From contig OZ017754.1 of the NCBI GenBank assembly GCA_963969365.1, positions 1,860,001 through 1,924,000 on the forward strand: a stretch of DNA of 64,000 bases, in the 5' to 3' direction. The translations under genes and the position numbers were made by a program. The stretch comes from Asterochloris sp. CNOR1 (taxonomy: Eukaryota > Chlorophyta > Trebouxiophyceae > Trebouxiales > Trebouxiaceae). The notes below the pieces were generated by a model. It was not told the origin of the DNA and did no database searches. It saw only the letters and a program-made list of their open reading frames with translations. Shown piece after piece: positions 1 to 64,000 of the stretch; positions within the stretch are counted from its first letter, which is position 1, and each line of letters begins with the position of its first letter.

Positions 1-1515
1 AATGGCCCAGCAGGCTGTCCATTGCACGCAGGTGGACCTAAGCACCCACTGCTCTCACCTGGGGCCTCAGGCTCCAGAACATGTATGAATGCCATGGCAG
101 GCACAAAGATCCTGGACAACAAATCCCACAAAGCGCAGCAGGCCCTGCCTATCTTGGCTGCCTCACGCTGTTCAAACCTTTGCAACAGCCAGTGCTAGCC
201 CATTTGGTGGCCCACAGCATCCACCAGCCTTCTGACAGGAAACTGCTATGAATCTGCCAGGTGCCAAATGTTGACTTGACACCACAAACATGGTGCTGCT
301 CCTTCAGAAATGAATTCCAATGTCCCACTAGGAAGGCCCACCCAACACATTGAGGGACAAATCTGGGAAGGATGCGCGGGGAGGCTCACTGCACCTGACG
401 CCAGCTAGAGCCCCCATTGGCTGCATGGCCCTGAGTATGATGATGGCAGGGGCACCACCATGTCAGCGGCAACACAGCCTACTAACCAGTATCAGTCTCA
501 ATTGAGCTGGCATTGCAGAACACAATCATGGCTCAACATGGCTAACAGGCTAGGCACCAGCCCTGCCAACAGGTTGCTGGTGCATGTGGCACCGTCCTTG
601 TGACCTTGCAGGAAGCCCTTCACCCTGTAAAGCTTGCGCCCGAGGGGCTCCTCTGAGTGATCATCCCCATCGGCTGCACTCCTGCCTGTCATTCATGGCC
701 GCTGTTCGTGTGGGTCCTTGGACAGGCTGCCACTCAGGCCACAGCAGGTGCTGCTGCTGTCCCTCAGTGCCTCTGTGCTGGCTTCTCAAGCTGCAATCTG
801 CAGCTTGGTATGTTGGTCCATCATGGCTGCAGTGCTGTATTAGGGCCAGAACCACAGCTCGATGGAGCAGATCAACAGGAATGACAGGACTGCAAACGCC
901 CTGGATGGAATTGCTGGGCCCATCTTCAATCCGGAATCTACTGGGCCCTTCTGCATACAATTGAGTGCATGCCAGTTGACTTGCAATTGCAGATAGAAGG
1001 AGAAAAAAAGGCAAACTCCCTGGAGCCACTGAATTGGCAGGCCTGCACCTGATTGTCTGCTGTTGAGGACGCTGTGCCGTGCCTGCCTGGCACATCGATC
1101 ACCTGCAAGCCCCCATCGTACATTGGCACGGGGAGAAGTCCACGTACAGCGAGAGGTCAGTCTCCTGGACTGCATTGGGCATCATCACGGTGTGCAGGGA
1201 AGGTCTGCCAGATGTATCACTGAGCCACCATGTGAGGATCTTTCCCTGACAGCATGCATCAGCAGAGTGTCGCTCCCTGTCTCCACAGCGCATTCTGCTA
1301 CGCGTGTGCATCGCTCTGTTCCCAACCACCTGCAGGGGCAGGCACAGGAAGAGGAAGGCCAGGCCACCAGCCCGTGCCCCAGCAGCTGTCAGCTGGCAAG
1401 CTCTGCCAGCAAGCTGAGTCCCGGGCGCTCCCTAGCGATCGGCAGTGGGGCCCCAGTTGCCAAGGACTGCTGGTCCCATGAGGATACGCCGCAGTCCAAG
1501 GCTGACCACCCCTTG
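1..1515. other. Left flank with no supported gene; 5' part of the RRM gene region
   Basis: I see no recognisable protein domain here on either strand. From about 1330 the plus strand is open in the frame of the RRM gene and Gln-rich, with a possible acceptor just before 1336. The 5' UTR, or an upstream coding exon of that gene, may therefore lie in this stretch. The reading frame upstream of 1516 has no ATG of its own back to about 1063. Confidence 0.4.
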
Positions 1516-4500
1516 ATGCATGCTGAGTATGCCGGCGCACCACAGGGCCCGCTGCAGCACCAGCAGCGTCAGCAGGAGGCAGGGTGGGGCGCCTTTGGAG
1601 CCCTCCAGGAGCACCACCCCCAGCAAGAGCTGCACCACCAACAGGCACATGCTCTTGCGGATTCGCCTTTCCAGGGGGGGCAGGAAGGCTGGAACAGCAT
1701 GTCTGGGCTGGCAGGCGCCGAGCTGCAAGCAGTCGCCCACCATGGCTTTGACCAGGGGCACATGGACCAGACCCAGCACCCGCTGGTCATGCAACCACCC
1801 CACAACCAGCAGGCGCAACAGTACCACATGCTGGAGTCTGGGGTTCCCCTGCACCAGCAGCAGGGAGGGGGAGACATAGCCACATCAGCCATGCCAGATG
1901 CAGACGTCGAGACCCGAAAGCTTGTGGTGCTGGGCCTGCCCTGGGAGACGGAGAAAGAGACCCTGCACCAGTACTTTGCCCAGTTTGGCCCCGTGCAGGT
2001 AGGCTTGTCAAAGTCTGCATGTCAAAAGCTTGGTCCCCCAGAATGGTTGTCTGCCTGCAGTGCATGTGCGACAATATGCATGCAAGTCTGTGCTGGCTGC
2101 AAAAGGTGTTATTGCTCCCCTGCACCCTGCCATGCTGTTGTGGTACAGACAGATGGTAGGGAACGATGTGCACAGTTGCCCACCTTGTCATCTGTGCTGG
2201 CACGGGTTCTTGTTCGGGTCTGGGACCTCTAGTAAGAGGGCACAGTGCCTACGACAGTGTGTCCCTGCCTGCAGGAGTCTGTCATTATGAAGGACCGCTT
2301 CACTGGCAAGTCCAGAGGGTTTGGATTTGTCACATACGTCCACCAGGCTGACGCCCAGAACACAGCCGCACTGGAGCACCAGATTGATGGCCGACGGTGA
2401 GCACTGCTGATTACACTTTCAGTTGGTCTTCTGCAGCCAGCCTCTCTTTGAGCCACAGCAAGCTGACCTGACTTCTGTATGGCAGGGCAGTACCGGTAGC
2501 CCCTGCTGCAGAAGCCAGCGCATCGTGAGACGGTGCAGCAAGCAGATGCTGTGCTGTGGGGCCCACCCAGGCATCTGTGCCTTGGGACTGCAGGCCCGTG
2601 CAACAATGCAGCTCCATGCTCTGTGGGCTCTGCCAACACCATAATATGCAGGCAGCTGAGTCTGCTGGCAGCCTGTCATCATGCCACCTCACTGCAAGAT
2701 GCTGCTCATTCCACCTCAGTACTGTGGCTGCCGGTGTTGCCTTCAGGACCCAACATGTCCACAGCCACCTGGATGCAGCTGTGTAGCTAGTTGTGCCACT
2801 GCCCTGGCAGCGCAGTAATAACTACAGGCAGACCCACATTTTAAGGGTAGCGCTGCTGCTATGCAGGTGTGAGGCAAGGCCCTGCCGCGCAGCAGCAATG
2901 CCTTTTGTTGATGAAGCCGCCCGGCAGCTGCCTGATCAGGAGCCTTTGCGCGCCATGCTGCAGGTGTGAGGCAAAGGTGGCCCTGCCCCGTGGCGGGACC
3001 CACCCCAACCGCACGACGCGCATCTTTGTGGCTCGTATCCCCCCAACAGTGCAGGACGCCCAGTTCCGCAGCTACTTTGAGCAGTTTGGGCGGGTGCAGG
3101 ACGCCTACATGCCCAAGGATGCTTTTAAGCAGGCGCACCGGGGCATTGGATTTGTCACCTATGCAACGGCTGAGCCTGTAGAGCAGGTGGGCTTGCCTGT
3201 CGGCATGCTTGCGGAGGAGGGTTACTGCAGAGTGAAGGAACATTGAGTGCCTTTGCGCAGGCGCACCGGGGTGTTGGGTTTGTCACCAAAGCCACTGCAG
3301 AGCCTGTGAAGCAGATGGGTTGCCTGTCTGGGTGCTTGATGGCTGTAGACTGAGAATGCAGGGACGCCTCACAAGCATATGATGATTGTGTCATCCACAG
3401 TGGGCCCAATGAACCCCATGGAGCAAGCGGGCTTATCCTTCTTTAGGAGGACATAGCATCAGCACATTGTCCATGGCATCCCCAAGATCATTGCAGGGCA
3501 GCAGATGAAGCTTAGCACAGGGGCTGACGCCTTCAACAATGTACGAACATGCAGCAACATTGCCCACTCCAGCAGCAGTCTGCAAATCCTCAGCATCTTG
3601 GGTTCAAGATGGTTTGTTGCAGTTGTGTACCCCATACTCATGCATGCAGACAGATGCTTGCGGGCCAGTTGTTGCAGGGTATGGCCACAGCCCAGGGCCT
3701 GCATCTGCCTGCAGCCTGACACCTTTGTTCTGCCCAGATGTAGTGGGCTCTCAAGCTCTGTTCCTGCAGGTGATGTCCACGGCCCACAGTCTCCATGGCC
3801 AGGAGCTGGCAGTGGATCGTGCCACCCCTAAGGAGAAGGCTACCCTGCCTCCCAGCCACAGCAGCAACAGGCTCAGCCAGCAGCTGGCCAGCGCGTTCTC
3901 CCCTCCTCATAGCTCAGGTCAGCTGCCGAGGCCTGCAGCTGCATGTGTGCAGGTTGCGACTCCCGCACAGCTCAGGTCACTTGCCCTTGCCTGCACCTGC
4001 ATGTGTGGGGTGCGAGCTCCTATCCTTTGTGCACAGTGTCAGAACAGCAGTTGAGCTCTCAGGGCTTCAGACCTACGTCTTAGGTGAGCATGCCCCCCTG
4101 CACCTGCATGTGTGCACGGGTGTGAGCCCCCATACTGATCCCTACACAAAGTTGACACAGCTGTTCAGCCTTCAGGGCCTCAAATCCCACAGCTCGGAGT
4201 GCTTGTGCAGGGCACTGGCCCAGATACGCTCTTGCCTGCCCCGGCAAAGGACATTGTCACTGCATACATGAGGCCTGCCCGCCCAGTATGCTGATGAAGG
4301 GGCCTGCTCAGGACACCACTGCCATGAAAAGGGGCGGCCACTTGAATGAGGTGCACTGAGTGCCAGCATCACAGAGGCTGCATATGCTGCTGCAGGCAAC
4401 AGTCACCAGATGTCACCCACCACACTTGCAGCCTACGCTGCAGCATATGACAGTTTGAGCAGCGCGGGCCTTGGGGGGCCTGGGGCTGGTCGAGGCTTAG

Positions 4501-7500
4501 ACCCCCGGCGGGGCAGCCAGAGCCCCACACTGAGCAGCACAACAGGGTACAGCAGGTCGGTGGCCTGCCTCTTTCAGGTTGCATGCAAGCCTTCACGGGG
4601 CTGGCCTTCAATGGCAGCGGCAGGTGCTTCCGAGCTGTGTTCGCTCCTTCCGGACTGGCGCAGTGCCGAGTCTGCCTGCCTTGCTGCCGCATGTGCATGC
4701 AGGTTGATAGCTTCCTGGCAGGTCTATGGTGTTGCAAATCCACTGCAGCTGCTTAGGCTATGAGCATGACGCCGCCCCTACAGCAGGCTGAGGGGTCTTG
4801 CTGAAGTGTGCTGTTTACTCTGCTGCAGTGGTGGTGGTGGTGTGGGGGGTGCCCCAGCGGGCCTGCAGAACTTGGCTCTGCAGGATGCGCTGCAGCAGGC
4901 GCTGGCCATGCAGGGGCACACCGACCCCAGCGTGCTGCTCAGTCTGCAGGGCCTGGCAGGGCTGGACATGCAGACCAACGGCAAGGTGCTGGAGGTGCAG
5001 GCTGGGCTGCTCTCAGCTGCTGGCAGCCTTGCTTGATGCTTGCCCGGCTCCATCAGCCTCTTTCTCAGAGGGCGCACTGAGTGCTGGCTCTGCGGCACAT
5101 CTGCGTCACAGGACAGCCAAGCTTAGCAGCGGGCAAATCTCAAAAGTGGGCAGCTGACATATCTGCGCTTGAGTTAGCCCAAACAAGAGAGGAAAGCCAC
5201 ATCCTTGTGCAGGCGCTGCAGAGCCTGTCCACCTTCCCAGGGCCTCAGCCAAATGTGGGCATGGGCATGCCCCACATGAGCCAGCAGCAGGGCATGCGCC
5301 AGACTCTGCAGGGCTTTGGAGAGCCTGCCTTCCCCCGACCCAGCAGTCCTTCCGGTGACCCTGCTGCACCTGCCTGCTGGCAACCCGCCAGACAGAAGGG
5401 CAGAGATCTGTTTTGCAGCTCTGCACTTCTTCAGGGGTTGTCACTGTCGCCTACTGAAGGTCTTGTCCTCTCCCACCGACAGGGGTCCTGATCTATAGGC
5501 TCCACAAGCCTGCAATGCACCCTCAAGCTTGCTGTTGCATATGTCTGCTGCCATTCTTGAGCGACATGTCATGGGCACATCTGCATGGCTCACAAGCGCC
5601 TTTCACTTATGGCTGTTGTGGGGGGACTGTTGATGTTGTATGTGCGGAGTTTGCATAGGCTCTGCTATAATATGAAGATGCCTGCCACAGAGCCCATATC
5701 CCCTGCAGGCCTCCTGGGACGCCAGTACAGCGGGGGCATGGGCAGCAGAGGGAGCATTCGGGATAGAGCATCCCTGGGAGGTGAGGCGTGCCTGCGCTCA
5801 GCTGGCCTGAAGGCAAGCTACAGAGCCTGCTGTGCATACAGGAAGGTGCTGCGCTCGTGCATGTCGTGCCTGTAAGTCTGCTGCCAGAAAACCCACACCA
5901 AGCTTTCATGGCAGCTATGTGGCATACCCTGTCACATTGGCCTGTCACCAATATCCTGAGATTCCAGGAATGCCTCTTTCTCTTGTTCAAAAGCACCTTG
6001 CTGCTGATGCAGGGAGCAGCAGCGAGCTCATGTCGGGCGTGCAGGGCAGCCCCCGTGCCAGCATGCTGCTCAATCAGCTGGCACGTGGGGAGCTGAACAG
6101 CTCCCTCAGCACCATTGGGGAGCACAGCGTGGCAGGGGCAACCAGCATATCCCAGGCTGGCGGCAGCGCAGCAGGCAGCGTCTCCGGTGAGGGGTCACCT
6201 GCTGTCGACAATTTGGCCTGCATGGTGGCTTGGCAGAGCGTGCCGCCTGCACTGCTATGTCCCACCAGGGGTGGGTGAGGGTGCGGGATTGCTTGCTGAT
6301 GTCTCTGCTCATCAGGTGCTCTGTTCACCAGGAGCTATGCTGCCTTGTGGATCTGCAGAGTCCTCAATGGATGTGTGAAGAGGAGAGCCTGCCATGCCCA
6401 TGCCCATGTTCTGTCTTCATGTGCAGGCCTCCGCTGTTTGTTAACAGGGTCCGCCCTTCAGGACCGCTGTCAACAGCTGTAACACCAACTTGTTGTCTCT
6501 GTGTGCAGGGCCTGCAGATGCGCAGGCGGGGCCTCGCATCTTTGTGGGCAAGCTGAACAAGGACACCACTGAGGCTGACGTGCGCGACCATTTCACCCGC
6601 TTTGGGTGAGCTGCTGGCCAGGCTGTGGGCTATGCCAGCCCTCTCTTTTGGTCCACCCCCGGTTGCCTTGGCCGGCAACCATTTGGTGCGACTGGCTGCC
6701 AATTCAGCTTGAAATTTGCTGCAGCCTTCAGCAGCTCCTGGACTTAAGGCAGAGCAGATCTGCACCAGGAGCTACCTGCACAGACTAGCTACCTCAGCTG
6801 CACCTGGCCCACTCTCTTCACTGGCCAGTACTCAGCTGCATATCCCCCGCTTCACTGCCAGGGTGGTTTCGCACATGTCTTGCATACACTGGCTGGCACC
6901 CTATATGCACCTGCGCTGCCTTTGCTGAGCTATCTGCACTGGCCAGCGCTGACTGTGCCCCTGCCAGGTTGCTGCACATGCCAGAAGTAGAAGGCCGCAC
7001 TATCCTGTCTGCCAACCTGCACATAGTTCGGCCAGGAACTCAGCTGCGTCTTGAGCCCCCTTATCGGCAGCCACAAACTACAAAGGAGTGGCCCCTGCCT
7101 GGCGCTGCTCACCTAGGAGCAGAGCTTCTCATCAAGCAGCCAGCTCAAGCTGCGCACCACTGACAGCCATTTGTCACCATCACTGACCGGCCCCTGCAGG
7201 TATGTGATGGACGTGTACATGCCCCGGGACAAGCTGAACCGCTCTGAGCATCGCGGCTTCGGATTTGTCACCTTTGAGACAGAGGCAGCCCTGCAGCGGG
7301 TGCGGTCCCAGGCTCCTCATCAGATCAAGTGAGTATATCCTCATCGTACTGACCTGTGACAAGAATGGCTGACCGCGTCTCTCAGGTGACCAGGGGGCGC
7401 CCCAGGCTTCTGATCAGATTTCAGCATTAACCCACTACAGTGCTTCAAAATGTTATATATGGGGTGCTTGCCCTTGATACCTCTTTTAGTAGTTGCTCAG

Positions 7501-8145
7501 CGCAATGAGTGTGGTGCAATGCTCCGTTGCTGCCAGCCTCTCGTCTTTCGCCTCTGGGTGAGAAAGGTGTTCTGGGTGTGCAAGGCATGCAGACACTACG
7601 GCCTGTGATGGCCGCAGCCTGCCCACAACTACCCCCCTGCTGTGTCCCCTGCAGGGGTCCTGTGATGGACGTCAACACAGCTAAGCCCTGCAAGGAGCTC
7701 AAGCCCCTGCACCTCCTCATGCATCCTCATTTGTTTTTTGCTATCTGCAGGGTCTCTGGTGTGGATGATAGTGCAGCTGAGCCCCGCAAGGAGCTCAGGC
7801 CTCTGCGCGTTCTATGCGTGTTAGCATACTCTGGCACAGATCTCATCACTCATGTGGCCCGTCTTCAGGGGCTCTGTGGTGGCTTGCTGCAGGGACGTGA
7901 TGCGGTATGCTGTTATGCCCCTGACAACCCTTTCTTGTCCCTGTAGGGGGTCTGTGGTGGCCATCGATGCGGCCGAGCCCCGCAAAGAGATTGAGCCTCT
8001 ACATTTCCCTGACGAAGAGGTGTCTGGCATGCTGTGCCACAGCCACCTCTCAGACATGGCCCGTTTTGCCCTGCACGGGGACGAGCTGGGCCCCTCACGG
8101 CACCACCCCTTTGACCGGCAGCGCTACAACTACAGACCCTACTGA
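1516..8145 (+). CDS. Three-RRM RNA-binding protein (hnRNP/Musashi-like, plant type)
   Basis: Likely binds single-stranded RNA in mRNA processing or translation. Twelve exons join in phase: 1516-1998, 2275-2396, 2964-3186, 3770-3917, 4396-4555, 4829-4985, 5213-5354, 5709-5780, 5968-6186, 6509-6605, 7200-7328 and 7947-8145, giving 716 residues. The N-terminus is Gln/His-rich. RRM1 (about 134-212) has RNP2 KLVVLGLP and RNP1 KSRGFGFVTY; RRM2 (about 220-298) has RIFVARIP and HRGIGFVTY; RRM3 (about 585-665) has RIFVGKLN and HRGFGFVTF. A Gly/Ser/Gln-rich linker of nearly 290 residues separates RRM2 from RRM3. From memory, the RRM1-RRM2 arrangement resembles Arabidopsis At4g36960; that comparison is recall, not a search. 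The start is the first in-frame ATG; an upstream exon could exist. Introns after exons 3 and 4 and before exon 12 carry decayed copies of exon edges. Confidence 0.85.
3251..3343 (+). repeat. Exon echo: decayed copy of the 3' edge of the RRM2 exon
   Basis: This intron segment repeats about 3120-3215, including the gene's HRGIGFVTY-coding bases (here reading as HRGVGFVT) and the donor region. The donor itself is lost: the copy reads AGCAGATGGG where the exon has AGCAGGTGGG. Confidence 0.85.
3912..4151 (+). repeat. Three degenerate tandem copies of an exon edge plus donor
   Basis: The first copy (3912-3970) contains the real exon end and donor at 3917/3918. The second (3971-4036) and third (about 4081-4151) repeat the CTCAGGTCA and CTGCATGTGTG segments with substitutions and small indels, so the intron after the fourth exon looks built from duplicated junction sequence. 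Confidence 0.7.
7641..7900 (+). repeat. Three exon echoes upstream of the last exon of the RRM gene
   Basis: Copies at 7641-7728, 7741-7815 and 7861-7900 resemble the acceptor and first 70 bases of the true last exon at 7947. The first two keep a CAG acceptor and stay open in the same phase, encoding variants such as AKPCKELKPLHL and AAEPRKELRPLR against AAEPRKEIEPLHF in the real exon. The first two share one continuous open frame that runs to the stop made by the TAG of the real acceptor. Confidence 0.85.
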
Positions 8146-9136
8146 GGCTTCATAGACCCAACTGAGGGAGTGGCGCATAACAGATCCCGCTCTGTGCCAA
8201 CCTACAAGGAGGCCCAACCACCTTGTGCCAATACAGAGGGGCAGACAGACCACTGTGCCACCACAGCCTGCCAAACTCACTCAAGCCAGAGCCTATCTGC
8301 ACATGACGTCCAGGAACCTTCCCCTACCCAGGGCTGTGCACTGGAGAGGCAGCACCAGCTCCAGCCTGCTGCAGCCCTGCTGTCCAAAGCAGTCGATCCC
8401 ACAGCAGCTGAACCATTGTGTGAGCGCAGGAGGGGCCCAGCAGCACCCAGTCAGTTGCGCAGAGCACGCCTTTGTGCGTCCGTGCCTGCAGTGCATGCTG
8501 CCTTGTACCTAGGAGAGTCTGAGTTGCCCCTGGCAGCGCTTTTCTCAAGTCCCAGAAAAGGTCTGCGCAAGCGGTCCACCCGAGTGCCAAGCTGCACATT
8601 TGCGTTGCTTTTGTACACTAGGTTGCCCACGTCCAAGCCTGATAATTGGCAGGCAGCCTGTCAGCGCGTTTCATTTGAGTGTGCGTTCCATTGCGTGTGT
8701 TGTCCAGTGACCAGCACCCATGTCGTGTGTTTTACTGCTTGCCCCAGCAATTGCCATCTTTCGTTTCAGTGCATTGCAACAAGCTTGGTTCAGCACTAGC
8801 GCCTGCCTGGCATGCACGTTTTGATACCCAGCACCCCTTGTATTACAGTGTCTAGGAGAGGACCTTCTTGCCAGCTAGGTGTGTGTCCGCAACTCAAATC
8901 CTCAAGCATTCTTTGCCAGGAGCGTCCGCAAGGGAGCAGCCACGCTCCTTGCGCATTAGACTTTGTTCATAAAGTTGAAAAGCTTTGTGAGGTTTGCCAA
9001 TGCAAGCCGGAGTGTGTAAGACCACTGAGTTGAGCTGAACATGATCACAGAGATCAGGCAGGGGCCCTGCAATATAACGTGTTGCAGTGCCTAGAGCCTG
9101 CTTCTCGTTCAAAGGAAGGGGAGTCATGCTGGATGC
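8146..9136. other. Convergent intergenic region (3' flanks)
   Basis: Tail-to-tail gap between the RRM gene and the oxidoreductase gene. I see no coding signal. A TGTAA pentamer, the usual chlorophyte polyadenylation signal, lies at 9015-9019 on the plus strand, and its reverse complement TTACA near 8841 could serve the minus-strand gene. Confidence 0.5.
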
Positions 9137-12100
9137 CTATATGTCAAGGTAGATGCCCATGCCCAATTGCTTTGCATCAGACTCAACCTGGAAGGGGCTT
9201 TTATTAACGTCAAAACGAATACAGCCTCTTGAGGACTCTGTGAGAAGGGCCATCCTGTCGGGTATTGCTTCAGGCTGCTCTGGGAACCACACACCTGGCT
9301 GGCAGTTGCCAGAAAGCATGGCTCTGGCGAAGGCTGCAGTGCAAACCCTGCAGCAGATGGTCCCGTGGTTCTTGTTCTAGGCAAAGCTCACATTACAAAA
9401 ACAGGGCTCGCGCTGGCTCACCCTACACTGTCTGACAGCCGTTTGTGAATGAAGACGCCAACAGCTGTGCTGCCGTCTTCAAGGGCTACATCAATTCTCA
9501 TGCCAACCTGCACACACCACATGCCAGAGGCTCAGGCAACTTCAACTGCAGCAGCCCAGAACAGGACGGGCCAGGAGCGAGACCTTCTTGCAAGTGCAGC
9601 CCTGACGTCAAAAGGATGGCAGGTGTGATTCTCGCCCAGACCACATTGTGCTGCAGTGCGTGGCTTCAAGTGGCAGTGCTTTGGGGTGATACCTGCAGCA
9701 GCAGCCCCAGACGACGCATGAGGGCAAACCTCTGCAGAATGTCTGATAAGGCCAGCCACACCTTCTCGCCCACGATGGGGTCAATGGCGGTAATGACGCC
9801 GCTGGTGGCCTTGGCAAAGGCGCGTATCTTTGCTCTGTCCTCCAGCAGGCGCTTTGGGGCCAGTCTGGCAGTTGCCACCATGGCCCAGTTCCAGAAATCT
9901 GCAGATCGTGCATTCCAGGGGTGGGTTAACACCTGCAGTGAACCTGATGACGGGGACTGGCAGCCAACTTATTGCTGCTACCCAACAGCTTGGCAGGTGC
10001 CACCATGGCCAGGTCTCTGGTGTCTGTGGCACACGTGATACAGGGGAAAGACTTGGGGGCCAAGTTGAAGTGCATGATTTAAAGGGGCAGGCTTGCGCTG
10101 GCTGACAAGCAGAGGCATTGCAAAGTGAGCTTGGCAGCTACTCTGTGCCGTACCCATGCGTAGCCTCAAGCAGTGACAAAGGGCAGAGGCCCACATCAAG
10201 ATCAGGATGGCCAGCACCTACTGGACTTAAGCCGGTGTATAGGCGTGCTGCATGTAGCAGCACTTGCACGATCCTTGTGCGCAGGGACCTCACTGTCAGC
10301 ACAAACGCTCACTTGGGTCAGTTCCGAACCTGGCGCTGACGTTGGGCACCCTCATGTACTTGTGGGTGGACTCCACCTCTGGCAGGTGGTACAGCCAGAC
10401 AGACTTACGCCCCAAGCCCTTGCCAAAGTCCACAACACGTGGCTGCGTGATCGGCTTAGCCTCCACCTGCAGCGCAACAGCAGGCTTGTGAGGAACAGTC
10501 TGCCGCCTTGCTTTGGCAGGCTGTGTGATGGGCTTGGGCTTCCACGCAGAATGGGAGCAGGGGAAGACCAAGTCCTTCTGAGGGAAGGGCTGCTTTCTGA
10601 CCAGGGGAGATTTGCCTGCTGCCCAAGACGTGCAGGGTGGACGGCTGTCCGGTAATGATGAAAGGGCAAGATGCCAACACAACCCTGTCTATGCCAATGC
10701 GTGGATACAGTGCAACACTGTGCCACTGCCAGGCAGCCAGGCTGCTGCCTGCTTGTCACACATCTGGGATCTTGTGGCAGGACCTTCCTTGCATCCGCTA
10801 GCAGTGCACGGGTCATACACATGCCAACAGAGCAGAGCTGCCAGCACTCAGAGAGCAGCCACAGGCATGCACAATCCCAACAGTGGAAAAGCCTTGCAGG
10901 CACGCCGAACACTGGCACAGCACCACTGGTGATGCACTGGATGTGGGCCCCACCTTTTTGCCGTCAACATAAGCTACCACTGGAGTTCCGGCGAGCAGGA
11001 AGCTGGTTTCCATGATTGTGGGTCCCACGCCGCCTGCAGGAGCGGCATCCCCGCAGTATTGTCATTGCGGTATGGTCCCCAAAATCAGCAGGTTGTTGCT
11101 GGCCTGCACAGCCCGCCGAAGCAGGAGGTGCCCTGTACACGCCTCTGATACCGCTCAGCATCCAGCGAGGCATAACAGCAGGGGAGCAGCGCAAGTTCCC
11201 ACCTGAGGCTCTGCTTCCAGCTTTCTGGCAAACCATGCAGGCACCTGCCAGACATGCAAGCAGATTCACAACCAGCTGTCCCTGTGCAAGCTTGCCAAGT
11301 CGGATGCAGCCAGCAACCGGTTCAGCTGGCAGGGATGCCCAGCTGCCCCATTGCAGCAGGGAAGGCAGGCCTGCATGGAAGCGCTGCAGGGCATCTGCCC
11401 CGACCCACCTGTGCCCGCTGTGTAGTAGTAGTATCTTACAGACTTGGGCTCCACTGACTCACTGCCGTTGCTGGATTGCTGCCCCACCCAGCGCCCTTCG
11501 CTGTCACACTCGCGCCGAGCAGTGGACACCATGTGGGCTGCCATGACGTTGCTGACCCCCGGGTAGATGCCTGCACCAGGAACAGCCTGAAGAACAAGAA
11601 GGTCCGGGCCACCGTACTAGCCTCTGGTGTGGGCTGCATCTGTCTGCCCAGAAACAGCAGCCAGCTGGCTGGTGCATGGCAGCTCAAAGGCTGTCAGTTG
11701 CTGCACACCTACCTTGACAGCGTCTGCCAGAGGGGTGACACCTGCTTACCCAGCAAGAACTTGCTGAGCACATGGCACTGCAAGCTCTGCAGCAGAATTG
11801 TGGCCACAGTGGCCACTGGTGCACCACTGGGACATTCACTGCCTCTGCCCTTATTATGAAACCCCATGAATGAGCAGGCAGGCCTAGTACTGCCTACATG
11901 GTCTTGAACTCAGGGAGCCACCCTCTGCCCCCAGGCAGTGCCCTTTGCTGTAGAAGCCCCCAGGATCCTGCCAGCATACAAATGCAGATACACAGACCAT
12001 TCTCATGGCACATCACTGCCCAGGTGGGCAAGCACCCTGCTCAACTGCACGCACCTGCAGACGTAATGGCTGGCACCCCTGCTGCCTTGGCCTGCTCATG

Positions 12101-13373
12101 ATACTCCTTGGCCCGCGCTGCATAATCTGAATCGTCACAGATGTCCACATATGCCGTCCCCGTCTCCAGGGCTGCCTCCAGGACATAGCAGTCGCCTTTC
12201 CGCTGGAAGGGGCCAGCAGTGTGTAGCACGAGGTCCACTCCCTTGAAGGCTGCCCGCAACGCTGCAGGGTCGTTGCGGTCCACTGCCAGAAAGCGGCAGG
12301 CCTTGAGCTCGGGGCGGGATTTGAGGGCACGCTGGTAGCTTGCCTGCATGGCATGGCACGGCTTGGCCTTGGGCAAGACAGTGGTGCACAGCGGCCAGAA
12401 CTTGGTAGGCCTAGAGCTTCGGCAAGGGAGGAAGAGCAGGCCGGCGAGTCTAAGCTGAGAGTGAGCTGGTCGCTGTCCAAGTCACAATACAAGTGCATCA
12501 TCTGGATTCAGTGTCCCCCATGCCAGGTAAACAGGCAGCCAATGTCGCCTTTGTGGGTGGTGTCAGGCCCACAGTGCGGCACAAGGTGGGCTCCACTGCT
12601 GAGACCGTGGATTTATGGCATCCTGTCAGCATGCAGCCTCACGGTGGAGACTGTGCACAGCCTGACAGCAGGATGCAGTCTAAGCAGGCAGGCTGCGAGC
12701 CACACTACCTTTCGACTTGGTGCTGCTGCCCAGAAGGAAATGACTGCACTTCTGGAAGAGGTCAGCAACGCCGCACAGCTGTGTGTGAGCCAGCAGCCTC
12801 AAAGCTGAGGCTGTGCACAGCAGCCTCACAGCAGCGTGACTCTCACAAATCAGTGTCACCCTGCACCCCAAACAGGCTTGCTGAGAGCCAGGCAGGCTGT
12901 GATGCCCCCCACCTCGTTCCTGCTGCCCAGAAGGATGTCTGCATTGGTAGAGGAGTCCAGCAGTGCCGCCGCCGTGGAGGCACCCACTCTCCCTGCAGCA
13001 TGCAGCCTGTGCCTGTCTGCTGTTGATATGGCCCCAAGCACCAAGAGGTCACCAAATGTTGCAGGGCTCAGCGCTGCATCATGGTGAATTAGCACAAATG
13101 CTGCTCACCTGTGCCTCCAAGAATCAAAATCACCTTCCGGTCAGTGCTGGAGCCCTGAATGCTGCTGGCATCAGTGCTGGGGTGCTGAGTGGCATGCTTG
13201 GCATCCTGCTGTTGCTGTTGAGCCCTCACGTGGCCCCTGCCATGCCGTGAGTGGCACCATCTTGCCTGCTCAGTCAGACAGCGCTGTCCTATGTTGAGGC
13301 TGCTTGGTTTGGTCCGCCACTTCACCACAGGTAGCAGGCAAGTGTGTTGCAGATGCAACTGTGCCAAACTCAT
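9137..13373 (-). CDS. Saccharopine-dehydrogenase-like NAD(P)-binding oxidoreductase
   Basis: A Rossmann-fold oxidoreductase of the saccharopine dehydrogenase-like family; the substrate cannot be told from sequence. Nine exons join in perfect phase (13373-13109, 12992-12913, 12343-12055, 11570-11409, 11033-10954, 10466-10313, 9898-9693, 9507-9422, 9347-9137) for 510 residues. The nucleotide-binding loop reads VILILGGTGRVGASTAAALL, split after GGT-G by the first intron. Other family blocks are LAVDRNDPAALRAAF, LVLHTAGPFQ, GIYPGVSNVMAAHM, YYTAGTGG-V-GPTIMETSFLL, NVSARFGT-FWNWAM and PGVWFPEQPEA. The first 60 residues are basic and Ser/Gln-rich with no fold motif, which suggests an organelle transit peptide. 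The start is an ATG at 13373; the frame extends a few codons upstream without another ATG. Two introns carry exon echoes. Confidence 0.85.
9981..10040 (-). repeat. Exon echo of the start of the oxidoreductase's seventh exon
   Basis: This intron segment repeats roughly 9861-9925, the region covering the acceptor and the first codons of the FWNWAMVATARLAP exon. The shared core is GCCACCATGGCC with flanking matches; the copy no longer encodes the motif. Confidence 0.6.
12724..12790 (-). repeat. Exon echo of the Rossmann GxGxxG exon
   Basis: It repeats about 12915-12985, sharing CTGCTGCCCAGAAGGA and the GAGGTC/GAGTCCAGCA stretch. The source encodes the second half of the nucleotide-binding loop. 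The copy lies downstream of that exon in transcription order and is shifted by indels, so it is not an intact alternative exon. Confidence 0.7.
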
Positions 13374-14268
13374 ACGATTGCAGTTCAAGCACAGAACTGA
13401 GAAGTTGGTCCGAATGTTTCTACTGGATCACATGTGCAATGAAAACAAAGAAGATGTGGCTCAACAGGGTCCCTACGAAAGTTCGTCTTCTGCTTCTGGG
13501 ATCAAATGTTTGTCGACAACTACGACTTGTTGAACCACTGACTGGTGCAGGTTTGGTGCCAGCTGCAGGCTTGCATTGATGCAGAAACCTGGGGCTTAGT
13601 GTCTCGAGTATGCAGTAAGGCTCAATGATTGAGGCCATACAACAAGCAGCCTCCAATACAATGTTAGTACTTGTGAGGTGAGGCTATGAGTAGCCGGCTT
13701 GCTCCCTTGCTTTTCTGAGGCAGGTTGCACGAGACAGACCAGCATGACACTCAGCAATTACTGTGTAACACCTATGAAGCCATAGTTGAAGCCATAAAGG
13801 TGCCTCACTGAATGGCGGGACTTAAGGATGCTGTGAGCCAGTCAAGCTGACTTACATGCCCAATGGCCTCAGGCAGCTTGTTAAGTGCTGGGAGATGTTG
13901 CAACAGTGGCTGATTGAATAATCAATGCAACCCCTTGGGTCCTGCAGGTCAAGCACCGTGGCACAGCAGCTTGGCAGTCAGCAGAGGGACACATCGTTCA
14001 GGTACTCATAAGGCAGATACAAACAGGCCTGAATCTGAGAATGAGGGGTGTTCTGGTGCAAGAATGCAGTAGCCTGCTGCTGAGCAGGGTGATTGCACTT
14101 CAGCAAGCATGACCGATCCTTCTTGGTATGCTGTACAGCACGATGTAGGTACTGGATATTGCTTTACAGCTCAGCATCGCACAGCAAAGTAGTGTCTTCA
14201 ACAGGCCTCACAGGTATGCGGGACAAGATACAGGCTTTGACAGGCCAAGCAAGGCTCTCTCGACACAG
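13374..14268. other. Intergenic region between two minus-strand genes
   Basis: This holds the promoter side of the oxidoreductase gene and the 3' flank of the transaldolase gene. No coding signal or repeat was seen. TTACA (TGTAA on the minus strand) occurs at 14164-14168 and 13852-13856. Confidence 0.4.
14164..14168 (-). terminator. Candidate polyadenylation signal TGTAA for the transaldolase gene
   Basis: The reverse complement reads TGTAA about 105 bases past the transaldolase stop codon. UGUAA is the established chlorophyte signal, but a pentamer is common by chance. Confidence 0.35.
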
Positions 14269-17200
14269 TCAGAAGCTCTCAATTGCAAGATTCTGGAAGG
14301 ATGGCTCAAGGTCAGTGATGTCCTGGACTAGCAGCTTGATTCCTGCAAGCGCAGCTGAAGCTGAAAGAGTTACATGTCCAATGTTGCAGCAGATGGGGCT
14401 TGCACAGAGAGCTGCCATCTACTTGCCTGTGTCTAAGAGTTCTAGCCCAGCCAGCCCCAGGCCGTCTTCGAACAGCTGCTTGGTCACTGTCTCTTGCTCG
14501 TCTTTTGTGAATTCAGCCTGCATAGCAGATGAGGCAGATGCGCCAACAAGAGAACAAGCAGCAGTAGTGAGACACCCCTTGACACTAGCAGGCTGCCGAG
14601 CACGGCAAGCAGTGAGGCAGGGACCATCTAGCCACTGTCAGCAAGACAGCTGCCGGCACAAGGCCTTCCCCACCTGCTGAGCAGTCTCCTCAGACAGCTG
14701 CCGGCTGACACCCTCCCCCTCGTCCAGGTCGGCAGACAGCCCGTCATTGTAGCCCTGCAGTGTGGCTGCCTTCTCTAGCGCCTCCACAATGCGCCCACTG
14801 AGCACCATGTAGTCAACGCCAGCCAGGGCCAGAGCATCTACAGCATAGGTATGGAAGTGATTTACAACAAGCACATGAGAGTGTTTAGCGGCGCTGCTGA
14901 TGCACTGTCGGGGCTGCCCAGCACCATGCAAATCTGCAGCACAGGGCAGAGCCTCATCTGATTGACTGTAGCTGGAAAGTAGTCACCGCCAGCGCATTTG
15001 CAGTACAGGTAAGAGGGTTAGATGATGCACAGAGAAGGTTTCAGCAGTAGCTGCTCAGCCGCTGTGTGGGACAATGAGCACCACATAGTCGATGCCAACT
15101 GGAGAAGTGCATCCGCAGCAGACTAGAAGCCATGTATGTCTATGTATGCAGCAGCATTACGACAATGTAGCACACTCAGACTTGGACCAGTCACTTCAGC
15201 TTAGGGCAGCATTGCCAGCACAAACACGTCTGCTACTCAGGGCGTAGCCATCTCAGCCCAGGCAGTCCAGGGCAATGCATCGCCAGATGTCATTTGTGGG
15301 GTGCCATAGTGCTGATCGCTCACGTCATGGCAGCCCGTGCAACATACAGGGCTGCAGCATTTGTGCTGACCTTGCTTTGTCCTGATGCCAGCAGCCATGA
15401 CAAGAGTCTTGGAGTGGTATTTCCTGCACAACAGGCCGCATCACTCTTATATGAGTTCCGTTGACCAAGCACCAACAGGGCTGAGCACATGGCAGACTGG
15501 GAGTGAAATGACGGCAGCACTGCATTAGGTACAGCACAGCTAGCGCTGAAGCTTGGCTGTCGGCTGAAGCCTGCAATGCACCTTTTGCAGCTTCTCATGA
15601 CGAGCTCAGCATGGCTGCTAGGCCCTTACCGGCAGTAGTTGTATATCCGCTGCACCAGCGCCACCCCTGGGTTGTCATCAGAGTCGAAGAGCCGCCCTGC
15701 ATCCTGCCGCGGTCCCTGCAGGACAGTATCTACACTTCTGAGAACACCTGCAGTCCCTGCTGCCGCCAACATCTGCTGTGTCATGGTGCCTGAGCCATCA
15801 GGGTGACAAAGATGCCAGCAGGAGCGTGTGAGCCTGGTGAGTACATCTGCAGCCTTGTGCTGCCTGCAACACTTCCCTGTGCAAAGACGTATGTGCTGAC
15901 GAGTCTGTGAGCTTGACAGCAGGGCTTGCCAGCAACCCCTTGTCAGCAAGCTCATGCCATTGCAAACGAGACCAAAAGGGGTGCACCACTCACCCCTGGC
16001 CCATTCCTGGGGTAGCCAGGATGCCGCTGGAACCAGTCCATGATCCTGCCTGCACAGCGCAGCCAGAGTTTGTGAATGGACTCAGCGCTGCAGAGCAGCC
16101 ACAGCAGGGTTTGGGTAGTAGCTTCTCAGCCAGGTGCACGGTCAGGAGTGAGCAGTTCAGTGAAGCTTGCTGTGCAACACAGCCATGACAGGGGGACAGA
16201 AACAAGTGGCAAAAGATGAGGAAGGCTGAGTGCAGCCCGGTGCACAGCGCAGCCACAGCTGGGGAGTGCAGCGCGGCACCCACAGATCAAGTCAGGAGAG
16301 GTGGCCAGAACAGCACTAGAGGGCTGACAGCAGCTGCCTTTCACGAAGCAGTACCTGACAGCCTTGCTGAGCACAGCATTGATGTTCAGCCCTGCACGAC
16401 TCACCAATGTTTGGCTGGATCACAGAGACGCCAGCTTGCGCAGCTGCTGTTGCCTGGATGAAACTGCAGGGCAGATTGTGAGCATGAAGATCACCTTGAA
16501 GCTGCACTCAGCACGCAGAAGGACTGCATTGTGTGACTGGGCTGCACTTATAAGTTCACAAGACTTATCTCTGTGCTGTTGCAGAACTCAAAAGCACAGA
16601 CTCGCTCAGCTTCTGTCAGCCCCATGCAATCATGAGGTCCAGAAAGCTGAGCAAGCCTGTGCTTCATGGAGTCCTCAACAGGACGAGCAAGTGCTCAGCA
16701 AACGCTTTTGCCCCACAACATGGCCCTCAGAAGAGGCTGAGGTACCACAAGCGTATCTCCCAGCAGAGAGGCAGCGCCCAAAACACTGTTGACAGCAGGC
16801 AGATGGAGACCACATGACATTGCTGCAGACCTGAGCCGCCGCTTCAGGTACCTGACCTGTAGATGAGCACCACATGGGTTGCAATGCCCTCGGTTTCCAG
16901 CTGCTTGGCTGCCTGGATGCCCTCCCAAGTGGCTGGCAGCCTGATGAGCACCTTGTCCTGTCTGACCCCGTTCGCCTTGAACTCTGCCAGCAGGTTGTGG
17001 GCCCGCTCCAGAAGGGCCGCTGCAGGCCAGCATGAACCATGTCAGCCTGTGGAGCTTGGCAGATTGCTAGGGTCATGCTGCCGTCACGTGCTCACATCGT
17101 GTGTGGCCCAAAGACACAGCAGAAGTACTGCAAGCCAGCATATACAGAGGCGGGCCCCCCGGCATACACAAGTGCGGCCCCTCCTGAGGTATGCAATGCT

Positions 17201-18400
17201 GTTCAAGGGCAGTATTGCCTGCTTCAGCAAGGCCATCGCAGGCCAGCATCCATAGCGCCGGCCACACCTGCATAACAGAGGGCATGGAAAGAGATCATGC
17301 AACAATTGGGCTGCTGATGGCAAACCTGCGCCAGTTATGCGCTCTTGAACATTCCAACAGCATATCACGCCCCAGTCATAATGGTGCAGTTCATCCTGCA
17401 ACTGTCTGCCGTCAGAAGCGCAGCCAAAAGCAACTTTGGTATAAGACAGCAGCTTACTTGTAGGCTAGGCTGGGGTTTGCCTCTGTCCACAAAAAGCACC
17501 CAACAAGTGTAGGGGGATTTCACCGCCCCCTGCAACGCTTGTCAAATGGCAAGCACACCTTGGTTGTACGCCAGGCGGGGGTCCACCTCTGTGCTGACGC
17601 GCCCCTGCACCTGCTGCGCAAACAGGGTGCCCACGTTGGCCAGCGCCTTATCTAGTTCGCACGCCAGCCTGGCGCCACCAGCCTCGAGGGCCGCACACTT
17701 GTCATAGCGCATTGCCCGCTCGATGGCCGTCTGCAGGCAGATGCAACGGTCGAGTGAGAAGGGTACTTGCTGGCGTCTGCAAAGAAGCAGGGCAGCAGGG
17801 ACCAGAAGGGGATACAGGACAGGCCTGCAGGAGCATGTGCAATTGTAGGCCCGCCCATGGCTGCAGAACTGGTGGCTACAAAGGAGAAATGCAACCTGCT
17901 GGGAGCCTGCGAGGGAACAGCAGCAGCCGTTCAGTGGCAAGCAGCTGGCCGCAGACAAAGGGCATGCCCTGTGAGAGAGTAAAAGGTACAGCAGGAGGAG
18001 TAAGTCTGCTGTGCCCACGCCATGGCAGCAAATGATAGCCAATAACATCAGTGACAGGATGTGCCTTGCCCTGATGGCCTGATTGGCAGCGCAATCAACA
18101 GGGCAGCAAGTCCTGGACGTGATGTACCTCATACTCGTGCAGGCCAGCCGGATTCCTCATGATGCCTCTCAGCACTGCAGAGGACACAGTTGCAGCCTGC
18201 AGCTCCAGCTGCTCCACCTCCTGCATGAGCACTGTGTCGGGCACAATGACGCTGTAGCGTGACAGCGCCTCGAGCTCTGTGGCCGCTGTGCTGGAGCTGG
18301 GCGGCTTGTAGATTGGCTGCTTGGATGCCACTGCTGCAGCAAGAGCGTGCACCCTGCACGGCCCTGGGAGCCTCCTTGCCCTGCAGGATTGTAGTTGCAC
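14269..18400 (-). CDS. Transaldolase homologue (plant type), with Arg at the Schiff-base Lys position
   Basis: Transaldolases move a three-carbon unit between sugar phosphates in the pentose phosphate pathway. Ten exons join in phase: 18400-18128, 17730-17559, 17019-16857, 16463-16405, 16049-15994, 15715-15630, 15423-15371, 14837-14674, 14517-14427 and 14342-14269. They give about 396 residues, but 18400 is not an ATG, so a first exon further upstream is unresolved. Family blocks are YSVIVPDTVL (Asp kept), GRVSTEVDPRLAYN (Glu kept), DKVLIRLPATWEGIQAAK, YSFIQATAAAQAGVSVIQ and NPGVALVQRIYNY. Plant enzymes read LLFKIPATWQG here; this gene has AGG (Arg) at 16940-16942, about residue 175, where the catalytic Lys should be. 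The last intron has a GC donor. RVHALAAAVASKQPIYK could be the end of a plastid transit peptide. I do not assume it is active. Confidence 0.85.
14979..15117 (-). repeat. Two exon echoes of the transaldolase GVDYMVLSG exon start
   Basis: Segments at about 14979-15012 and 15074-15117 repeat the bases of 14789-14845, which hold the acceptor and the codons for DALALAGVDYMVLSG. Both copies lie just upstream of the exon in transcription order and have drifted out of frame. Confidence 0.7.
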
Positions 18401-18923
18401 CAGATCACAGGTGAAGATTGCATCTCAGATCTGGGTTGGTGGGGAAGCACTTGAGCTGCATGCCCCGTTGCATTGACGAGAGTTCTTGGGCTGCGCACCT
18501 TACATTGCCCAGTGACCGTCCAAAATCGTGATGAGCATGCTGGTACCTCAGGAAGCACGAGGGTGCAGTCACGTGCACTGATTGCGAGCAATGATGCTGC
18601 TGCATCTGATCAGGCAGACGGAAGAAGCAAGCAATTCCTGCGCTCGAAGAGAAAGCAAATGGGAAAAAGGTCATAGATGCAAAGCCCTTGCACACCTTGG
18701 CTCCTGCAGCTTGTACTGCAGAGCAGCTCTTGGTGCTGCATCGGAGTTAATACCTTCAGGCTGATCAATATCACCTCCAGAAAGCTGGCAACCTTGGCGG
18801 CCCCCACAAAGAGTTGAAGCGACTCCTTGGCCATGCAGGTAGGTGCTATTGGCTCCTGTGACAGCTTGACTGCTGACCGAAGCTTTTGCTCTGTTTCCTG
18901 ACAGCAACAGCATAGCGCTGCAG
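18401..18923. other. Divergent upstream region of the transaldolase and F-box genes
   Basis: The transaldolase should start here on the minus strand and the F-box protein on the plus strand. A minus-strand ATG at 18834 opens a 20-codon segment MAKESLQLFVGAAKVASFLE followed by a GTGATA donor, but its phase fits only one weak acceptor in the next exon. I could not assign it safely. No clear first exon for the F-box gene was found. Confidence 0.35.
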
Positions 18924-19972
18924 GCTGGACATCCCTTCTCGGGAAAGCTCCCAGAGGAGTTGCTGGTCTCTGTCTTCAACGCCCTTGACCATCCCAGGGA
19001 TCTGCTGGCATGCGCCTGTGTGTGCAAGCCGTGGAGGAGTGGCAAAGCAAAGGCTGTTATGTCTGTGTCGGACTTGCACCATGACGACCTTGTATGGCTG
19101 AGTCAGCTGACCCATGCTCAGATGGCAGCTGTCAGGGACGTACAACTGCGCTTCATCTCCGCCGGCCCTGGGTATGCCACTGCCAGCGCCATGCTCCTCG
19201 CCTTCATCTGTGGTCGTCTGTCAATGCCGCAGCGGCTGAAGCTGGATTGGGGAAACAATTACCAACAGGACGATTTATCAGAGGTTGGTTGCATGGCTGA
19301 TGCCTGACAAGGTCTGCAAGACTGATTCAAGCATGCACTTTGCTTTTTGCAGGAGGAGGGAAGGGACAGGGTGACCTGGCAAAGGTCGGATTTTGAGATG
19401 TTCTGTGCCATTCTCCCCAGCTCACTCCATGCCTTGAAGGTTGCTGGCGTGGGCAGAGTATCGCTTCCAGACCTGACACATTTGACAGCCCTAACTGAGC
19501 TGCGTCTCGACTGGGTATGGCTCACTCCTAAAGGGGGGCAGCTGCCACGTTTGCCTGCTTTGCAAGTGCTTTCACGCATTGGCGCTAGTTGCACAAAAGA
19601 AGACCAGGGTGATGCGCAGGGAGAGTGTCCAGGTCCTAAAGATCTTGGCCTCGCGCATGTGACGCCACTCCTTGCTGAAGGTTGCTTCGCTCTGGATCAT
19701 GAAATGTCTGCCCCCATGAGCAGCTTGCCACTCTGGCTCCTTTGGCCCATCTCAAAACCATTATGCTGGACTTTTTCTATGAGTTTGTCGAAGACTGCGC
19801 CTTGGAAGAGGGCGAAGAGGGTCTGTTGCGCCCAGATACCCTGCTCTCACTCCCACCTAGTGTCACAAAGCTTGTCGTATGTGGATTTGCGGGATTTCTG
19901 CCGGCTCTCAAACTACCTGAGAACATTGCTATTGTGTATGAAAAATTGGCGAATGCACCACCATTTGATTAG
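18924..19972 (+). CDS. F-box protein with leucine-rich C-terminal part
   Basis: Probably a substrate receptor of an SCF-type E3 ubiquitin ligase. Three phase-0 exons are visible: 18924-19283, 19353-19565 and 19724-19972, about 273 residues. The F-box is at the N-terminus: KLPEELLVSVFNALDHPRDL followed by LACACVCKPWR, the normal spacing for the motif. Downstream, segments such as VSLPDLTHLTALTELRLDW, LPRLPALQLATLAPLAHLKT and LSLPPSVTKLVVCGF look like irregular leucine-rich repeats. The first visible exon begins after an acceptor and has no ATG near its start, so the true start lies in an unseen upstream exon or a non-obvious position. The target is unknown. Confidence 0.75.
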
Positions 19973-21173
19973 CGACTGTGCATGAAAACTTGTCGCCCAG
20001 TCATGATCCTCTTCCTTCATGCTGTTTAGAGGAAAGCCTAGAAGGCCCTTTTCAAGGTGACCAAAGTCTGGCAGAGTGGTGGCCTAGTGGCACAGTGGCG
20101 GTGGAGTGGCGGCTTGCTCTTCAGCTAGATGTTTCCTGCGTCATCAACAAAGCTAAAAAAACTGCAAACTGTCATTGTATTTGTAGGCCAACATGCAGCA
20201 GCGCTACTGCTCCGGACAAAATGCAAGACTTTGCAACATGAGGGCCCCCCCTCAGTACTCTCCACCACTTGCAGGTAGATCGCTTGTGAAGGCACTCCGC
20301 TGTAGAGAAGTCCCTTCTGCTCTGGGCTCATTGCCCTGCACTGCTGTGTGAAGCACCTGTCAGATCCGGCCTCCCCTTTAAGCACACATCCATGCACGCA
20401 AGGGAAGTAGTATGATGGCAGACCTGATGTGCCTGATGCAGCAGTGCACTGGCTCAATAATCTCCTGTTGAGGCATCTTGCAGTTGGGCTGTCACATGGC
20501 CCATGGTCCTTACTTGCAATGCATGCATCAGAGAGTCAGCCTGAGTAGCGGCTGAGCATGCCAGAAGCCTGTCCTCCCACAGCTAGTCATGACAGTCACC
20601 TAGTGGCCAGCAAAGGCCAGCCAACATTTAAATCAAATTATCCACTTTATCCATTAATAATCAGCCAGACTCTGACCGTGACACCGTGAGGATCACGCAG
20701 GCCGCTTACGGAGTCGCAGGTGGGACTGAAGCGCTCAGGAGGCACCAGGTGCAGCAACTGCCGCTCGTCAGGGCTTGTAGTGCCTCACATCTTTTGGGTG
20801 CCAGGGCCATGCAGCATGCACTGCTGAATGCATAGGCAGTGTGTAAACTTGCTCATGAGCTGCACGAGCGTGTGCAGAGTGCCCTAGCCCTCTGTCATGA
20901 CTTCGCCTGGGGCACCAGGGGTATCTAATGATCTTTCAGTCAAAATATCACTGCTGGGTCTGTCTGGCCATGCACTGGCCAGGCCTTGGCCTGTATCAAG
21001 CCAGGAACGAGTTGGCTTGTCTGACAGGCCGACTAATCCCTGCAAGTCACCTCATGCGCTGCCTGCCCTGAGCTCCCATGCCTATGCACTTCCCCATTTT
21101 TCTGCTGGAGCCCCATCTGTGGTGCGGCTGCCTGTGCAGGTCACTACCCTGGCTTACTCAGCACCCAATTCCC
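19973..21173. other. Upstream region of the CCA1/LHY-like gene
   Basis: This gap of 1.2 kb between two plus-strand genes holds the presumed promoter and 5' UTR. It contains the most AT-rich patch I noticed in the window (about 20625-20665). AAAATATCA at 20942-20950 differs by one base from the plant evening element AAAATATCT. An ATG frame at 20897 is open for over 100 codons but resembles nothing and has no good splice partner. Confidence 0.4.
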
Positions 21174-24100
21174 ATGGACGGCCTGGAGAGTCTGCACAGA
21201 GCTGCAAACGCCCTCGCGAGCACGCATTCTGAGGCAATTGCTAGCGAGAAGACTGCTGCCATAGCAGACAGGAACCTCTCTAAGGCAAGCCCCTGAGCCG
21301 CTCAGCATGACTTCAACTGGCCTCGCTCATGACGTAATGGCCGGGATGCTTCTTGTACGTCTGCCCCCGTGCAGGCAGCCAACCCCAGTAGCTGTGCATC
21401 TCTGTGAGGCTGCATGGCCATCAAACACAGATGGGCATTGGACACAGGCACTCAGCCCTGGCTGACACGGGCTATCTGGCGCTGTAGCCTGCTGCCTCTC
21501 ATATGTCTTTCTGCCCATGTGCAGGCACGCAAGCCGTACACAATCACCAAGCAGCGCGAGCGCTGGACGGAGCACGAGCATGAGCTCTTTGTGGAAGCCC
21601 TGGAGCTGCATGGCAGGTGCATACCTGCACCGCAATAAAAGCTGGCCAGATGTGCTGTTCCTGCGCCACGTGGACAGGATGCCAAGCACGCCAGCTTGAA
21701 AGGCAGAGCAGGCCAGCCTGAGTGGGCAAAGTATACTAGTCTGAAAGGCAGGATCAGCTACCAGGAGCCTGTGGGTCCAACATGACAAGGCAGGGGAGGC
21801 CTGCTTCGTCCAAGTAGCAGCAACGACTCAGGAGCTGGGAACCATGCCTTGCCATGCCATGGACCTGACAGCAACAGGAGGGGTTGTGCTCACTTGCAGA
21901 GCCTGCCGGTTCGCCATCACCCCTGCCAGATTGGGCGGCAATACTGCCAACGTGCTGCAGGGCCTGGAGGCGTATCGAGGACCATATTGGCACCAAAACT
22001 GCTGTGCAAATCCGCAGCCATGCGCAGAAGTTCTTCTCCAAGCTGGAGAAGGAGCAGGCGGCAGGGGCCAAAGGTGCAGCTCACTTGTTCAGGACAGTGC
22101 TGGCTCAGCTGCAGGCACTGCATGTGCAGCATATTTCTGCCTGCTTGCTGCTTGTGGACGGCGAGCAAGCACTCTGCTCAGCAGCATCCCTTGCTGTGTG
22201 GAGGCCTGCTGCCTGGAAACACATCATTTGGTGGGGCTCCCTGCTGGGCATAGCACTGCTGATCCTCTTCACACACCTGCACATTCTTGGTTGCAGGCCT
22301 GGCAGACCTGAACATCCCCCCTCCGCGCCCCAAGCGCAAGCCCTCGCACCCGTATCCGCGCAAGGTGTCTGGGCGCACTGAGTCGCTGCCCCAGCCCAGC
22401 CATCTGGCAGAGCAGACCGCCACAACCTCCACAATGAGGCCACGCAATTCAGCATGCCACATCAACCCACAGGCAAGCACTGTCACTCAGCCCAGGCACA
22501 TTGTCTGGCCAGACCTTTCAAAATGGACAACAAGGCTGGACGTTCAGTGGTGGCTCTCACCCCCTGACACGCACAAGGGGGCTGGATAGTGTGGACAGCA
22601 GGGTGGGGAGGCAGCGCTCTGATTGACTGTGCCGAGTGTTTTCACTGACCTTCAGGCAGCTCAGCAGCTGCAGAGGACCAGGACGCCAGAATTATCAGGA
22701 ACACGGCTGCAAGGCTCAGCACAGGAGCGCACGCAGGGAGAGGAGGCTGCTGATGCAACTGTGGCTGCTGTGGCCACAGCAGCTTCAGTGGCTGCAGCGG
22801 CTGCAGCTGCTGCTGTGATAGCAGCAGCGGGCCAACAAGTGCAGGCCCAGCTGCAGGTGAAGAGCTGTGCTGCAGACCAGCTGGAGCTTGCCGCTCTGCT
22901 GACCCTGCCGTTGCTACCATCAATGTTCAGGGACATGCAGTGCAGTAGCAGGCCGCAACAAGGGGTTGTATGATGGGTTACGTACAGTGGCGGCTTGCAG
23001 TGGTAGCTGTACTACTGCAGCAGAGCCTTGCATTGCGTGATTGCCGGTTGTCCAGGGACGTGCTCTGCTGCAGGCAAGGCCCCCACAGGGCTTCCCCTTC
23101 TTCGGGCTGCCACCATCTGCACTGGCCCAGATCGCCAGGACGTGCATGACCCTCAGACAGCCTGCCCAGCCGCTCCCCCTGCGGCAGGCGCACCATCAGG
23201 AGCTGCAGACAGCCTCAAATGCCAGGCGTGCAGAATACACCGCCACCAACGAGCCACCGCAGGGCCTGTGCTCAGCACCTGCGGGTCTTGTGCCTGGCAG
23301 CGACGGAGACAGGTGGGCTGTTAGGCTTGAGAAGGCTGCTCACACCATTCAGCAGGACACCCATTACCTTGCAGGGTTGCATCTTGCCTGCCCACCCCTC
23401 TTGCTCATTGTGGACAAGTGGTCATGGCTGAGGCGTCTTGGGTGGGGATTGTCCTGGTGCTGTGAACAGTACAGCATGACAGGCTGGCAGGAGCCTCCAC
23501 AGTGGCAGTCTGGCTGAGCAGTGACCGCTTCGCCTGCAGTGCGTCCTCTGAAGAGGGGCCGGCAGCGGCGGCTGGCTCAGACATGGCCGCAGCAGCCCTG
23601 CATGGGCTGCCACCAGCCCTGCACGCAAGCCTGGGGCCTATCCCAGCGCTGTCCACCGGCAGCAAGGTGTCGGGCTGGAGCCCTCAGCAGACCCTTGCAC
23701 AGCCAGGGCTGGGACTGAGGGCGGCGCACCCTGCTGCCAGCCAGACCATGGGCCCCGATTCCAATGCGCTGAAGATGCTGCAGCTTTCAGGAGTTGGAGG
23801 CAGGGCTGTCTCAGTACCTGCTGCTGCACTTCAGGTGAGCTGCAAGGCAAGTGAATGGTGTCCGCTTCTCTATGTACATCGACAAGTGCCGGGATGTGCT
23901 GTGTTGATCCTCCATGAGGAGGGCAAGAATGTGCTTGTCTCTTGAGGAGAGGGCAGTTGTGATGCCAGCTGGCTAGTTGGGGTCGGCACGACCGTGATGA
24001 AGGGAGAATGCCGTGTGAAGCAAGCCTTGCTGCTTTGACTGCCTGTGGTAACCATGCATGGTATCATCAATGCCTGCTGAGGGGGCCTTGCTTGAGTGTG

Positions 24101-27100
24101 CTGCAGTCGCAGGCGTCGCAGAGCAGCATCTGGCGAGACAGCACTGCTGTGGCAAAGGAGGCAGCCCTGTGGGGGTCAGGAGCAGCTGGTCCTCGAGGAG
24201 GTGCCTGTCAGCTGCCTCCTATTCCAGGTCAGTACAGGGACACATTGCATGCTTGCAGCAGATTGTCGGGTGCAGCAAGCTGCCTTCTTTCTGGCTCTGA
24301 GCCACACCAGCCATTTTTTGACTTCTCATCCAGACGTCCTGCAATGCACAGCTTTCTAGGTTCCTGCAAGCCCTTCACCTGCACTGTTGCGCTTGCTGAA
24401 CCCTGCTTACCTGAAGACGTTGGCTGCTGCTGAAGGTCTGGTGGGGATGCCCAACCTCAATCCTGCCACGCTGGCTGCGGCGGCCCTGGCTGCTGACCTC
24501 ACCCAGCAGCAGAGGCAGCAGCTCACACAACTGGAGCGACTGGCTGCACACCGCAGAACTGACTTGACCAACCACGTAAGCCCACTGTGCCTTCAGCCAG
24601 CTGCAGCTGGCTGGGCTCTGTAGATGGGGGACTGGGCTACCTCTGTGCCAGCACTCTGCTTCAATTGCTGCACAGCTGCAGGCCTGCCTCCCATGTTGCA
24701 GCTCACTGCCGGGCAGAGAAGCCTCGGGTGCAGCCAAAGTACTGCTGCAGCTGTACATCATCGATGCAGGGGGCTGCGCGTCACTGTCAGCAGGCTTCGA
24801 CAGAAGACTTGACTGCATGCTGCAGGGTGGGCAGCAGCAGCGAGGCCGCTCTGGGGACAGTGATACGCACAAGCGTCCTGCAGGGACGGCACTCAGCGGG
24901 GAGGTCAGCCGACCCTGCCTGCATGTCATGCTATGAGCAGGCATGTTGCAGGGGCGCCAAACAGGTCCATCCCCGCACAACAAGCAGTGAATGCTGCTAG
25001 CAATCTGCCTCCAAAGTGCACAGGCAAGAAATGTAGCGCAAGCACCCACAGCTTGGCTGATGCATTGTACTGCTGCATTACGCTGAGGCATTGCCCACCT
25101 GCAGGTCGCTCCTGACCAGCAGCTGGGGTCCGTGCTTCAGCCAGGGCAGGTACAGGCTGCAGCTGGTGCTGGTGCTGCCATGCACGTGCTGCATCCATCA
25201 GTGGTGCGGGCACAGCCATCTCCGGACAGGAAGCGGCCTGAACTTCAGGTTGGCGATGCTGAGGGCGGGCGCTCAGGTTCTGGATCTGGCTCTAATGTGC
25301 CAGGTGGGCACGCCGATGCCTGGCATCTTGGTGTTGGACATTAAATTACCCTGTTCTGCCATGGACTGTCAAGCATCTTTGCCTGAAAGAGTGCGTTATG
25401 CGCCAGGAACAGTAGAAACTGCACAGGTTCTGCTGGAACGGGTGCCAGATGCCATGCAACAGGTATTGTGGCCTACATTGCTCACATGCTTTCTAAGATG
25501 TCCACTACATGAGCTGGGCCAAGCATATTAGTCTTCTGCAGAGGCTGCTGTGCTTCAGGCAGTCCATACAGTTCCAAAAGCAGTGGCATGCTGTTGTCCT
25601 GTAGGCGGGCCCCCCAGTGCCGACGGCAATGAGTCAAATGGCGAGGGCACCAGGACCAATGCTTGTTCCATTGCCGGCTCCGATGGGAGCGGCAGTGCGC
25701 GTGGCAGCACCCACCTGCAGGGCCCCTGCAACAACAGGGCCATTGCTGAGCAGTCACGGGAGACTGGTGGCAAGGAGCAGTCAGGGATGCCAGTGCCAGA
25801 GGCAGTGCCTGAGGGCAAGCCAGTGCCCCCAACTGAGGGGGCTGTAGCAGCTTTGAACAGGAGCCACAACGCCGAATCAGGTTGGTCGTTGTTTACTGCT
25901 CAGTGCGATCTGCACTATGCTTGCATCGGTCATGCGTTGTCCTGGCGGCAGTGGCCTGTGCAGCGTTGCCGCCAAATTTCATTGCATTGCCAGAGTCCTG
26001 ATGTTGACAGCTACCTTCCACTTTCGCCAGTCATTGACCAGCCTGTCAACAGATGATGGTGCTGCATTGCTGATGCGTTGCTTCTTGGGGCACATTGATT
26101 CCAGCGATGTGCTGCAGGCGGCACTGCTGGCAGCGGGTCTGGCAGTGGGCATGGCAGCAGGAGTGGGTCCCAACACCCCTACCCCACAAATGGGTCCAGT
26201 AGGGATCACTCTCTAGCCACGGCTCCATCTGGGGCTGCAACAAGCCAGCCAGGTGCGCCGCAAAGCCAGCTCCAGCACAATGACTTCCAGCTCCAACGAG
26301 ACCAGCAGCCTGAACCGCAAATGTCAAGACCATCATTGCAAGGTTGCTTCGTAGTGCTCAGGTTGGCGCCTGGCGGTGTTGAAGCTCCCTGGCTGTCCCT
26401 CTGCAGAGGCTCCCAGGCAGGACCCAGGCGCCCACGCCAAGCTGCAGGAAGCCCTGCAGGTGGCTGCAGCCGCTGCCTTGCAGCAGGCTGGCATCAACCC
26501 CTTCCTGCTGCAGCAGGCATGCAACCCGCAGCTGGCCCAGCACCTGCAGCATCAGGTGAGTGCAGCAACTGGCTGAGTGACCCCACATGGCAACACTGAC
26601 TGCTCTATGGTGTAAGTGAGATGTGAACATTCAAGCAGCAGTTGCGCTCCATTTTCTTTCACTGCTTCAATTGGACATCCTCCCAAGCTTTGCACTTCCA
26701 TGAGTAGCAGGTGGTGTCTGTGTTGATTCAAGACATCTTCTGCAGGCTCTGATGCAGTGGGGGGAGCGTGCTGGACCTCTGGAGATGCAGACAGTGCTTG
26801 CATCTCTGCTGGGCTTGCCACAGCAGGCTGCCGCCACGCTGCAGCATCAGGCACCTGCATCTGTACAGAAGCCTCATCAGCAGGCAGGTCTCACGAAGGC
26901 AGGATCATCAGCAGGTAACTTAAGCGTCACGGTCGGACTGGGACAAACAATAAGACGCTGGCAGCCGCTTGTTGCTAAGCGCTGCCTGTCCAGCAGGGCC
27001 TATGCTGGTGCTGACAGCCACTCGCAGCAGGCTGCGCCTCCTGGACGTGAAGCAAACTGCAGCCAGACCATCCCTGCATGTGCTGTGTTGCGAAGCTGTT

Positions 27101-28019
27101 TAGAGTGGAAGCTATCAGCCCACTGGTCTTGCTGTGTGTGCAGCAGCAAGAGTTGCTTGACAGCATGCCACCTGCATCTCAGCTGCGTGGCTCATCTTGT
27201 GCAGACCGGCAGTGGAGTGGGCTGGTCAACTCCCAGTCCACGCCCGACATTGCAAAGGTTTGCAAGCAAGCCGACAGCCCGGCGCCGACTGCGCCATCAC
27301 CCTTCGCCAGTCAGCAAGCTCAGGAGCGTGCTTACAGCGACACCCTGACCTCTGTGGGTGGCCTGCCTGGAGCCTTGCGGTGAGCACACCAAGCTGTTCT
27401 GACCTTCCTGCTCTGCATCAGCTGCATCTGCAGCTCAGCAATGTTTTGACTGGAAACCTGTTCAGAGCCTTGCTGGGAACAGAAGGGTGCATGCAGCTGC
27501 TATATCAGTGAGGGTCCTGTGCAGGTCCTCAGTTGCGGCAGACAGGAAACTCGTCAGAACACCACACCATGAAACCATTGACAGCCTATTTTGGCGCCTA
27601 CTCACAAGCCCCAGCTGCGTGCTGCGCCCTTGCCAGCTCTTGTCGCTGCGTCTGGAGCCAAGTCCCTGACCAAGCAAGCACCTGGACGTGCACGGCTGAG
27701 GGGTGCAAGCCTGGATCATTGCCCTACAAGAGTGGCAATGTGGTTCCACAGCAATCCTCCATCTAATTCAGCTGGCACTTGGCTGTGCAGGGCTCTGGGG
27801 CGTAAGTCTGGATTTCTGCCCTACAAGAGCGACTTGGTGGGCACGACCAGCACAGCTGCAGCCTTCACGCAGTCGATATCTGATGCCTTCACGCTGGATG
27901 CCAGCCTGGGGCGCCCCTCAGTGACTGCCAAGCGCCCACCTGCTGAGGACGCTGCATTCTCTAATGCAGCCCCACAGAGCAAGAGGCCATGCCCAAGCGC
28001 TGCACAGGCGCAGGGATGA
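21174..28019 (+). CDS. CCA1/LHY/REVEILLE-like single-MYB transcription factor (circadian clock type)
   Basis: In plants these proteins bind evening elements and form the morning loop of the circadian clock; a clock role here is inferred. The first exon is 21174-21284 (ATG at 21174), then 21525-21616, 21961-22073, 22297-22364 (or to 22475), 22656-22856, 23074-23312, 23540-23834 and 24107-24227. Later exons include about 24360-24575, 25105-25248, 25605-25880, 26407-26555, 26745-26914, one ending at 27379 and a last exon 27791-28019. The MYB is RKPYTITKQRERWTEHEH, then WRRIEDHIGTKTAVQIRSHA and QKFFSKLEKE, the SHAQKFF form of CCA1/LHY. Next comes the diagnostic NIPPPRPKRKPSHPYPRK block. The tail carries GFLPYKSD, like the GF-PYKR motif of plant relatives, and long Ala/Gln/Ser-rich stretches. 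Intron 1 has a GC donor. The joins between 24.2 and 25.6 kb and near 27.4-27.8 kb are uncertain. Confidence 0.85.
22740..22835 (+). repeat. GCN/CAG-type run encoding a poly-alanine stretch
   Basis: Short imperfect trinucleotide repeats inside a coding exon of the CCA1/LHY-like gene encode a stretch dominated by alanine, with eight in a row. Such low-complexity tracts are common in algal transcription factors. Confidence 0.8.
27690..27752 (+). repeat. Exon echo of the last exon of the CCA1/LHY-like gene
   Basis: This repeats about 27785-27848, the acceptor and first codons of the last exon. Both copies share TGCCCTACAAGAG, the PYKS-coding core, separated by about 95 bases. Confidence 0.75.
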
Positions 28020-28436
28020 ACTCAACATTGTCAGCATGGACTGTATAAAAGGTAGCCGCAGTAGTTTCTGTAGTAAGAAATGAGGAAGCACCATCCCTTA
28101 GTATCCAGGATTCATGCCATCTGCAGCATCCCGCACTCTTTTGCATGTAGTGTAGACTGCTGCAGGCCTACAAGCTTTCCTGAGCAGCAGACGCTTACAG
28201 ACTATTCTCACATACTGCTTCTGGTACTGCCATATCCCATGATTTCCCAATCCCTTTTCTATTACCACCTGACCCGTTTCGAGATAAGGGCACATGAGCA
28301 AGCCACAATGGCTGACGTCCTTGAAGCTTCCCCCTGCATTCCTGCACATATCCATACATAAGCATTGCTGATGACCACTATTTTTTTGGTAATGCAGCAT
28401 TCACTGGCTGCTGCAATCGTCGAAACTGTCTGCATG

Positions 28437-28441
28437 TTACA
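28437..28441 (-). terminator. Candidate polyadenylation signal TGTAA for the YCII-domain gene
   Basis: TTACA on the plus strand, i.e. TGTAA for the minus-strand gene, about 50 bases past its stop. A plus-strand TGTAA at 28456-28460 could serve the CCA1/LHY-like gene, so the two convergent 3' ends may overlap. Confidence 0.4.
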
Positions 28442-28489
28442 TACTTGTCCTCCCGTGTAAACTAGCTCTGCAACTCTCTTATAACCCTG

Positions 28490-29095
28490 TCAGGCCTTTT
28501 TGACAATTGCTCTGTTGAACTGTCGCAATGTCCTGCAGAGGTGCAGCATTGGAAGTACATGGTTGCTTCAAGGTGAGGCCTGGAGCGCCGAACTATGCTT
28601 GCTCACCATGACGGGACCAAGCCTGCCTGCACGTAAGGATCTGCAGCCACCCACTCCTGTATCTCCTGCACGACATGCATGGCTGGTGGTCGTCGGGCAT
28701 AAGTGGGGGCCATGCCTGTCAGCATAAAGCACACCTCTGGCGTTGCACCCTTCCAAATGAAGACCGCGCCATCCACAGGATCCTGAAATGGTCCAGCCAT
28801 GTCTATTCTGCCTGCATCAGCCTGCAGCGACAGGGGAGGCTAGGGACAGAACAAGGGTTCTCACCTCAAGCATCAAGTGTAATCGTGCCTAACCTGGTGC
28901 TGGGCAGCTTTCAGGTGCCCCTCCCTGTGTGGCCCTCTCTTTTCCAGAATGTCTTGCACGTACTGCATGGGCATCTCATCAGGTCAGACTGATGCATCAG
29001 TCTGCTGCAAGGGGTGAGCTGCATCTTGAGGCTGAGCGGCAAGGAGGCCTCACTTTGTACTGCAGGATGTGCCACTGATCAGACGAGGATGCCAT
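28490..29095 (-). CDS. YCII-domain protein, 99 residues
   Basis: YCII-family proteins have a small ferredoxin-like alpha/beta fold; most have no known reaction. Five tiny exons join in exact phase: 29095-29054, 28962-28894, 28821-28735, 28665-28607 and 28532-28490. The start is the ATG at 29095, MASSSDQWHILQYK. The next exon, YVQDILEKRGPHREGHLKAA, carries the conserved region ending in HL. Then come AGPFQDPVDGAVFIWKG and VAADPYVQAGLVPSW, the family's G-P-F-D-P-x-G and ADPY-x-x-AGL signatures. The length is normal for the family. The gene is divergent from the FUSC-like gene, with 387 bases between start codons, so the two may share a promoter region. Confidence 0.9.
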
Positions 29096-29482
29096 GGCCT
29101 GCAGATGGAGACCACAGGTCCTCAACATCAGCTATGGTGATCCTCAACATTAGCTATGGTGTAACTGCTCAGCATCACATTGTGACTTCAACCTCACCCT
29201 GGCAGCCACAGGGCTTCGCTGCTGCCTTGCCATGCCAGCTTTGTATGTGGGCAAGACAACAGATCGAGAGAGGAGTCTGGCCATGTTGGTTACTGCATGC
29301 ATGCGAATGGTCAAATTCATGGTCGATCCATGTTACTTGCTCATCCTCAAAGTATGACAGGTCCGGTCTTCTGAGGCACTCACAGATAGCTGCAGCACAG
29401 CATCTTGCATGCGAGTCAACTGTAGGCTGTGAGACTCCAGGCATGATTGTAAGACTGCCAAGTATTGCTGCAGCATTGTGGA
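29096..29482. promoter_or_regulatory. Shared divergent promoter region, YCII gene and FUSC-like gene
   Basis: 387 bases separate the two ATGs, which point away from each other. The stretch contains the 22-base tandem repeat listed separately. I recognise no TATA box or other core element. Confidence 0.5.
29119..29162. repeat. Two tandem copies of a 22-base unit
   Basis: Copies at 29119-29140 and 29141-29162 share TCCTCAACAT-AGCTATGGTG and differ at two bases. They lie 24 bases upstream of the YCII start codon, where they could be a cis element or simple slippage. Confidence 0.9.
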
Positions 29483-32400
29483 ATGCTTGCACAAGGCTTG
29501 CACATGCCCACAGTGGATGTTGGTATACATCACCAACAGCCAGCAAGCTACCCTCTCAGCATCACGCCTGACGGCGGCAGCATGACTCGACAGTCCATGA
29601 CTCCACCTGGTGTTGCACTTGAGGCTCCAGCAGAGGACAGTGGCGGCGCTGCCATGAGGGCTGGCAACCCTGGCGGCCTCAGCAAACAGCCAAGCATGGC
29701 AGCTGCTGGCTCCCTGCTCACCAGAGCAGAAAGCCAAAAGGGAACCGCTCAGACACTGGGAGCAGCCCTGTCAGAGGCTGGTCCTGTTGCGGAGGGCAGG
29801 TTGCTACAGGCACAGGATGCTGTGGCCAGGCCTGCTGCCAGGGAAGGGCAGCTGCCATCATCCAATGGGATGCAGCACTGCGGCGGGGCACCGCCTGAGC
29901 AGCTGGATGGCAGTGCTGCCACACAGCAGCCAAGCTCCCATGGGCACTCTGGCAGCCACCTTGGGGAGCACCCCAAGGACTGTACCTGGGCCCCTCGCAA
30001 TGTAGTGCTGGAGATTGATGGCCGGGCCGCAGGCAAGCTCTGCATGGAGCCTGCTACTGTTCCAAGTTGGCTGGTAGCATGCTTGCTCAGGATGTGTGCT
30101 CTCTGTTGCAGCCTGCCGTGGCACCATTAGACGCAGCACTTTTCAATTCATTGAGAACCCTTGCCTTTCGAGGATGAGCTGCCTGCAGGCAACTGCCGGC
30201 ACCTGCCTGCCTTTTGCAGGTGGGGTGGGCAAAACTCCAAAGCGGCATCCCAACCCGCAGTTCCCCTGGAGGCCCAACCTGTGGTTCCGCTTCAGGGCTT
30301 TCATGCTGTCCAGAGTCTTCCAGTCTGCCACACAGCTGGCATTTGGTGAGTACCAACTGGCCTGACGAGCACCAGACAGTGAGTGATGCAGGACGAGGTT
30401 GCCCAGTTGAGAGGCAACAAGGCGGTCTTGAGGTGTTGTCTAAGCCTGGCTTCTGCTGTTTTGCGCCCTGCTCACAGCTGGTGCGCTGGTGCTACCCTTC
30501 CTACACCAGGCTGCACAAACCCAGCAACAACAGCAGACTTGCCCAGGCAACCGGGGGCCTCGCTTCAGCCACTGTGCCTTGCCATGTGCTGGACCTCTTG
30601 CAATCAAGACCTATGTTGTTGCCCTACAGGGGAGCTGGTGGTGGGGCTGTTCAGCTTGGTGCACCAGCTCACCTTCACCCAGTCCTGCCTGGCCAGCATC
30701 TTCTATGTGGCAGCGGCTGTGCTGGTCCCGCAGGGGGTCGATGTCCATGTGGGCACGCGAGTGCAGGGGGCTGCAGCCATCATTGGGCCCCTCTGGTTTG
30801 GTGCCATCCTGGCTGGCATCATGGTGAGCTGGGCCGGTCTCCTGGCTGCCAGGCTGCCTGCCTCCCCGGCAGGGCGCATGTGACCTAGGGCAGGGCCCAT
30901 GTGACCCTGGGCACAAGCACCCTTGCTGGACTCAGCCGAGGGGTCGTTGGCATGTTTTTCACACCTGGCCTGCTCTTGTCATGCATCAGCCGTAGCTGCC
31001 ATTGGCGTGCTGAGACAGTCTGCTGCATCTGTCCAGGTGCTGTCTGCTGTGGCTGAGCTATTTATCACTCATGCAGGTGACCATTGCCAGAGTCATTGGT
31101 GTGGCCTACACCACCTTCCTGTGCGTCTTTGCCTGCATTGGTGCGTGTGCTCCCTACCCTGAAAATTGTGTTTGTGACATATCTCTGAGCAGAGTTCTGT
31201 CTGCACTGTGCGCAAAGGCTTTGCATGGTCCCTGTAGGGTAGCTGCCTGTACATCCTAATGCAACGAGTAGCGCCGTCTACTAAGACACCTTCCCAATGC
31301 CTGCCCTGAGCAACTGCATCCACTGCCTGGTCAGCAGTTGTCTTGACAGATGACCTGGCGGTGCGCAGGCCTTATCCCTTGCTGCATTCTAAGAGCTGTG
31401 GCAGGGCCAGGAGTGGGCATCATCTCCAATCTGGGCTTTGGCATCCCGGTCATCACAGGGCAGTTCATGACAGTCTCGCTGCAAGCGTTTTGGACTCATG
31501 TGAGCCTCAAGCATCCCCTGGCCATGCACCTATGCAGACAGGCTGCAGCTCAGCTTGATGACTGCAGTTATCGTGGCTTGCAGGCCCAGAACCTGTCTCC
31601 AAATGCACATGCTGGTGCAGTCCTGCTGGCTGCATTCAGCTGGCATCCTAACGAGCTGACATCCTACCAAACGTGGCTACGTGCCAGATTGGAGACTGCT
31701 TGCACAATACCAATCCCATTGGCAGCCGCATGTGCAAGGGCTCCTGGCGCTGGCTATCGTCTTGCGTGCGTCTCATATGTGCCTGCTCCACAGTTTTATC
31801 TGGCTGCCCATGCAGGTCATTGGCAGCACCTTGAGATTTGGCCTGGTGGCCGCGCTGGGCTGCTTTGCCACAGGGCTGCTGTGCCTGCCCAGCTTGGCAA
31901 GCGATGACCTCCGCGAGACCTGCGCAGAGCTGTGCTCCGGTGTCGGCCACTCCCTTTCAGGGTATGCGGACTTTCATCTGGAAATCATGCTGTGCACCTG
32001 CTCTTTGTAGGTTTTCTGTGGCGTCAGCAGCCTGCTGTCTGTCGTTCATGCCGTCATGTATCCTCCAGCTACTTGGCAGCACCCTTGCGGGCCTTGAAGA
32101 TGATCAGCTCACGCTGTTTGCAAAGGCGCCAGGCAGCACAACACTCAGCTGCTTTGCAGCTCCCTCTCCGTGCCATCTCATGCCTCCTGCTCCCTGGCCC
32201 TCCTTTCTGTGTGCTTCTGCGTGTCACGCAAAGCCTGGGGAGGCGTTGCCCTGGGCTGCAGGTATGCCAGCCACATCCTGGAGAGGGAGCCAGACCGCCG
32301 CCACCACACCAAGTCCACACTGCAGGCCACCAAGAAGTCCGATCCGCCCCGCAGCTCCCAGCCCAATGGGGGACACCAGGACGCGTACCTGGAATCTGAT

Positions 32401-35400
32401 ATCCAGGGCGATGCAGATGCAGTGACTGCCGCAGCTGTCGCTGCCACAGAGGGGCTCGAGCGACGCCCCAGCACCCTGAGCAGCTCTGTGGAGGATGGCA
32501 ACGATGCAGAGTACTGGTGAGCCTGCCTGGCACATGCCGCGTCGCCAGCTGGGCTTGGTGTGTCACAGCAGGTACAAAGAGAGGCCAGACGACACCGGTG
32601 TGCTTGACACAGCCTGCAATGCAAGGGTGCTGTTGCGCGAGACAGCACATGCACATGGCTGGGCGCAAGGCCTTCTTTGATTCAAGCCTTGCTGGTGCTG
32701 CCGGATGGGGGAGTCATGTTCTGAAGGGACTGGAGGCCAGCTCAAGGCATGAGTCAGGGTGCCCACAACTCACACTGGTCAGGTCACAGCTTGCTGGTGT
32801 GCTGCCTGCAGGGCGGCGCTGCAGGCAGCTGTGCAGCCTGGCCAGCACCACAATGTGCGCCACGTCACCTTCGTCAATGTTCGTCCTGTGGCCTCGCTGC
32901 GGCCCAAGGTCATGACTGCGCGCCTGCTCATGGGCGAAGTGAGAATGATAGAGGATCGGTCTGACTGTCAGAAGTGCTGCGAATGGCTATCAAATGCTTC
33001 CTGTGCAGGGCAGGCGCAGCCCTGTGCACCTCACCCAAAGGGCCTGACTTGTCCTGAGCAAGGCGGCAACGGGGTCAGTAAAGTTCACGCAGTGCACTGC
33101 AGTTCAAGACAGACGCAGCATGCTGGCTTCCACGCAGAAACTACTGAGCTGTTCCCTCAGGGACCAGTTGAACCTATGCAAACACCTGCTGCCAGCAGCT
33201 GGTGCCTTGTGGCCAGCCTAGAGATGCCAGCAGGTGGGGCAGCTGTCCCTTCAACTGCAGGCTGAGAAGGAGCCTCCCAGCATGATGCGCCATCGCCTGA
33301 TGCTCCCCAAGTGGGGTCCTGTCATAAACTCCCTGGAGCAGCTCATAACCAATGCGGCTGCCCTGGAGTCCCTCCTGGAAGGTGGGCCCTCAGCACTGCA
33401 CCCCCAACTGTGTGAAGGCCACAGAGTCCCACCTGGACGGGTCCCTTAGCACAGCCGCAGTGTGTGGCGCGAATCATGCTGCATCAGCTGGCAAGAGAGG
33501 CTGGCCCTCCTGGTGGGTAGCCTTCAACTGGTGCCAATGTGAGGCTGGACATAATGCTGCAGTTTGCACTTTATGCGGAGTCAGCTGGTGGGGGCTTTTG
33601 AGTAGGCAGGCCCTCCTCCACCGCCCGTCAAACCCGCTGAAGTGCCAGCAGGTTGCCGACTGCAAAACACACTGGGCGGACCCTGGCATTGCTGTCATGC
33701 TCCCACCCCTTCATCAAGCAGAATCGAGGACAGAATCTTGACAGTCGCTGCCTTCAGCCATGCACCCACCCCTGCCTTGCGGGCTGCAGGTGTCTTAACC
33801 ACTGAGTCACGAAAGCACCGCAGCCCCCTGCGTGCCAACAGAGCATGCTCAGCTGTCTCCCCTGCTGCCTGCAGGCCGCAGTGAGCCCCCGCTGCTTGAC
33901 AGCCAGGTCGCTGCAGGTGCTGCCGCCTGTCAACAGCCCATGCTCACCGGTGGCATGGTGCCTGCAGGCAGCAGCGAGCCCCTGCTGCATGACGGGCGGC
34001 TGAAGGAGATTCTGGGCCACGACGTGCTGCCTGTGTTCCGCTTGGTGCATGCGCAGCTGGCGGCTTCACTGGCCACCCTGGCCAAATTCATCAGAGCCCA
34101 CCCAGGGGGCCAGAAGGTGAAGCTGCACAGTGTTGTTCCTGGGCGTGTGCAGGGCTGGGCTCCTCTGAAGCGGGCAGCAGCCATTCCTGGCAGAGCTGAT
34201 CATGACCACTGGCTGATGCACAATTGACACATTAGCCACACAAGTGCTGTTCAAGTGGTCAGGCAAATTACTGACAGTGGTGTAGGCAACCTGCCTCTCA
34301 AGTCCGAATGCTTGGGCTGGCGGCATTGGAAAGGCAGTGCTGCCAGTGCAGTTCCTTGCTGTGTCCCGGCCGCCAGGCGCACACCGGGCCACCCGATCAG
34401 CCAGTGGGGCCTGCGCAGGCATGCTGCCGCCCAGGGTGGCCTGCCTGTGGTTGGCACCGCAACGCCTGTCCTGCTGCACACCTAGCACCTGCGCGGCCCC
34501 GCTCCACATTTGGTGCCCTGTGTGCCCTGCAGCCTGGCGAGCACTATGCAGTGCTGATGGGACCCTCCTGGACGGCGCTGGAGCATGAGCTGGCCTACAC
34601 CATGCACTGCTCAATCAGGGGCTACTGGGACCAGTGGAACAAGCAGCAGTCCCTGGGGTCCATTCGCCTGCCAGCACCCCAGGTGTCCCTGTGTAGTCCT
34701 TTGAGGGCTAGACAGGCTTTGCCATTGGTCTGGTGGGCAATCATGAGCAAGTGTGTAGGCTCAGGACCGGTGCCACCCATATACTGCTACCTATTTGTGT
34801 CGCACTTGCCTCTGCATGCTTCGATTGTCCCTTGAGTTTGCCAGCTGCAGCTCTACATGCAGATCTGCCAGAGGCTGCATACATCACCCTGGTAGCCCCA
34901 TGGGTCAGGCATCAGGGCTTTCCAGGCACCCAGCAGATCTGAGCACGTAACATGCGTGATTATGACTCTGCCAGCACTGCAGTCACAACATGCAACTTCA
35001 TGCAGGTCAGGGCTGTGCTGTACACCTTCACCCTGACAAACACGCTGATGGAGTCTGTTTCAAAGCTGGAGCAGGCTGTGGTGGCTGCCCTGACCCACCA
35101 GGCCTCGCCGTGGCCCTGCGACAGGCGGCCCCTGGCAGGGCACATCCGCCACCTCACGCCCCAGGAGCGCATGGCCAGGTGGGCATACCCGAGGCGGGGT
35201 CATCTACGTGCCTCATGTCCACATTCAGGGCAATGCTGGGCCCCTCTGTGCGGCATCAGTCCCTCAGTACAGCACAGCACACTGCCAGCACGCTGTCACT
35301 TGCTGATGCAGGGAGGGTGCGGTGGCGGCGCCAGTGCATGATGCGCTGAAGATCAATATGTTCAGTGGCGGCGAGTGGGCTGCGGAGCTGGAGACTGGTG

Positions 35401-38400
35401 AGTTATGATCACTGTTGAGCAACTGCTGCACAGAGCATGACGTTGCATTTTGCTGGGGCATTTTGGCCATTTGGCAGCTGATGCTGGCTGCACGCTGGCC
35501 TTTGACCTGGCATAGCCTCTGACCTGGCATGGCCTCTCACAGCTGATCCCCGTTGCAGTGCTTCTCATTGACGTCTGTACATGGCAGCCGCTTTGCTGTC
35601 TTGTGCTTCCTGTGACCCTTGCTGTGTCAGCCCTGGCTGTGACTGCCCTCATGCTGGCAACTACCAGCACCAGTTGGGGCCGCTTGTAACTGTTGCCCTG
35701 CAGCCTGTGCTGCCATCTTCGTGCTTGTTGATGCAGTGTCTTGCCATCTCCCCCAGTACCCAATTGGTCCTGGCGCCAGTTCCACTCATGTGTGCCTCAT
35801 GCACTGCAGCCTTTGATGAGGCTCAATCAGAATCGCCGTCATCGAGCCTCCACCTGGCAACAGCTTCCTCTGACGGGTACCTGCTGCCCAGTTTCAGGAG
35901 GATCACTCCTGCCAGCTTCAAGCGGCGCCCTCTGCAGGTGTGGGATTGTTGTCAGCCTTGGCATGCACAACACACATGGTCTTGCTGAAGCACAGGGTGT
36001 GCTGTGCCAAGCTTGGTGACAGCCAGACAAGCAGTGGTGGCCCTGCTGCAGCTGCTTTGCATGCAAATTTCCTGGCAGGCTGCAGCCGCCAGCACTTGCG
36101 CAATGCTTGTTTCTTCTGGTGGTGCAGAATCCTGAAGGCCTGGCTCTGCCAAAGAAGAAGCTGCCAGCGCAGCACCGGGCGGAGAGCATGACAAAGGAAC
36201 ATGAGGCAGATGCTGGACCTGGAGGATTACCAGCAGGTTGGCGGAGACTGCTGCACCCCTGTGCCCTGCATGCTGCGCACCCCTCAGGGGGGAGCTCACT
36301 GTGCGGCACCTTGCTCCACTGCAATGTCTGGTTACCAGCATGTTGCCTCCCTGCACCTCTGAGTCCTGCTTGCTTCCAAACATGCACGGGGGAGCCGACA
36401 GCCCTTTGCAAGACGCTGCCGCTCACTTGCCAGAGTCACTTGCTTGGCTCAGGACCTCATGTGCCTGACTACCTCTTTTGCCTTGTGTTGCACTCACATC
36501 TGTGCTTTGATTGGCCTCCTCGGCAGTTCATGTCCAGCAGACTGCTGTCGGCACGGTCTGCTGTCAAGCTGTGCTGGAAACAACACCGGGGTTTGAAAGT
36601 CTATGATGCCTGCCAGTCTTTCTGGCTCCTCTGAAGGGGCAGGGTGGGCTGCCTCTGACTGGAATTTTTGTGCTGTCCAGCCCAGAACGCTCCGCCGTTC
36701 CAAGCCTGGGTCAAGAACGAGCTGCACTGGGCACGTGCTGCAATGGAGGTGGCGATGGCAAAGATCTGCTTTGCCATGCTGTGGGCGTGGTGGAACAACA
36801 TGCTGCCGGCCTCCTGCAAGAGCTGGGCTGCCTTCAAGGAGACCCTGCTGTGAGCTCCCTCTAACTGCGTGATACTGTGTGGCCCAGTGCATACCAGTGA
36901 GGAGACCGCCTGCTGACAGATCATGAGAAATGAGTGCCTGCAACAGCAGATTGGTGGCAGTTGAAGCCTGGCCTGCTGTTACCTGGAAAGCTACACCTAC
37001 TGGACTGTTCTGTGGCGCACTCATGGCAGCAGGCAGCAGCCCCTGTCTGCTGACTGCTTGCTGCCTGTTGCAGGTATGGGCGGCGCTTCCAATTCTGGCT
37101 CAAGTACACAGCTGCCATGTGCATGAGCCTTGTGGGCGTGCTCTGGCTCAGCGCAGGTAGGAGAAATGGTTGTTCAGAACCCAGTTGCACCATCCCCTTT
37201 GAGACACTGATGCATGCTGGCAGTGCGCTGGCATGGACAACAGTTATTCTGAGCCTCACCTGTTGCCTCACAGCCTGTACACCTTGAGACCTGCATGGAG
37301 GCCGCCTCGTTGGTGCGTGCACAGGCTCTGCTCCCGTGCAGGTCTGCCTGCTCTCAGCCCGTGTGGCCCTGCACTGAAGCTCGCTGTGCTGCTCTACAGA
37401 CGTTCCAGTGCTGAGGTCGTGGGGGCCCCTGTATGTGTTCATCACAGTAGTGGTGAGTTGACAGTTGTGGTGAACATATTCGTGAGCCAAAACTTTGCAA
37501 GTGAAAGGGTTGAGCTGCGCCACCTGACACTGGTCAGTCCAGGTCAGCATGCTCTCATGGCAGCAGATAGAGCTCACCAAGGACTGTCTGCGCTCTTGCA
37601 CAACTGTCCCTTGGGTTCACACATTCACACCCAACGAGTGCCTGTTGTGCAGGTTGTGATGTCTGAGAAGGTGGAGCAGACCTTCAACAAAGGTGAGTCA
37701 TGCCCGCAGCTGCAAAGAAGCAGCAAGTTACAGGCTTCCTTGCCTGCCTGTGCAAAGTGGAAACTCCCACAGGCATCTCAGCCCCCTGCCTTGGCCACGT
37801 CCATGGCTCCTGCTGACGCACCGCTGCCCCTGCCTGCAGGCAACCTGCGCCTACTGGGCACAGCTGTGGGCGGCGTGTTTGGCTATGTCGTCATGCTGAG
37901 GTGAGGGGCCCCAGCCACTGTGCTGCTGCACACTGCTGACTGCCACTCAGTGAGTGCCACCCAGGACTGCCATCCCTGCCTGTGCTGAAGTCGCCCAAGC
38001 CTTCCCAGTGCCTGTCCTCAGTCCACAGAGGCAATTTGTAGTGGAACCAACGCTGGCGTGCAGAGGTCACAGCAGCAGGTGACTGCACTGTGACCCAGGT
38101 CCACACTGCCTGGCTCCACACCCTGCAACAGCCCTGACTCGCGTATTTGCGTGAGCAGCAGCAGTGGGCTGTTCTTCAGAAGCACCTGAGTCTGCTGCAT
38201 GGCTTTACAGTGTCTAGCAAGTCAAACCCTATCTTGCTGTCAGTTTTGCTGTCAGGCAGGTTTCAGCGGGAATGTGATGATCTATGCCAGGCTGCTTTGG
38301 CAGAGTGCACAGAGAACAGTGGCACTTCCCAGCTGCAGGCCGGTGGTCGCCACCAACCCCTATGTCATCATGGTCATCCTCGTCGCCTGGTCATGGCTGG

Positions 38401-41400
38401 TCGGCCTACTCAGTCTGGCGCCCTACAAATGTGAGCTGACTCTTGTGGTTGATGCAAGCGCTCAAGCTCGGCAAGCTGTGAGGCCTTTGGATGCATCCCC
38501 TGCAGCTATGGCCTGTCGCCACGCCTGGATCACTGCGCCTATGAGTACTGGCCATGGTGAATGCCGATAGCTGGCAGCCAGCTACTGGTCTCTGACAGCT
38601 GCAGTGCTTCCCCAAGATGCTGTTGGCGAATCTTCATCTGCAGAGCGCAGGCCCAAGGAACAGAGCAAGCAGGTGTTGCCTGCAATAGCCAAACATGCTG
38701 GTGTACCTACGCTGGCACAGCAAAGAAGAGCCTACTGGGCAGCTCGCGCCTGTCTCAACACGCTGCTGCAGCTGCTAGGTGGAGCAAAGCTCAGTGGTGC
38801 TTTTCCTGCTGACCAGATGTAGTGTCTGGCCAGCCGCTGCAGCACGTGCTCACCTTGACCTGCGCACTGCTGCTGTGCGTGCTGTCCAGATGTGGTGTCT
38901 GGCCAGCCCCTGCAGCACATGCTTCACCTCAACCCCACTCACGGCTGCTATGCACTGCATGTGCAGATGTGGTGTTCCTGACCCTGATCACCAGCGATGC
39001 TATCATCCTTTGCCAGTACACTGGGCGGCCTGGCAGCACTGGCAGTTCTAAATACTTCTATGGCCGCTGTGCCTCTGTTGGCATTGGAGTGCTGTTTGTG
39101 CTGCTGATGGACATGATACTGCCATGGTGAGCTTGATCTGTGGTCACTGCCTTTTGCTATGCCAGTGACAGGGTTGTGTGCAGCCTTCCATGCTGTGGTG
39201 CAAGCTTCTGATATGCTTTGCACTGCCAAAGTCAGGGCTGTGCGCTGCCTGTTGCGCTGTGACATCAGCTGTGTACACATACAGTGCCGTGCCGCCGGGG
39301 GGCGCTTTGGCCTGCACACAACCTGCATGGCTGAGCTGTGTGTGAGCAGCATCAGCCACCTGAGACAGCATCACCCCTACCCCCTCCCTCCCCCCAGACA
39401 TTCAGAGGCCATTTGCCCCCCTTCAACCACCCAACATGCAGGAAAGCGCGCTCTTTCTTGAAGCCAAAGACTGAATGCTTCTGTGGTGAGCAAAGAGTGG
39501 CCCACTCTGCAGGTATGCTGCCTCAGAGGCACTGGACAGGCTGGGAGAAATGTACATGTCATCCGCAGACGTGATGATGAAGTGAGCGTTCATCTCATAC
39601 TTTGTTGCAGCAGCCTATGGTATGAGTCCTGCCACAAAGCAGTCCAATCAATGCTCTGCCTACACTGCCAGGACCTCTTGCACTCTCATCATGCAGCAGG
39701 CAGGGGCACAGAGGCTCACTGCCTTGCAGCAGGCCCTCAATGGTGCCTGGCATGCCAGGCCTGTGGTGGCACCCCGGCCCAGGTAGCCATCTACCAACAG
39801 CTTGGCCTACCTGTACATTCTCCTGTATACTGCGCATGACCCTCCAGCATGTGCAGCACACTGCAGTTGTGGGGCATGGCCTCTCCAATACTATGCAAGC
39901 AGAGCACATAGGGTTGCGGCTGCTGTGCAGGCTGTACCTGGCTTTCCACGAAAAGACGCGGCGCATCAGCCTGGCAGCAGCCCAGCAGCCTCAGGAGCAG
40001 GGCAGCGCTGGTCAGGAAAGGAAGACCCTGGAGGGCCTGATCACGCAGCGCCTGGTGCAGCCCCTAGGTGAGTGAATTCAAACCTCATGCCCCTTGAAAC
40101 TGCTGTCAGTGCAGAGGAGGCTTTGCATTCGGTGGAGGCAATCAGTTTGACGCTGCCTGCTGTGCTCAGGATGTGCTGCTTCTGGCCCAGCAAACACCTC
40201 AGCATGATTGGACATCTGACAGTGCAGGATTGCTGCCATGCACCCGATATCAGGGAAACTCCTCTCGACACATATGTGCAGGCATGCAGGTGGCGTACAG
40301 CCTGGTTGCTGGTGGCCAGCAACCACCTGTGCACACTTTGTTGTGTGCAGCCCAGGCATGCTGTGGGCCACCTTCACGCAGGACCAGGAGGGACTGCACA
40401 CCAGAGAGGCGCTGCCAGGCGCCTGTGTGTTGTGCTGCAGGTGGCGTCCAGAGCATGCTGGCCAGGGAGGGGGTGCTGTGGTCCAGGGGAGTCCTGTCGG
40501 CCCCCAGGGTGAGTGCAGCCGCCTGTGCACCTGAAGCAAGGTGTGTCTGCTGCAGCCTGCGCTTCTGCATCAGGCAACAGCTTATCAGCCTTGTGACACA
40601 AACTTCTTTGGGTGGAGTGTCCTCCACTGCACTCAGCAGCTGTGGGTTGCGCTCAGCCGATTTGGTCGCACCTCAGTAGCTCTTGTTGCCCTTCGCTGGG
40701 CTGGAGCTGCACAGAGGCATCGCCGCGTTCAGCACGGTTGTTTCTGCATGCAGATCGTCACAGAGGTGCTGACTGCCCAGAAGGTGCTGCTGGATCGTGT
40801 GGTGGCGCTCAGAGAGATGGTGTACCAAAAGCCCATTGTGAGCCTGCCTGGGAGCAGGCTCCTCTTTCTCAACTGTTGCGTTCTTTTGCTAAGCAGACAT
40901 CCAAGCAAATAATTGCAAATAAGCCTGCCAGCGCCTCTTGAGGCTGCTGCTGGCTTCTGACTACTGCTGGTGCCGATGTGGGTTTGAACATTGGGGAGAG
41001 CAAGGACGTTATGCAGTGTGTCTGCGCTGCAGACAGCGTGCAGCAAGCCTGCAGGTCTTCAACTACCAGGATATCCCCTGTCCTGCTACATAATGCTCAA
41101 CTCTGCAGCGCTATTGCTGGATGCTGCAGGATGATGCTGCCTGCGCCTGCAGGTCTCAGGATGCTACTCTGATGCCGCATTGCTGCTGGCTGGTGCAGAC
41201 TGCTGATGCTCATGCTGGCTAGTGTGTTGGAGCGCAACATAGGGCACCTGACCTTGCCTTGATGTGCAGGTCTCAGGGCGCTACAGTGAGGCTCCCTTCC
41301 ATGCTCTGGTGGAGCCAATGCACGAGGTCTCCATGGCGGTCCTCAAAAGCAACCAAACCCTGGCGGCAGCGCTGGCAGAGGTGCTCAGTGAGCGTTGCTC

Positions 41401-41999
41401 GCTGGCCTCTCTAGAGAGGGTGGAGGAGCAGCTAAAGGTTGTGGAGAGGGACAGGATGGCACTGTGGAGGGAGAGAGTAGAGGTGCGACTCAGCTGTCGA
41501 GAGCCTGCATCTTGATATGGTCAGTGCTGAAGCAAACACTGCTGATTGTGGCCCTGTAGCCTGAGCTCAGCTCAAGCCCTTGCTCAGCACAGCCTGTGCT
41601 TGACGGCACCAGTCCCCTCCAGCCCTAGCCAATGCCATTCTGACCTTCAGTGGTCTTGCCTGTGTCTGGCAACTGACAATCTTGAGGCTGCAATGCTCCT
41701 GCTCATGCTGCTCTGTCCAGCACTTGGGCTCTCACCCCAAGCATCTCTATCTGCAGGTGCAGAGGCGCTACCACACTGCTGTTCTGGACCCCAATGCAGA
41801 AGGCCCCCTGAAAGCCATAGTGGGCAAGCGAACCCCTGACGATGCCGTCAGGTTTTTGTCCTGGTCCTTTGCAGTCAGCAATGCGATGGACAAGGCCATG
41901 TTGGAGGCATACATTGTGATCAACAATCCCTACATCCAGCAGAGATGCAAAAATCTTGCCTGGACCCAGTTGAGAACCCGATTTTGGAATGTAGACTAG
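29483..41999 (+). CDS. FUSC/aromatic-acid-exporter-like multi-pass membrane protein, 28 exons
   Basis: Likely a membrane transporter related to the FUSC, ArAE and ALMT group; the substrate is unknown. Twenty-eight exons join with no phase conflict and total 1326 residues. They run from 29483-30032 through 30220-30345, 30630-30823, 31077-31140, 31396-31499, 31816-31961, 32262-32516 and so on to 41270-41482 and 41757-41999. Residues 1-180 are Ser/Gly/Gln-rich and soluble. Hydrophobic segments follow in two blocks, about 225-385 (e.g. AAIIGPLWFGAILAGIM, FGLVAALGCFATGLLCLP) and about 855-1055 (e.g. LRLLGTAVGGVFGYVVM, VIMVILVAWSWLVGLLSL, GIGVLFVLLMDMILPW). The RLLGTAVGG motif is the family's core signature. 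Between and after them are soluble helical regions, such as KLEQAVVAAL and RVEEQLKVVERDRMAL. The first intron has a GC donor. An in-frame ATG at 29504 is an alternative start. Exons 10, 22 and 27 have echoes. Confidence 0.8.
33864..33907 (+). repeat. Exon echo of the tenth exon of the FUSC-like gene
   Basis: TGCCTGCAGGC plus the following 33 bases closely match 33961-34004. The copy keeps the acceptor and an open frame (GRSEPPLLDSQ against GSSEPLLHDGR) and is followed by a GT, so it could in principle act as a small cassette exon. Confidence 0.8.
38815..38964 (+). repeat. Two tandem echoes of the FUSC-like exon 22 acceptor region
   Basis: Two units of 73 and 77 bases begin AGATGTAGTGTCTGGCCAGC and AGATGTGGTGTCTGGCCAGC. 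The real exon follows immediately, beginning ATGTGGTGTTCCTGACC at 38967. Each unit ends in a pyrimidine/TG-rich tract before the next AGATG. Confidence 0.85.
41146..41212 (+). repeat. Exon echo of the FUSC-like exon 27
   Basis: It shares GCAGGTCTCAGG and the GCTAC-GTGA/CTGATG-GCTGGTG pattern with the exon start at 41266-41332. It no longer encodes the same peptide beyond the first codons. Confidence 0.7.
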
Positions 42000-42334
42000 C
42001 CTGGACAGCTTGAACTCACTCCCCTCTGATGCTTGGTGTCTGCAGCTAATCTTGATTGCTTGCTGGCCATCTGTTATGCATCAGCAGTGTCCATATGCAT
42101 GCACGCAGCAACACTTTGCTGGTCAGTGACAGAGTACTCTTGTGTCCTATTACAAGCTGTTGCATCTGCCAGAGGGCAATGCGCAAACCTTGGTTGCTTA
42201 TGTCAAGTGTCATTCATTTGAAATGCCTGCTCTATTGGCAAAGACTAAATCAAGCAGTTCAGGGGTTCACTTTGCTGCATGCTAGACCAGAGTGAGAGGC
42301 GGGCATAGTGCCTTCAGATATAGGAGTTCCACAT
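42000..42334. other. Convergent intergenic region
   Basis: Tail-to-tail gap of 335 bases between the FUSC-like gene and the mitochondrial carrier gene. TTACA at 42150-42154 could be the carrier's polyadenylation signal. No coding signal was seen. Confidence 0.45.
42150..42154 (-). terminator. Candidate polyadenylation signal TGTAA for the carrier gene
   Basis: TGTAA on the minus strand, about 180 bases past the carrier stop codon, inside the convergent gap. Confidence 0.35.
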
Positions 42335-44826
42335 CTATCCTATGTCAGGTGACAAGGGGTTCTTCTGGTCAGCGCGCACATAAACGCTCTTCAGTACCTC
42401 ATAACTGGCCACAACAATGGCGCAGGCCGGGGCTGCACGAGCAGCACGAGGCCCAACTCCCGTGAACAGTGACCGCACGCCACCTTCTGCCGCCAGTTCT
42501 CTCAAGCTGCGCAGAATGGGTTTGGACTCCTTTCCAGAGAGCTGAGCCCTGGTCTTCACCACATCAAGTGGTGTGGTGATGGCAGCTGCAGCTCCTCCTG
42601 CGATCGCGCCCGCAGTGAGATTTGCAAAGGCAATCTCAGAGGCTGGGACCTGCTGGGGGTCGCGCAGAAGGCGTCCCCGAATGGGCTCCAGCAGGCCCCA
42701 GTAGAGGGCGCTGAAGGGGACGTCCCGCGCGAGGGTTGCCCCCACTCCCGTCCACAGCGTGCGCACGCGGGCACTCATGCTGCTGCCCTTTTCGAGCTGC
42801 AGGTGGGCCCACATTGGGGTCCGGGGTGCACGACGCCCCAAGGCCTGTGGCTGCGTCTCGGGCTTCAAGACCGCCTGCAGGGCAGTACAGAAGTGCACTC
42901 CAGAAGACTGGACAACGTAGTGCAAGGCAGGGACACTTGGGCCAGGCATCAAGCCAGGCAAGGCCTCCTCAGCAGCTGTCTCCTGGTCATACCATAGAAG
43001 AGACTGCTGCTGCTGCTAGATGCAAGTGAGTGTTTGCGGGCAGACAAGGAAGGCCAAAGGCATGCCAAAGGCTGCAGAGATGCGTGCGCTGCAAGCAACG
43101 CCAGGCGTATAGCAGAAACAAGGTGCAGAGACTGGCGTCCAAGGCCGGGATGACGTGCACCACAGCTGACGCAGTGGAGGCGCGCAGTGTTGCCGCAAGA
43201 GCTGGGCAGCTTGCCTGCATCCGCGTCCGAATGAGCTCCAGGGGGGAGGTGCACAGCACCGCGGCCGTCCTGGCAGCTGCCCCAGCAGCGAGGGGAGCGT
43301 ATGGCCCCAGGCGCTGCATCTTGGTCAGCAGGTAGTCATACAGGGGCAGGTAGATGCCCACCTGCAGGCAGAATGGCCATACAAGTCAGTGGCAAGCAAC
43401 ATACGCAGCAAATGTGGTTTCACATGTGGCTTGGCCGGGTCCTATGCTGGTGCACGTCAGGGGCACTGCCCAGTGGGACTGCCTGGCCCAGAAAGCTGCC
43501 TCTGCAGGCTGGCCCCTGTGTCAGAGTTCGGCCAAGTTCAGCGCCCAGCTGTCTGCCGTCTGCAGACTGCGAGGTGGCCAACTCCCCCTACTGCCTGAAG
43601 CCTGTCAGCCTGCCCATCCTGTGCCAGCAGAGCATGTCCGGAGGTGTTGCTCCGCCCCAGATGCTGCAGCTACATCCCACCACCTCGCACACAAACAGGC
43701 ATTGGATGTGCATCAGCAGTTCAGAAGTCCGGTGCTCATCCATGTGTGAGCCATGAGCAGGCTCACCCACTGGCCATCATGTCCCAGAAAGCTCAAAGCA
43801 GATCAAAGCCGCCCACCATGGGGACCGCCATGAGCAGGGCCACGTCTGTCCCCCGCCACAGGACCCCTGCGCCCTCCTGCCTGACTATCTTGCGCATGCC
43901 GTCCAGTGTGGAGCCATAGATGTGGCAGTTGTCCATGCACAGCTCCCGCAGGCTGCGGCTGCCACTGTTGCTCAAGCGGGGGCAGTTAGAGGGGCAGCCC
44001 ACCACTGCAAACTTGCTGCAGGCACGCAGGTACTAGACAAGTCAGACATGGCTTGCAGCAGACATGCGGGTGGGAGGCGAGGCAGGCTTCGCAACCTGCA
44101 GACCTGCTGATCACAGGCAGCTGAGGCAGGGCTTGCTGTTGACAAAAAGGTGGAGGACTGCTCAGGCAGTGCCTGTTGCATGACCCGCTGCATGTGTCAG
44201 CCACTAGACAGACTAATGGGTGTTCAGCAGACCATGTGCACCTCCGGTTGCATGACCGGCAATGCGTGGAAATTTCGAGGTGGCACTGCAGATGAGAAGC
44301 AAATGCTTGCTGCTGCACAAGGCAGGTGCTGCTGCAGCCAGCACTCACTCTAGGAGCGGTGTGACTGAAAGTGGCTGCTTCAGACTGGAGTCAGCTGCCT
44401 GCGCCTGCATTCGCGTCTGCAGCACAGAAGTTACTGGAGTAATGGGGTGGGTGCCTGGAAAGGCCCATCTGCTTGGCTTTGGAGTAACAGCCTCCCCTCA
44501 GTGTCAGCAGTTGCTATGCACCCAACAAAAGTCAGCCGCCACACGCAATTGTCAGCACTGCCTGAAATTCCGCTGCAGTGCAGTTGGAGTACAGCTGGGC
44601 TGCAGTGCACCTCAGCAGAGCCAGGCAACTGACCAGCACTGCATCTCATTAGCGGATGCCGACTGGTGACAAGCAAAGTGCGCACCTTGACTACATCCAG
44701 GGGGTTCACCACCAGCGCTGACACGAAGCTGGCCCCTGCAGCCGCCAGAAAGCGTGCCTGGAATGGCAGGCTCTGCTGCTGGCTCTGCATGATGTGCTGT
44801 CTGAATGCGGGTGCATGCCTGTCCAT
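42335..44826 (-). CDS. Mitochondrial carrier of the MTM1/SLC25A39-SLC25A40 type
   Basis: A six-helix inner-membrane carrier. Its closest kin are needed for mitochondrial glutathione import and manganese/iron homeostasis, so that role is inferred. Five exons in phase (44826-44686, 44416-44349, 44015-43817, 43361-43215, 42874-42335) give 364 residues. The three carrier signatures are present: [12 protein letters not shown] near 42, [10 protein letters not shown] near 173 and [10 protein letters not shown] near 285. MTM1-type marks are GILWRG-like [27 protein letters not shown] and the long first matrix loop containing CPSNC and CMDNC. The C-terminal repeat has [16 protein letters not shown] and [19 protein letters not shown]. 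The intron after exon 4 has a GC donor. The start ATG at 44826 leaves only a short N-terminus ([14 protein letters not shown]), usual for carriers. It is divergent from the adenine phosphoribosyltransferase gene. Confidence 0.9.
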
Positions 44827-45203
44827 GCCCCGAAGGGCCCAGGTAGATGGTGCAGGCTAGGTGGCCAGCCCCTGGGCACAGACTGGGAGCTGCTCCCCGC
44901 TGGAATGCACGAGGTTGCCACACGACAGCTTTGCTGTATTTGCAAATTTGGCAGCCCCGGTCTGTTACAGAGCGCCTCCTGATGGAGGCCAGACTCTGTA
45001 GAACAGAGCTGGGCCCTTCTGTGCTGTGACCTTGTTGGGAGATTTAGATGCCCGTGGAGGCATTGCCAGCTTTGCTGATCATATTCAGACCATCAGATGT
45101 TCTGGGAGATCAAGCAGATCCAGGTGCTTGGAATGGTAGCCAGACTAGCTTGTGGGAGGCGCACCAGAGTGGCGCACGACCTAATTTCTGCTCCTCATTT
45201 CGC
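44827..45203. promoter_or_regulatory. Shared divergent promoter region, carrier and APRT genes
   Basis: 377 bases separate the two start codons. An in-frame ATG at 45048 could instead start the APRT protein, which would shrink this region to 221 bases. No core promoter motif is recognised. Confidence 0.45.
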
Positions 45204-46406
45204 ATGCTGTGCAGCTATCTGCAGAGGCAGAAATCGAACATAGTCATCAGATCTAGTCCTGCACCAGCGCAAGCTAGACAGTGTCGAAGGTGCAGGCCAA
45301 TGCCCACTGCCTCGCAGAAGAAGCTGATCACAGACAACATCCGCGGCGTACCAGACTTCCCCAAAAAGGGCATCCTCTTCTGGGATATTACAACTCTGTG
45401 CCTGAACCCTACAGCCTTCCAGCAGTGCATTGACCTGTTTGTGGAGCGGTACAAGGGCAAGCAGATAGATGTGGTGGCAGGTGAGCCATGCCGCATTGAT
45501 GTGAGTCACCTGAGACCAGCAAGATGCACTTGCCCTGCTTGCGCAAGCACCATACCAAGGTCCTCATAAATCACTTCCTCTTCCTGCACAGCAGCCCTGC
45601 ATGCTGTGTCCTTTCACTGGCTGTACCCTTTGTGACCAGGCTGCTGGCAATGCAGGTTTTGAGGCCAGAGGGTTCATCTTTGGGCCACCCATTGCGCTGG
45701 CCCTTGGCGCCGGCTTTGTCTGCCTGAGAAAGCCAGGCAAGCTGCCAGGTCAGCTCAAGGGACTGCTTGCTCCACTTTGCATTGCATGACTTTATATATA
45801 GAGCTGAAGTGCTATGCCTGGCTGTGGCCAGAGCTTGTGGCTTGTGGCATCACAGCAGCGGCGGCCATGCCTGTGCTGTTTGCAGCCTGGGTTGGTCAAT
45901 GCGGCTTCCAGAGGCTCTGTTGCCCTCGCGGTCGAGCATCAGAAAATGGCCCATATGGTACTAAGCTGGGACAGCCATCGGCGCCCCAGCTAACCATGTT
46001 GCTGGGCATCACTCAGGCAGCCCATGGCATGCTCAACAGGCAAGACCAATGGGGCCAGTCACCAGGGGGACCTTGTTGCTGGCCTCTGTTGCTGGCCGTT
46101 AGTTATACGCAGCTCTGCACATGCCTTGCAGGCAAGACCATTGGCGCAGATTACCAACTGGAGTACGGCGTGGACCGCATCGAGATGCACGAGGGGCATG
46201 TGCAGCCGGGCAACAAGGTGCTGCTCATAGACGACCTCATAGCCACAGGGGGCACCATGGCGGCTGGCATAAAGCTGATGAAGCAGGTCGACGCCAATAT
46301 TGTGGAGGCTGCCTGCGTGATCGAGATGCCCGACCTCAAAGGCCGTGACAAGCTGGATGCATCAAAGGTGCCCCTCTTTGTACTGGTCGAAAAGGAGGGC
46401 GCATAG
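45204..46406 (+). CDS. APT: Adenine phosphoribosyltransferase
   Basis: Converts adenine and PRPP to AMP and pyrophosphate in purine salvage. Three exons (45204-45480, 45656-45748, 46132-46406) give 214 residues. Family blocks are [19 protein letters not shown],  [44 protein letters not shown] and the PRPP-binding motif [13 protein letters not shown] at about 153-165, with both acidic residues present. I chose the ATG at 45204 because the first 40 residues ([12 protein letters not shown]..., rich in Arg, Ser and Gln, few acids) look like an organelle transit peptide. An upstream in-frame ATG at 45048 would add 52 residues. The core is the normal length of about 175 residues. The intron before the last exon contains an exon echo. 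Confidence 0.93.
46037..46070 (+). repeat. Exon echo of the APRT last exon
   Basis: CAGGCAAGACCAATGGGGCC and the next bases repeat CAGGCAAGACCATTGGCGCA at the last exon start (46129). The acceptor AG and the GKT codons are kept. Confidence 0.8.
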
Positions 46407-46790
46407 TCAGTTGTAACATCGTAACCTGCAGCTGTTTGTCAGGGCGCATGAAGAGTCCTGCACAAGGCCCTGCACAAATCAATACAGATTGGCAAGAGGA
46501 GCTGTTAAAGACTGTGCTGGAGCTGCAGCTTTGACATGGCCGTCCTGCTGCTGAGCATTTCCTGCAACATCCGTGCTTGTTGACCTGGCCCCTCCCTTCA
46601 CCCAGTTACAGCATCGGAGCCTTCTCTGCAATGCCTCAACTTGCAAGTCAGAACTGCAAGAGTGAACAATTCAGTTTACAAGGGTCGCATATCTGACAAC
46701 TTCATAGGCCTGACAGAGTACAGAAAGCAGCCGGGGTGCGAGGCACACCCTCAAAATTTCAGGTTTGTTGGCACAACTGCTAGTGTTCAC
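46407..46790. other. Convergent intergenic region
   Basis: Tail-to-tail gap of 384 bases between the APRT and DNL-type genes. It holds TGTAA for the plus gene at 46412-46416, very close to the stop, and TTACA for the minus gene at 46676-46680 and 46606-46610. Confidence 0.4.
46676..46680 (-). terminator. Candidate polyadenylation signal TGTAA for the DNL-type gene
   Basis: TGTAA on the minus strand about 110 bases past the stop codon; a second one lies at 46606-46610. Confidence 0.35.
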
Positions 46791-48348
46791 CTACAATTTC
46801 AGATATTTGATGATCCGCAGGTTGTCCACGAGGTTGTGGATGACCTTGCACCTTGGCCCGTCGCAGCGTGCAAAGACGCTGCCCTGCTCCCACGCATGGG
46901 GGTTCACAGCCTTTGTCATTGTGGTGCCACACAACTTGCATGTGAAGCGCACCTGCAGTATGAAGCAAAGTGCCTGGCAGGTACCATTGCATGAGAGGAC
47001 GCTGCAGAACACTGACAGGCAAGATAGACTGTGCCAGAGGGGTGGCAGTTGTCAGCAGTGCCAAAGCGGTGCCTACCGCTTTGGTGCGTCTGGCATGTGT
47101 AGTCTCAATCAGCTCGCCTTCCTCATCATAGACCTGCAGATTGCACTGACTTTGTGCCAGTCATGTGGACACCTGCCAGCTTGTACAGCAGGCTGTGCAG
47201 GTGGCATGTGTCAGCCAGGGTCTGCACCAACACAATTTGTTCAGATAAGGAAAGCACCAACTTGAGGAACACACTGACCTAGGCAGCCAGCGTAGACCAG
47301 GCCCACCTATCATGAGTTCAGCTCAGTTGCACTGCAGCTAACAAGGCAGAGAAGAATTCCTGTCTCCCACCTCGTCAAGCGGGTCCCTGCCCTTCCATAC
47401 AATGCCCATGCACTGCGTAGGCGGGAAGGCAGCGCCAGGCAGGCACCTGGCGGCTGATGGCGTGACATTGACAGCGTCCTCCAGAACCGTCGCAAAGTCG
47501 GTGACGTCTATGGTCTGCAGCACAATCGATGACCATTAGGCACAGTCGCTGCCTAGTCGTTGCCAGTCGGTGCACCAAGGCCCTGCCCTGCATGCAGGGT
47601 GCTGTAGAGCCATGCTCAGTGCTTGCGACTGACAAGCCTGATCAGAAGCAATGGCAGGCTGCCAAAGTTCATTGCACCAGTACAATATAGCACAGTACCC
47701 CTGCAAGGAGGCAGCTCCGTCCACCTCACAGCCATTTCATGGAGTAAGCACTTGCAGGCGTCGCCGGTAGCTGCCAAGCCTATTTAGAGCCACTTGTTGG
47801 CAACTGATGCGCAGGCACATTGTCCCACGAGGTGGGAATCTTGCGCACCTCCAAATCCTGAACAAAGTGTGCCAGGGGTGCCGGGCCATGCAGCACCTGC
47901 TGCAGCGCCAGCACCCGCTGGCGCTCGTCCCTGTCTACTAGCTGGACTGCACTGCAGTGCTTCTGCAGCACCAAGCCAGGGCCATTCTTCTCTCTGGCCA
48001 TGACAAACCCAGTTCCGCCAGCCGGTCCGAAGAACAGGTCTGCCAGGGAGCCACCTGCAAATAGCAAGGGCCGGGTCTCCGGTGCAGGAGACTGTTGAGA
48101 CTGCAAGGCAGCAGCATCAGCCGGCCCACACTGATAGCAAAGCAGTGCGTTTGCAGCGAAATAAGAGACACACCTTGAAGCCAGAGCCCTCCATTGTTGC
48201 CAAGCTCCACAGTTGCTACAGAGGCTGGCGCTGAAGTCCTGCTGGCAGCAGGGCGCAAAACGTTGCGCTTGTGATGACAGCAATGCCCATGTCGTTGGGC
48301 GGGCACTGCCGCAAGCCCTGAAACTGTCCCCTGTGCTATGCCCTGCAT
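46791..48348 (-). CDS. DNL-type zinc-finger protein with long N-terminal extension
   Basis: DNL-type (Zim17/HEP) proteins keep organellar Hsp70 soluble. Five exons in phase (48348-48174, 48054-47819, 47514-47371, 47133-47077, 46952-46791) give 257 residues. The zinc domain is at the C-terminus: VRFTCKLCGTTMTKAVNPHA, FARCDGPRCKVIHNLVDNLR. The cysteines are about 209, 212, 234 and 239, and the VDNL motif about 246-249. The second cysteine pair is C-x4-C rather than the usual C-x2-C. The first 50 residues, with Arg, His, Ser and Ala and few acids, look like a plastid or mitochondrial transit peptide. About 140 residues between it and the zinc domain match no family I recognise; they include GSLADLFFGPAGG and LEVRKIPTSWDN. 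Assignment to the DNL family rests on the last exon alone. Confidence 0.7.
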
Positions 48349-48681
48349 GTACTGAATGTCTCGATCAGGAAAGTTCCAGGAAGTTTGTCAAGAAGGGGAG
48401 CAGAAACTATTGAGAGCTTGGCTTTCGTGTCCAACTCCTGTACCATGTGGCCGGTCAGCCTGGTAGGCCAACATAAGCAGCACAGGACAGTGAGGAAGCC
48501 TTCACCCTCAAGGTGATTTGCAGGTGCTGAGCAGATGTGTGACCTCAGCTTTCTTCACTGAAGGCTCTGCAAGGAACTTGGCAGGCACAGCCGCAAGGCG
48601 CTCTCACGTGCTTGGCAGTTGCAGCCTTCATACAGTGATCATTGCCGCCCTTCACAGGTTTCTTGCCCGCAAGCCTGGGTC

Positions 48682-49299
48682 ATGAGAAGTATTAAAGGGC
48701 GCACACTGTCTGTCTGCAGAGCCAGGGCAGCTGCTGACGGCATGGCCACAGTCTCGAGCATTCAAGAAAGTCTCCCAGGTGAGTTTGAAGGTACCTGGGC
48801 GGTCATTCTCAACTTTACAGGCAAGCAGACCTCAAAAGGCAGCATGGCGAGGGTGGCATGGCAAGCCAGCCCTGCCACAAGGCGCCGCAGCCAAAAGTGC
48901 CAAGATTGCCTTCAGAGGGGTCAGCGTGCAGGGCCAGGGGCAGATGCTGAATTTCCACAGCTGACAGCAAGGGAGCATAGCAAGCATGACAGGGCCTCAC
49001 ATGCCTCCCAAGCAGCGCCACCTTGCGAAAAGCGTCAGCAGCACGAAGTGCATCTGCCAGCCGTCAAGCTCCACATGGCAATAACATCCATCCCTTCCCC
49101 AAGGTGCTCTGTGAAGCCCGCCTGCTGGCCATCAAGGCAGGGATTCACACTTCAAGATTCTGTTTGCTCAGAGGAATGTTGCACGGGAGCACAGCCCTGG
49201 CCGGCGTTGAACAGTCCTCGGAGGAGTCCTGTGCTTTCGTGCATCGATGCTTCCCCTCACATCTACCATCCGCTTGCTCCTTCGCTGTGCATGAAGTGA
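48682..49299 (+). CDS. Doubtful open frame, possible transit-peptide-bearing protein
   Basis: An uninterrupted frame of 205 codons starts at an ATG with MRSIKGRTLSVCRARAAADG, which has the look of an organelle transit peptide. A GTGAGT donor follows at 48780, so the frame may instead be a first exon with spliced partners. I recognise no domain. The composition (many Cys, Ser, Arg, Gln) is like a chance frame in GC-rich DNA. Confidence 0.2.
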   Translation: MRSIKGRTLSVCRARAAADGMATVSSIQESLPGEFEGTWAVILNFTGKQTSKGSMARVAWQASPATRRRSQKCQDCLQRGQRAGPGADAEFPQLTAREHSKHDRASHASQAAPPCEKRQQHEVHLPAVKLHMAITSIPSPRCSVKPACWPSRQGFTLQDSVCSEECCTGAQPWPALNSPRRSPVLSCIDASPHIYHPLAPSLCMK

Positions 49300-50037
49300 T
49301 GCAGCTGCGCTGCTCCAAGGAGAGGTGCTCTATCCGTTTTGAAGTCATATGATTGGCTGACACAAGCTTGCCCAGCCTTAGTTGACCTTAGAAACTATAC
49401 AATGCAAGTCTGCTGAACGGGCAGAAGCCCAATGACTGGGATTTGGGCATGATGGCATGTTGAACACATATGTGGCAGGGCCTGCTGCAGTAGCAAGTAG
49501 CATCACGGGCTTGAAAAATCACTTAGCCTTCAGCAATTGTGGCCTTCTGGGCCAAAAGTCAAGGCTCATTGAATACAGACGATGCGCATAGTGTTTAATT
49601 GTCGACCTGCCAGCAATGTCAACGCTGAAGTACAGGGGCTGAAACTGAGCAGCTCCACAGGGCAACCAGAGTTCGATCACATGCATGAGGATGTATCCTG
49701 CATGGCCTGCCAGCATCGCTGCGGCAAGTGGGTGAGCAGCACAAGCGTGTGAAGAGGACCAACAGCTGTGAGGCATCAACAGACGGACAACAGTTGATGC
49801 GTCAACCAGCTAGCAGCTCAGGAATGTTGTTCACTGACACTTGGCAGATGGTCTGCGGGTGCAGAACCCGCCATGGGCCAGCAAAAAAGCTCAGGAATGC
49901 TGCAAGCCAGAGGGGCTGCGCAAGTGTCAGGGGCTGCACAAATGTCACACACAGCAAATGCAGCGCTGCTCTTGATGCATTATCAGCCATGAAACAGCCA
50001 ACACGTCCAGGATTGGCCCGTCAGCAGCAGCAGCACT
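49300..50037. other. Stretch with no recognised gene
   Basis: This is the 3' flank of the SAPS-domain gene. I see no coding signal, no strong repeat and no clear polyadenylation signal. Confidence 0.4.
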
Positions 50038-53000
50038 TCAGAGGTGCGTCTTTTCTCCATCTGCTGCCAGCCTTAGGTCCAGTGGAGGGCGCCAGAAGCT
50101 GGCACTGTTGAATTCACGCTGCAGATCCTGCTGGTCTTGCTCAGAGTTGCCCTTGGTTGGGGACAGCATGGCATCCAGGCTGTCAGAGTGGTCTGACTGG
50201 AACAGGCTGCTGTTGCGGGCGGCGCGCGCATTGGGGCCGCCCAAGCCTGCCTTCCCAGGGCTGCCCCGCTGCGACAGGGCGGCCTCTGCGCCTCGTGCGC
50301 TGGAGCCCTGCTGCAGTGGCCCTGATGTCAGCAGCCCTGGCGGGGCATTCGCCTGCCCAGCAGCCGTCCTGGAGCCATCGTAGCTGGGTGCCTGGTCTGC
50401 GGCAGCAGCAGGACGAGCAGCGGCAGGCTGCTGGCCTGCGAGGCTGGCCCCGCTGTCAGCTCCCCTGCTGCCAGACTCCCAGTCGGGACTGGCGGGGAGA
50501 GCCTGATTCCCGTCGTCCCAATCAGGGCTGGCTGGCAGGGAGGTGCTGCTGTCGTTCTCGGCGGCTTTGAGCTGCTTCAGAGGGCTCAGGCGTAGCACCT
50601 CTCTGTCACCCTCATCCTGCTCCTCCGAAGCGGCCCCGCGGCTGCCGTCAGCGCTGCTGCCTGAAGCCAATGGGAGTCCAGGCTCCATGTTCTGCCTTGT
50701 CAAGTGTGGCTTAAGGGCAAAGCACAGCTCAATCCCAGCACAGGACCTGCTCAAGTGCTGAGCAGAAGTGGTCCTCAGTGTCAGGCACTGAGGGACACGT
50801 GGTGCGAGAAGAGACCGAGGGACTTTAGTCAAAAACAACAGAGAGCGCAAGTCTTGTGAGGTCAGGCCCAGCCGTGAGCCAGCAGCGCTACGCGGCTGTG
50901 CAGGCCCATGCCCCAGATGCTGTCATACTGCCAGCACCCCTGACACAGTCCCTTTCTGCCTACAGTCTGGCCTGGACCCCGCACAGCAGCTATGCGATAA
51001 AGCAAGGCGCAGGCAAGCGCTTGTAAGCTGGTACAGCCGAGTGTCCAGATCATGAGAGGAGCATGCAGCAGTGTGAGGCGCAGCGCAACAGCCTGAAATG
51101 GTCTGTTCAGGCTGAATTGGGTCGGCTCAAGCTTGTTACTCAGATGGCAGCTTGCAACATAGTGCAGCCAGATCCTCACCTGGAGCTGGCTGAGACAGCC
51201 TAAGCACCTCCAGAGCATCCACCAGAACCGCGTCATCCTCGTGGCTGTGGTCTTCCTCGTCCTCTGAGGTGACCACCACTGCATCGTCGTCCAGACCCCT
51301 ACCCTCCCCGTTGGCTGCAGCACAGACGCTGAGGTGCATGATGCAGAATAGCAGCGGCCAACACAGGGACACACGCCTGCCATCTCAGAAAATGCCCAAT
51401 GCACTGGATAGCATTTAAGCATTGTAACTACCCAAGCAATGGTGACTGCGAGAGGTGCAGCACACTAGATGCCCGCAAGCATGAAGGTGCCCAGTTGCCC
51501 CAACCGCAGACCTTGCTGCATGTCTGCTATGCGCAACGGGGTGTTTGCAGTGCCGAGGGAGCACAAGGGTCCCTGCTTGCAACGCTTTGGTGCAAGCAGC
51601 GGGGTTCAAAAGCCGGTGATCTGCACCTTCTGTCAGAGGGCTTTCGTCAGACCCTGAATCATCGCTGCTCCAGTGCATGGCCTCCGTGGTGCCCCAGCCA
51701 TCGTCTGATAGCTGGTTCTGGCCCCACTCCATCGGCTCCTGCAGCAAGAGGCGCCATGCAGCTCAGGCAACACGCACAGGCAAACACGCAGCTGGCCACA
51801 TGTAGCTGCTGCTGTGCAAGCTTAGTGACAAGCAGCAAAGACGGGGTCCAGGGGTTGGCGAGGGCGCACAGCACCCCTCATTGCACAGCCACACTCCTGT
51901 CACAGCATTCTCACTTTCACCAGCCCAGCCCCCCCTTGGGCTGCCATGCTCACCTCGCGTCAATGCCAAGACCTTTTGCACAGCAGCCCTGATTTCACAG
52001 GAAGCCCCCATTGGGCTACCATGCTCACCTTCGATCAATGCCTTGCAAAAATAAATCCCCACAGTGGACTATCCAGCTCACCTCCCGTCGATGTCGTGGC
52101 CCACACTGTGGCGGCGACACGCTGTCCTCCCAGTCGTCGGGCGCCACCAGGGGGAAGGATGTCAGCCCGCTGCCCTTGATGCCTGCATCCGCAAAGGGGC
52201 TCCTGCCTGCAGGCAACTGGGCGGGGTCACCCTGCAGGGTGGGGCGGGGCAGCGCAAACAGGCCACCCCACTTCCAAGCAGGCAAGGCAAGGCACACACT
52301 ACCACTCTGGGGGCGCCTGCTGCCTGTGTAGGGCCACAAGTGCAGGGCAAGCAAACTCTTGTTGGCTCACAGCCAGCAACAGGCAGGCATCTGTCTGCCC
52401 GTTGGTGCAGGCCTACTGGAGTCCAGCTTCAGTCAACAGCAGTGCAAGTTTCAGCCCGTGTATCCGGCCTGCACTTCCTGCAATGAGGCACTGCAGCTGC
52501 AGGCACGGGCAGGCAAGCTCTGCCTCACACTGTTCCTGAGGGGATGGTTGCAGCTGGAGACAGTGTCATGTAGGCAATGCCTCCCCACATTTTCTTGAGG
52601 GTCATTGCCAAGGCAGCCACGTACCTTTGCCTGCTGGCTTCCTGTTGGTCGCACCGTTCTCCTGCACATGGTTCTCCTCTGCAGCATCCTCATCGTCATC
52701 ATCAAAGGCGTTGTACCTGCGACACAGCAGCTGGTGTCCTACTCTAGCAAGCTTGAACAGCGCTCATCAGACTCATGCGCTGCAGTTGGCCGCGACCTCA
52801 CGAGGGTGAGCAACATTGGACTGGACCCACAGCCTGTGCGCAACAACACAATGGGTGCCATCAGGAGTCGCTGCGTGCCAGAGCCTCATCCCAATGCAAG
52901 AAGCACAACATCTGGTGCAGTGTGCTTGTCAACGGTGTGTGAAGTCAGAGTGGCCAGGATCCTGCCTGCAGTGCTTGTGGCAGCAATGCCGCTCTTCTGG

Positions 53001-56000
53001 CGTACAGCAAATGCCAGCATGCATTCCTGCGGGCTCACCTGTCGGTGGCAGCGCCTGCTGCTGCCCCTGTGTTGCTCCCATAGCCCTCTAGGGCATCAGA
53101 CAGCACCAAACCTTGCTCCAGCTCACCTTCCAGTGGCCGCGCCTGATGCTGCCTGCGTGTTGCTGGCAAAGTCTCCGTTCAGAGCATCCAGGTTGAGCTC
53201 GTCCTGGAAGATGTCCTCGCCATCACTGTCCCCTGCAGGGATGCTCAAGCGCGCCTGCGGCCTCCCGCAGGCCCACCTGTTGACATTCTCCACCTGCACA
53301 GGCGACACCACACAACTTGAGTGGAGGTCACTGCTGTCATGACTGGTGGCTGCCAAGTTGGTACAGCCACCGCGATGTGAGGTCTACAGGCCCACTTGTT
53401 CAGACTTTTCACATGCACAGGCAGGGCGGGTCTGACTGAGCTGGCCTCCAGAGGTATGGGTGCGGGCCTGCGGTCCTGCCTGTTGACCTTCTCACAGGCG
53501 CACAGGGCATTTGGCACCAAGAGGCAGTGATCTGTGACTGCACGCTCTCTTTTTTCAGGACTTTGACCAGGCAGCCCTTCTTACATGAAAGGCTCTGGGC
53601 ATTTAGTGATTCAGGTTGCAGATCTCCACCTGGCAGCTGGAGCCACACACAGTCAGGTCCCATCAGGTGCTGGCTGGAGCACATCGTCTCATCCATGCAG
53701 CGCAGCGGCAGCATACTGCTGCCACTCCTCCTTTCCCTCCAGCAGGGCCTGCCAAAACCCACCCGACCAGAGAAGGAGTGTACCAATAACCTCCTCTCTC
53801 CGCAAAACAGACTGGGCAGCCCACCTCATTGCGCTCGCGCAGCGCGGTTGCAGCGTACTGCTGCCACTCCTCATTTCCCTCCAGCAGGGAACGCACTTCA
53901 GGGCGCAGCCGCACCACCTCCTGCAGCTTATTGGCCACCTGGGTGAGGTGGCCCATGTACCCTGCGCGGATGGGCGGTCGCGTCTCGCCCCTGCGAGCAA
54001 GCAACGGGCGAAGTCAGCATGGAGGCCCCTCCACCCCTGCTCTGCCAGCTAACAGGGGCAGCCAGGTGTCCCCCCGCAGGGGGGGCAAGGAACAGATGCA
54101 GTCAGAACAGAGCCCCAACCCCCACCAACCCTGCTCCCTCACCTGATGGGGGCAGCCAGATGTTCCCATTGCAGGAAGCAAGCAATGGCAGCAGTCAGCA
54201 CAGCAGCAGGCCCATGGAGAGTGCGCCTTTCAGGGAAGCAGGGGGCACTGCAGTCAACAGGAAGGCTGATGCAGCAGGCAAGCCAGATGCAATCTCCAGA
54301 GATGGGTGGCCAAGATGTGCCTCTGCAGGCCGAGAGGCAGAAATGCAGTCAGCACAGGCAAGCAGGCTGTAGCCAGCAGCAAGTCTGATGGAGCAGGGGG
54401 GTGGCAGGAAGGTGGGTCGTGAGGCAATAATCCACCTTGCCAGTACGATGCGCACAGTTGACCCCCCTCTTGTTGCACAAATCAACAGTTGCTAATGCGC
54501 TGGTGGACATCATGTCGACAAAGATTGCAGCCCAACCCAGGTGCTGACTTGCACGGGATCCTCAGACTGCAGCTGAGGCAAAAGCGTGAAAGAGGCCATG
54601 ACGAACACTCACTCATCTGTGCACACAAGCTTGCCTGGGGTCTCCTGGCCGTGGCTTGGGCAGCACTATCACTGGAGCTGTGACCAGCCACTGCTCCAGT
54701 TGGCAGTCATGGAAGAGGTGCTGCAGCAGCTCTGGGCCTGCGCCGTCCAGGGCCACGCACAGAATCGAGGTGACCTGGTGGTGCAAAATTGAATTGAAGG
54801 GGAACTGCAGGAACAGCTCCAGGGAGCGTCGTAGGAGCCCTGCAGCAGTGACAGGTCCAGGTTTCAGCATGGAGGTGACCTTTGTGGTGCAACATCACGT
54901 GAAGGGGGACTGCAGGACCAGCGCCAGGCAGCGCGGCAAGAACCCTGCAGGCAGGCATGTGCGCAGAATCGTGAGAGGTTGTTGCACAGCCGTGCTGCAG
55001 CAACTCATTGCTGAAAGACCAGTACTGCATGCAGGTGCAGCTGAGGAGTCTTCCAAGATACGCGCATGCTTCTATTCTACATTGCTGAGCATGGACTGCA
55101 TGGCGGCGCTGCTGCACATCCCATCAGGTGCAGACTGGCAGCCAGGGCAGCAGTAAGAGTGATGGTGCGCACCTTTAGGCATGCGTGATCAAAGCCCACA
55201 GCACAGTATGCCAGCTGCTGCCAATTCCAAGACCATCCCAGATTTCAAACCTCTTGGTGCTGGACGGTGACTGGCAGGACATGGCATGCGTGCACTGACC
55301 TGATGCCATGACTGCCTGCTCAGCAACCTGCTGCCCTGTGCGCAGCAATACCGCCACCAGGGCAATGGCGGTCAGCCGCGTAGACCCTAGCGGGGGTTTC
55401 AACATCCCATATGTTGTTTCCTGCTCAGGGACACCGTCCTGCCCCTCTGAGGGTGTTTCCAGCAGCGCCAGCAGCTTGTCTGCAGGCAGGGGAGGCACAC
55501 TGATGCAATACAGCAAAGGCAGCTGGCGGTCTTCCGTGGGGGCACTGAGGGCGGGGGTGATGTGCCAACAGCATCTTTGCAGGGAAAGACGGGGCAGCTG
55601 CTGAGCAGACAACTTGGGCTGGGGGTGCCGGCGTCAGCACAGCCAGCAGCTCTTTCTGCAGGCACAGCAGTAATTGAGGGTGGGCCATGCTCATAGCAGG
55701 AGACCAGGTACTCTTTCACCAGATTTGACACAGACAGTGACAAGCAGCTTGTTTTCACCTCAAGAGGCAGTAGAGAGCATTCATGGCCATGTCATGCGTG
55801 GGAAGCAGCTGCAGAGCATAACCCAAGGGGCCAGATCAGATGAGATGGGTCCTGGGCCACTCCTGCCCAGCAATTCCTGCCTAGCAACCCCAACAAGAAT
55901 GTTGTGCTGAGGAGGCAGCCGTACCTATGTGCTGCAATGTGGAGCTGCCCAGCCAAGTTTCACTGCAGGTGCACTCTGCCCAAGAGTTCACGTACCAAGC

Positions 56001-59000
56001 AAATTTGTTCAGGGAGGGTCCCCTCACCTGTGTGCTGCGAGATGCCCTGCACAGCCAGCGCCTCCAGCTGCAGGTCCAGCTCTGACGAGACTGGCACAGC
56101 TGGACTGCCTGGCACTGGTGTGCTCCACCCAGTGTTGGGGGCCTCAGGTTGGGGGGGCGCCTGCGCAGGCTGGCGGTCCAGGAGGGCTATGCACACATTC
56201 AGGGCCTGCACAGCAATGGAGTGATAGGTAAGATGTGAGGTCGCTAGGTATGCAGAGATTGCAACAGGCCAGATGTGCACTTCGGCCAGTTCAGTCCAGA
56301 GCAGGCACAGCCCACTGCGCTATGGCTGCAGCGCTATGCCTGCATCCAAGCCTACTTCAGCTTCAGCCTGGCCTCGTCACGGACACCTGCCCTACAGAAT
56401 GCTGGCTGCACCACTTGCACCAGCCCATATCCTGCTCTGGCTCAAGCCACCGCTGCATCAGAGTCAGCAGGCCTTTGCTGCTGCTACAGCAGGCAACCCA
56501 GGCCCACGGCAGATTAGCGTGCTAGCATGCCCAAAACCCCCACCTGTAGCAGGCGGGCCCTGCCAAGCCCCTCACAACCAGAAACACATGAGCCACCGCT
56601 GTCAGCCCCACCAGCACCAGTCCGCGCTTCCTCAGAGCGGGTCCTGGAAGTCCTTCACAGTCAGAGGCACGAGGACACTCCTGGGTGCACCACCTCTAAT
56701 GCTGGCACGCAGGCGCGCTCTACCACGGCTGCCACTGCAGCCCCTGCCCAGCGGCTGAGCATGCATGCCTCCCCAACCTCCAGGTGGGTCCTGCCAAGCC
56801 CCTCACAATCAGGAGACATGACCCACCCCTGGCCGCCCCACCTGCACCAGCCCGTGGTCCTGCTCCGGCGCAAAGGCGCGCTCCATGAGGGGCTGCAGGT
56901 AGGCCTTGCTGGTCAGGCTGGCCGTCAGGGGCGAGCTGTGGGCGCGTGCGATGGCTGCCAACACCTCACCAGCGTGCTCCCGCACGTCGTGGCTGTACTT
57001 GACATCCAACCTGCACAGCGCGGGGCGCAGGGCTCAAGCTTCATGCATGGGGACGAAGAGCTACCACAGGAGGCTGATAAGGCTCAGAACGCGCATTTGC
57101 ACATCTTCACTGTCCTCAAGGTCCAGCTTGAAACGAGCAGCAGGTTGCACAGCACAGCAAGCAGCAAAGCAGCAGACCAGCAAGCAGCACAGAAGGTCCA
57201 AGACCTGAATGTGCCAGGCGCAGGACTCTAGCCCGAGACTTTCGAGCAGGTTCCAGCACTGCCTTTCAAGCAGCAGGGCCCCAACCTTGCCGATGCTTCC
57301 CGCTGTCTGCACCTGTCCAGCAGCCTCTGCACGAGCGGCTTGTCCCTAGCCACTCCAGCTGCACACGCCCTGCTACCCACAACGGCAACATTTCTGTGTG
57401 GCTGCTCCCAGGCAGAAGCACCAGGCAGCTCCCGAGGCACTCCCGACGCACAACCCTGCCCACGCTTTCCCACCTGTCTAGGAGCATCTGCATGAGGGTG
57501 GTATCCCTCAGCCACTCCAGCTGCTCTGCCGATGCATAGTTGCTGATCTGCTCGTCTGCGCCCACCAGCTTGACCAGGGACTCCATGATGCTGAAGGTGT
57601 CCATGTGGCCCACCAGCTGGTCCAGCAGCTCAGGGCGGCCTGCATCACAGTGAGGACGGCCCTGAATTGTGGCCAGTGTCAGCTAGAGCAATTGTGCAGT
57701 CCACTACCTCGCCAGCAGCTCCACCTGGCCTGCAGCAAGCACACCGGTCTGCAGATAACCTGGAAGCGGTCTGAACGCAGAGCATGACCTGCTCATCTGC
57801 TTGGAGTCGGAGTCAAACTCTGTTGGTCTGCTACCCCATATGCACCTGCAGGGGGGACGAGATGTTCCTTGGCACATTGCAGGGGTGAGCAGGTACTCTG
57901 GGTGTAGCGTGATGGCAGCCCGCAATCATGGCTTTCAGCGAGGACTCAACCTAGGGGAGCCATCCCTGCGATTGCACAGGACTATGCAAGTGTGCAGCGC
58001 TGCTAGAAATGGACTCAGGCCTGTTCTGTGTCTTCAGAGCCCATGCAGCAAGTGTTTGCAGCAAACAAGTGCCTTCCTGAACATATAGGATTGCGATCTC
58101 CACCTGGCAACGCCAGCCAGCTCACTGCAGCCGGCGGCACGCACATCCCTGCGCATTTCACCTACAACTACTCGCAAACCCAGCCCTGCTGCAGGGGCCT
58201 CTGTGTAGGGGCCTCTTTGTCGGGCAGTATATACCAAGACTCACTCCGGCAGAAGCCGTAGACGTCCCCGCTGCGCTTGACCAGCAGGATCTGCAGCACG
58301 CGAGCCCAGTAGCCTGCCAATGTGCAGTCCAGGGGCTTGGGGCTCTGCAGGAAGCTGAACAGCAGGTCCATGAGCTCGGGGCTCTCAATCAGCGTGCCAA
58401 TGATGGATTCCGGTTCGCAGCAGAACACCTGCAGCACAAGCCAGCAACTGTGTGGTGTGGCCTTGCAGGACAAGTGGTGCTTCAGGGTAGGCGTGAGGTG
58501 GCAGAGGGATGGGGACCACATGGCTGCCAGGGACCCCTCGTGGCTCAGTGCAAATCCACCAGCAGGGTCAGTGCCTTTCACAGTGTGCAGCAGCAGATTC
58601 TGGCGCTGCCACCCACCTCACTGAGGCAGTGGCACGGAACAAGTGTCACACCAGTGCTGGTACCCACCTCGCAGGCCGTCCGGGGCATCTTGCGTGGCCG
58701 GATGAGTTGCTGCTGCAGGGGCACCGGCTGCTGGTTGCGGGGTGAGGACCCCTCGCTGTCAGACCCCCCGCTGGGCTGCTTCACAATCAGTGTGATGAGC
58801 GCCTCCACCTGCTCATGCTGTTTCATGAAGGCGATGAGCCGGGTGTTCAAGCTCTTGACCTCCTGCAGCACGGGGTGGACGGGGGGTTGAACTCCAGCTT
58901 GCAGAAGATCGGCCTGAGCCTGTGTGGCAGCTCACTGATCCAGCAGCAATGGGGACAGCACAGCTTGCACCAACCTCTGAAGTAGAGCAGACACACTGCT

Positions 59001-59605
59001 CAGATGGCAGGCGCACATCCAGTGCGACACATTGAACAGATATCCAGGGAGGCCCAGCATGCAGAGCTTGGCCTCAAAACCCAGCTGCGCAGCTCAGTCC
59101 CTGTGAAGCTGGCCTCGCCTGCAGGCCTGACTGGGCACTGTGGCTGGCAACTGGCCAGGAACACCTGACAATGCTGTCCTGCCCTTGCATGGTGCCCTGC
59201 ACTGTTCTGAGCGCCACACATGCGCACACATGGCAGACCACAGCCTCACCGCCCAAAACAGCCAGTGTTTGGCGAGAGAAACCCCAACTGCGGCTTTTCT
59301 GCTGCATGCACTCCCGACATACTTCATTTGGTATGCAGGCGTTCCACTTCACTGACTGACCAAGGGCGCGACTTGTGCCTCCAACAGGACATGCAAAACA
59401 AGTCGGGCCGCATGGCGGTGCCAGGCCTGTATGCAGACGTGAGCTGTGCATCAGTGCACCCTTTCATGGCGCCTTCAGGCCTGTGTGCCGGCCTGACCTG
59501 TATGATTTCATCTTCCTCCAGAAGCTCCTCCAGTGTGAAGCTCTGCTTGTCCAGGATTGCATCAATGGGAGAGCTCTGTGCAAAGCTGGCCACCCTCCAA
59601 AACAT
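50038..59605 (-). CDS. SAPS-domain protein, PP6-type phosphatase regulatory subunit
   Basis: SAPS proteins (SIT4-associated in yeast, PP6R in animals) scaffold the PP6/Sit4 phosphatase. Fifteen exons in consistent phase give 930 residues: 59605-59498, 58862-58668, 58428-58245, 57639-57474, 57010-56842, 56205-56028, 55479-55300, 54839-54635, 53990-53825, 53293-53127, 52716-52625, 52206-52082, 51738-51653, 51328-51180 and 50660-50038. The start MFWRVASFAQSSPIDAILDK with EELLEEDEIIQ is the family's hallmark N-terminus. Helical-repeat blocks follow: FSFLQSPKPLD, SIMESLVKLVGADE, TTYGMLKPPLGSTRL, FPFNSILHHQVTSIL, and VNRWACGRPQ, which ends the domain near residue 535. The rest is acidic and disordered, with RYNAFDDDDED and two copies of LPASPDW. 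The junction between exons 3 and 4 looks some 10-15 residues short, so a small exon may be missing. One intron has a GC donor. The introns are full of exon echoes. Confidence 0.9.
51943..52050 (-). repeat. Two tandem echoes of a SAPS exon end with its 5' splice site
   Basis: In transcription order the real junction GACGGGAG/GTGAGC (52082) is followed by GATCGAAG/GTGAGC (copy about 52018-52050) and GACGCGAG/GTGAGC (copy about 51943-51975). The copies are spaced 75 bases apart and both keep a consensus donor. Confidence 0.8.
53033..53079 (-). repeat. Exon echo of the WACGRP exon's 3' end and donor
   Basis: This repeats 53121-53167 with the pattern GCTCACCT-GTGGC-GCGCCTG-TGCTGCC-GTGTTGCT. The donor (GTGAGC on the minus strand) is retained in the copy. 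Confidence 0.8.
53380..53512 (-). repeat. Two exon echoes of the WACGRP exon's 5' end
   Basis: Segments at about 53380-53425 and 53468-53512 repeat the exon start at 53257-53300. They encode VKSLNKWACRP and CEKVNRQDRRP in place of VENVNRWACGRP. In both, the acceptor AG before the exon is mutated, so they look dead as exons. Confidence 0.85.
53696..53756 (-). repeat. Exon echo of the LLEGNEEWQQYA exon
   Basis: This repeats 53849-53905 nearly base for base; the copy encodes LLEGKEEWQQYAAAAL where the exon has LLEGNEEWQQYAATAL. It lies in the intron between that exon and the WACGRP exon. Confidence 0.9.
54034..54390 (-). repeat. Degenerate tandem repeat in a SAPS intron
   Basis: Units of roughly 90-120 bases recur with shared GGGGCAGCCAGRTGT, CATTGCAGG and ATGCAGTCAG stretches. 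The source exon edge, if any, is not clear. Confidence 0.55.
54873..54960 (-). repeat. Exon echo of the FPFNSILHHQV exon start
   Basis: This repeats about 54768-54850 at a distance of 105-110 bases. Shared stretches are GGTGACCT-TGGTGCAA, TGAAGGGG-ACTGCAGGA-CAG and CCCTGCAG. It lies just upstream of the exon in transcription order and includes a copy of the acceptor. Confidence 0.8.
56545..56700 (-). repeat. Echoes of a SAPS exon 3' end plus intron start
   Basis: The CCTGCCAAGCCCCTCACAA block and the following CCCCACC-GCACCAG-CCG segment repeat 56790-56860, which spans the donor of the exon ending at 56842. A weaker further copy covers about 56640-56700. Confidence 0.7.
57300..57372 (-). repeat. 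Exon echo of the EQLEWLRDTTLMQMLLDR exon end with donor
   Basis: This repeats about 57463-57540. In transcription order both read CAGCTGGAGTGGCT, then diverge, then CTGGACAG/GTGCAGA or CTAGACAG/GTGGGAA. The donor is retained. Confidence 0.85.
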
Positions 59606-60514
59606 GGTGGGCCTGGCGGGGCTCAGAAGGGCCTCAGCAACGGGCACCGCAACCAGTCATGCCCCACTGGGGCTCAGCAGGGGCCCGTCCTGCCGCTGCT
59701 CCACAGCGGTTTGGAGCCTCTTTACTGTGAGTCAGAGCTGGCTCTGCGCAGCGCTTTGGGGTTCAGAAGACCATCAGCTGCCTCCCCGGCTGGTCAAGGG
59801 GTCTGCAGCTCACACAAAGTGCAATTAAGCAGCTGACTTGTCAAGATCATGCCGCCCAGTGGCGGCATCAGAGTGCACCAGCATTGCTTGGCATGCTTTC
59901 CAGAACACAACAGCGCAGCATGGCTGGTGCAGAGGTGCGCATGACACTGTGCCCACAATCCGCCATCCACGCTTCTTCATGTGAACATCATGCCACTTTC
60001 CATGCCAGGCAGACCTCTGTGCACCTTGGTGATCCACAGATGGGTGCGAGCTGAAAGCGCCTGCCTGCGCAGATTGCTTATTCTGCCGGTCAGCCTGCTC
60101 CACTAGCAGCCTCACCAGCGCATGAACAGCGTAGAACCTGTCAAAGGTAGCAAGAAGAAGAACAGCAGCACAAGAATGAGAAAAGCTCCCTGCGGAAGTA
60201 CCCATGGCGCCGACTTTCACACTTCTCAGTACAAGTGGACTGTTGGTAGTGTCAAATGGGTGTTCAGTGCCATTTTCCTGGGCACTCCCACAGTTCACTC
60301 ATCTCTGAGCCTGCAGACTGCAACTCATCTCGTACCATAGGGCACCGCATTACTCTGCAACCTCATCATCCTCAGCACTTAATCCTGCTCCTGTGTAGCC
60401 ATGGCAACTGTGGTACATGTGGTGGCACCCCCATGCTGTGCCCTTGAAGTGATTTGAAGTTCACGATTTCATGGGTGCATTCAGGAGCATAGCTGCACTG
60501 TGCCTGGAATGGAC
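59606..60514. other. Region between the SAPS gene start and the next minus-strand gene
   Basis: This holds the SAPS promoter and the unresolved 3' end of the upstream gene. A minus-strand segment near 60060-60150 is open in two frames and could be a terminal exon (ending VLRCSCAGEAASGAG), but I cannot confirm it. Confidence 0.35.
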
Positions 60515-63475
60515 CTGCTTCATGTCAGGGTTCTCTTGCAACAGCTGCAGGCCCTGGTCTCGGGGCAGGCTGGCGCCCATGGTCTCGACAGCCTCGCCTG
60601 CAGAGACAGGATGTTGTGTCAGTCTACCAGCAACTGACTAGCTTGGGCAACAGGGTGAGCTTCTCAGCAGCAACAGCGTTGCCGTACCTGCTCTCGTGGA
60701 CTTGTCCCACTCCTTGTCACCGCTGCTGCTGCGCTGCTCAGCCAGGGTCGCTCTCTGCTCCGCTGTTGCCTGCTGCCGCAGCTTTGTGCTCTCTGTTGCC
60801 CTGAAGATTGCATTGCTGGTTCAGCATCTGGCATGCAGGGCTTCCAAGCTGAACTTGTCAAGCTGCTGCTTCCCTGCACGCTGCTAAGGCCTCATGACAG
60901 TGGGGCGGCAAGAGCAGCTCATGGAAGGTCACATCAAAACCCCTTTGCAGAGAGCAATCTGCACAAAACTGAAAGCAAGCCCTGTTGCGGCAGCAAACTC
61001 CTGCTCACTTGCTGACAAAGCTGGCAGCCCCCTCACTGCGTCCCGCCACGGAGCGGGCTTCTCCAGCCGCCAAGGTCCCCCGTCCTGTCCCACCAGCTGC
61101 GTCCCTGCCAGCCATGTGGTTCATTGCACGCACAAAATGGCGGCGCCAGGAAGCTTCATCCCCATCTCTGACTGCCACCTTGGCCTCCTTCATCTCCTGA
61201 AACCAGTAGCATTGGAATAAATTGGCAGGCCGACTGCAGATGCTCTACTCAGACAGTCGCAAGGGCAGCGGGCCTGCGCCAGCAGTACGACCTGAACTTG
61301 GAGGGCGCATACACAGCCTTCAGCCTCCTGGGCTTCCTTGCTCATGTCCTGCCATGATAGCACGGCAACCTTCATTTTGAGGGCATTGGCATGGCATTTC
61401 CTGCCAGGGCAATGTGCTTTCTGGTAATGCTGGCACCAACTGAAGAGCGCTGCTCACTCCAAAAAGCAGGCAAACAGTACTGGCTTCAGGAGCAAGTCAA
61501 AGTACATGCTGACTCGGTAGAAGCTTCTTCCGTTTGCTGTATGTGATTGGTGCAAAGCAGTGCTGCTCAGCTCTTGACCGCCACGGCAGCAGGCGGTGCA
61601 GTGCAGCTCCTGGAGGACAAAACGCTGGCATGCGATGCTCACAAGTCGGCGCTTGTCCCCTGCAGACAACTTCTGCGCCCCTGTTAGACCGCAAGCATCA
61701 GCTTAGTCTGCAGCCAAGCTCCAGCTTTCACACCTGCAGCACTGCCTTGAGCTCTGCATCCTCCAGCTGGCCAATATAGTCATCATAGTCCAGGTCATCT
61801 ACAAAGCTCAGCAGGCTGCCCTCCTCATCCTCCTGGACAGCCTCAGCCTGCAAGCATGCACAATGTCATCCCTGCCTTCATGTGAAGCACAGCTGAGCAG
61901 GCTGCCTGCGGCTTTCAACTGAGCAGCGTAAGGCTAGGCCAAAGCAGGCCTGCAAAATCAGAATGCAGGTGAAAGCGCATGGTGGGGCGTGAACAATGAT
62001 ACCTTCCAAACCATGACAACAGGCACTGCTGCAGCAGCCAGTGTTGACTGTGCAGATACTGCCTCCCTATGGCTTGCAGCTGGCACATGTATCCTCACTG
62101 GCCCCGTGTTCCGCACCTGCTGCGGCGACAACGCCCAAGCAGGCTTCCCTCGGGCCCCCACACGGCTCTGTGCTGCACTTTGCGTTGCACCCTGGGCCTT
62201 GGGCGACCTGCTGCAGGCCTCCGCTTCTGCCACCTTGGTGGTGCCTGCACCTCTACTGGCTGCAGGCTGCCCACCAGCCTGCGACTTGCCGCCAGCTTGC
62301 GACTCGCTGCCAAGTGCTGCAGGACTGCAGGGTGCAGAAGCCCGGCTGCTGGGGCCTGCCTGAGACGCAGCTGCCTTCCCTCCCTCTGTCACACTGCCCT
62401 GGTCTGCTGGCTGCTGCAGGGCTGCGGTTGGGCTGGCCGGCCGCTCAGCGGCTGCTGTCTCTGCTGTGGCCTCCTCCCTGCCCCTCTCTGCCAGCGCGGA
62501 GTCAACTAGGGCAGCCATCTCCTGCTGCAGCGCAGCCGCTGAGCCGTCGCTGTCAGCCACTGGCAGGCTACCCTACAGCAATGTGGCAACTATCATCCAC
62601 TGGGCAATATGACCATGGCAGTCCATGGCACAGCTTGTCGCTGCCATGGGGCAGGACAGGTGTAGGCAGATGCCGGCATCCACCCAAAGCGTGCGGCGCT
62701 GAGGACAGCAGCCTGGGGTTGGCTGCAGCACACTGAACTGGACACATTTGATGTTGTCAGGCACCATCCAACAGGCCTCCCAGCCAGCATCAGAGCTAGC
62801 TGCCGTTCCAGGTGCAGCCTGCTCCAGCATGCTGCAGCTTTCGTAGAGCATACCTGGGGTGCGTCTCGGGAAGCTCTGCTAGGGGTAGTGCCTACTCCAT
62901 GACTTGTACCAATCAGCCCAGTCTGCTGCTTGTGCAGCACAGCAGCAGCCATCTTGGCAGGTGTCCAACTGTTGCTCAAATCCTGTCCATCCAGAATAGC
63001 CTTCCGCAGCGCTGCGCTGAACTTTTTCAGAGTGGGGGAGCCCTGCTGCTTGGCACTGTGCCTCTGCCTGGTGTCCTGCAGGAGAAACATGTGATAGGCA
63101 TCGGTGCAGAACTGAGGGCACCACATGACATTCACAGGCATGCACTTGGACTCTCAGCAATTTCTGCTGCATGAGTGTCACCTTCCCTCGCCAGACACTG
63201 TGCTGCAGCTGGCTCAGGAACCTCCTGTGCTTGTCCAGCGCTGTCCGCCTGCGGGGCTTGTGTTGCAGAGGCGTAGGCACCTGTCGCTGCCGCTGCAGAC
63301 CCAGGGACTCAAATATTCCATTCCTCGAGGGGTACTTGAATCCAGCTATTGCCTGCTGACCGATTTTGCTGGTTGCCTTGTCAGGTGCCAGCGTGGTCAT
63401 GGCTGCTGCGAGTGGGTGGGAGGAGCCCACCGCAGTTCCCAGTGTACTCCCAGGCGCCGTTCCAGATGTCATCAT
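60515..63475 (-). CDS. Unrecognised multi-exon protein with acidic and coiled segments; 3' end unresolved
   Basis: I do not recognise this protein. Exons that join in phase are 63475-63182 (start MMTSGTAPGSTLG), 63075-62910, about 62540-62003, 61847-61734, 61196-61009, 60800-60688 and 60597-60515; at least one more lies near 61.6 kb and one or more after 60515. The second exon is basic and helical (SPTLKKFSAALRKAILDG). The third is Ala/Ser/Gln-rich and low in complexity. The fourth carries the clear conserved-looking acidic motif LLSFVDDLDYDDYIGQLEDA followed by ELKAVLQ. The fifth has EASWRRHFVRAMNHM. The next two are charged and helical (QQATAEQRATLAEQR) and GASLPRDQGLQLLQENPDMK. This pattern suggests a cytoplasmic or ciliary coiled-coil protein, but that is a guess. 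The join into the third exon is uncertain. Confidence 0.5.
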
Positions 63476-63683
63476 GGAATCTAGTCGCAGAGGCAAAGAA
63501 CGGTGACCTACGACAGGTCATCTGAGAATCAGATTGGTAGTTGGCGCCATACACATGACATGGGCAAGAATGGGGAATACAAAGTGGGGGATACAAGCCC
63601 TCTCATGGACAAAACAGCATGGACAAAACAGCAAAAGGCAACATGCATTGGCAGATGACGACGTTATGCAAGGGGTGGGAAGA

Positions 63684-63852
63684 TTACACATCCCTCTTCA
63701 TGGGTTGGAGCCAAATTCCGTCCTTGGGCATAAGGGTAATGCCAGTGACGTACTCCAGGCTACTGCCGGGGGGGTGCTTGCTGGTGTCGAGCTGAAACGT
63801 GAAGGTCTGGTGCAGCCTGACCAGCGTCAAGATCGCCTCCTGGACGGCAAAC
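63684..63852 (-). CDS. Cytochrome P450, last exon only (gene continues beyond the window)
   Basis: The exon encodes RFAVQEAILTLVRLHQTFTF and ends GITLMPKDGIWLQPMKRD plus one residue before the stop. This is the helix L and C-terminal beta region that directly follows the heme-binding cysteine in P450s. From memory it looks nearest to CYP711/CYP3-like clans. The cysteine motif itself would sit in the preceding exon beyond 64000. The exon begins after a clear TGCAG acceptor. It is intact as far as visible. Confidence 0.8.
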
Positions 63853-64000
63853 CTGCAGATAGCACAGCAGCTGTAGAGGAAGCGGAGCAGCACACAGGTC
63901 TGAGGGCAAAGATGCTGTGCAAGCAAGGATATGGGAGGATTAGCCCAGCAGCACGCAACACACGATGCCTCAGCCCCTGCAGGCTGGCTGCTTGTGGGCT
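63853..64000 (-). other. Intron of the cytochrome P450 gene, cut by the window edge
   Basis: No exon is recognisable between the P450 acceptor and the right edge. Confidence 0.5.

Follow-up and report, generated by a model that had tools for sequence, protein, structure and literature searches.

In rice, as far as the excerpted text of the study goes, tandem duplications are the commonest insertions, are enriched at 50–200 bp and are attributed to adjacent nicks mended by patch repair (PMC7971508, with reference to Vaughn and Bennetzen 2014 and Schiml 2016). Excerpts on helq-1 mutant worms describe tandem duplications formed by polymerase-theta end joining, with sizes of about 100 bp to 10 kb and a median of about 1 kb (PMC8654963). 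Internal gene duplication is called common in eukaryotes in the excerpted part of a paper citing Gao and Lynch 2009 (cited in PMC4974935, PMC3443670). In a published case of junction duplication, again according to an excerpt, the copied junction is used, giving rise to a new intron and an inserted exon; the same paper also notes an intron-only case, in which 83 bp within an intron were duplicated in tandem.

Here we describe worn copies of exon edges, or echoes, in a 64-kb stretch of DNA (the window, meaning the whole stretch analysed) and in 200 kb of another contig (C1), 264 kb together. They are of a known kind, namely tandem genomic or internal gene duplication. Judged against the excerpts above, they share with the rice events direct, adjacent copies of about 50–200 bases, but the rice events are recent and come from a comparison of varieties, whereas the copies described here are mostly diverged, come from one genome and have units of up to 365 bases. 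The worm mutants are similar in offering a repair route that yields tandem duplications and differ in size, the median here being 105 bases. With internal gene duplication the echoes share tandem duplication inside genes, and with the published junction case a copied segment that holds the intron–exon junction and the acceptor and lies beside its source; unlike in that case, the copies are apparently unused and decaying. No paper on exon-edge echoes was among the matches listed, which covered part of the literature.

A banded scan of the 264 kb for same-orientation copies no more than 700 bases apart (near-direct pairs) returned 99 pairs at a score of at least 22 and 73 at a score of at least 25, versus 1, 1, 1 and 0, 0, 0 pairs, respectively, at control offsets of 20, 31 and 43 kb. 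With a unit of at least 60 bases and a score of at least 22, there were 57 clusters, or one per 4.6 kb, 38 in the 200 kb of C1 and 19 in the window, the latter spanning positions 3120–3338 through 57301–57524. Gene models were self-trained predictions, with a Pfam check in the window. Of 525 predicted introns, 495 had a length of at least 80 bases, and with these we found that an exon end matched its own adjacent intron at a score of at least 22 in 24/990 tests, versus 0/990 for the reverse-complemented own intron, 0/990 for another intron of the same gene (1 at a score of at least 20) and 0/3,960 for introns of other genes. Worn, same-direction exon-edge copies adjoining their sources in many introns are real, and chance is excluded as their source: although predicted acceptors share CTGCAG, which could seed spurious matches, hardly any matches arose in the controls (far offsets, other genes, reverse complement), and the probability left to chance or composition is negligible. 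An excess of near-inverted pairs (29 pairs by blastn) proved to be an artefact, with 28/28 clusters being self-palindromes, whose score is inflated because each base pair is counted twice; no true inverted copies were found among these near-inverted clusters. The chunk-wise blastn set (at least 34 bits) is without pairs less than 90 bases apart, and the banded scan covers the shorter spacing.

On the forward strand of the window, the 3′ end of exon 4 (2964–3186) of a gene with an RRM domain, together with the donor and the start of the intron (source, 3120–3211), recurs by alignment in the next intron at 3248–3338 (spacing d = 128, 80.4% identity), as an echo in which the donor GT is now AT. 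An intron-only tandem pair with a unit of 108 lies at 3971–4182 (forward strand, 69.8%). The last exon of the RRM gene (7947–8145) contributes its acceptor and 5′ part (source by gene model, 7931–8067) to a three-copy array starting at 7649, 7745 and 7931, with echoes at 7649–7722 (pairs at d = 96 and d = 294) and 7745–7865 (d = 197 to 7931–8067), all on the forward strand. On the reverse strand, the donor edge (12912) of exon 12913–12992 (source by gene model, 12889–12969) has its echo at 12685–12774 (d = 204, 68.9%), and the acceptor edge of exon 14674–14837 is accompanied by an upstream echo at 14981–15083 (whole feature 14821–15083; d = 160, 64.8%). The forward-strand acceptor edge of exon 27791–27920 (source by gene model, 27770–27840) has an echo at 27673–27743 that has lost its AG (d = 97, 73.2%).

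Further along the forward strand, the acceptor edge of exon 33968–34116 and its upstream copy (33830–33993; d = 95, 77.5%) were classed as junction–junction on the basis of a low-scoring predicted exon, 33875–33916, that may itself be an echo. A donor edge (36236) with a downstream echo at 36332–36395 occupies 36227–36395 (d = 105, 68.1%), the acceptor edge of an exon starting at 38967 has an upstream tandem copy (38761–38975; d = 74, 76.2%), and echo and source of the acceptor edge at 41269 lie within 41148–41314 (d = 117, 75.0%), as do those of the acceptor edge of exon 4 (46132–46406) of a phosphoribosyltransferase gene within 45997–46156 (d = 90, 67.1%). The remaining features are on the reverse strand. 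They comprise an intron-only tandem pair (51866–52042; d = 82, 68.6%); echo and source of the donor edge of exon 53127–53293 (53033–53188; d = 88, 73.5%), and the acceptor edge of the same exon with an upstream echo without the splice dinucleotide (53268–53422; d = 119, 80.6%); a short, sharp-edged 51-base copy (53697–53747; d = 142, 90.2%) of the exon interior 53839–53889; the acceptor edge of exon 53825–53990 with its upstream echo (53982–54203; d = 86, 65.9%); and a head-to-tail copy of the acceptor edge at 54839 (54737–54950; unit 102–105, 76.1%). In a gene of the SAPS family (by Pfam), the donor edge (56841; source by gene model, 56750–56854) of exon 56842–57010 has an echo at 56516–56624 (d = 234, 77.3%) and a further, weaker copy at 56296–56471 (d = 427, 63.0%), and the donor edge (57473; source by gene model, 57463–57524) of exon 57474–57639 has one at 57301–57362 (d = 162, 79.4%).

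Homology covered at least 0.9 of the unit in 20/57 clusters (head to tail), 0.6–0.9 in 18 and less than 0.6 in 19. Across 48 flanks of incomplete clusters, residual identity was 0.265 versus 0.259 without gaps, and the gapped score gave p = 0.04. The decay of the copies was followed in 30 junction-type pairs from an earlier blastn list. Mismatches were rarest at codon position 2 (17.5%), followed by position 1 (24.8%), noncoding sequence (26.3%) and position 3 (27.7%). All 19 indel events in exon-derived parts were of 1–2 bases, with 0/19 being multiples of three; the indel rate was 1.4 per 100 in the exon-derived part versus 3.6 in the noncoding part. As judged by codon-position mismatches, the exon side is constrained and the echo side is not. 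Splice dinucleotides were kept in 20/27 echoes, where neutral decay (k 0.2–0.25) predicts 17 to 19 of 27; together with the indels, this indicates that the echoes decay as free DNA, near neutrally. The junction–intron spacing was divisible by three in 13/39 clusters.

The preliminary description, which had placed decayed same-orientation copies of exon edges, splice site included, beside their sources at 3251–57372, is borne out by the 19 window clusters. Local tandem duplication, graded decay and added intron length are supported on both contigs examined, and pervasiveness holds within the 264 kb. The counter-case it had named, an own-intron similarity no higher than that to random introns, was run and the pattern stands (24/990 versus 0/3,960). 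Donor echoes lie downstream (n = 21) and acceptor echoes upstream (n = 18) with none reversed, so placement was as claimed in 39/39; as a special orientation rule this is not needed, since tandem duplication of exon edge plus intron can only leave the stray copy in that intron. The spacing of 70–250 bases needs widening to unit lengths of 62 to 365, median 105, and introns 'built from' echoes is an overstatement, with 39 junction–intron clusters set against 525 predicted introns. 'At least seven genes' is plausible, if not exact: junction echoes occur in 5/6 window gene models (17/39 over 264 kb), and two of the five carry unrelated domains by Pfam and are probably mergers. A supply of spare splice sites finds no support, dinucleotide retention being about the neutral expectation.

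From the local direct repeats far above chance, their geometry, their one-sided neutral decay and the model's strong junction surplus, we consider it probable that ordinary short tandem duplications, without splice junctions as their main target, left the echoes behind as worn traces. A unit of about 60 to 365 bases would be duplicated in tandem, most likely when staggered nicks or breaks are repaired, the route suggested for rice; the copies have diverged too far for breakpoints to be placed. Duplication of a unit that reaches from within an exon across one junction into the intron would be tolerated because the outer copy keeps the exon whole and splicing removes the inner copy along with the intron, which would gain one unit in length. 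The exon copy would then be held by selection and the stray copy be free to decay, so that junction pairs would stay recognisable for longer than intron-only copies, one copy being protected, while duplications inside exons would be purged. Longer visibility and this purging could account for much of the junction-centred look; the residual preference for junctions left in the data could reflect extra constraint near intron ends, annotation or a mild mutational bias. Against this reading, 19 clusters cover less than 0.6 of the unit and the flanks of incomplete clusters show identity near background, so that these need not be whole tandem units.

Junction–intron clusters made up 39/57, versus 13.8 (sd 3.3) under a shift null, and junction, intron-only and exon-only clusters stood at 39:9:2 versus 13.8:18.8:5.5; a junction was present in both copies in 4/57. 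Plain shifting overstates junction targeting because it ignores constraint. We simulated randomly placed tandem duplications under exon and splice-site constraint, with settings chosen by eye; the row (setting and age) that came closest to the data in score, identity and coverage gave 181:85:64 and a second row 221:73:45, which scale to 27:13:10 and 33:11:7 per 50 versus the observed 39:9:2 (chi-square about 12.2 and 4.8, 2 df). The simulated rows thus have too many exon-only echoes and too few junction ones, which tells against ordinary duplication, and somewhat younger ages (k 0.16–0.22) under the first setting fit worse (296:269:61). With exons masked, 11/23 pairs touched a junction. This test, devised after the data had been seen and with a modelled splice constraint of 6–8 bases, expects a junction share of 0.17–0.36 over eight rows under the matching rule (p 0.0006 to 0.18) and of 0.19–0.25 at matching-identity ages (nominal p 0.002–0.015). 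In these models, random duplication with selection on the functional copy yields a large part of the junction surplus but not all of it, and a slight preference for junctions, whether mutational or owing to constraint close to intron ends, is possible; of the junction-centred form claimed earlier, much is explained in this way and a part persists with exons masked.

Mutation that targets junctions and copies them into the neighbouring intron, linked for instance to transcription, R-loops, nucleosomes positioned on exons or repair at splice motifs, would fit the excess over shifting, the rarity of exon-only echoes relative to the random model and the lean of masked pairs to junctions; annotation itself does not create the preference, since units shorter than 60 bases show none (2/15 versus 2.0 expected). 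We nevertheless regard such targeting as unlikely: one-sided constraint alone lifts the junction:intron ratio from 0.7 by shifting to 2–3 (observed, 4.3), same-size intron-only pairs exist (9 clusters; 12/24 when masked), and the masked test would also react to conserved intron-end signals beyond the 6–8 modelled bases. That the echoes are present or recent alternative or mutually exclusive exons, or selected spare splice sites, is highly improbable. The retained dinucleotides and a few short echoes with a sharp edge at the splice site (such as C1 offset 95882/95973) would suit it, but retention is near the neutral rate, indels in multiples of three are absent (0/19) and changes are almost as frequent at codon position 1 as at position 3; no whole-exon copy with both splice sites and the frame kept was found among the 39 junction–intron clusters, which hold a donor or an acceptor only. 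Introns can also be gained when an exon segment carrying AGGT is duplicated in tandem, so that exon copies become whole introns. This known mechanism uses the same raw material (PMC3443670, PMC4974935, both as excerpted), yet it predicts copies across the donor and acceptor of one intron at a spacing equal to the intron length. Here 39/57 clusters have a junction in one copy and only 4 in both, one of the latter (33830–33993) resting on the low-scoring exon, and we give this origin hardly any credence. Dispersed copies were sought in a 200-kb self-comparison, at the far offsets in 264 kb and with one 401-base query against the rest of the genome. Insertion of introners or transposons, from which dispersed similar copies are expected, was rejected with 1, 1 and 1 far-offset pairs at a score of at least 22; the self-comparison gave 10 distant hits at E ≤ 0.01, of which 5 represent one tandem gene pair and the others are weak.

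Had duplications arisen at a constant rate, about 31% of junction pairs should be at least 84% identical (simulation, one setting), versus 2/39 observed (C1 offsets 133369, within C1:1,133,369–1,133,495, and 95882). The duplications look like an old wave because few copies are young, and we infer that most are old, although young repeats may be collapsed in the assembly. It is unlikely, though conceivable, that splice junctions acted as local duplication hot spots in this lineage, with a junction-biased wave of short tandem duplications that left roughly ten thousand or more local echoes, many of them of exon edges (extrapolated to 56.4 Mb from the 57 clusters of the 264 kb), and then largely stopped. 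Repeat-induced hypermutation was rejected as the reason for the scarcity of young copies: across three classes of sites, transitions accounted for 53%, 54% and 47% of the mismatches, and C-to-T and G-to-A changes together versus the reverse stood at 59/41, 36/31 and 76/73 (not normalised for composition), with no dominance. One additional array, at C1 offset 112562 within C1:1,112,562–1,112,837, has a core that is 93% alike.

Ordinary tandem duplication, as favoured here, shows introns lengthening by copies of their own exon edges. It also illustrates that mutation blind to position can come to look centred on junctions when selection acts on one side only, a pitfall when patterns are sought. 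As paired fossils with one constrained copy, echoes could serve to date an earlier wave of tandem duplication and, where a genome has no close relatives, to gauge neutral decay. Should the leftover preference for junctions hold across the whole genome, splice junctions would count as hot spots of duplication. Gene finders can mistake echoes for exons, and ours took part of the second RRM-gene echo as exon 13 (7751–7819), probably wrongly.

Introns of Asterochloris sp. CNOR1 contain worn, same-orientation copies of the adjacent exon edge, splice site included, which we term echoes. All statistics refer to 264 kb of the 56.4 Mb, 21-contig genome: the window and 200 kb of a second contig, C1, from 1,000,001 (zero point of C1 offsets, 1,000,000). 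Using banded local alignment of each position against the sequence 24-700 bases downstream, we found 99 near pairs scoring at least 22, compared with 1, 1 and 1 when the partner was displaced by 20, 31 and 43 kb; at a score of at least 25 the counts were 73 versus 0, 0 and 0. The existence of exon-edge copies in adjacent introns, proposed in the preliminary description, is thus confirmed. The alignment of 3120-3211 with 3248-3338, for example, runs continuously across exon, donor and intron.

Exons and introns were assigned with a coding model and a splice-aware gene finder, both self-trained on the sequence analysed, which predicted 39 gene models with 564 exons and 525 introns (median intron 264 bases) and a splice consensus of CAG|GTGAG at donors and CTGCAG|G at acceptors. 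All eight predicted proteins or protein parts queried from the window matched Pfam (RRM in two stretches, transaldolase plus saccharopine dehydrogenase NADP domain, mitochondrial carrier, phosphoribosyltransferase, SAPS, Myb and FUSC_2); the C1 models are gene-finder predictions alone. Two window models, each containing unrelated domains, are probably mergers, and some weak predicted exons are doubtful. Predicted exons 7751-7819 (exon 13 of the RRM gene model) and 33875-33916 (exon 28 of a long model, coding score 0.7) are each probably an echo of the next exon's 5′ end. An ARAGORN tRNA-Arg(CCT) at 4611-4684, overlapping a predicted exon, is probably false, as nothing in the window reaches Rfam gathering scores. 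In the comparison requested in the preliminary description, run on 495 of the 525 introns, 24 of 990 exon ends matched their own intron at a score of at least 22, whereas none did so against the reverse-complemented own intron (0/990), another intron of the same gene (0/990) or introns of other genes (0/3,960).

Grouping overlapping pairs with a unit (copy spacing) of at least 60 bases gave 57 clusters: 39 junction-intron, with one copy spanning a splice junction and the other in intron DNA, 9 intron-intron, 2 exon-intron, 2 exon-exon, 4 junction-junction and 1 intergenic. Under random shifting of the same pairs, junction-intron clusters averaged 13.8 (sd 3.3) and intron-intron clusters 18.8 (sd 3.6). 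Units below 60 bases showed no junction preference (2 of 15 clusters versus 2.0 expected). In all 39 junction-intron clusters (21 donor echoes, 18 acceptor echoes) copies of exon 5′ ends lie upstream and those of 3′ ends downstream, as had been described; this geometry is forced, because in a tandem of exon end plus intron start only the first copy adjoins the remaining exon.

Does this surplus reflect a junction-centred process? Junction pairs diverge more slowly than intron-only pairs because their exon copy is conserved. We therefore simulated tandem duplications placed randomly in the real gene landscape, constraining the functional copy alone and applying the same kind of detection. With splice-site constraint included, the row closest to the 42 observed junction-type pairs, at age k 0.22-0.28, gave score percentiles of 24/33/56 (observed 22/31/56), identity percentiles of 67/72/80 (observed 66/73/82), a median coverage of 0.67 (observed 0.72) and an exon fraction of 0.71 (observed 0.63). 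Its junction:intron:exon-only ratio was 181:85:64, and a different setting, at k 0.28-0.34, gave 221:73:45; normalised to a total of 50, the two ratios become 27:13:10 and 33:11:7, compared with 39:9:2 observed. A younger row (k 0.16-0.22, 296:269:61) matched more poorly. One-sided constraint thus explains a large part of the junction surplus, although not all of it: the simulations predict more exon-only pairs and fewer junction pairs than were observed. To lessen the influence of exon constraint, we masked exons and scored noncoding columns alone, which left 24 clusters (12 intron-intron, 11 junction, 1 junction-junction). Under the same rule, the eight simulated rows had junction shares of 0.17-0.36; for the two nearest in identity (70.1 and 71.8%; observed 63-80%) the share was 0.25 and 0.19 (p 0.015 and 0.002). 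The proposed junction-centred process is therefore partly supported: random placement plus constraint reproduces a large part of the pattern, and what stands is a possible residual preference of about two- to fourfold in odds (23 pairs, self-made gene models, post hoc test). Constraint near intron ends beyond the modelled extent could possibly yield this residue, and the preference merits testing across the whole genome.

Decay was assessed in an earlier blastn set of 37 clusters, using its 30 junction-type pairs, in which just one of the two copies was more than 4% exonic. Mismatch rates were 17.5% for second, 24.8% for first and 27.7% for third codon positions, and 26.3% for noncoding columns; exon-derived parts carried 19 indels, every one of 1-2 bases, and noncoding parts 45. 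Splice dinucleotides were retained in 20 of 27 readable junctions, close to the neutral expectation, the mutation spectrum between copies is ordinary, and 13 of 39 junction-intron units are divisible by 3. The echoes are therefore neither coding nor visibly preserved as splice sites.

Head-to-tail copies spanning at least 0.9 of the unit make up 20 of the 57 clusters; in 18 others the copies span 0.6-0.9 of it and in 19 less than 0.6. In the incomplete clusters, 48 flanks retain hardly any identity, so these clusters may be tandems that larger indels have disrupted, or may represent a different kind of short local copy; the clearest case is a 51-base copy (90%) at 53697-53747. Only 3 of 57 clusters attain 85% identity, and 2 of 39 junction pairs reach at least 84%, a level at which about a third of them would be expected had the rate been constant (first setting). 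Loss of young repeats alone cannot cause this scarcity, because old copies were once young; we infer that the duplication rate fell or that young repeats were lost from the assembly. The youngest-looking larger array, of junction-intron type, lies at C1:1,112,562-1,112,837 (unit 79, 2.1 copies, core 93% alike), and a young tandem with a small unit, a 22-base direct repeat 95% alike, at 29119-29161 of the window.

The underlying event, tandem duplication, is already known. The commonest insertions in rice are tandem duplications, enriched at 50-200 bp and attributed to adjacent-nick repair (PMC7971508); one potato gene carries a duplicated intron-exon junction whose copied acceptor is in use (PMC4974935); and tandem genomic duplication is an accepted route of intron gain (PMC3443670), although the signature of that route is absent from most clusters here. 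Among the matches listed by our literature searches, we found no inventory of decayed exon-edge copies.

Elsewhere in the genome, the best protein-kinase match, at C19:10167-10916 near the contig start, is full length in a single 713-aa open frame, unlike most other such matches listed, which are partial and exon-sized; it is possibly a retrogene or lies on a foreign contig. On C1, ~1,102,100-1,109,100 holds a diverged tandem gene pair separated by ~3.5-4 kb, whose aligned segments share 62-68% identity, and the window and C1 stretch together contain 28 imperfect self-palindromes of at least 34 bits.
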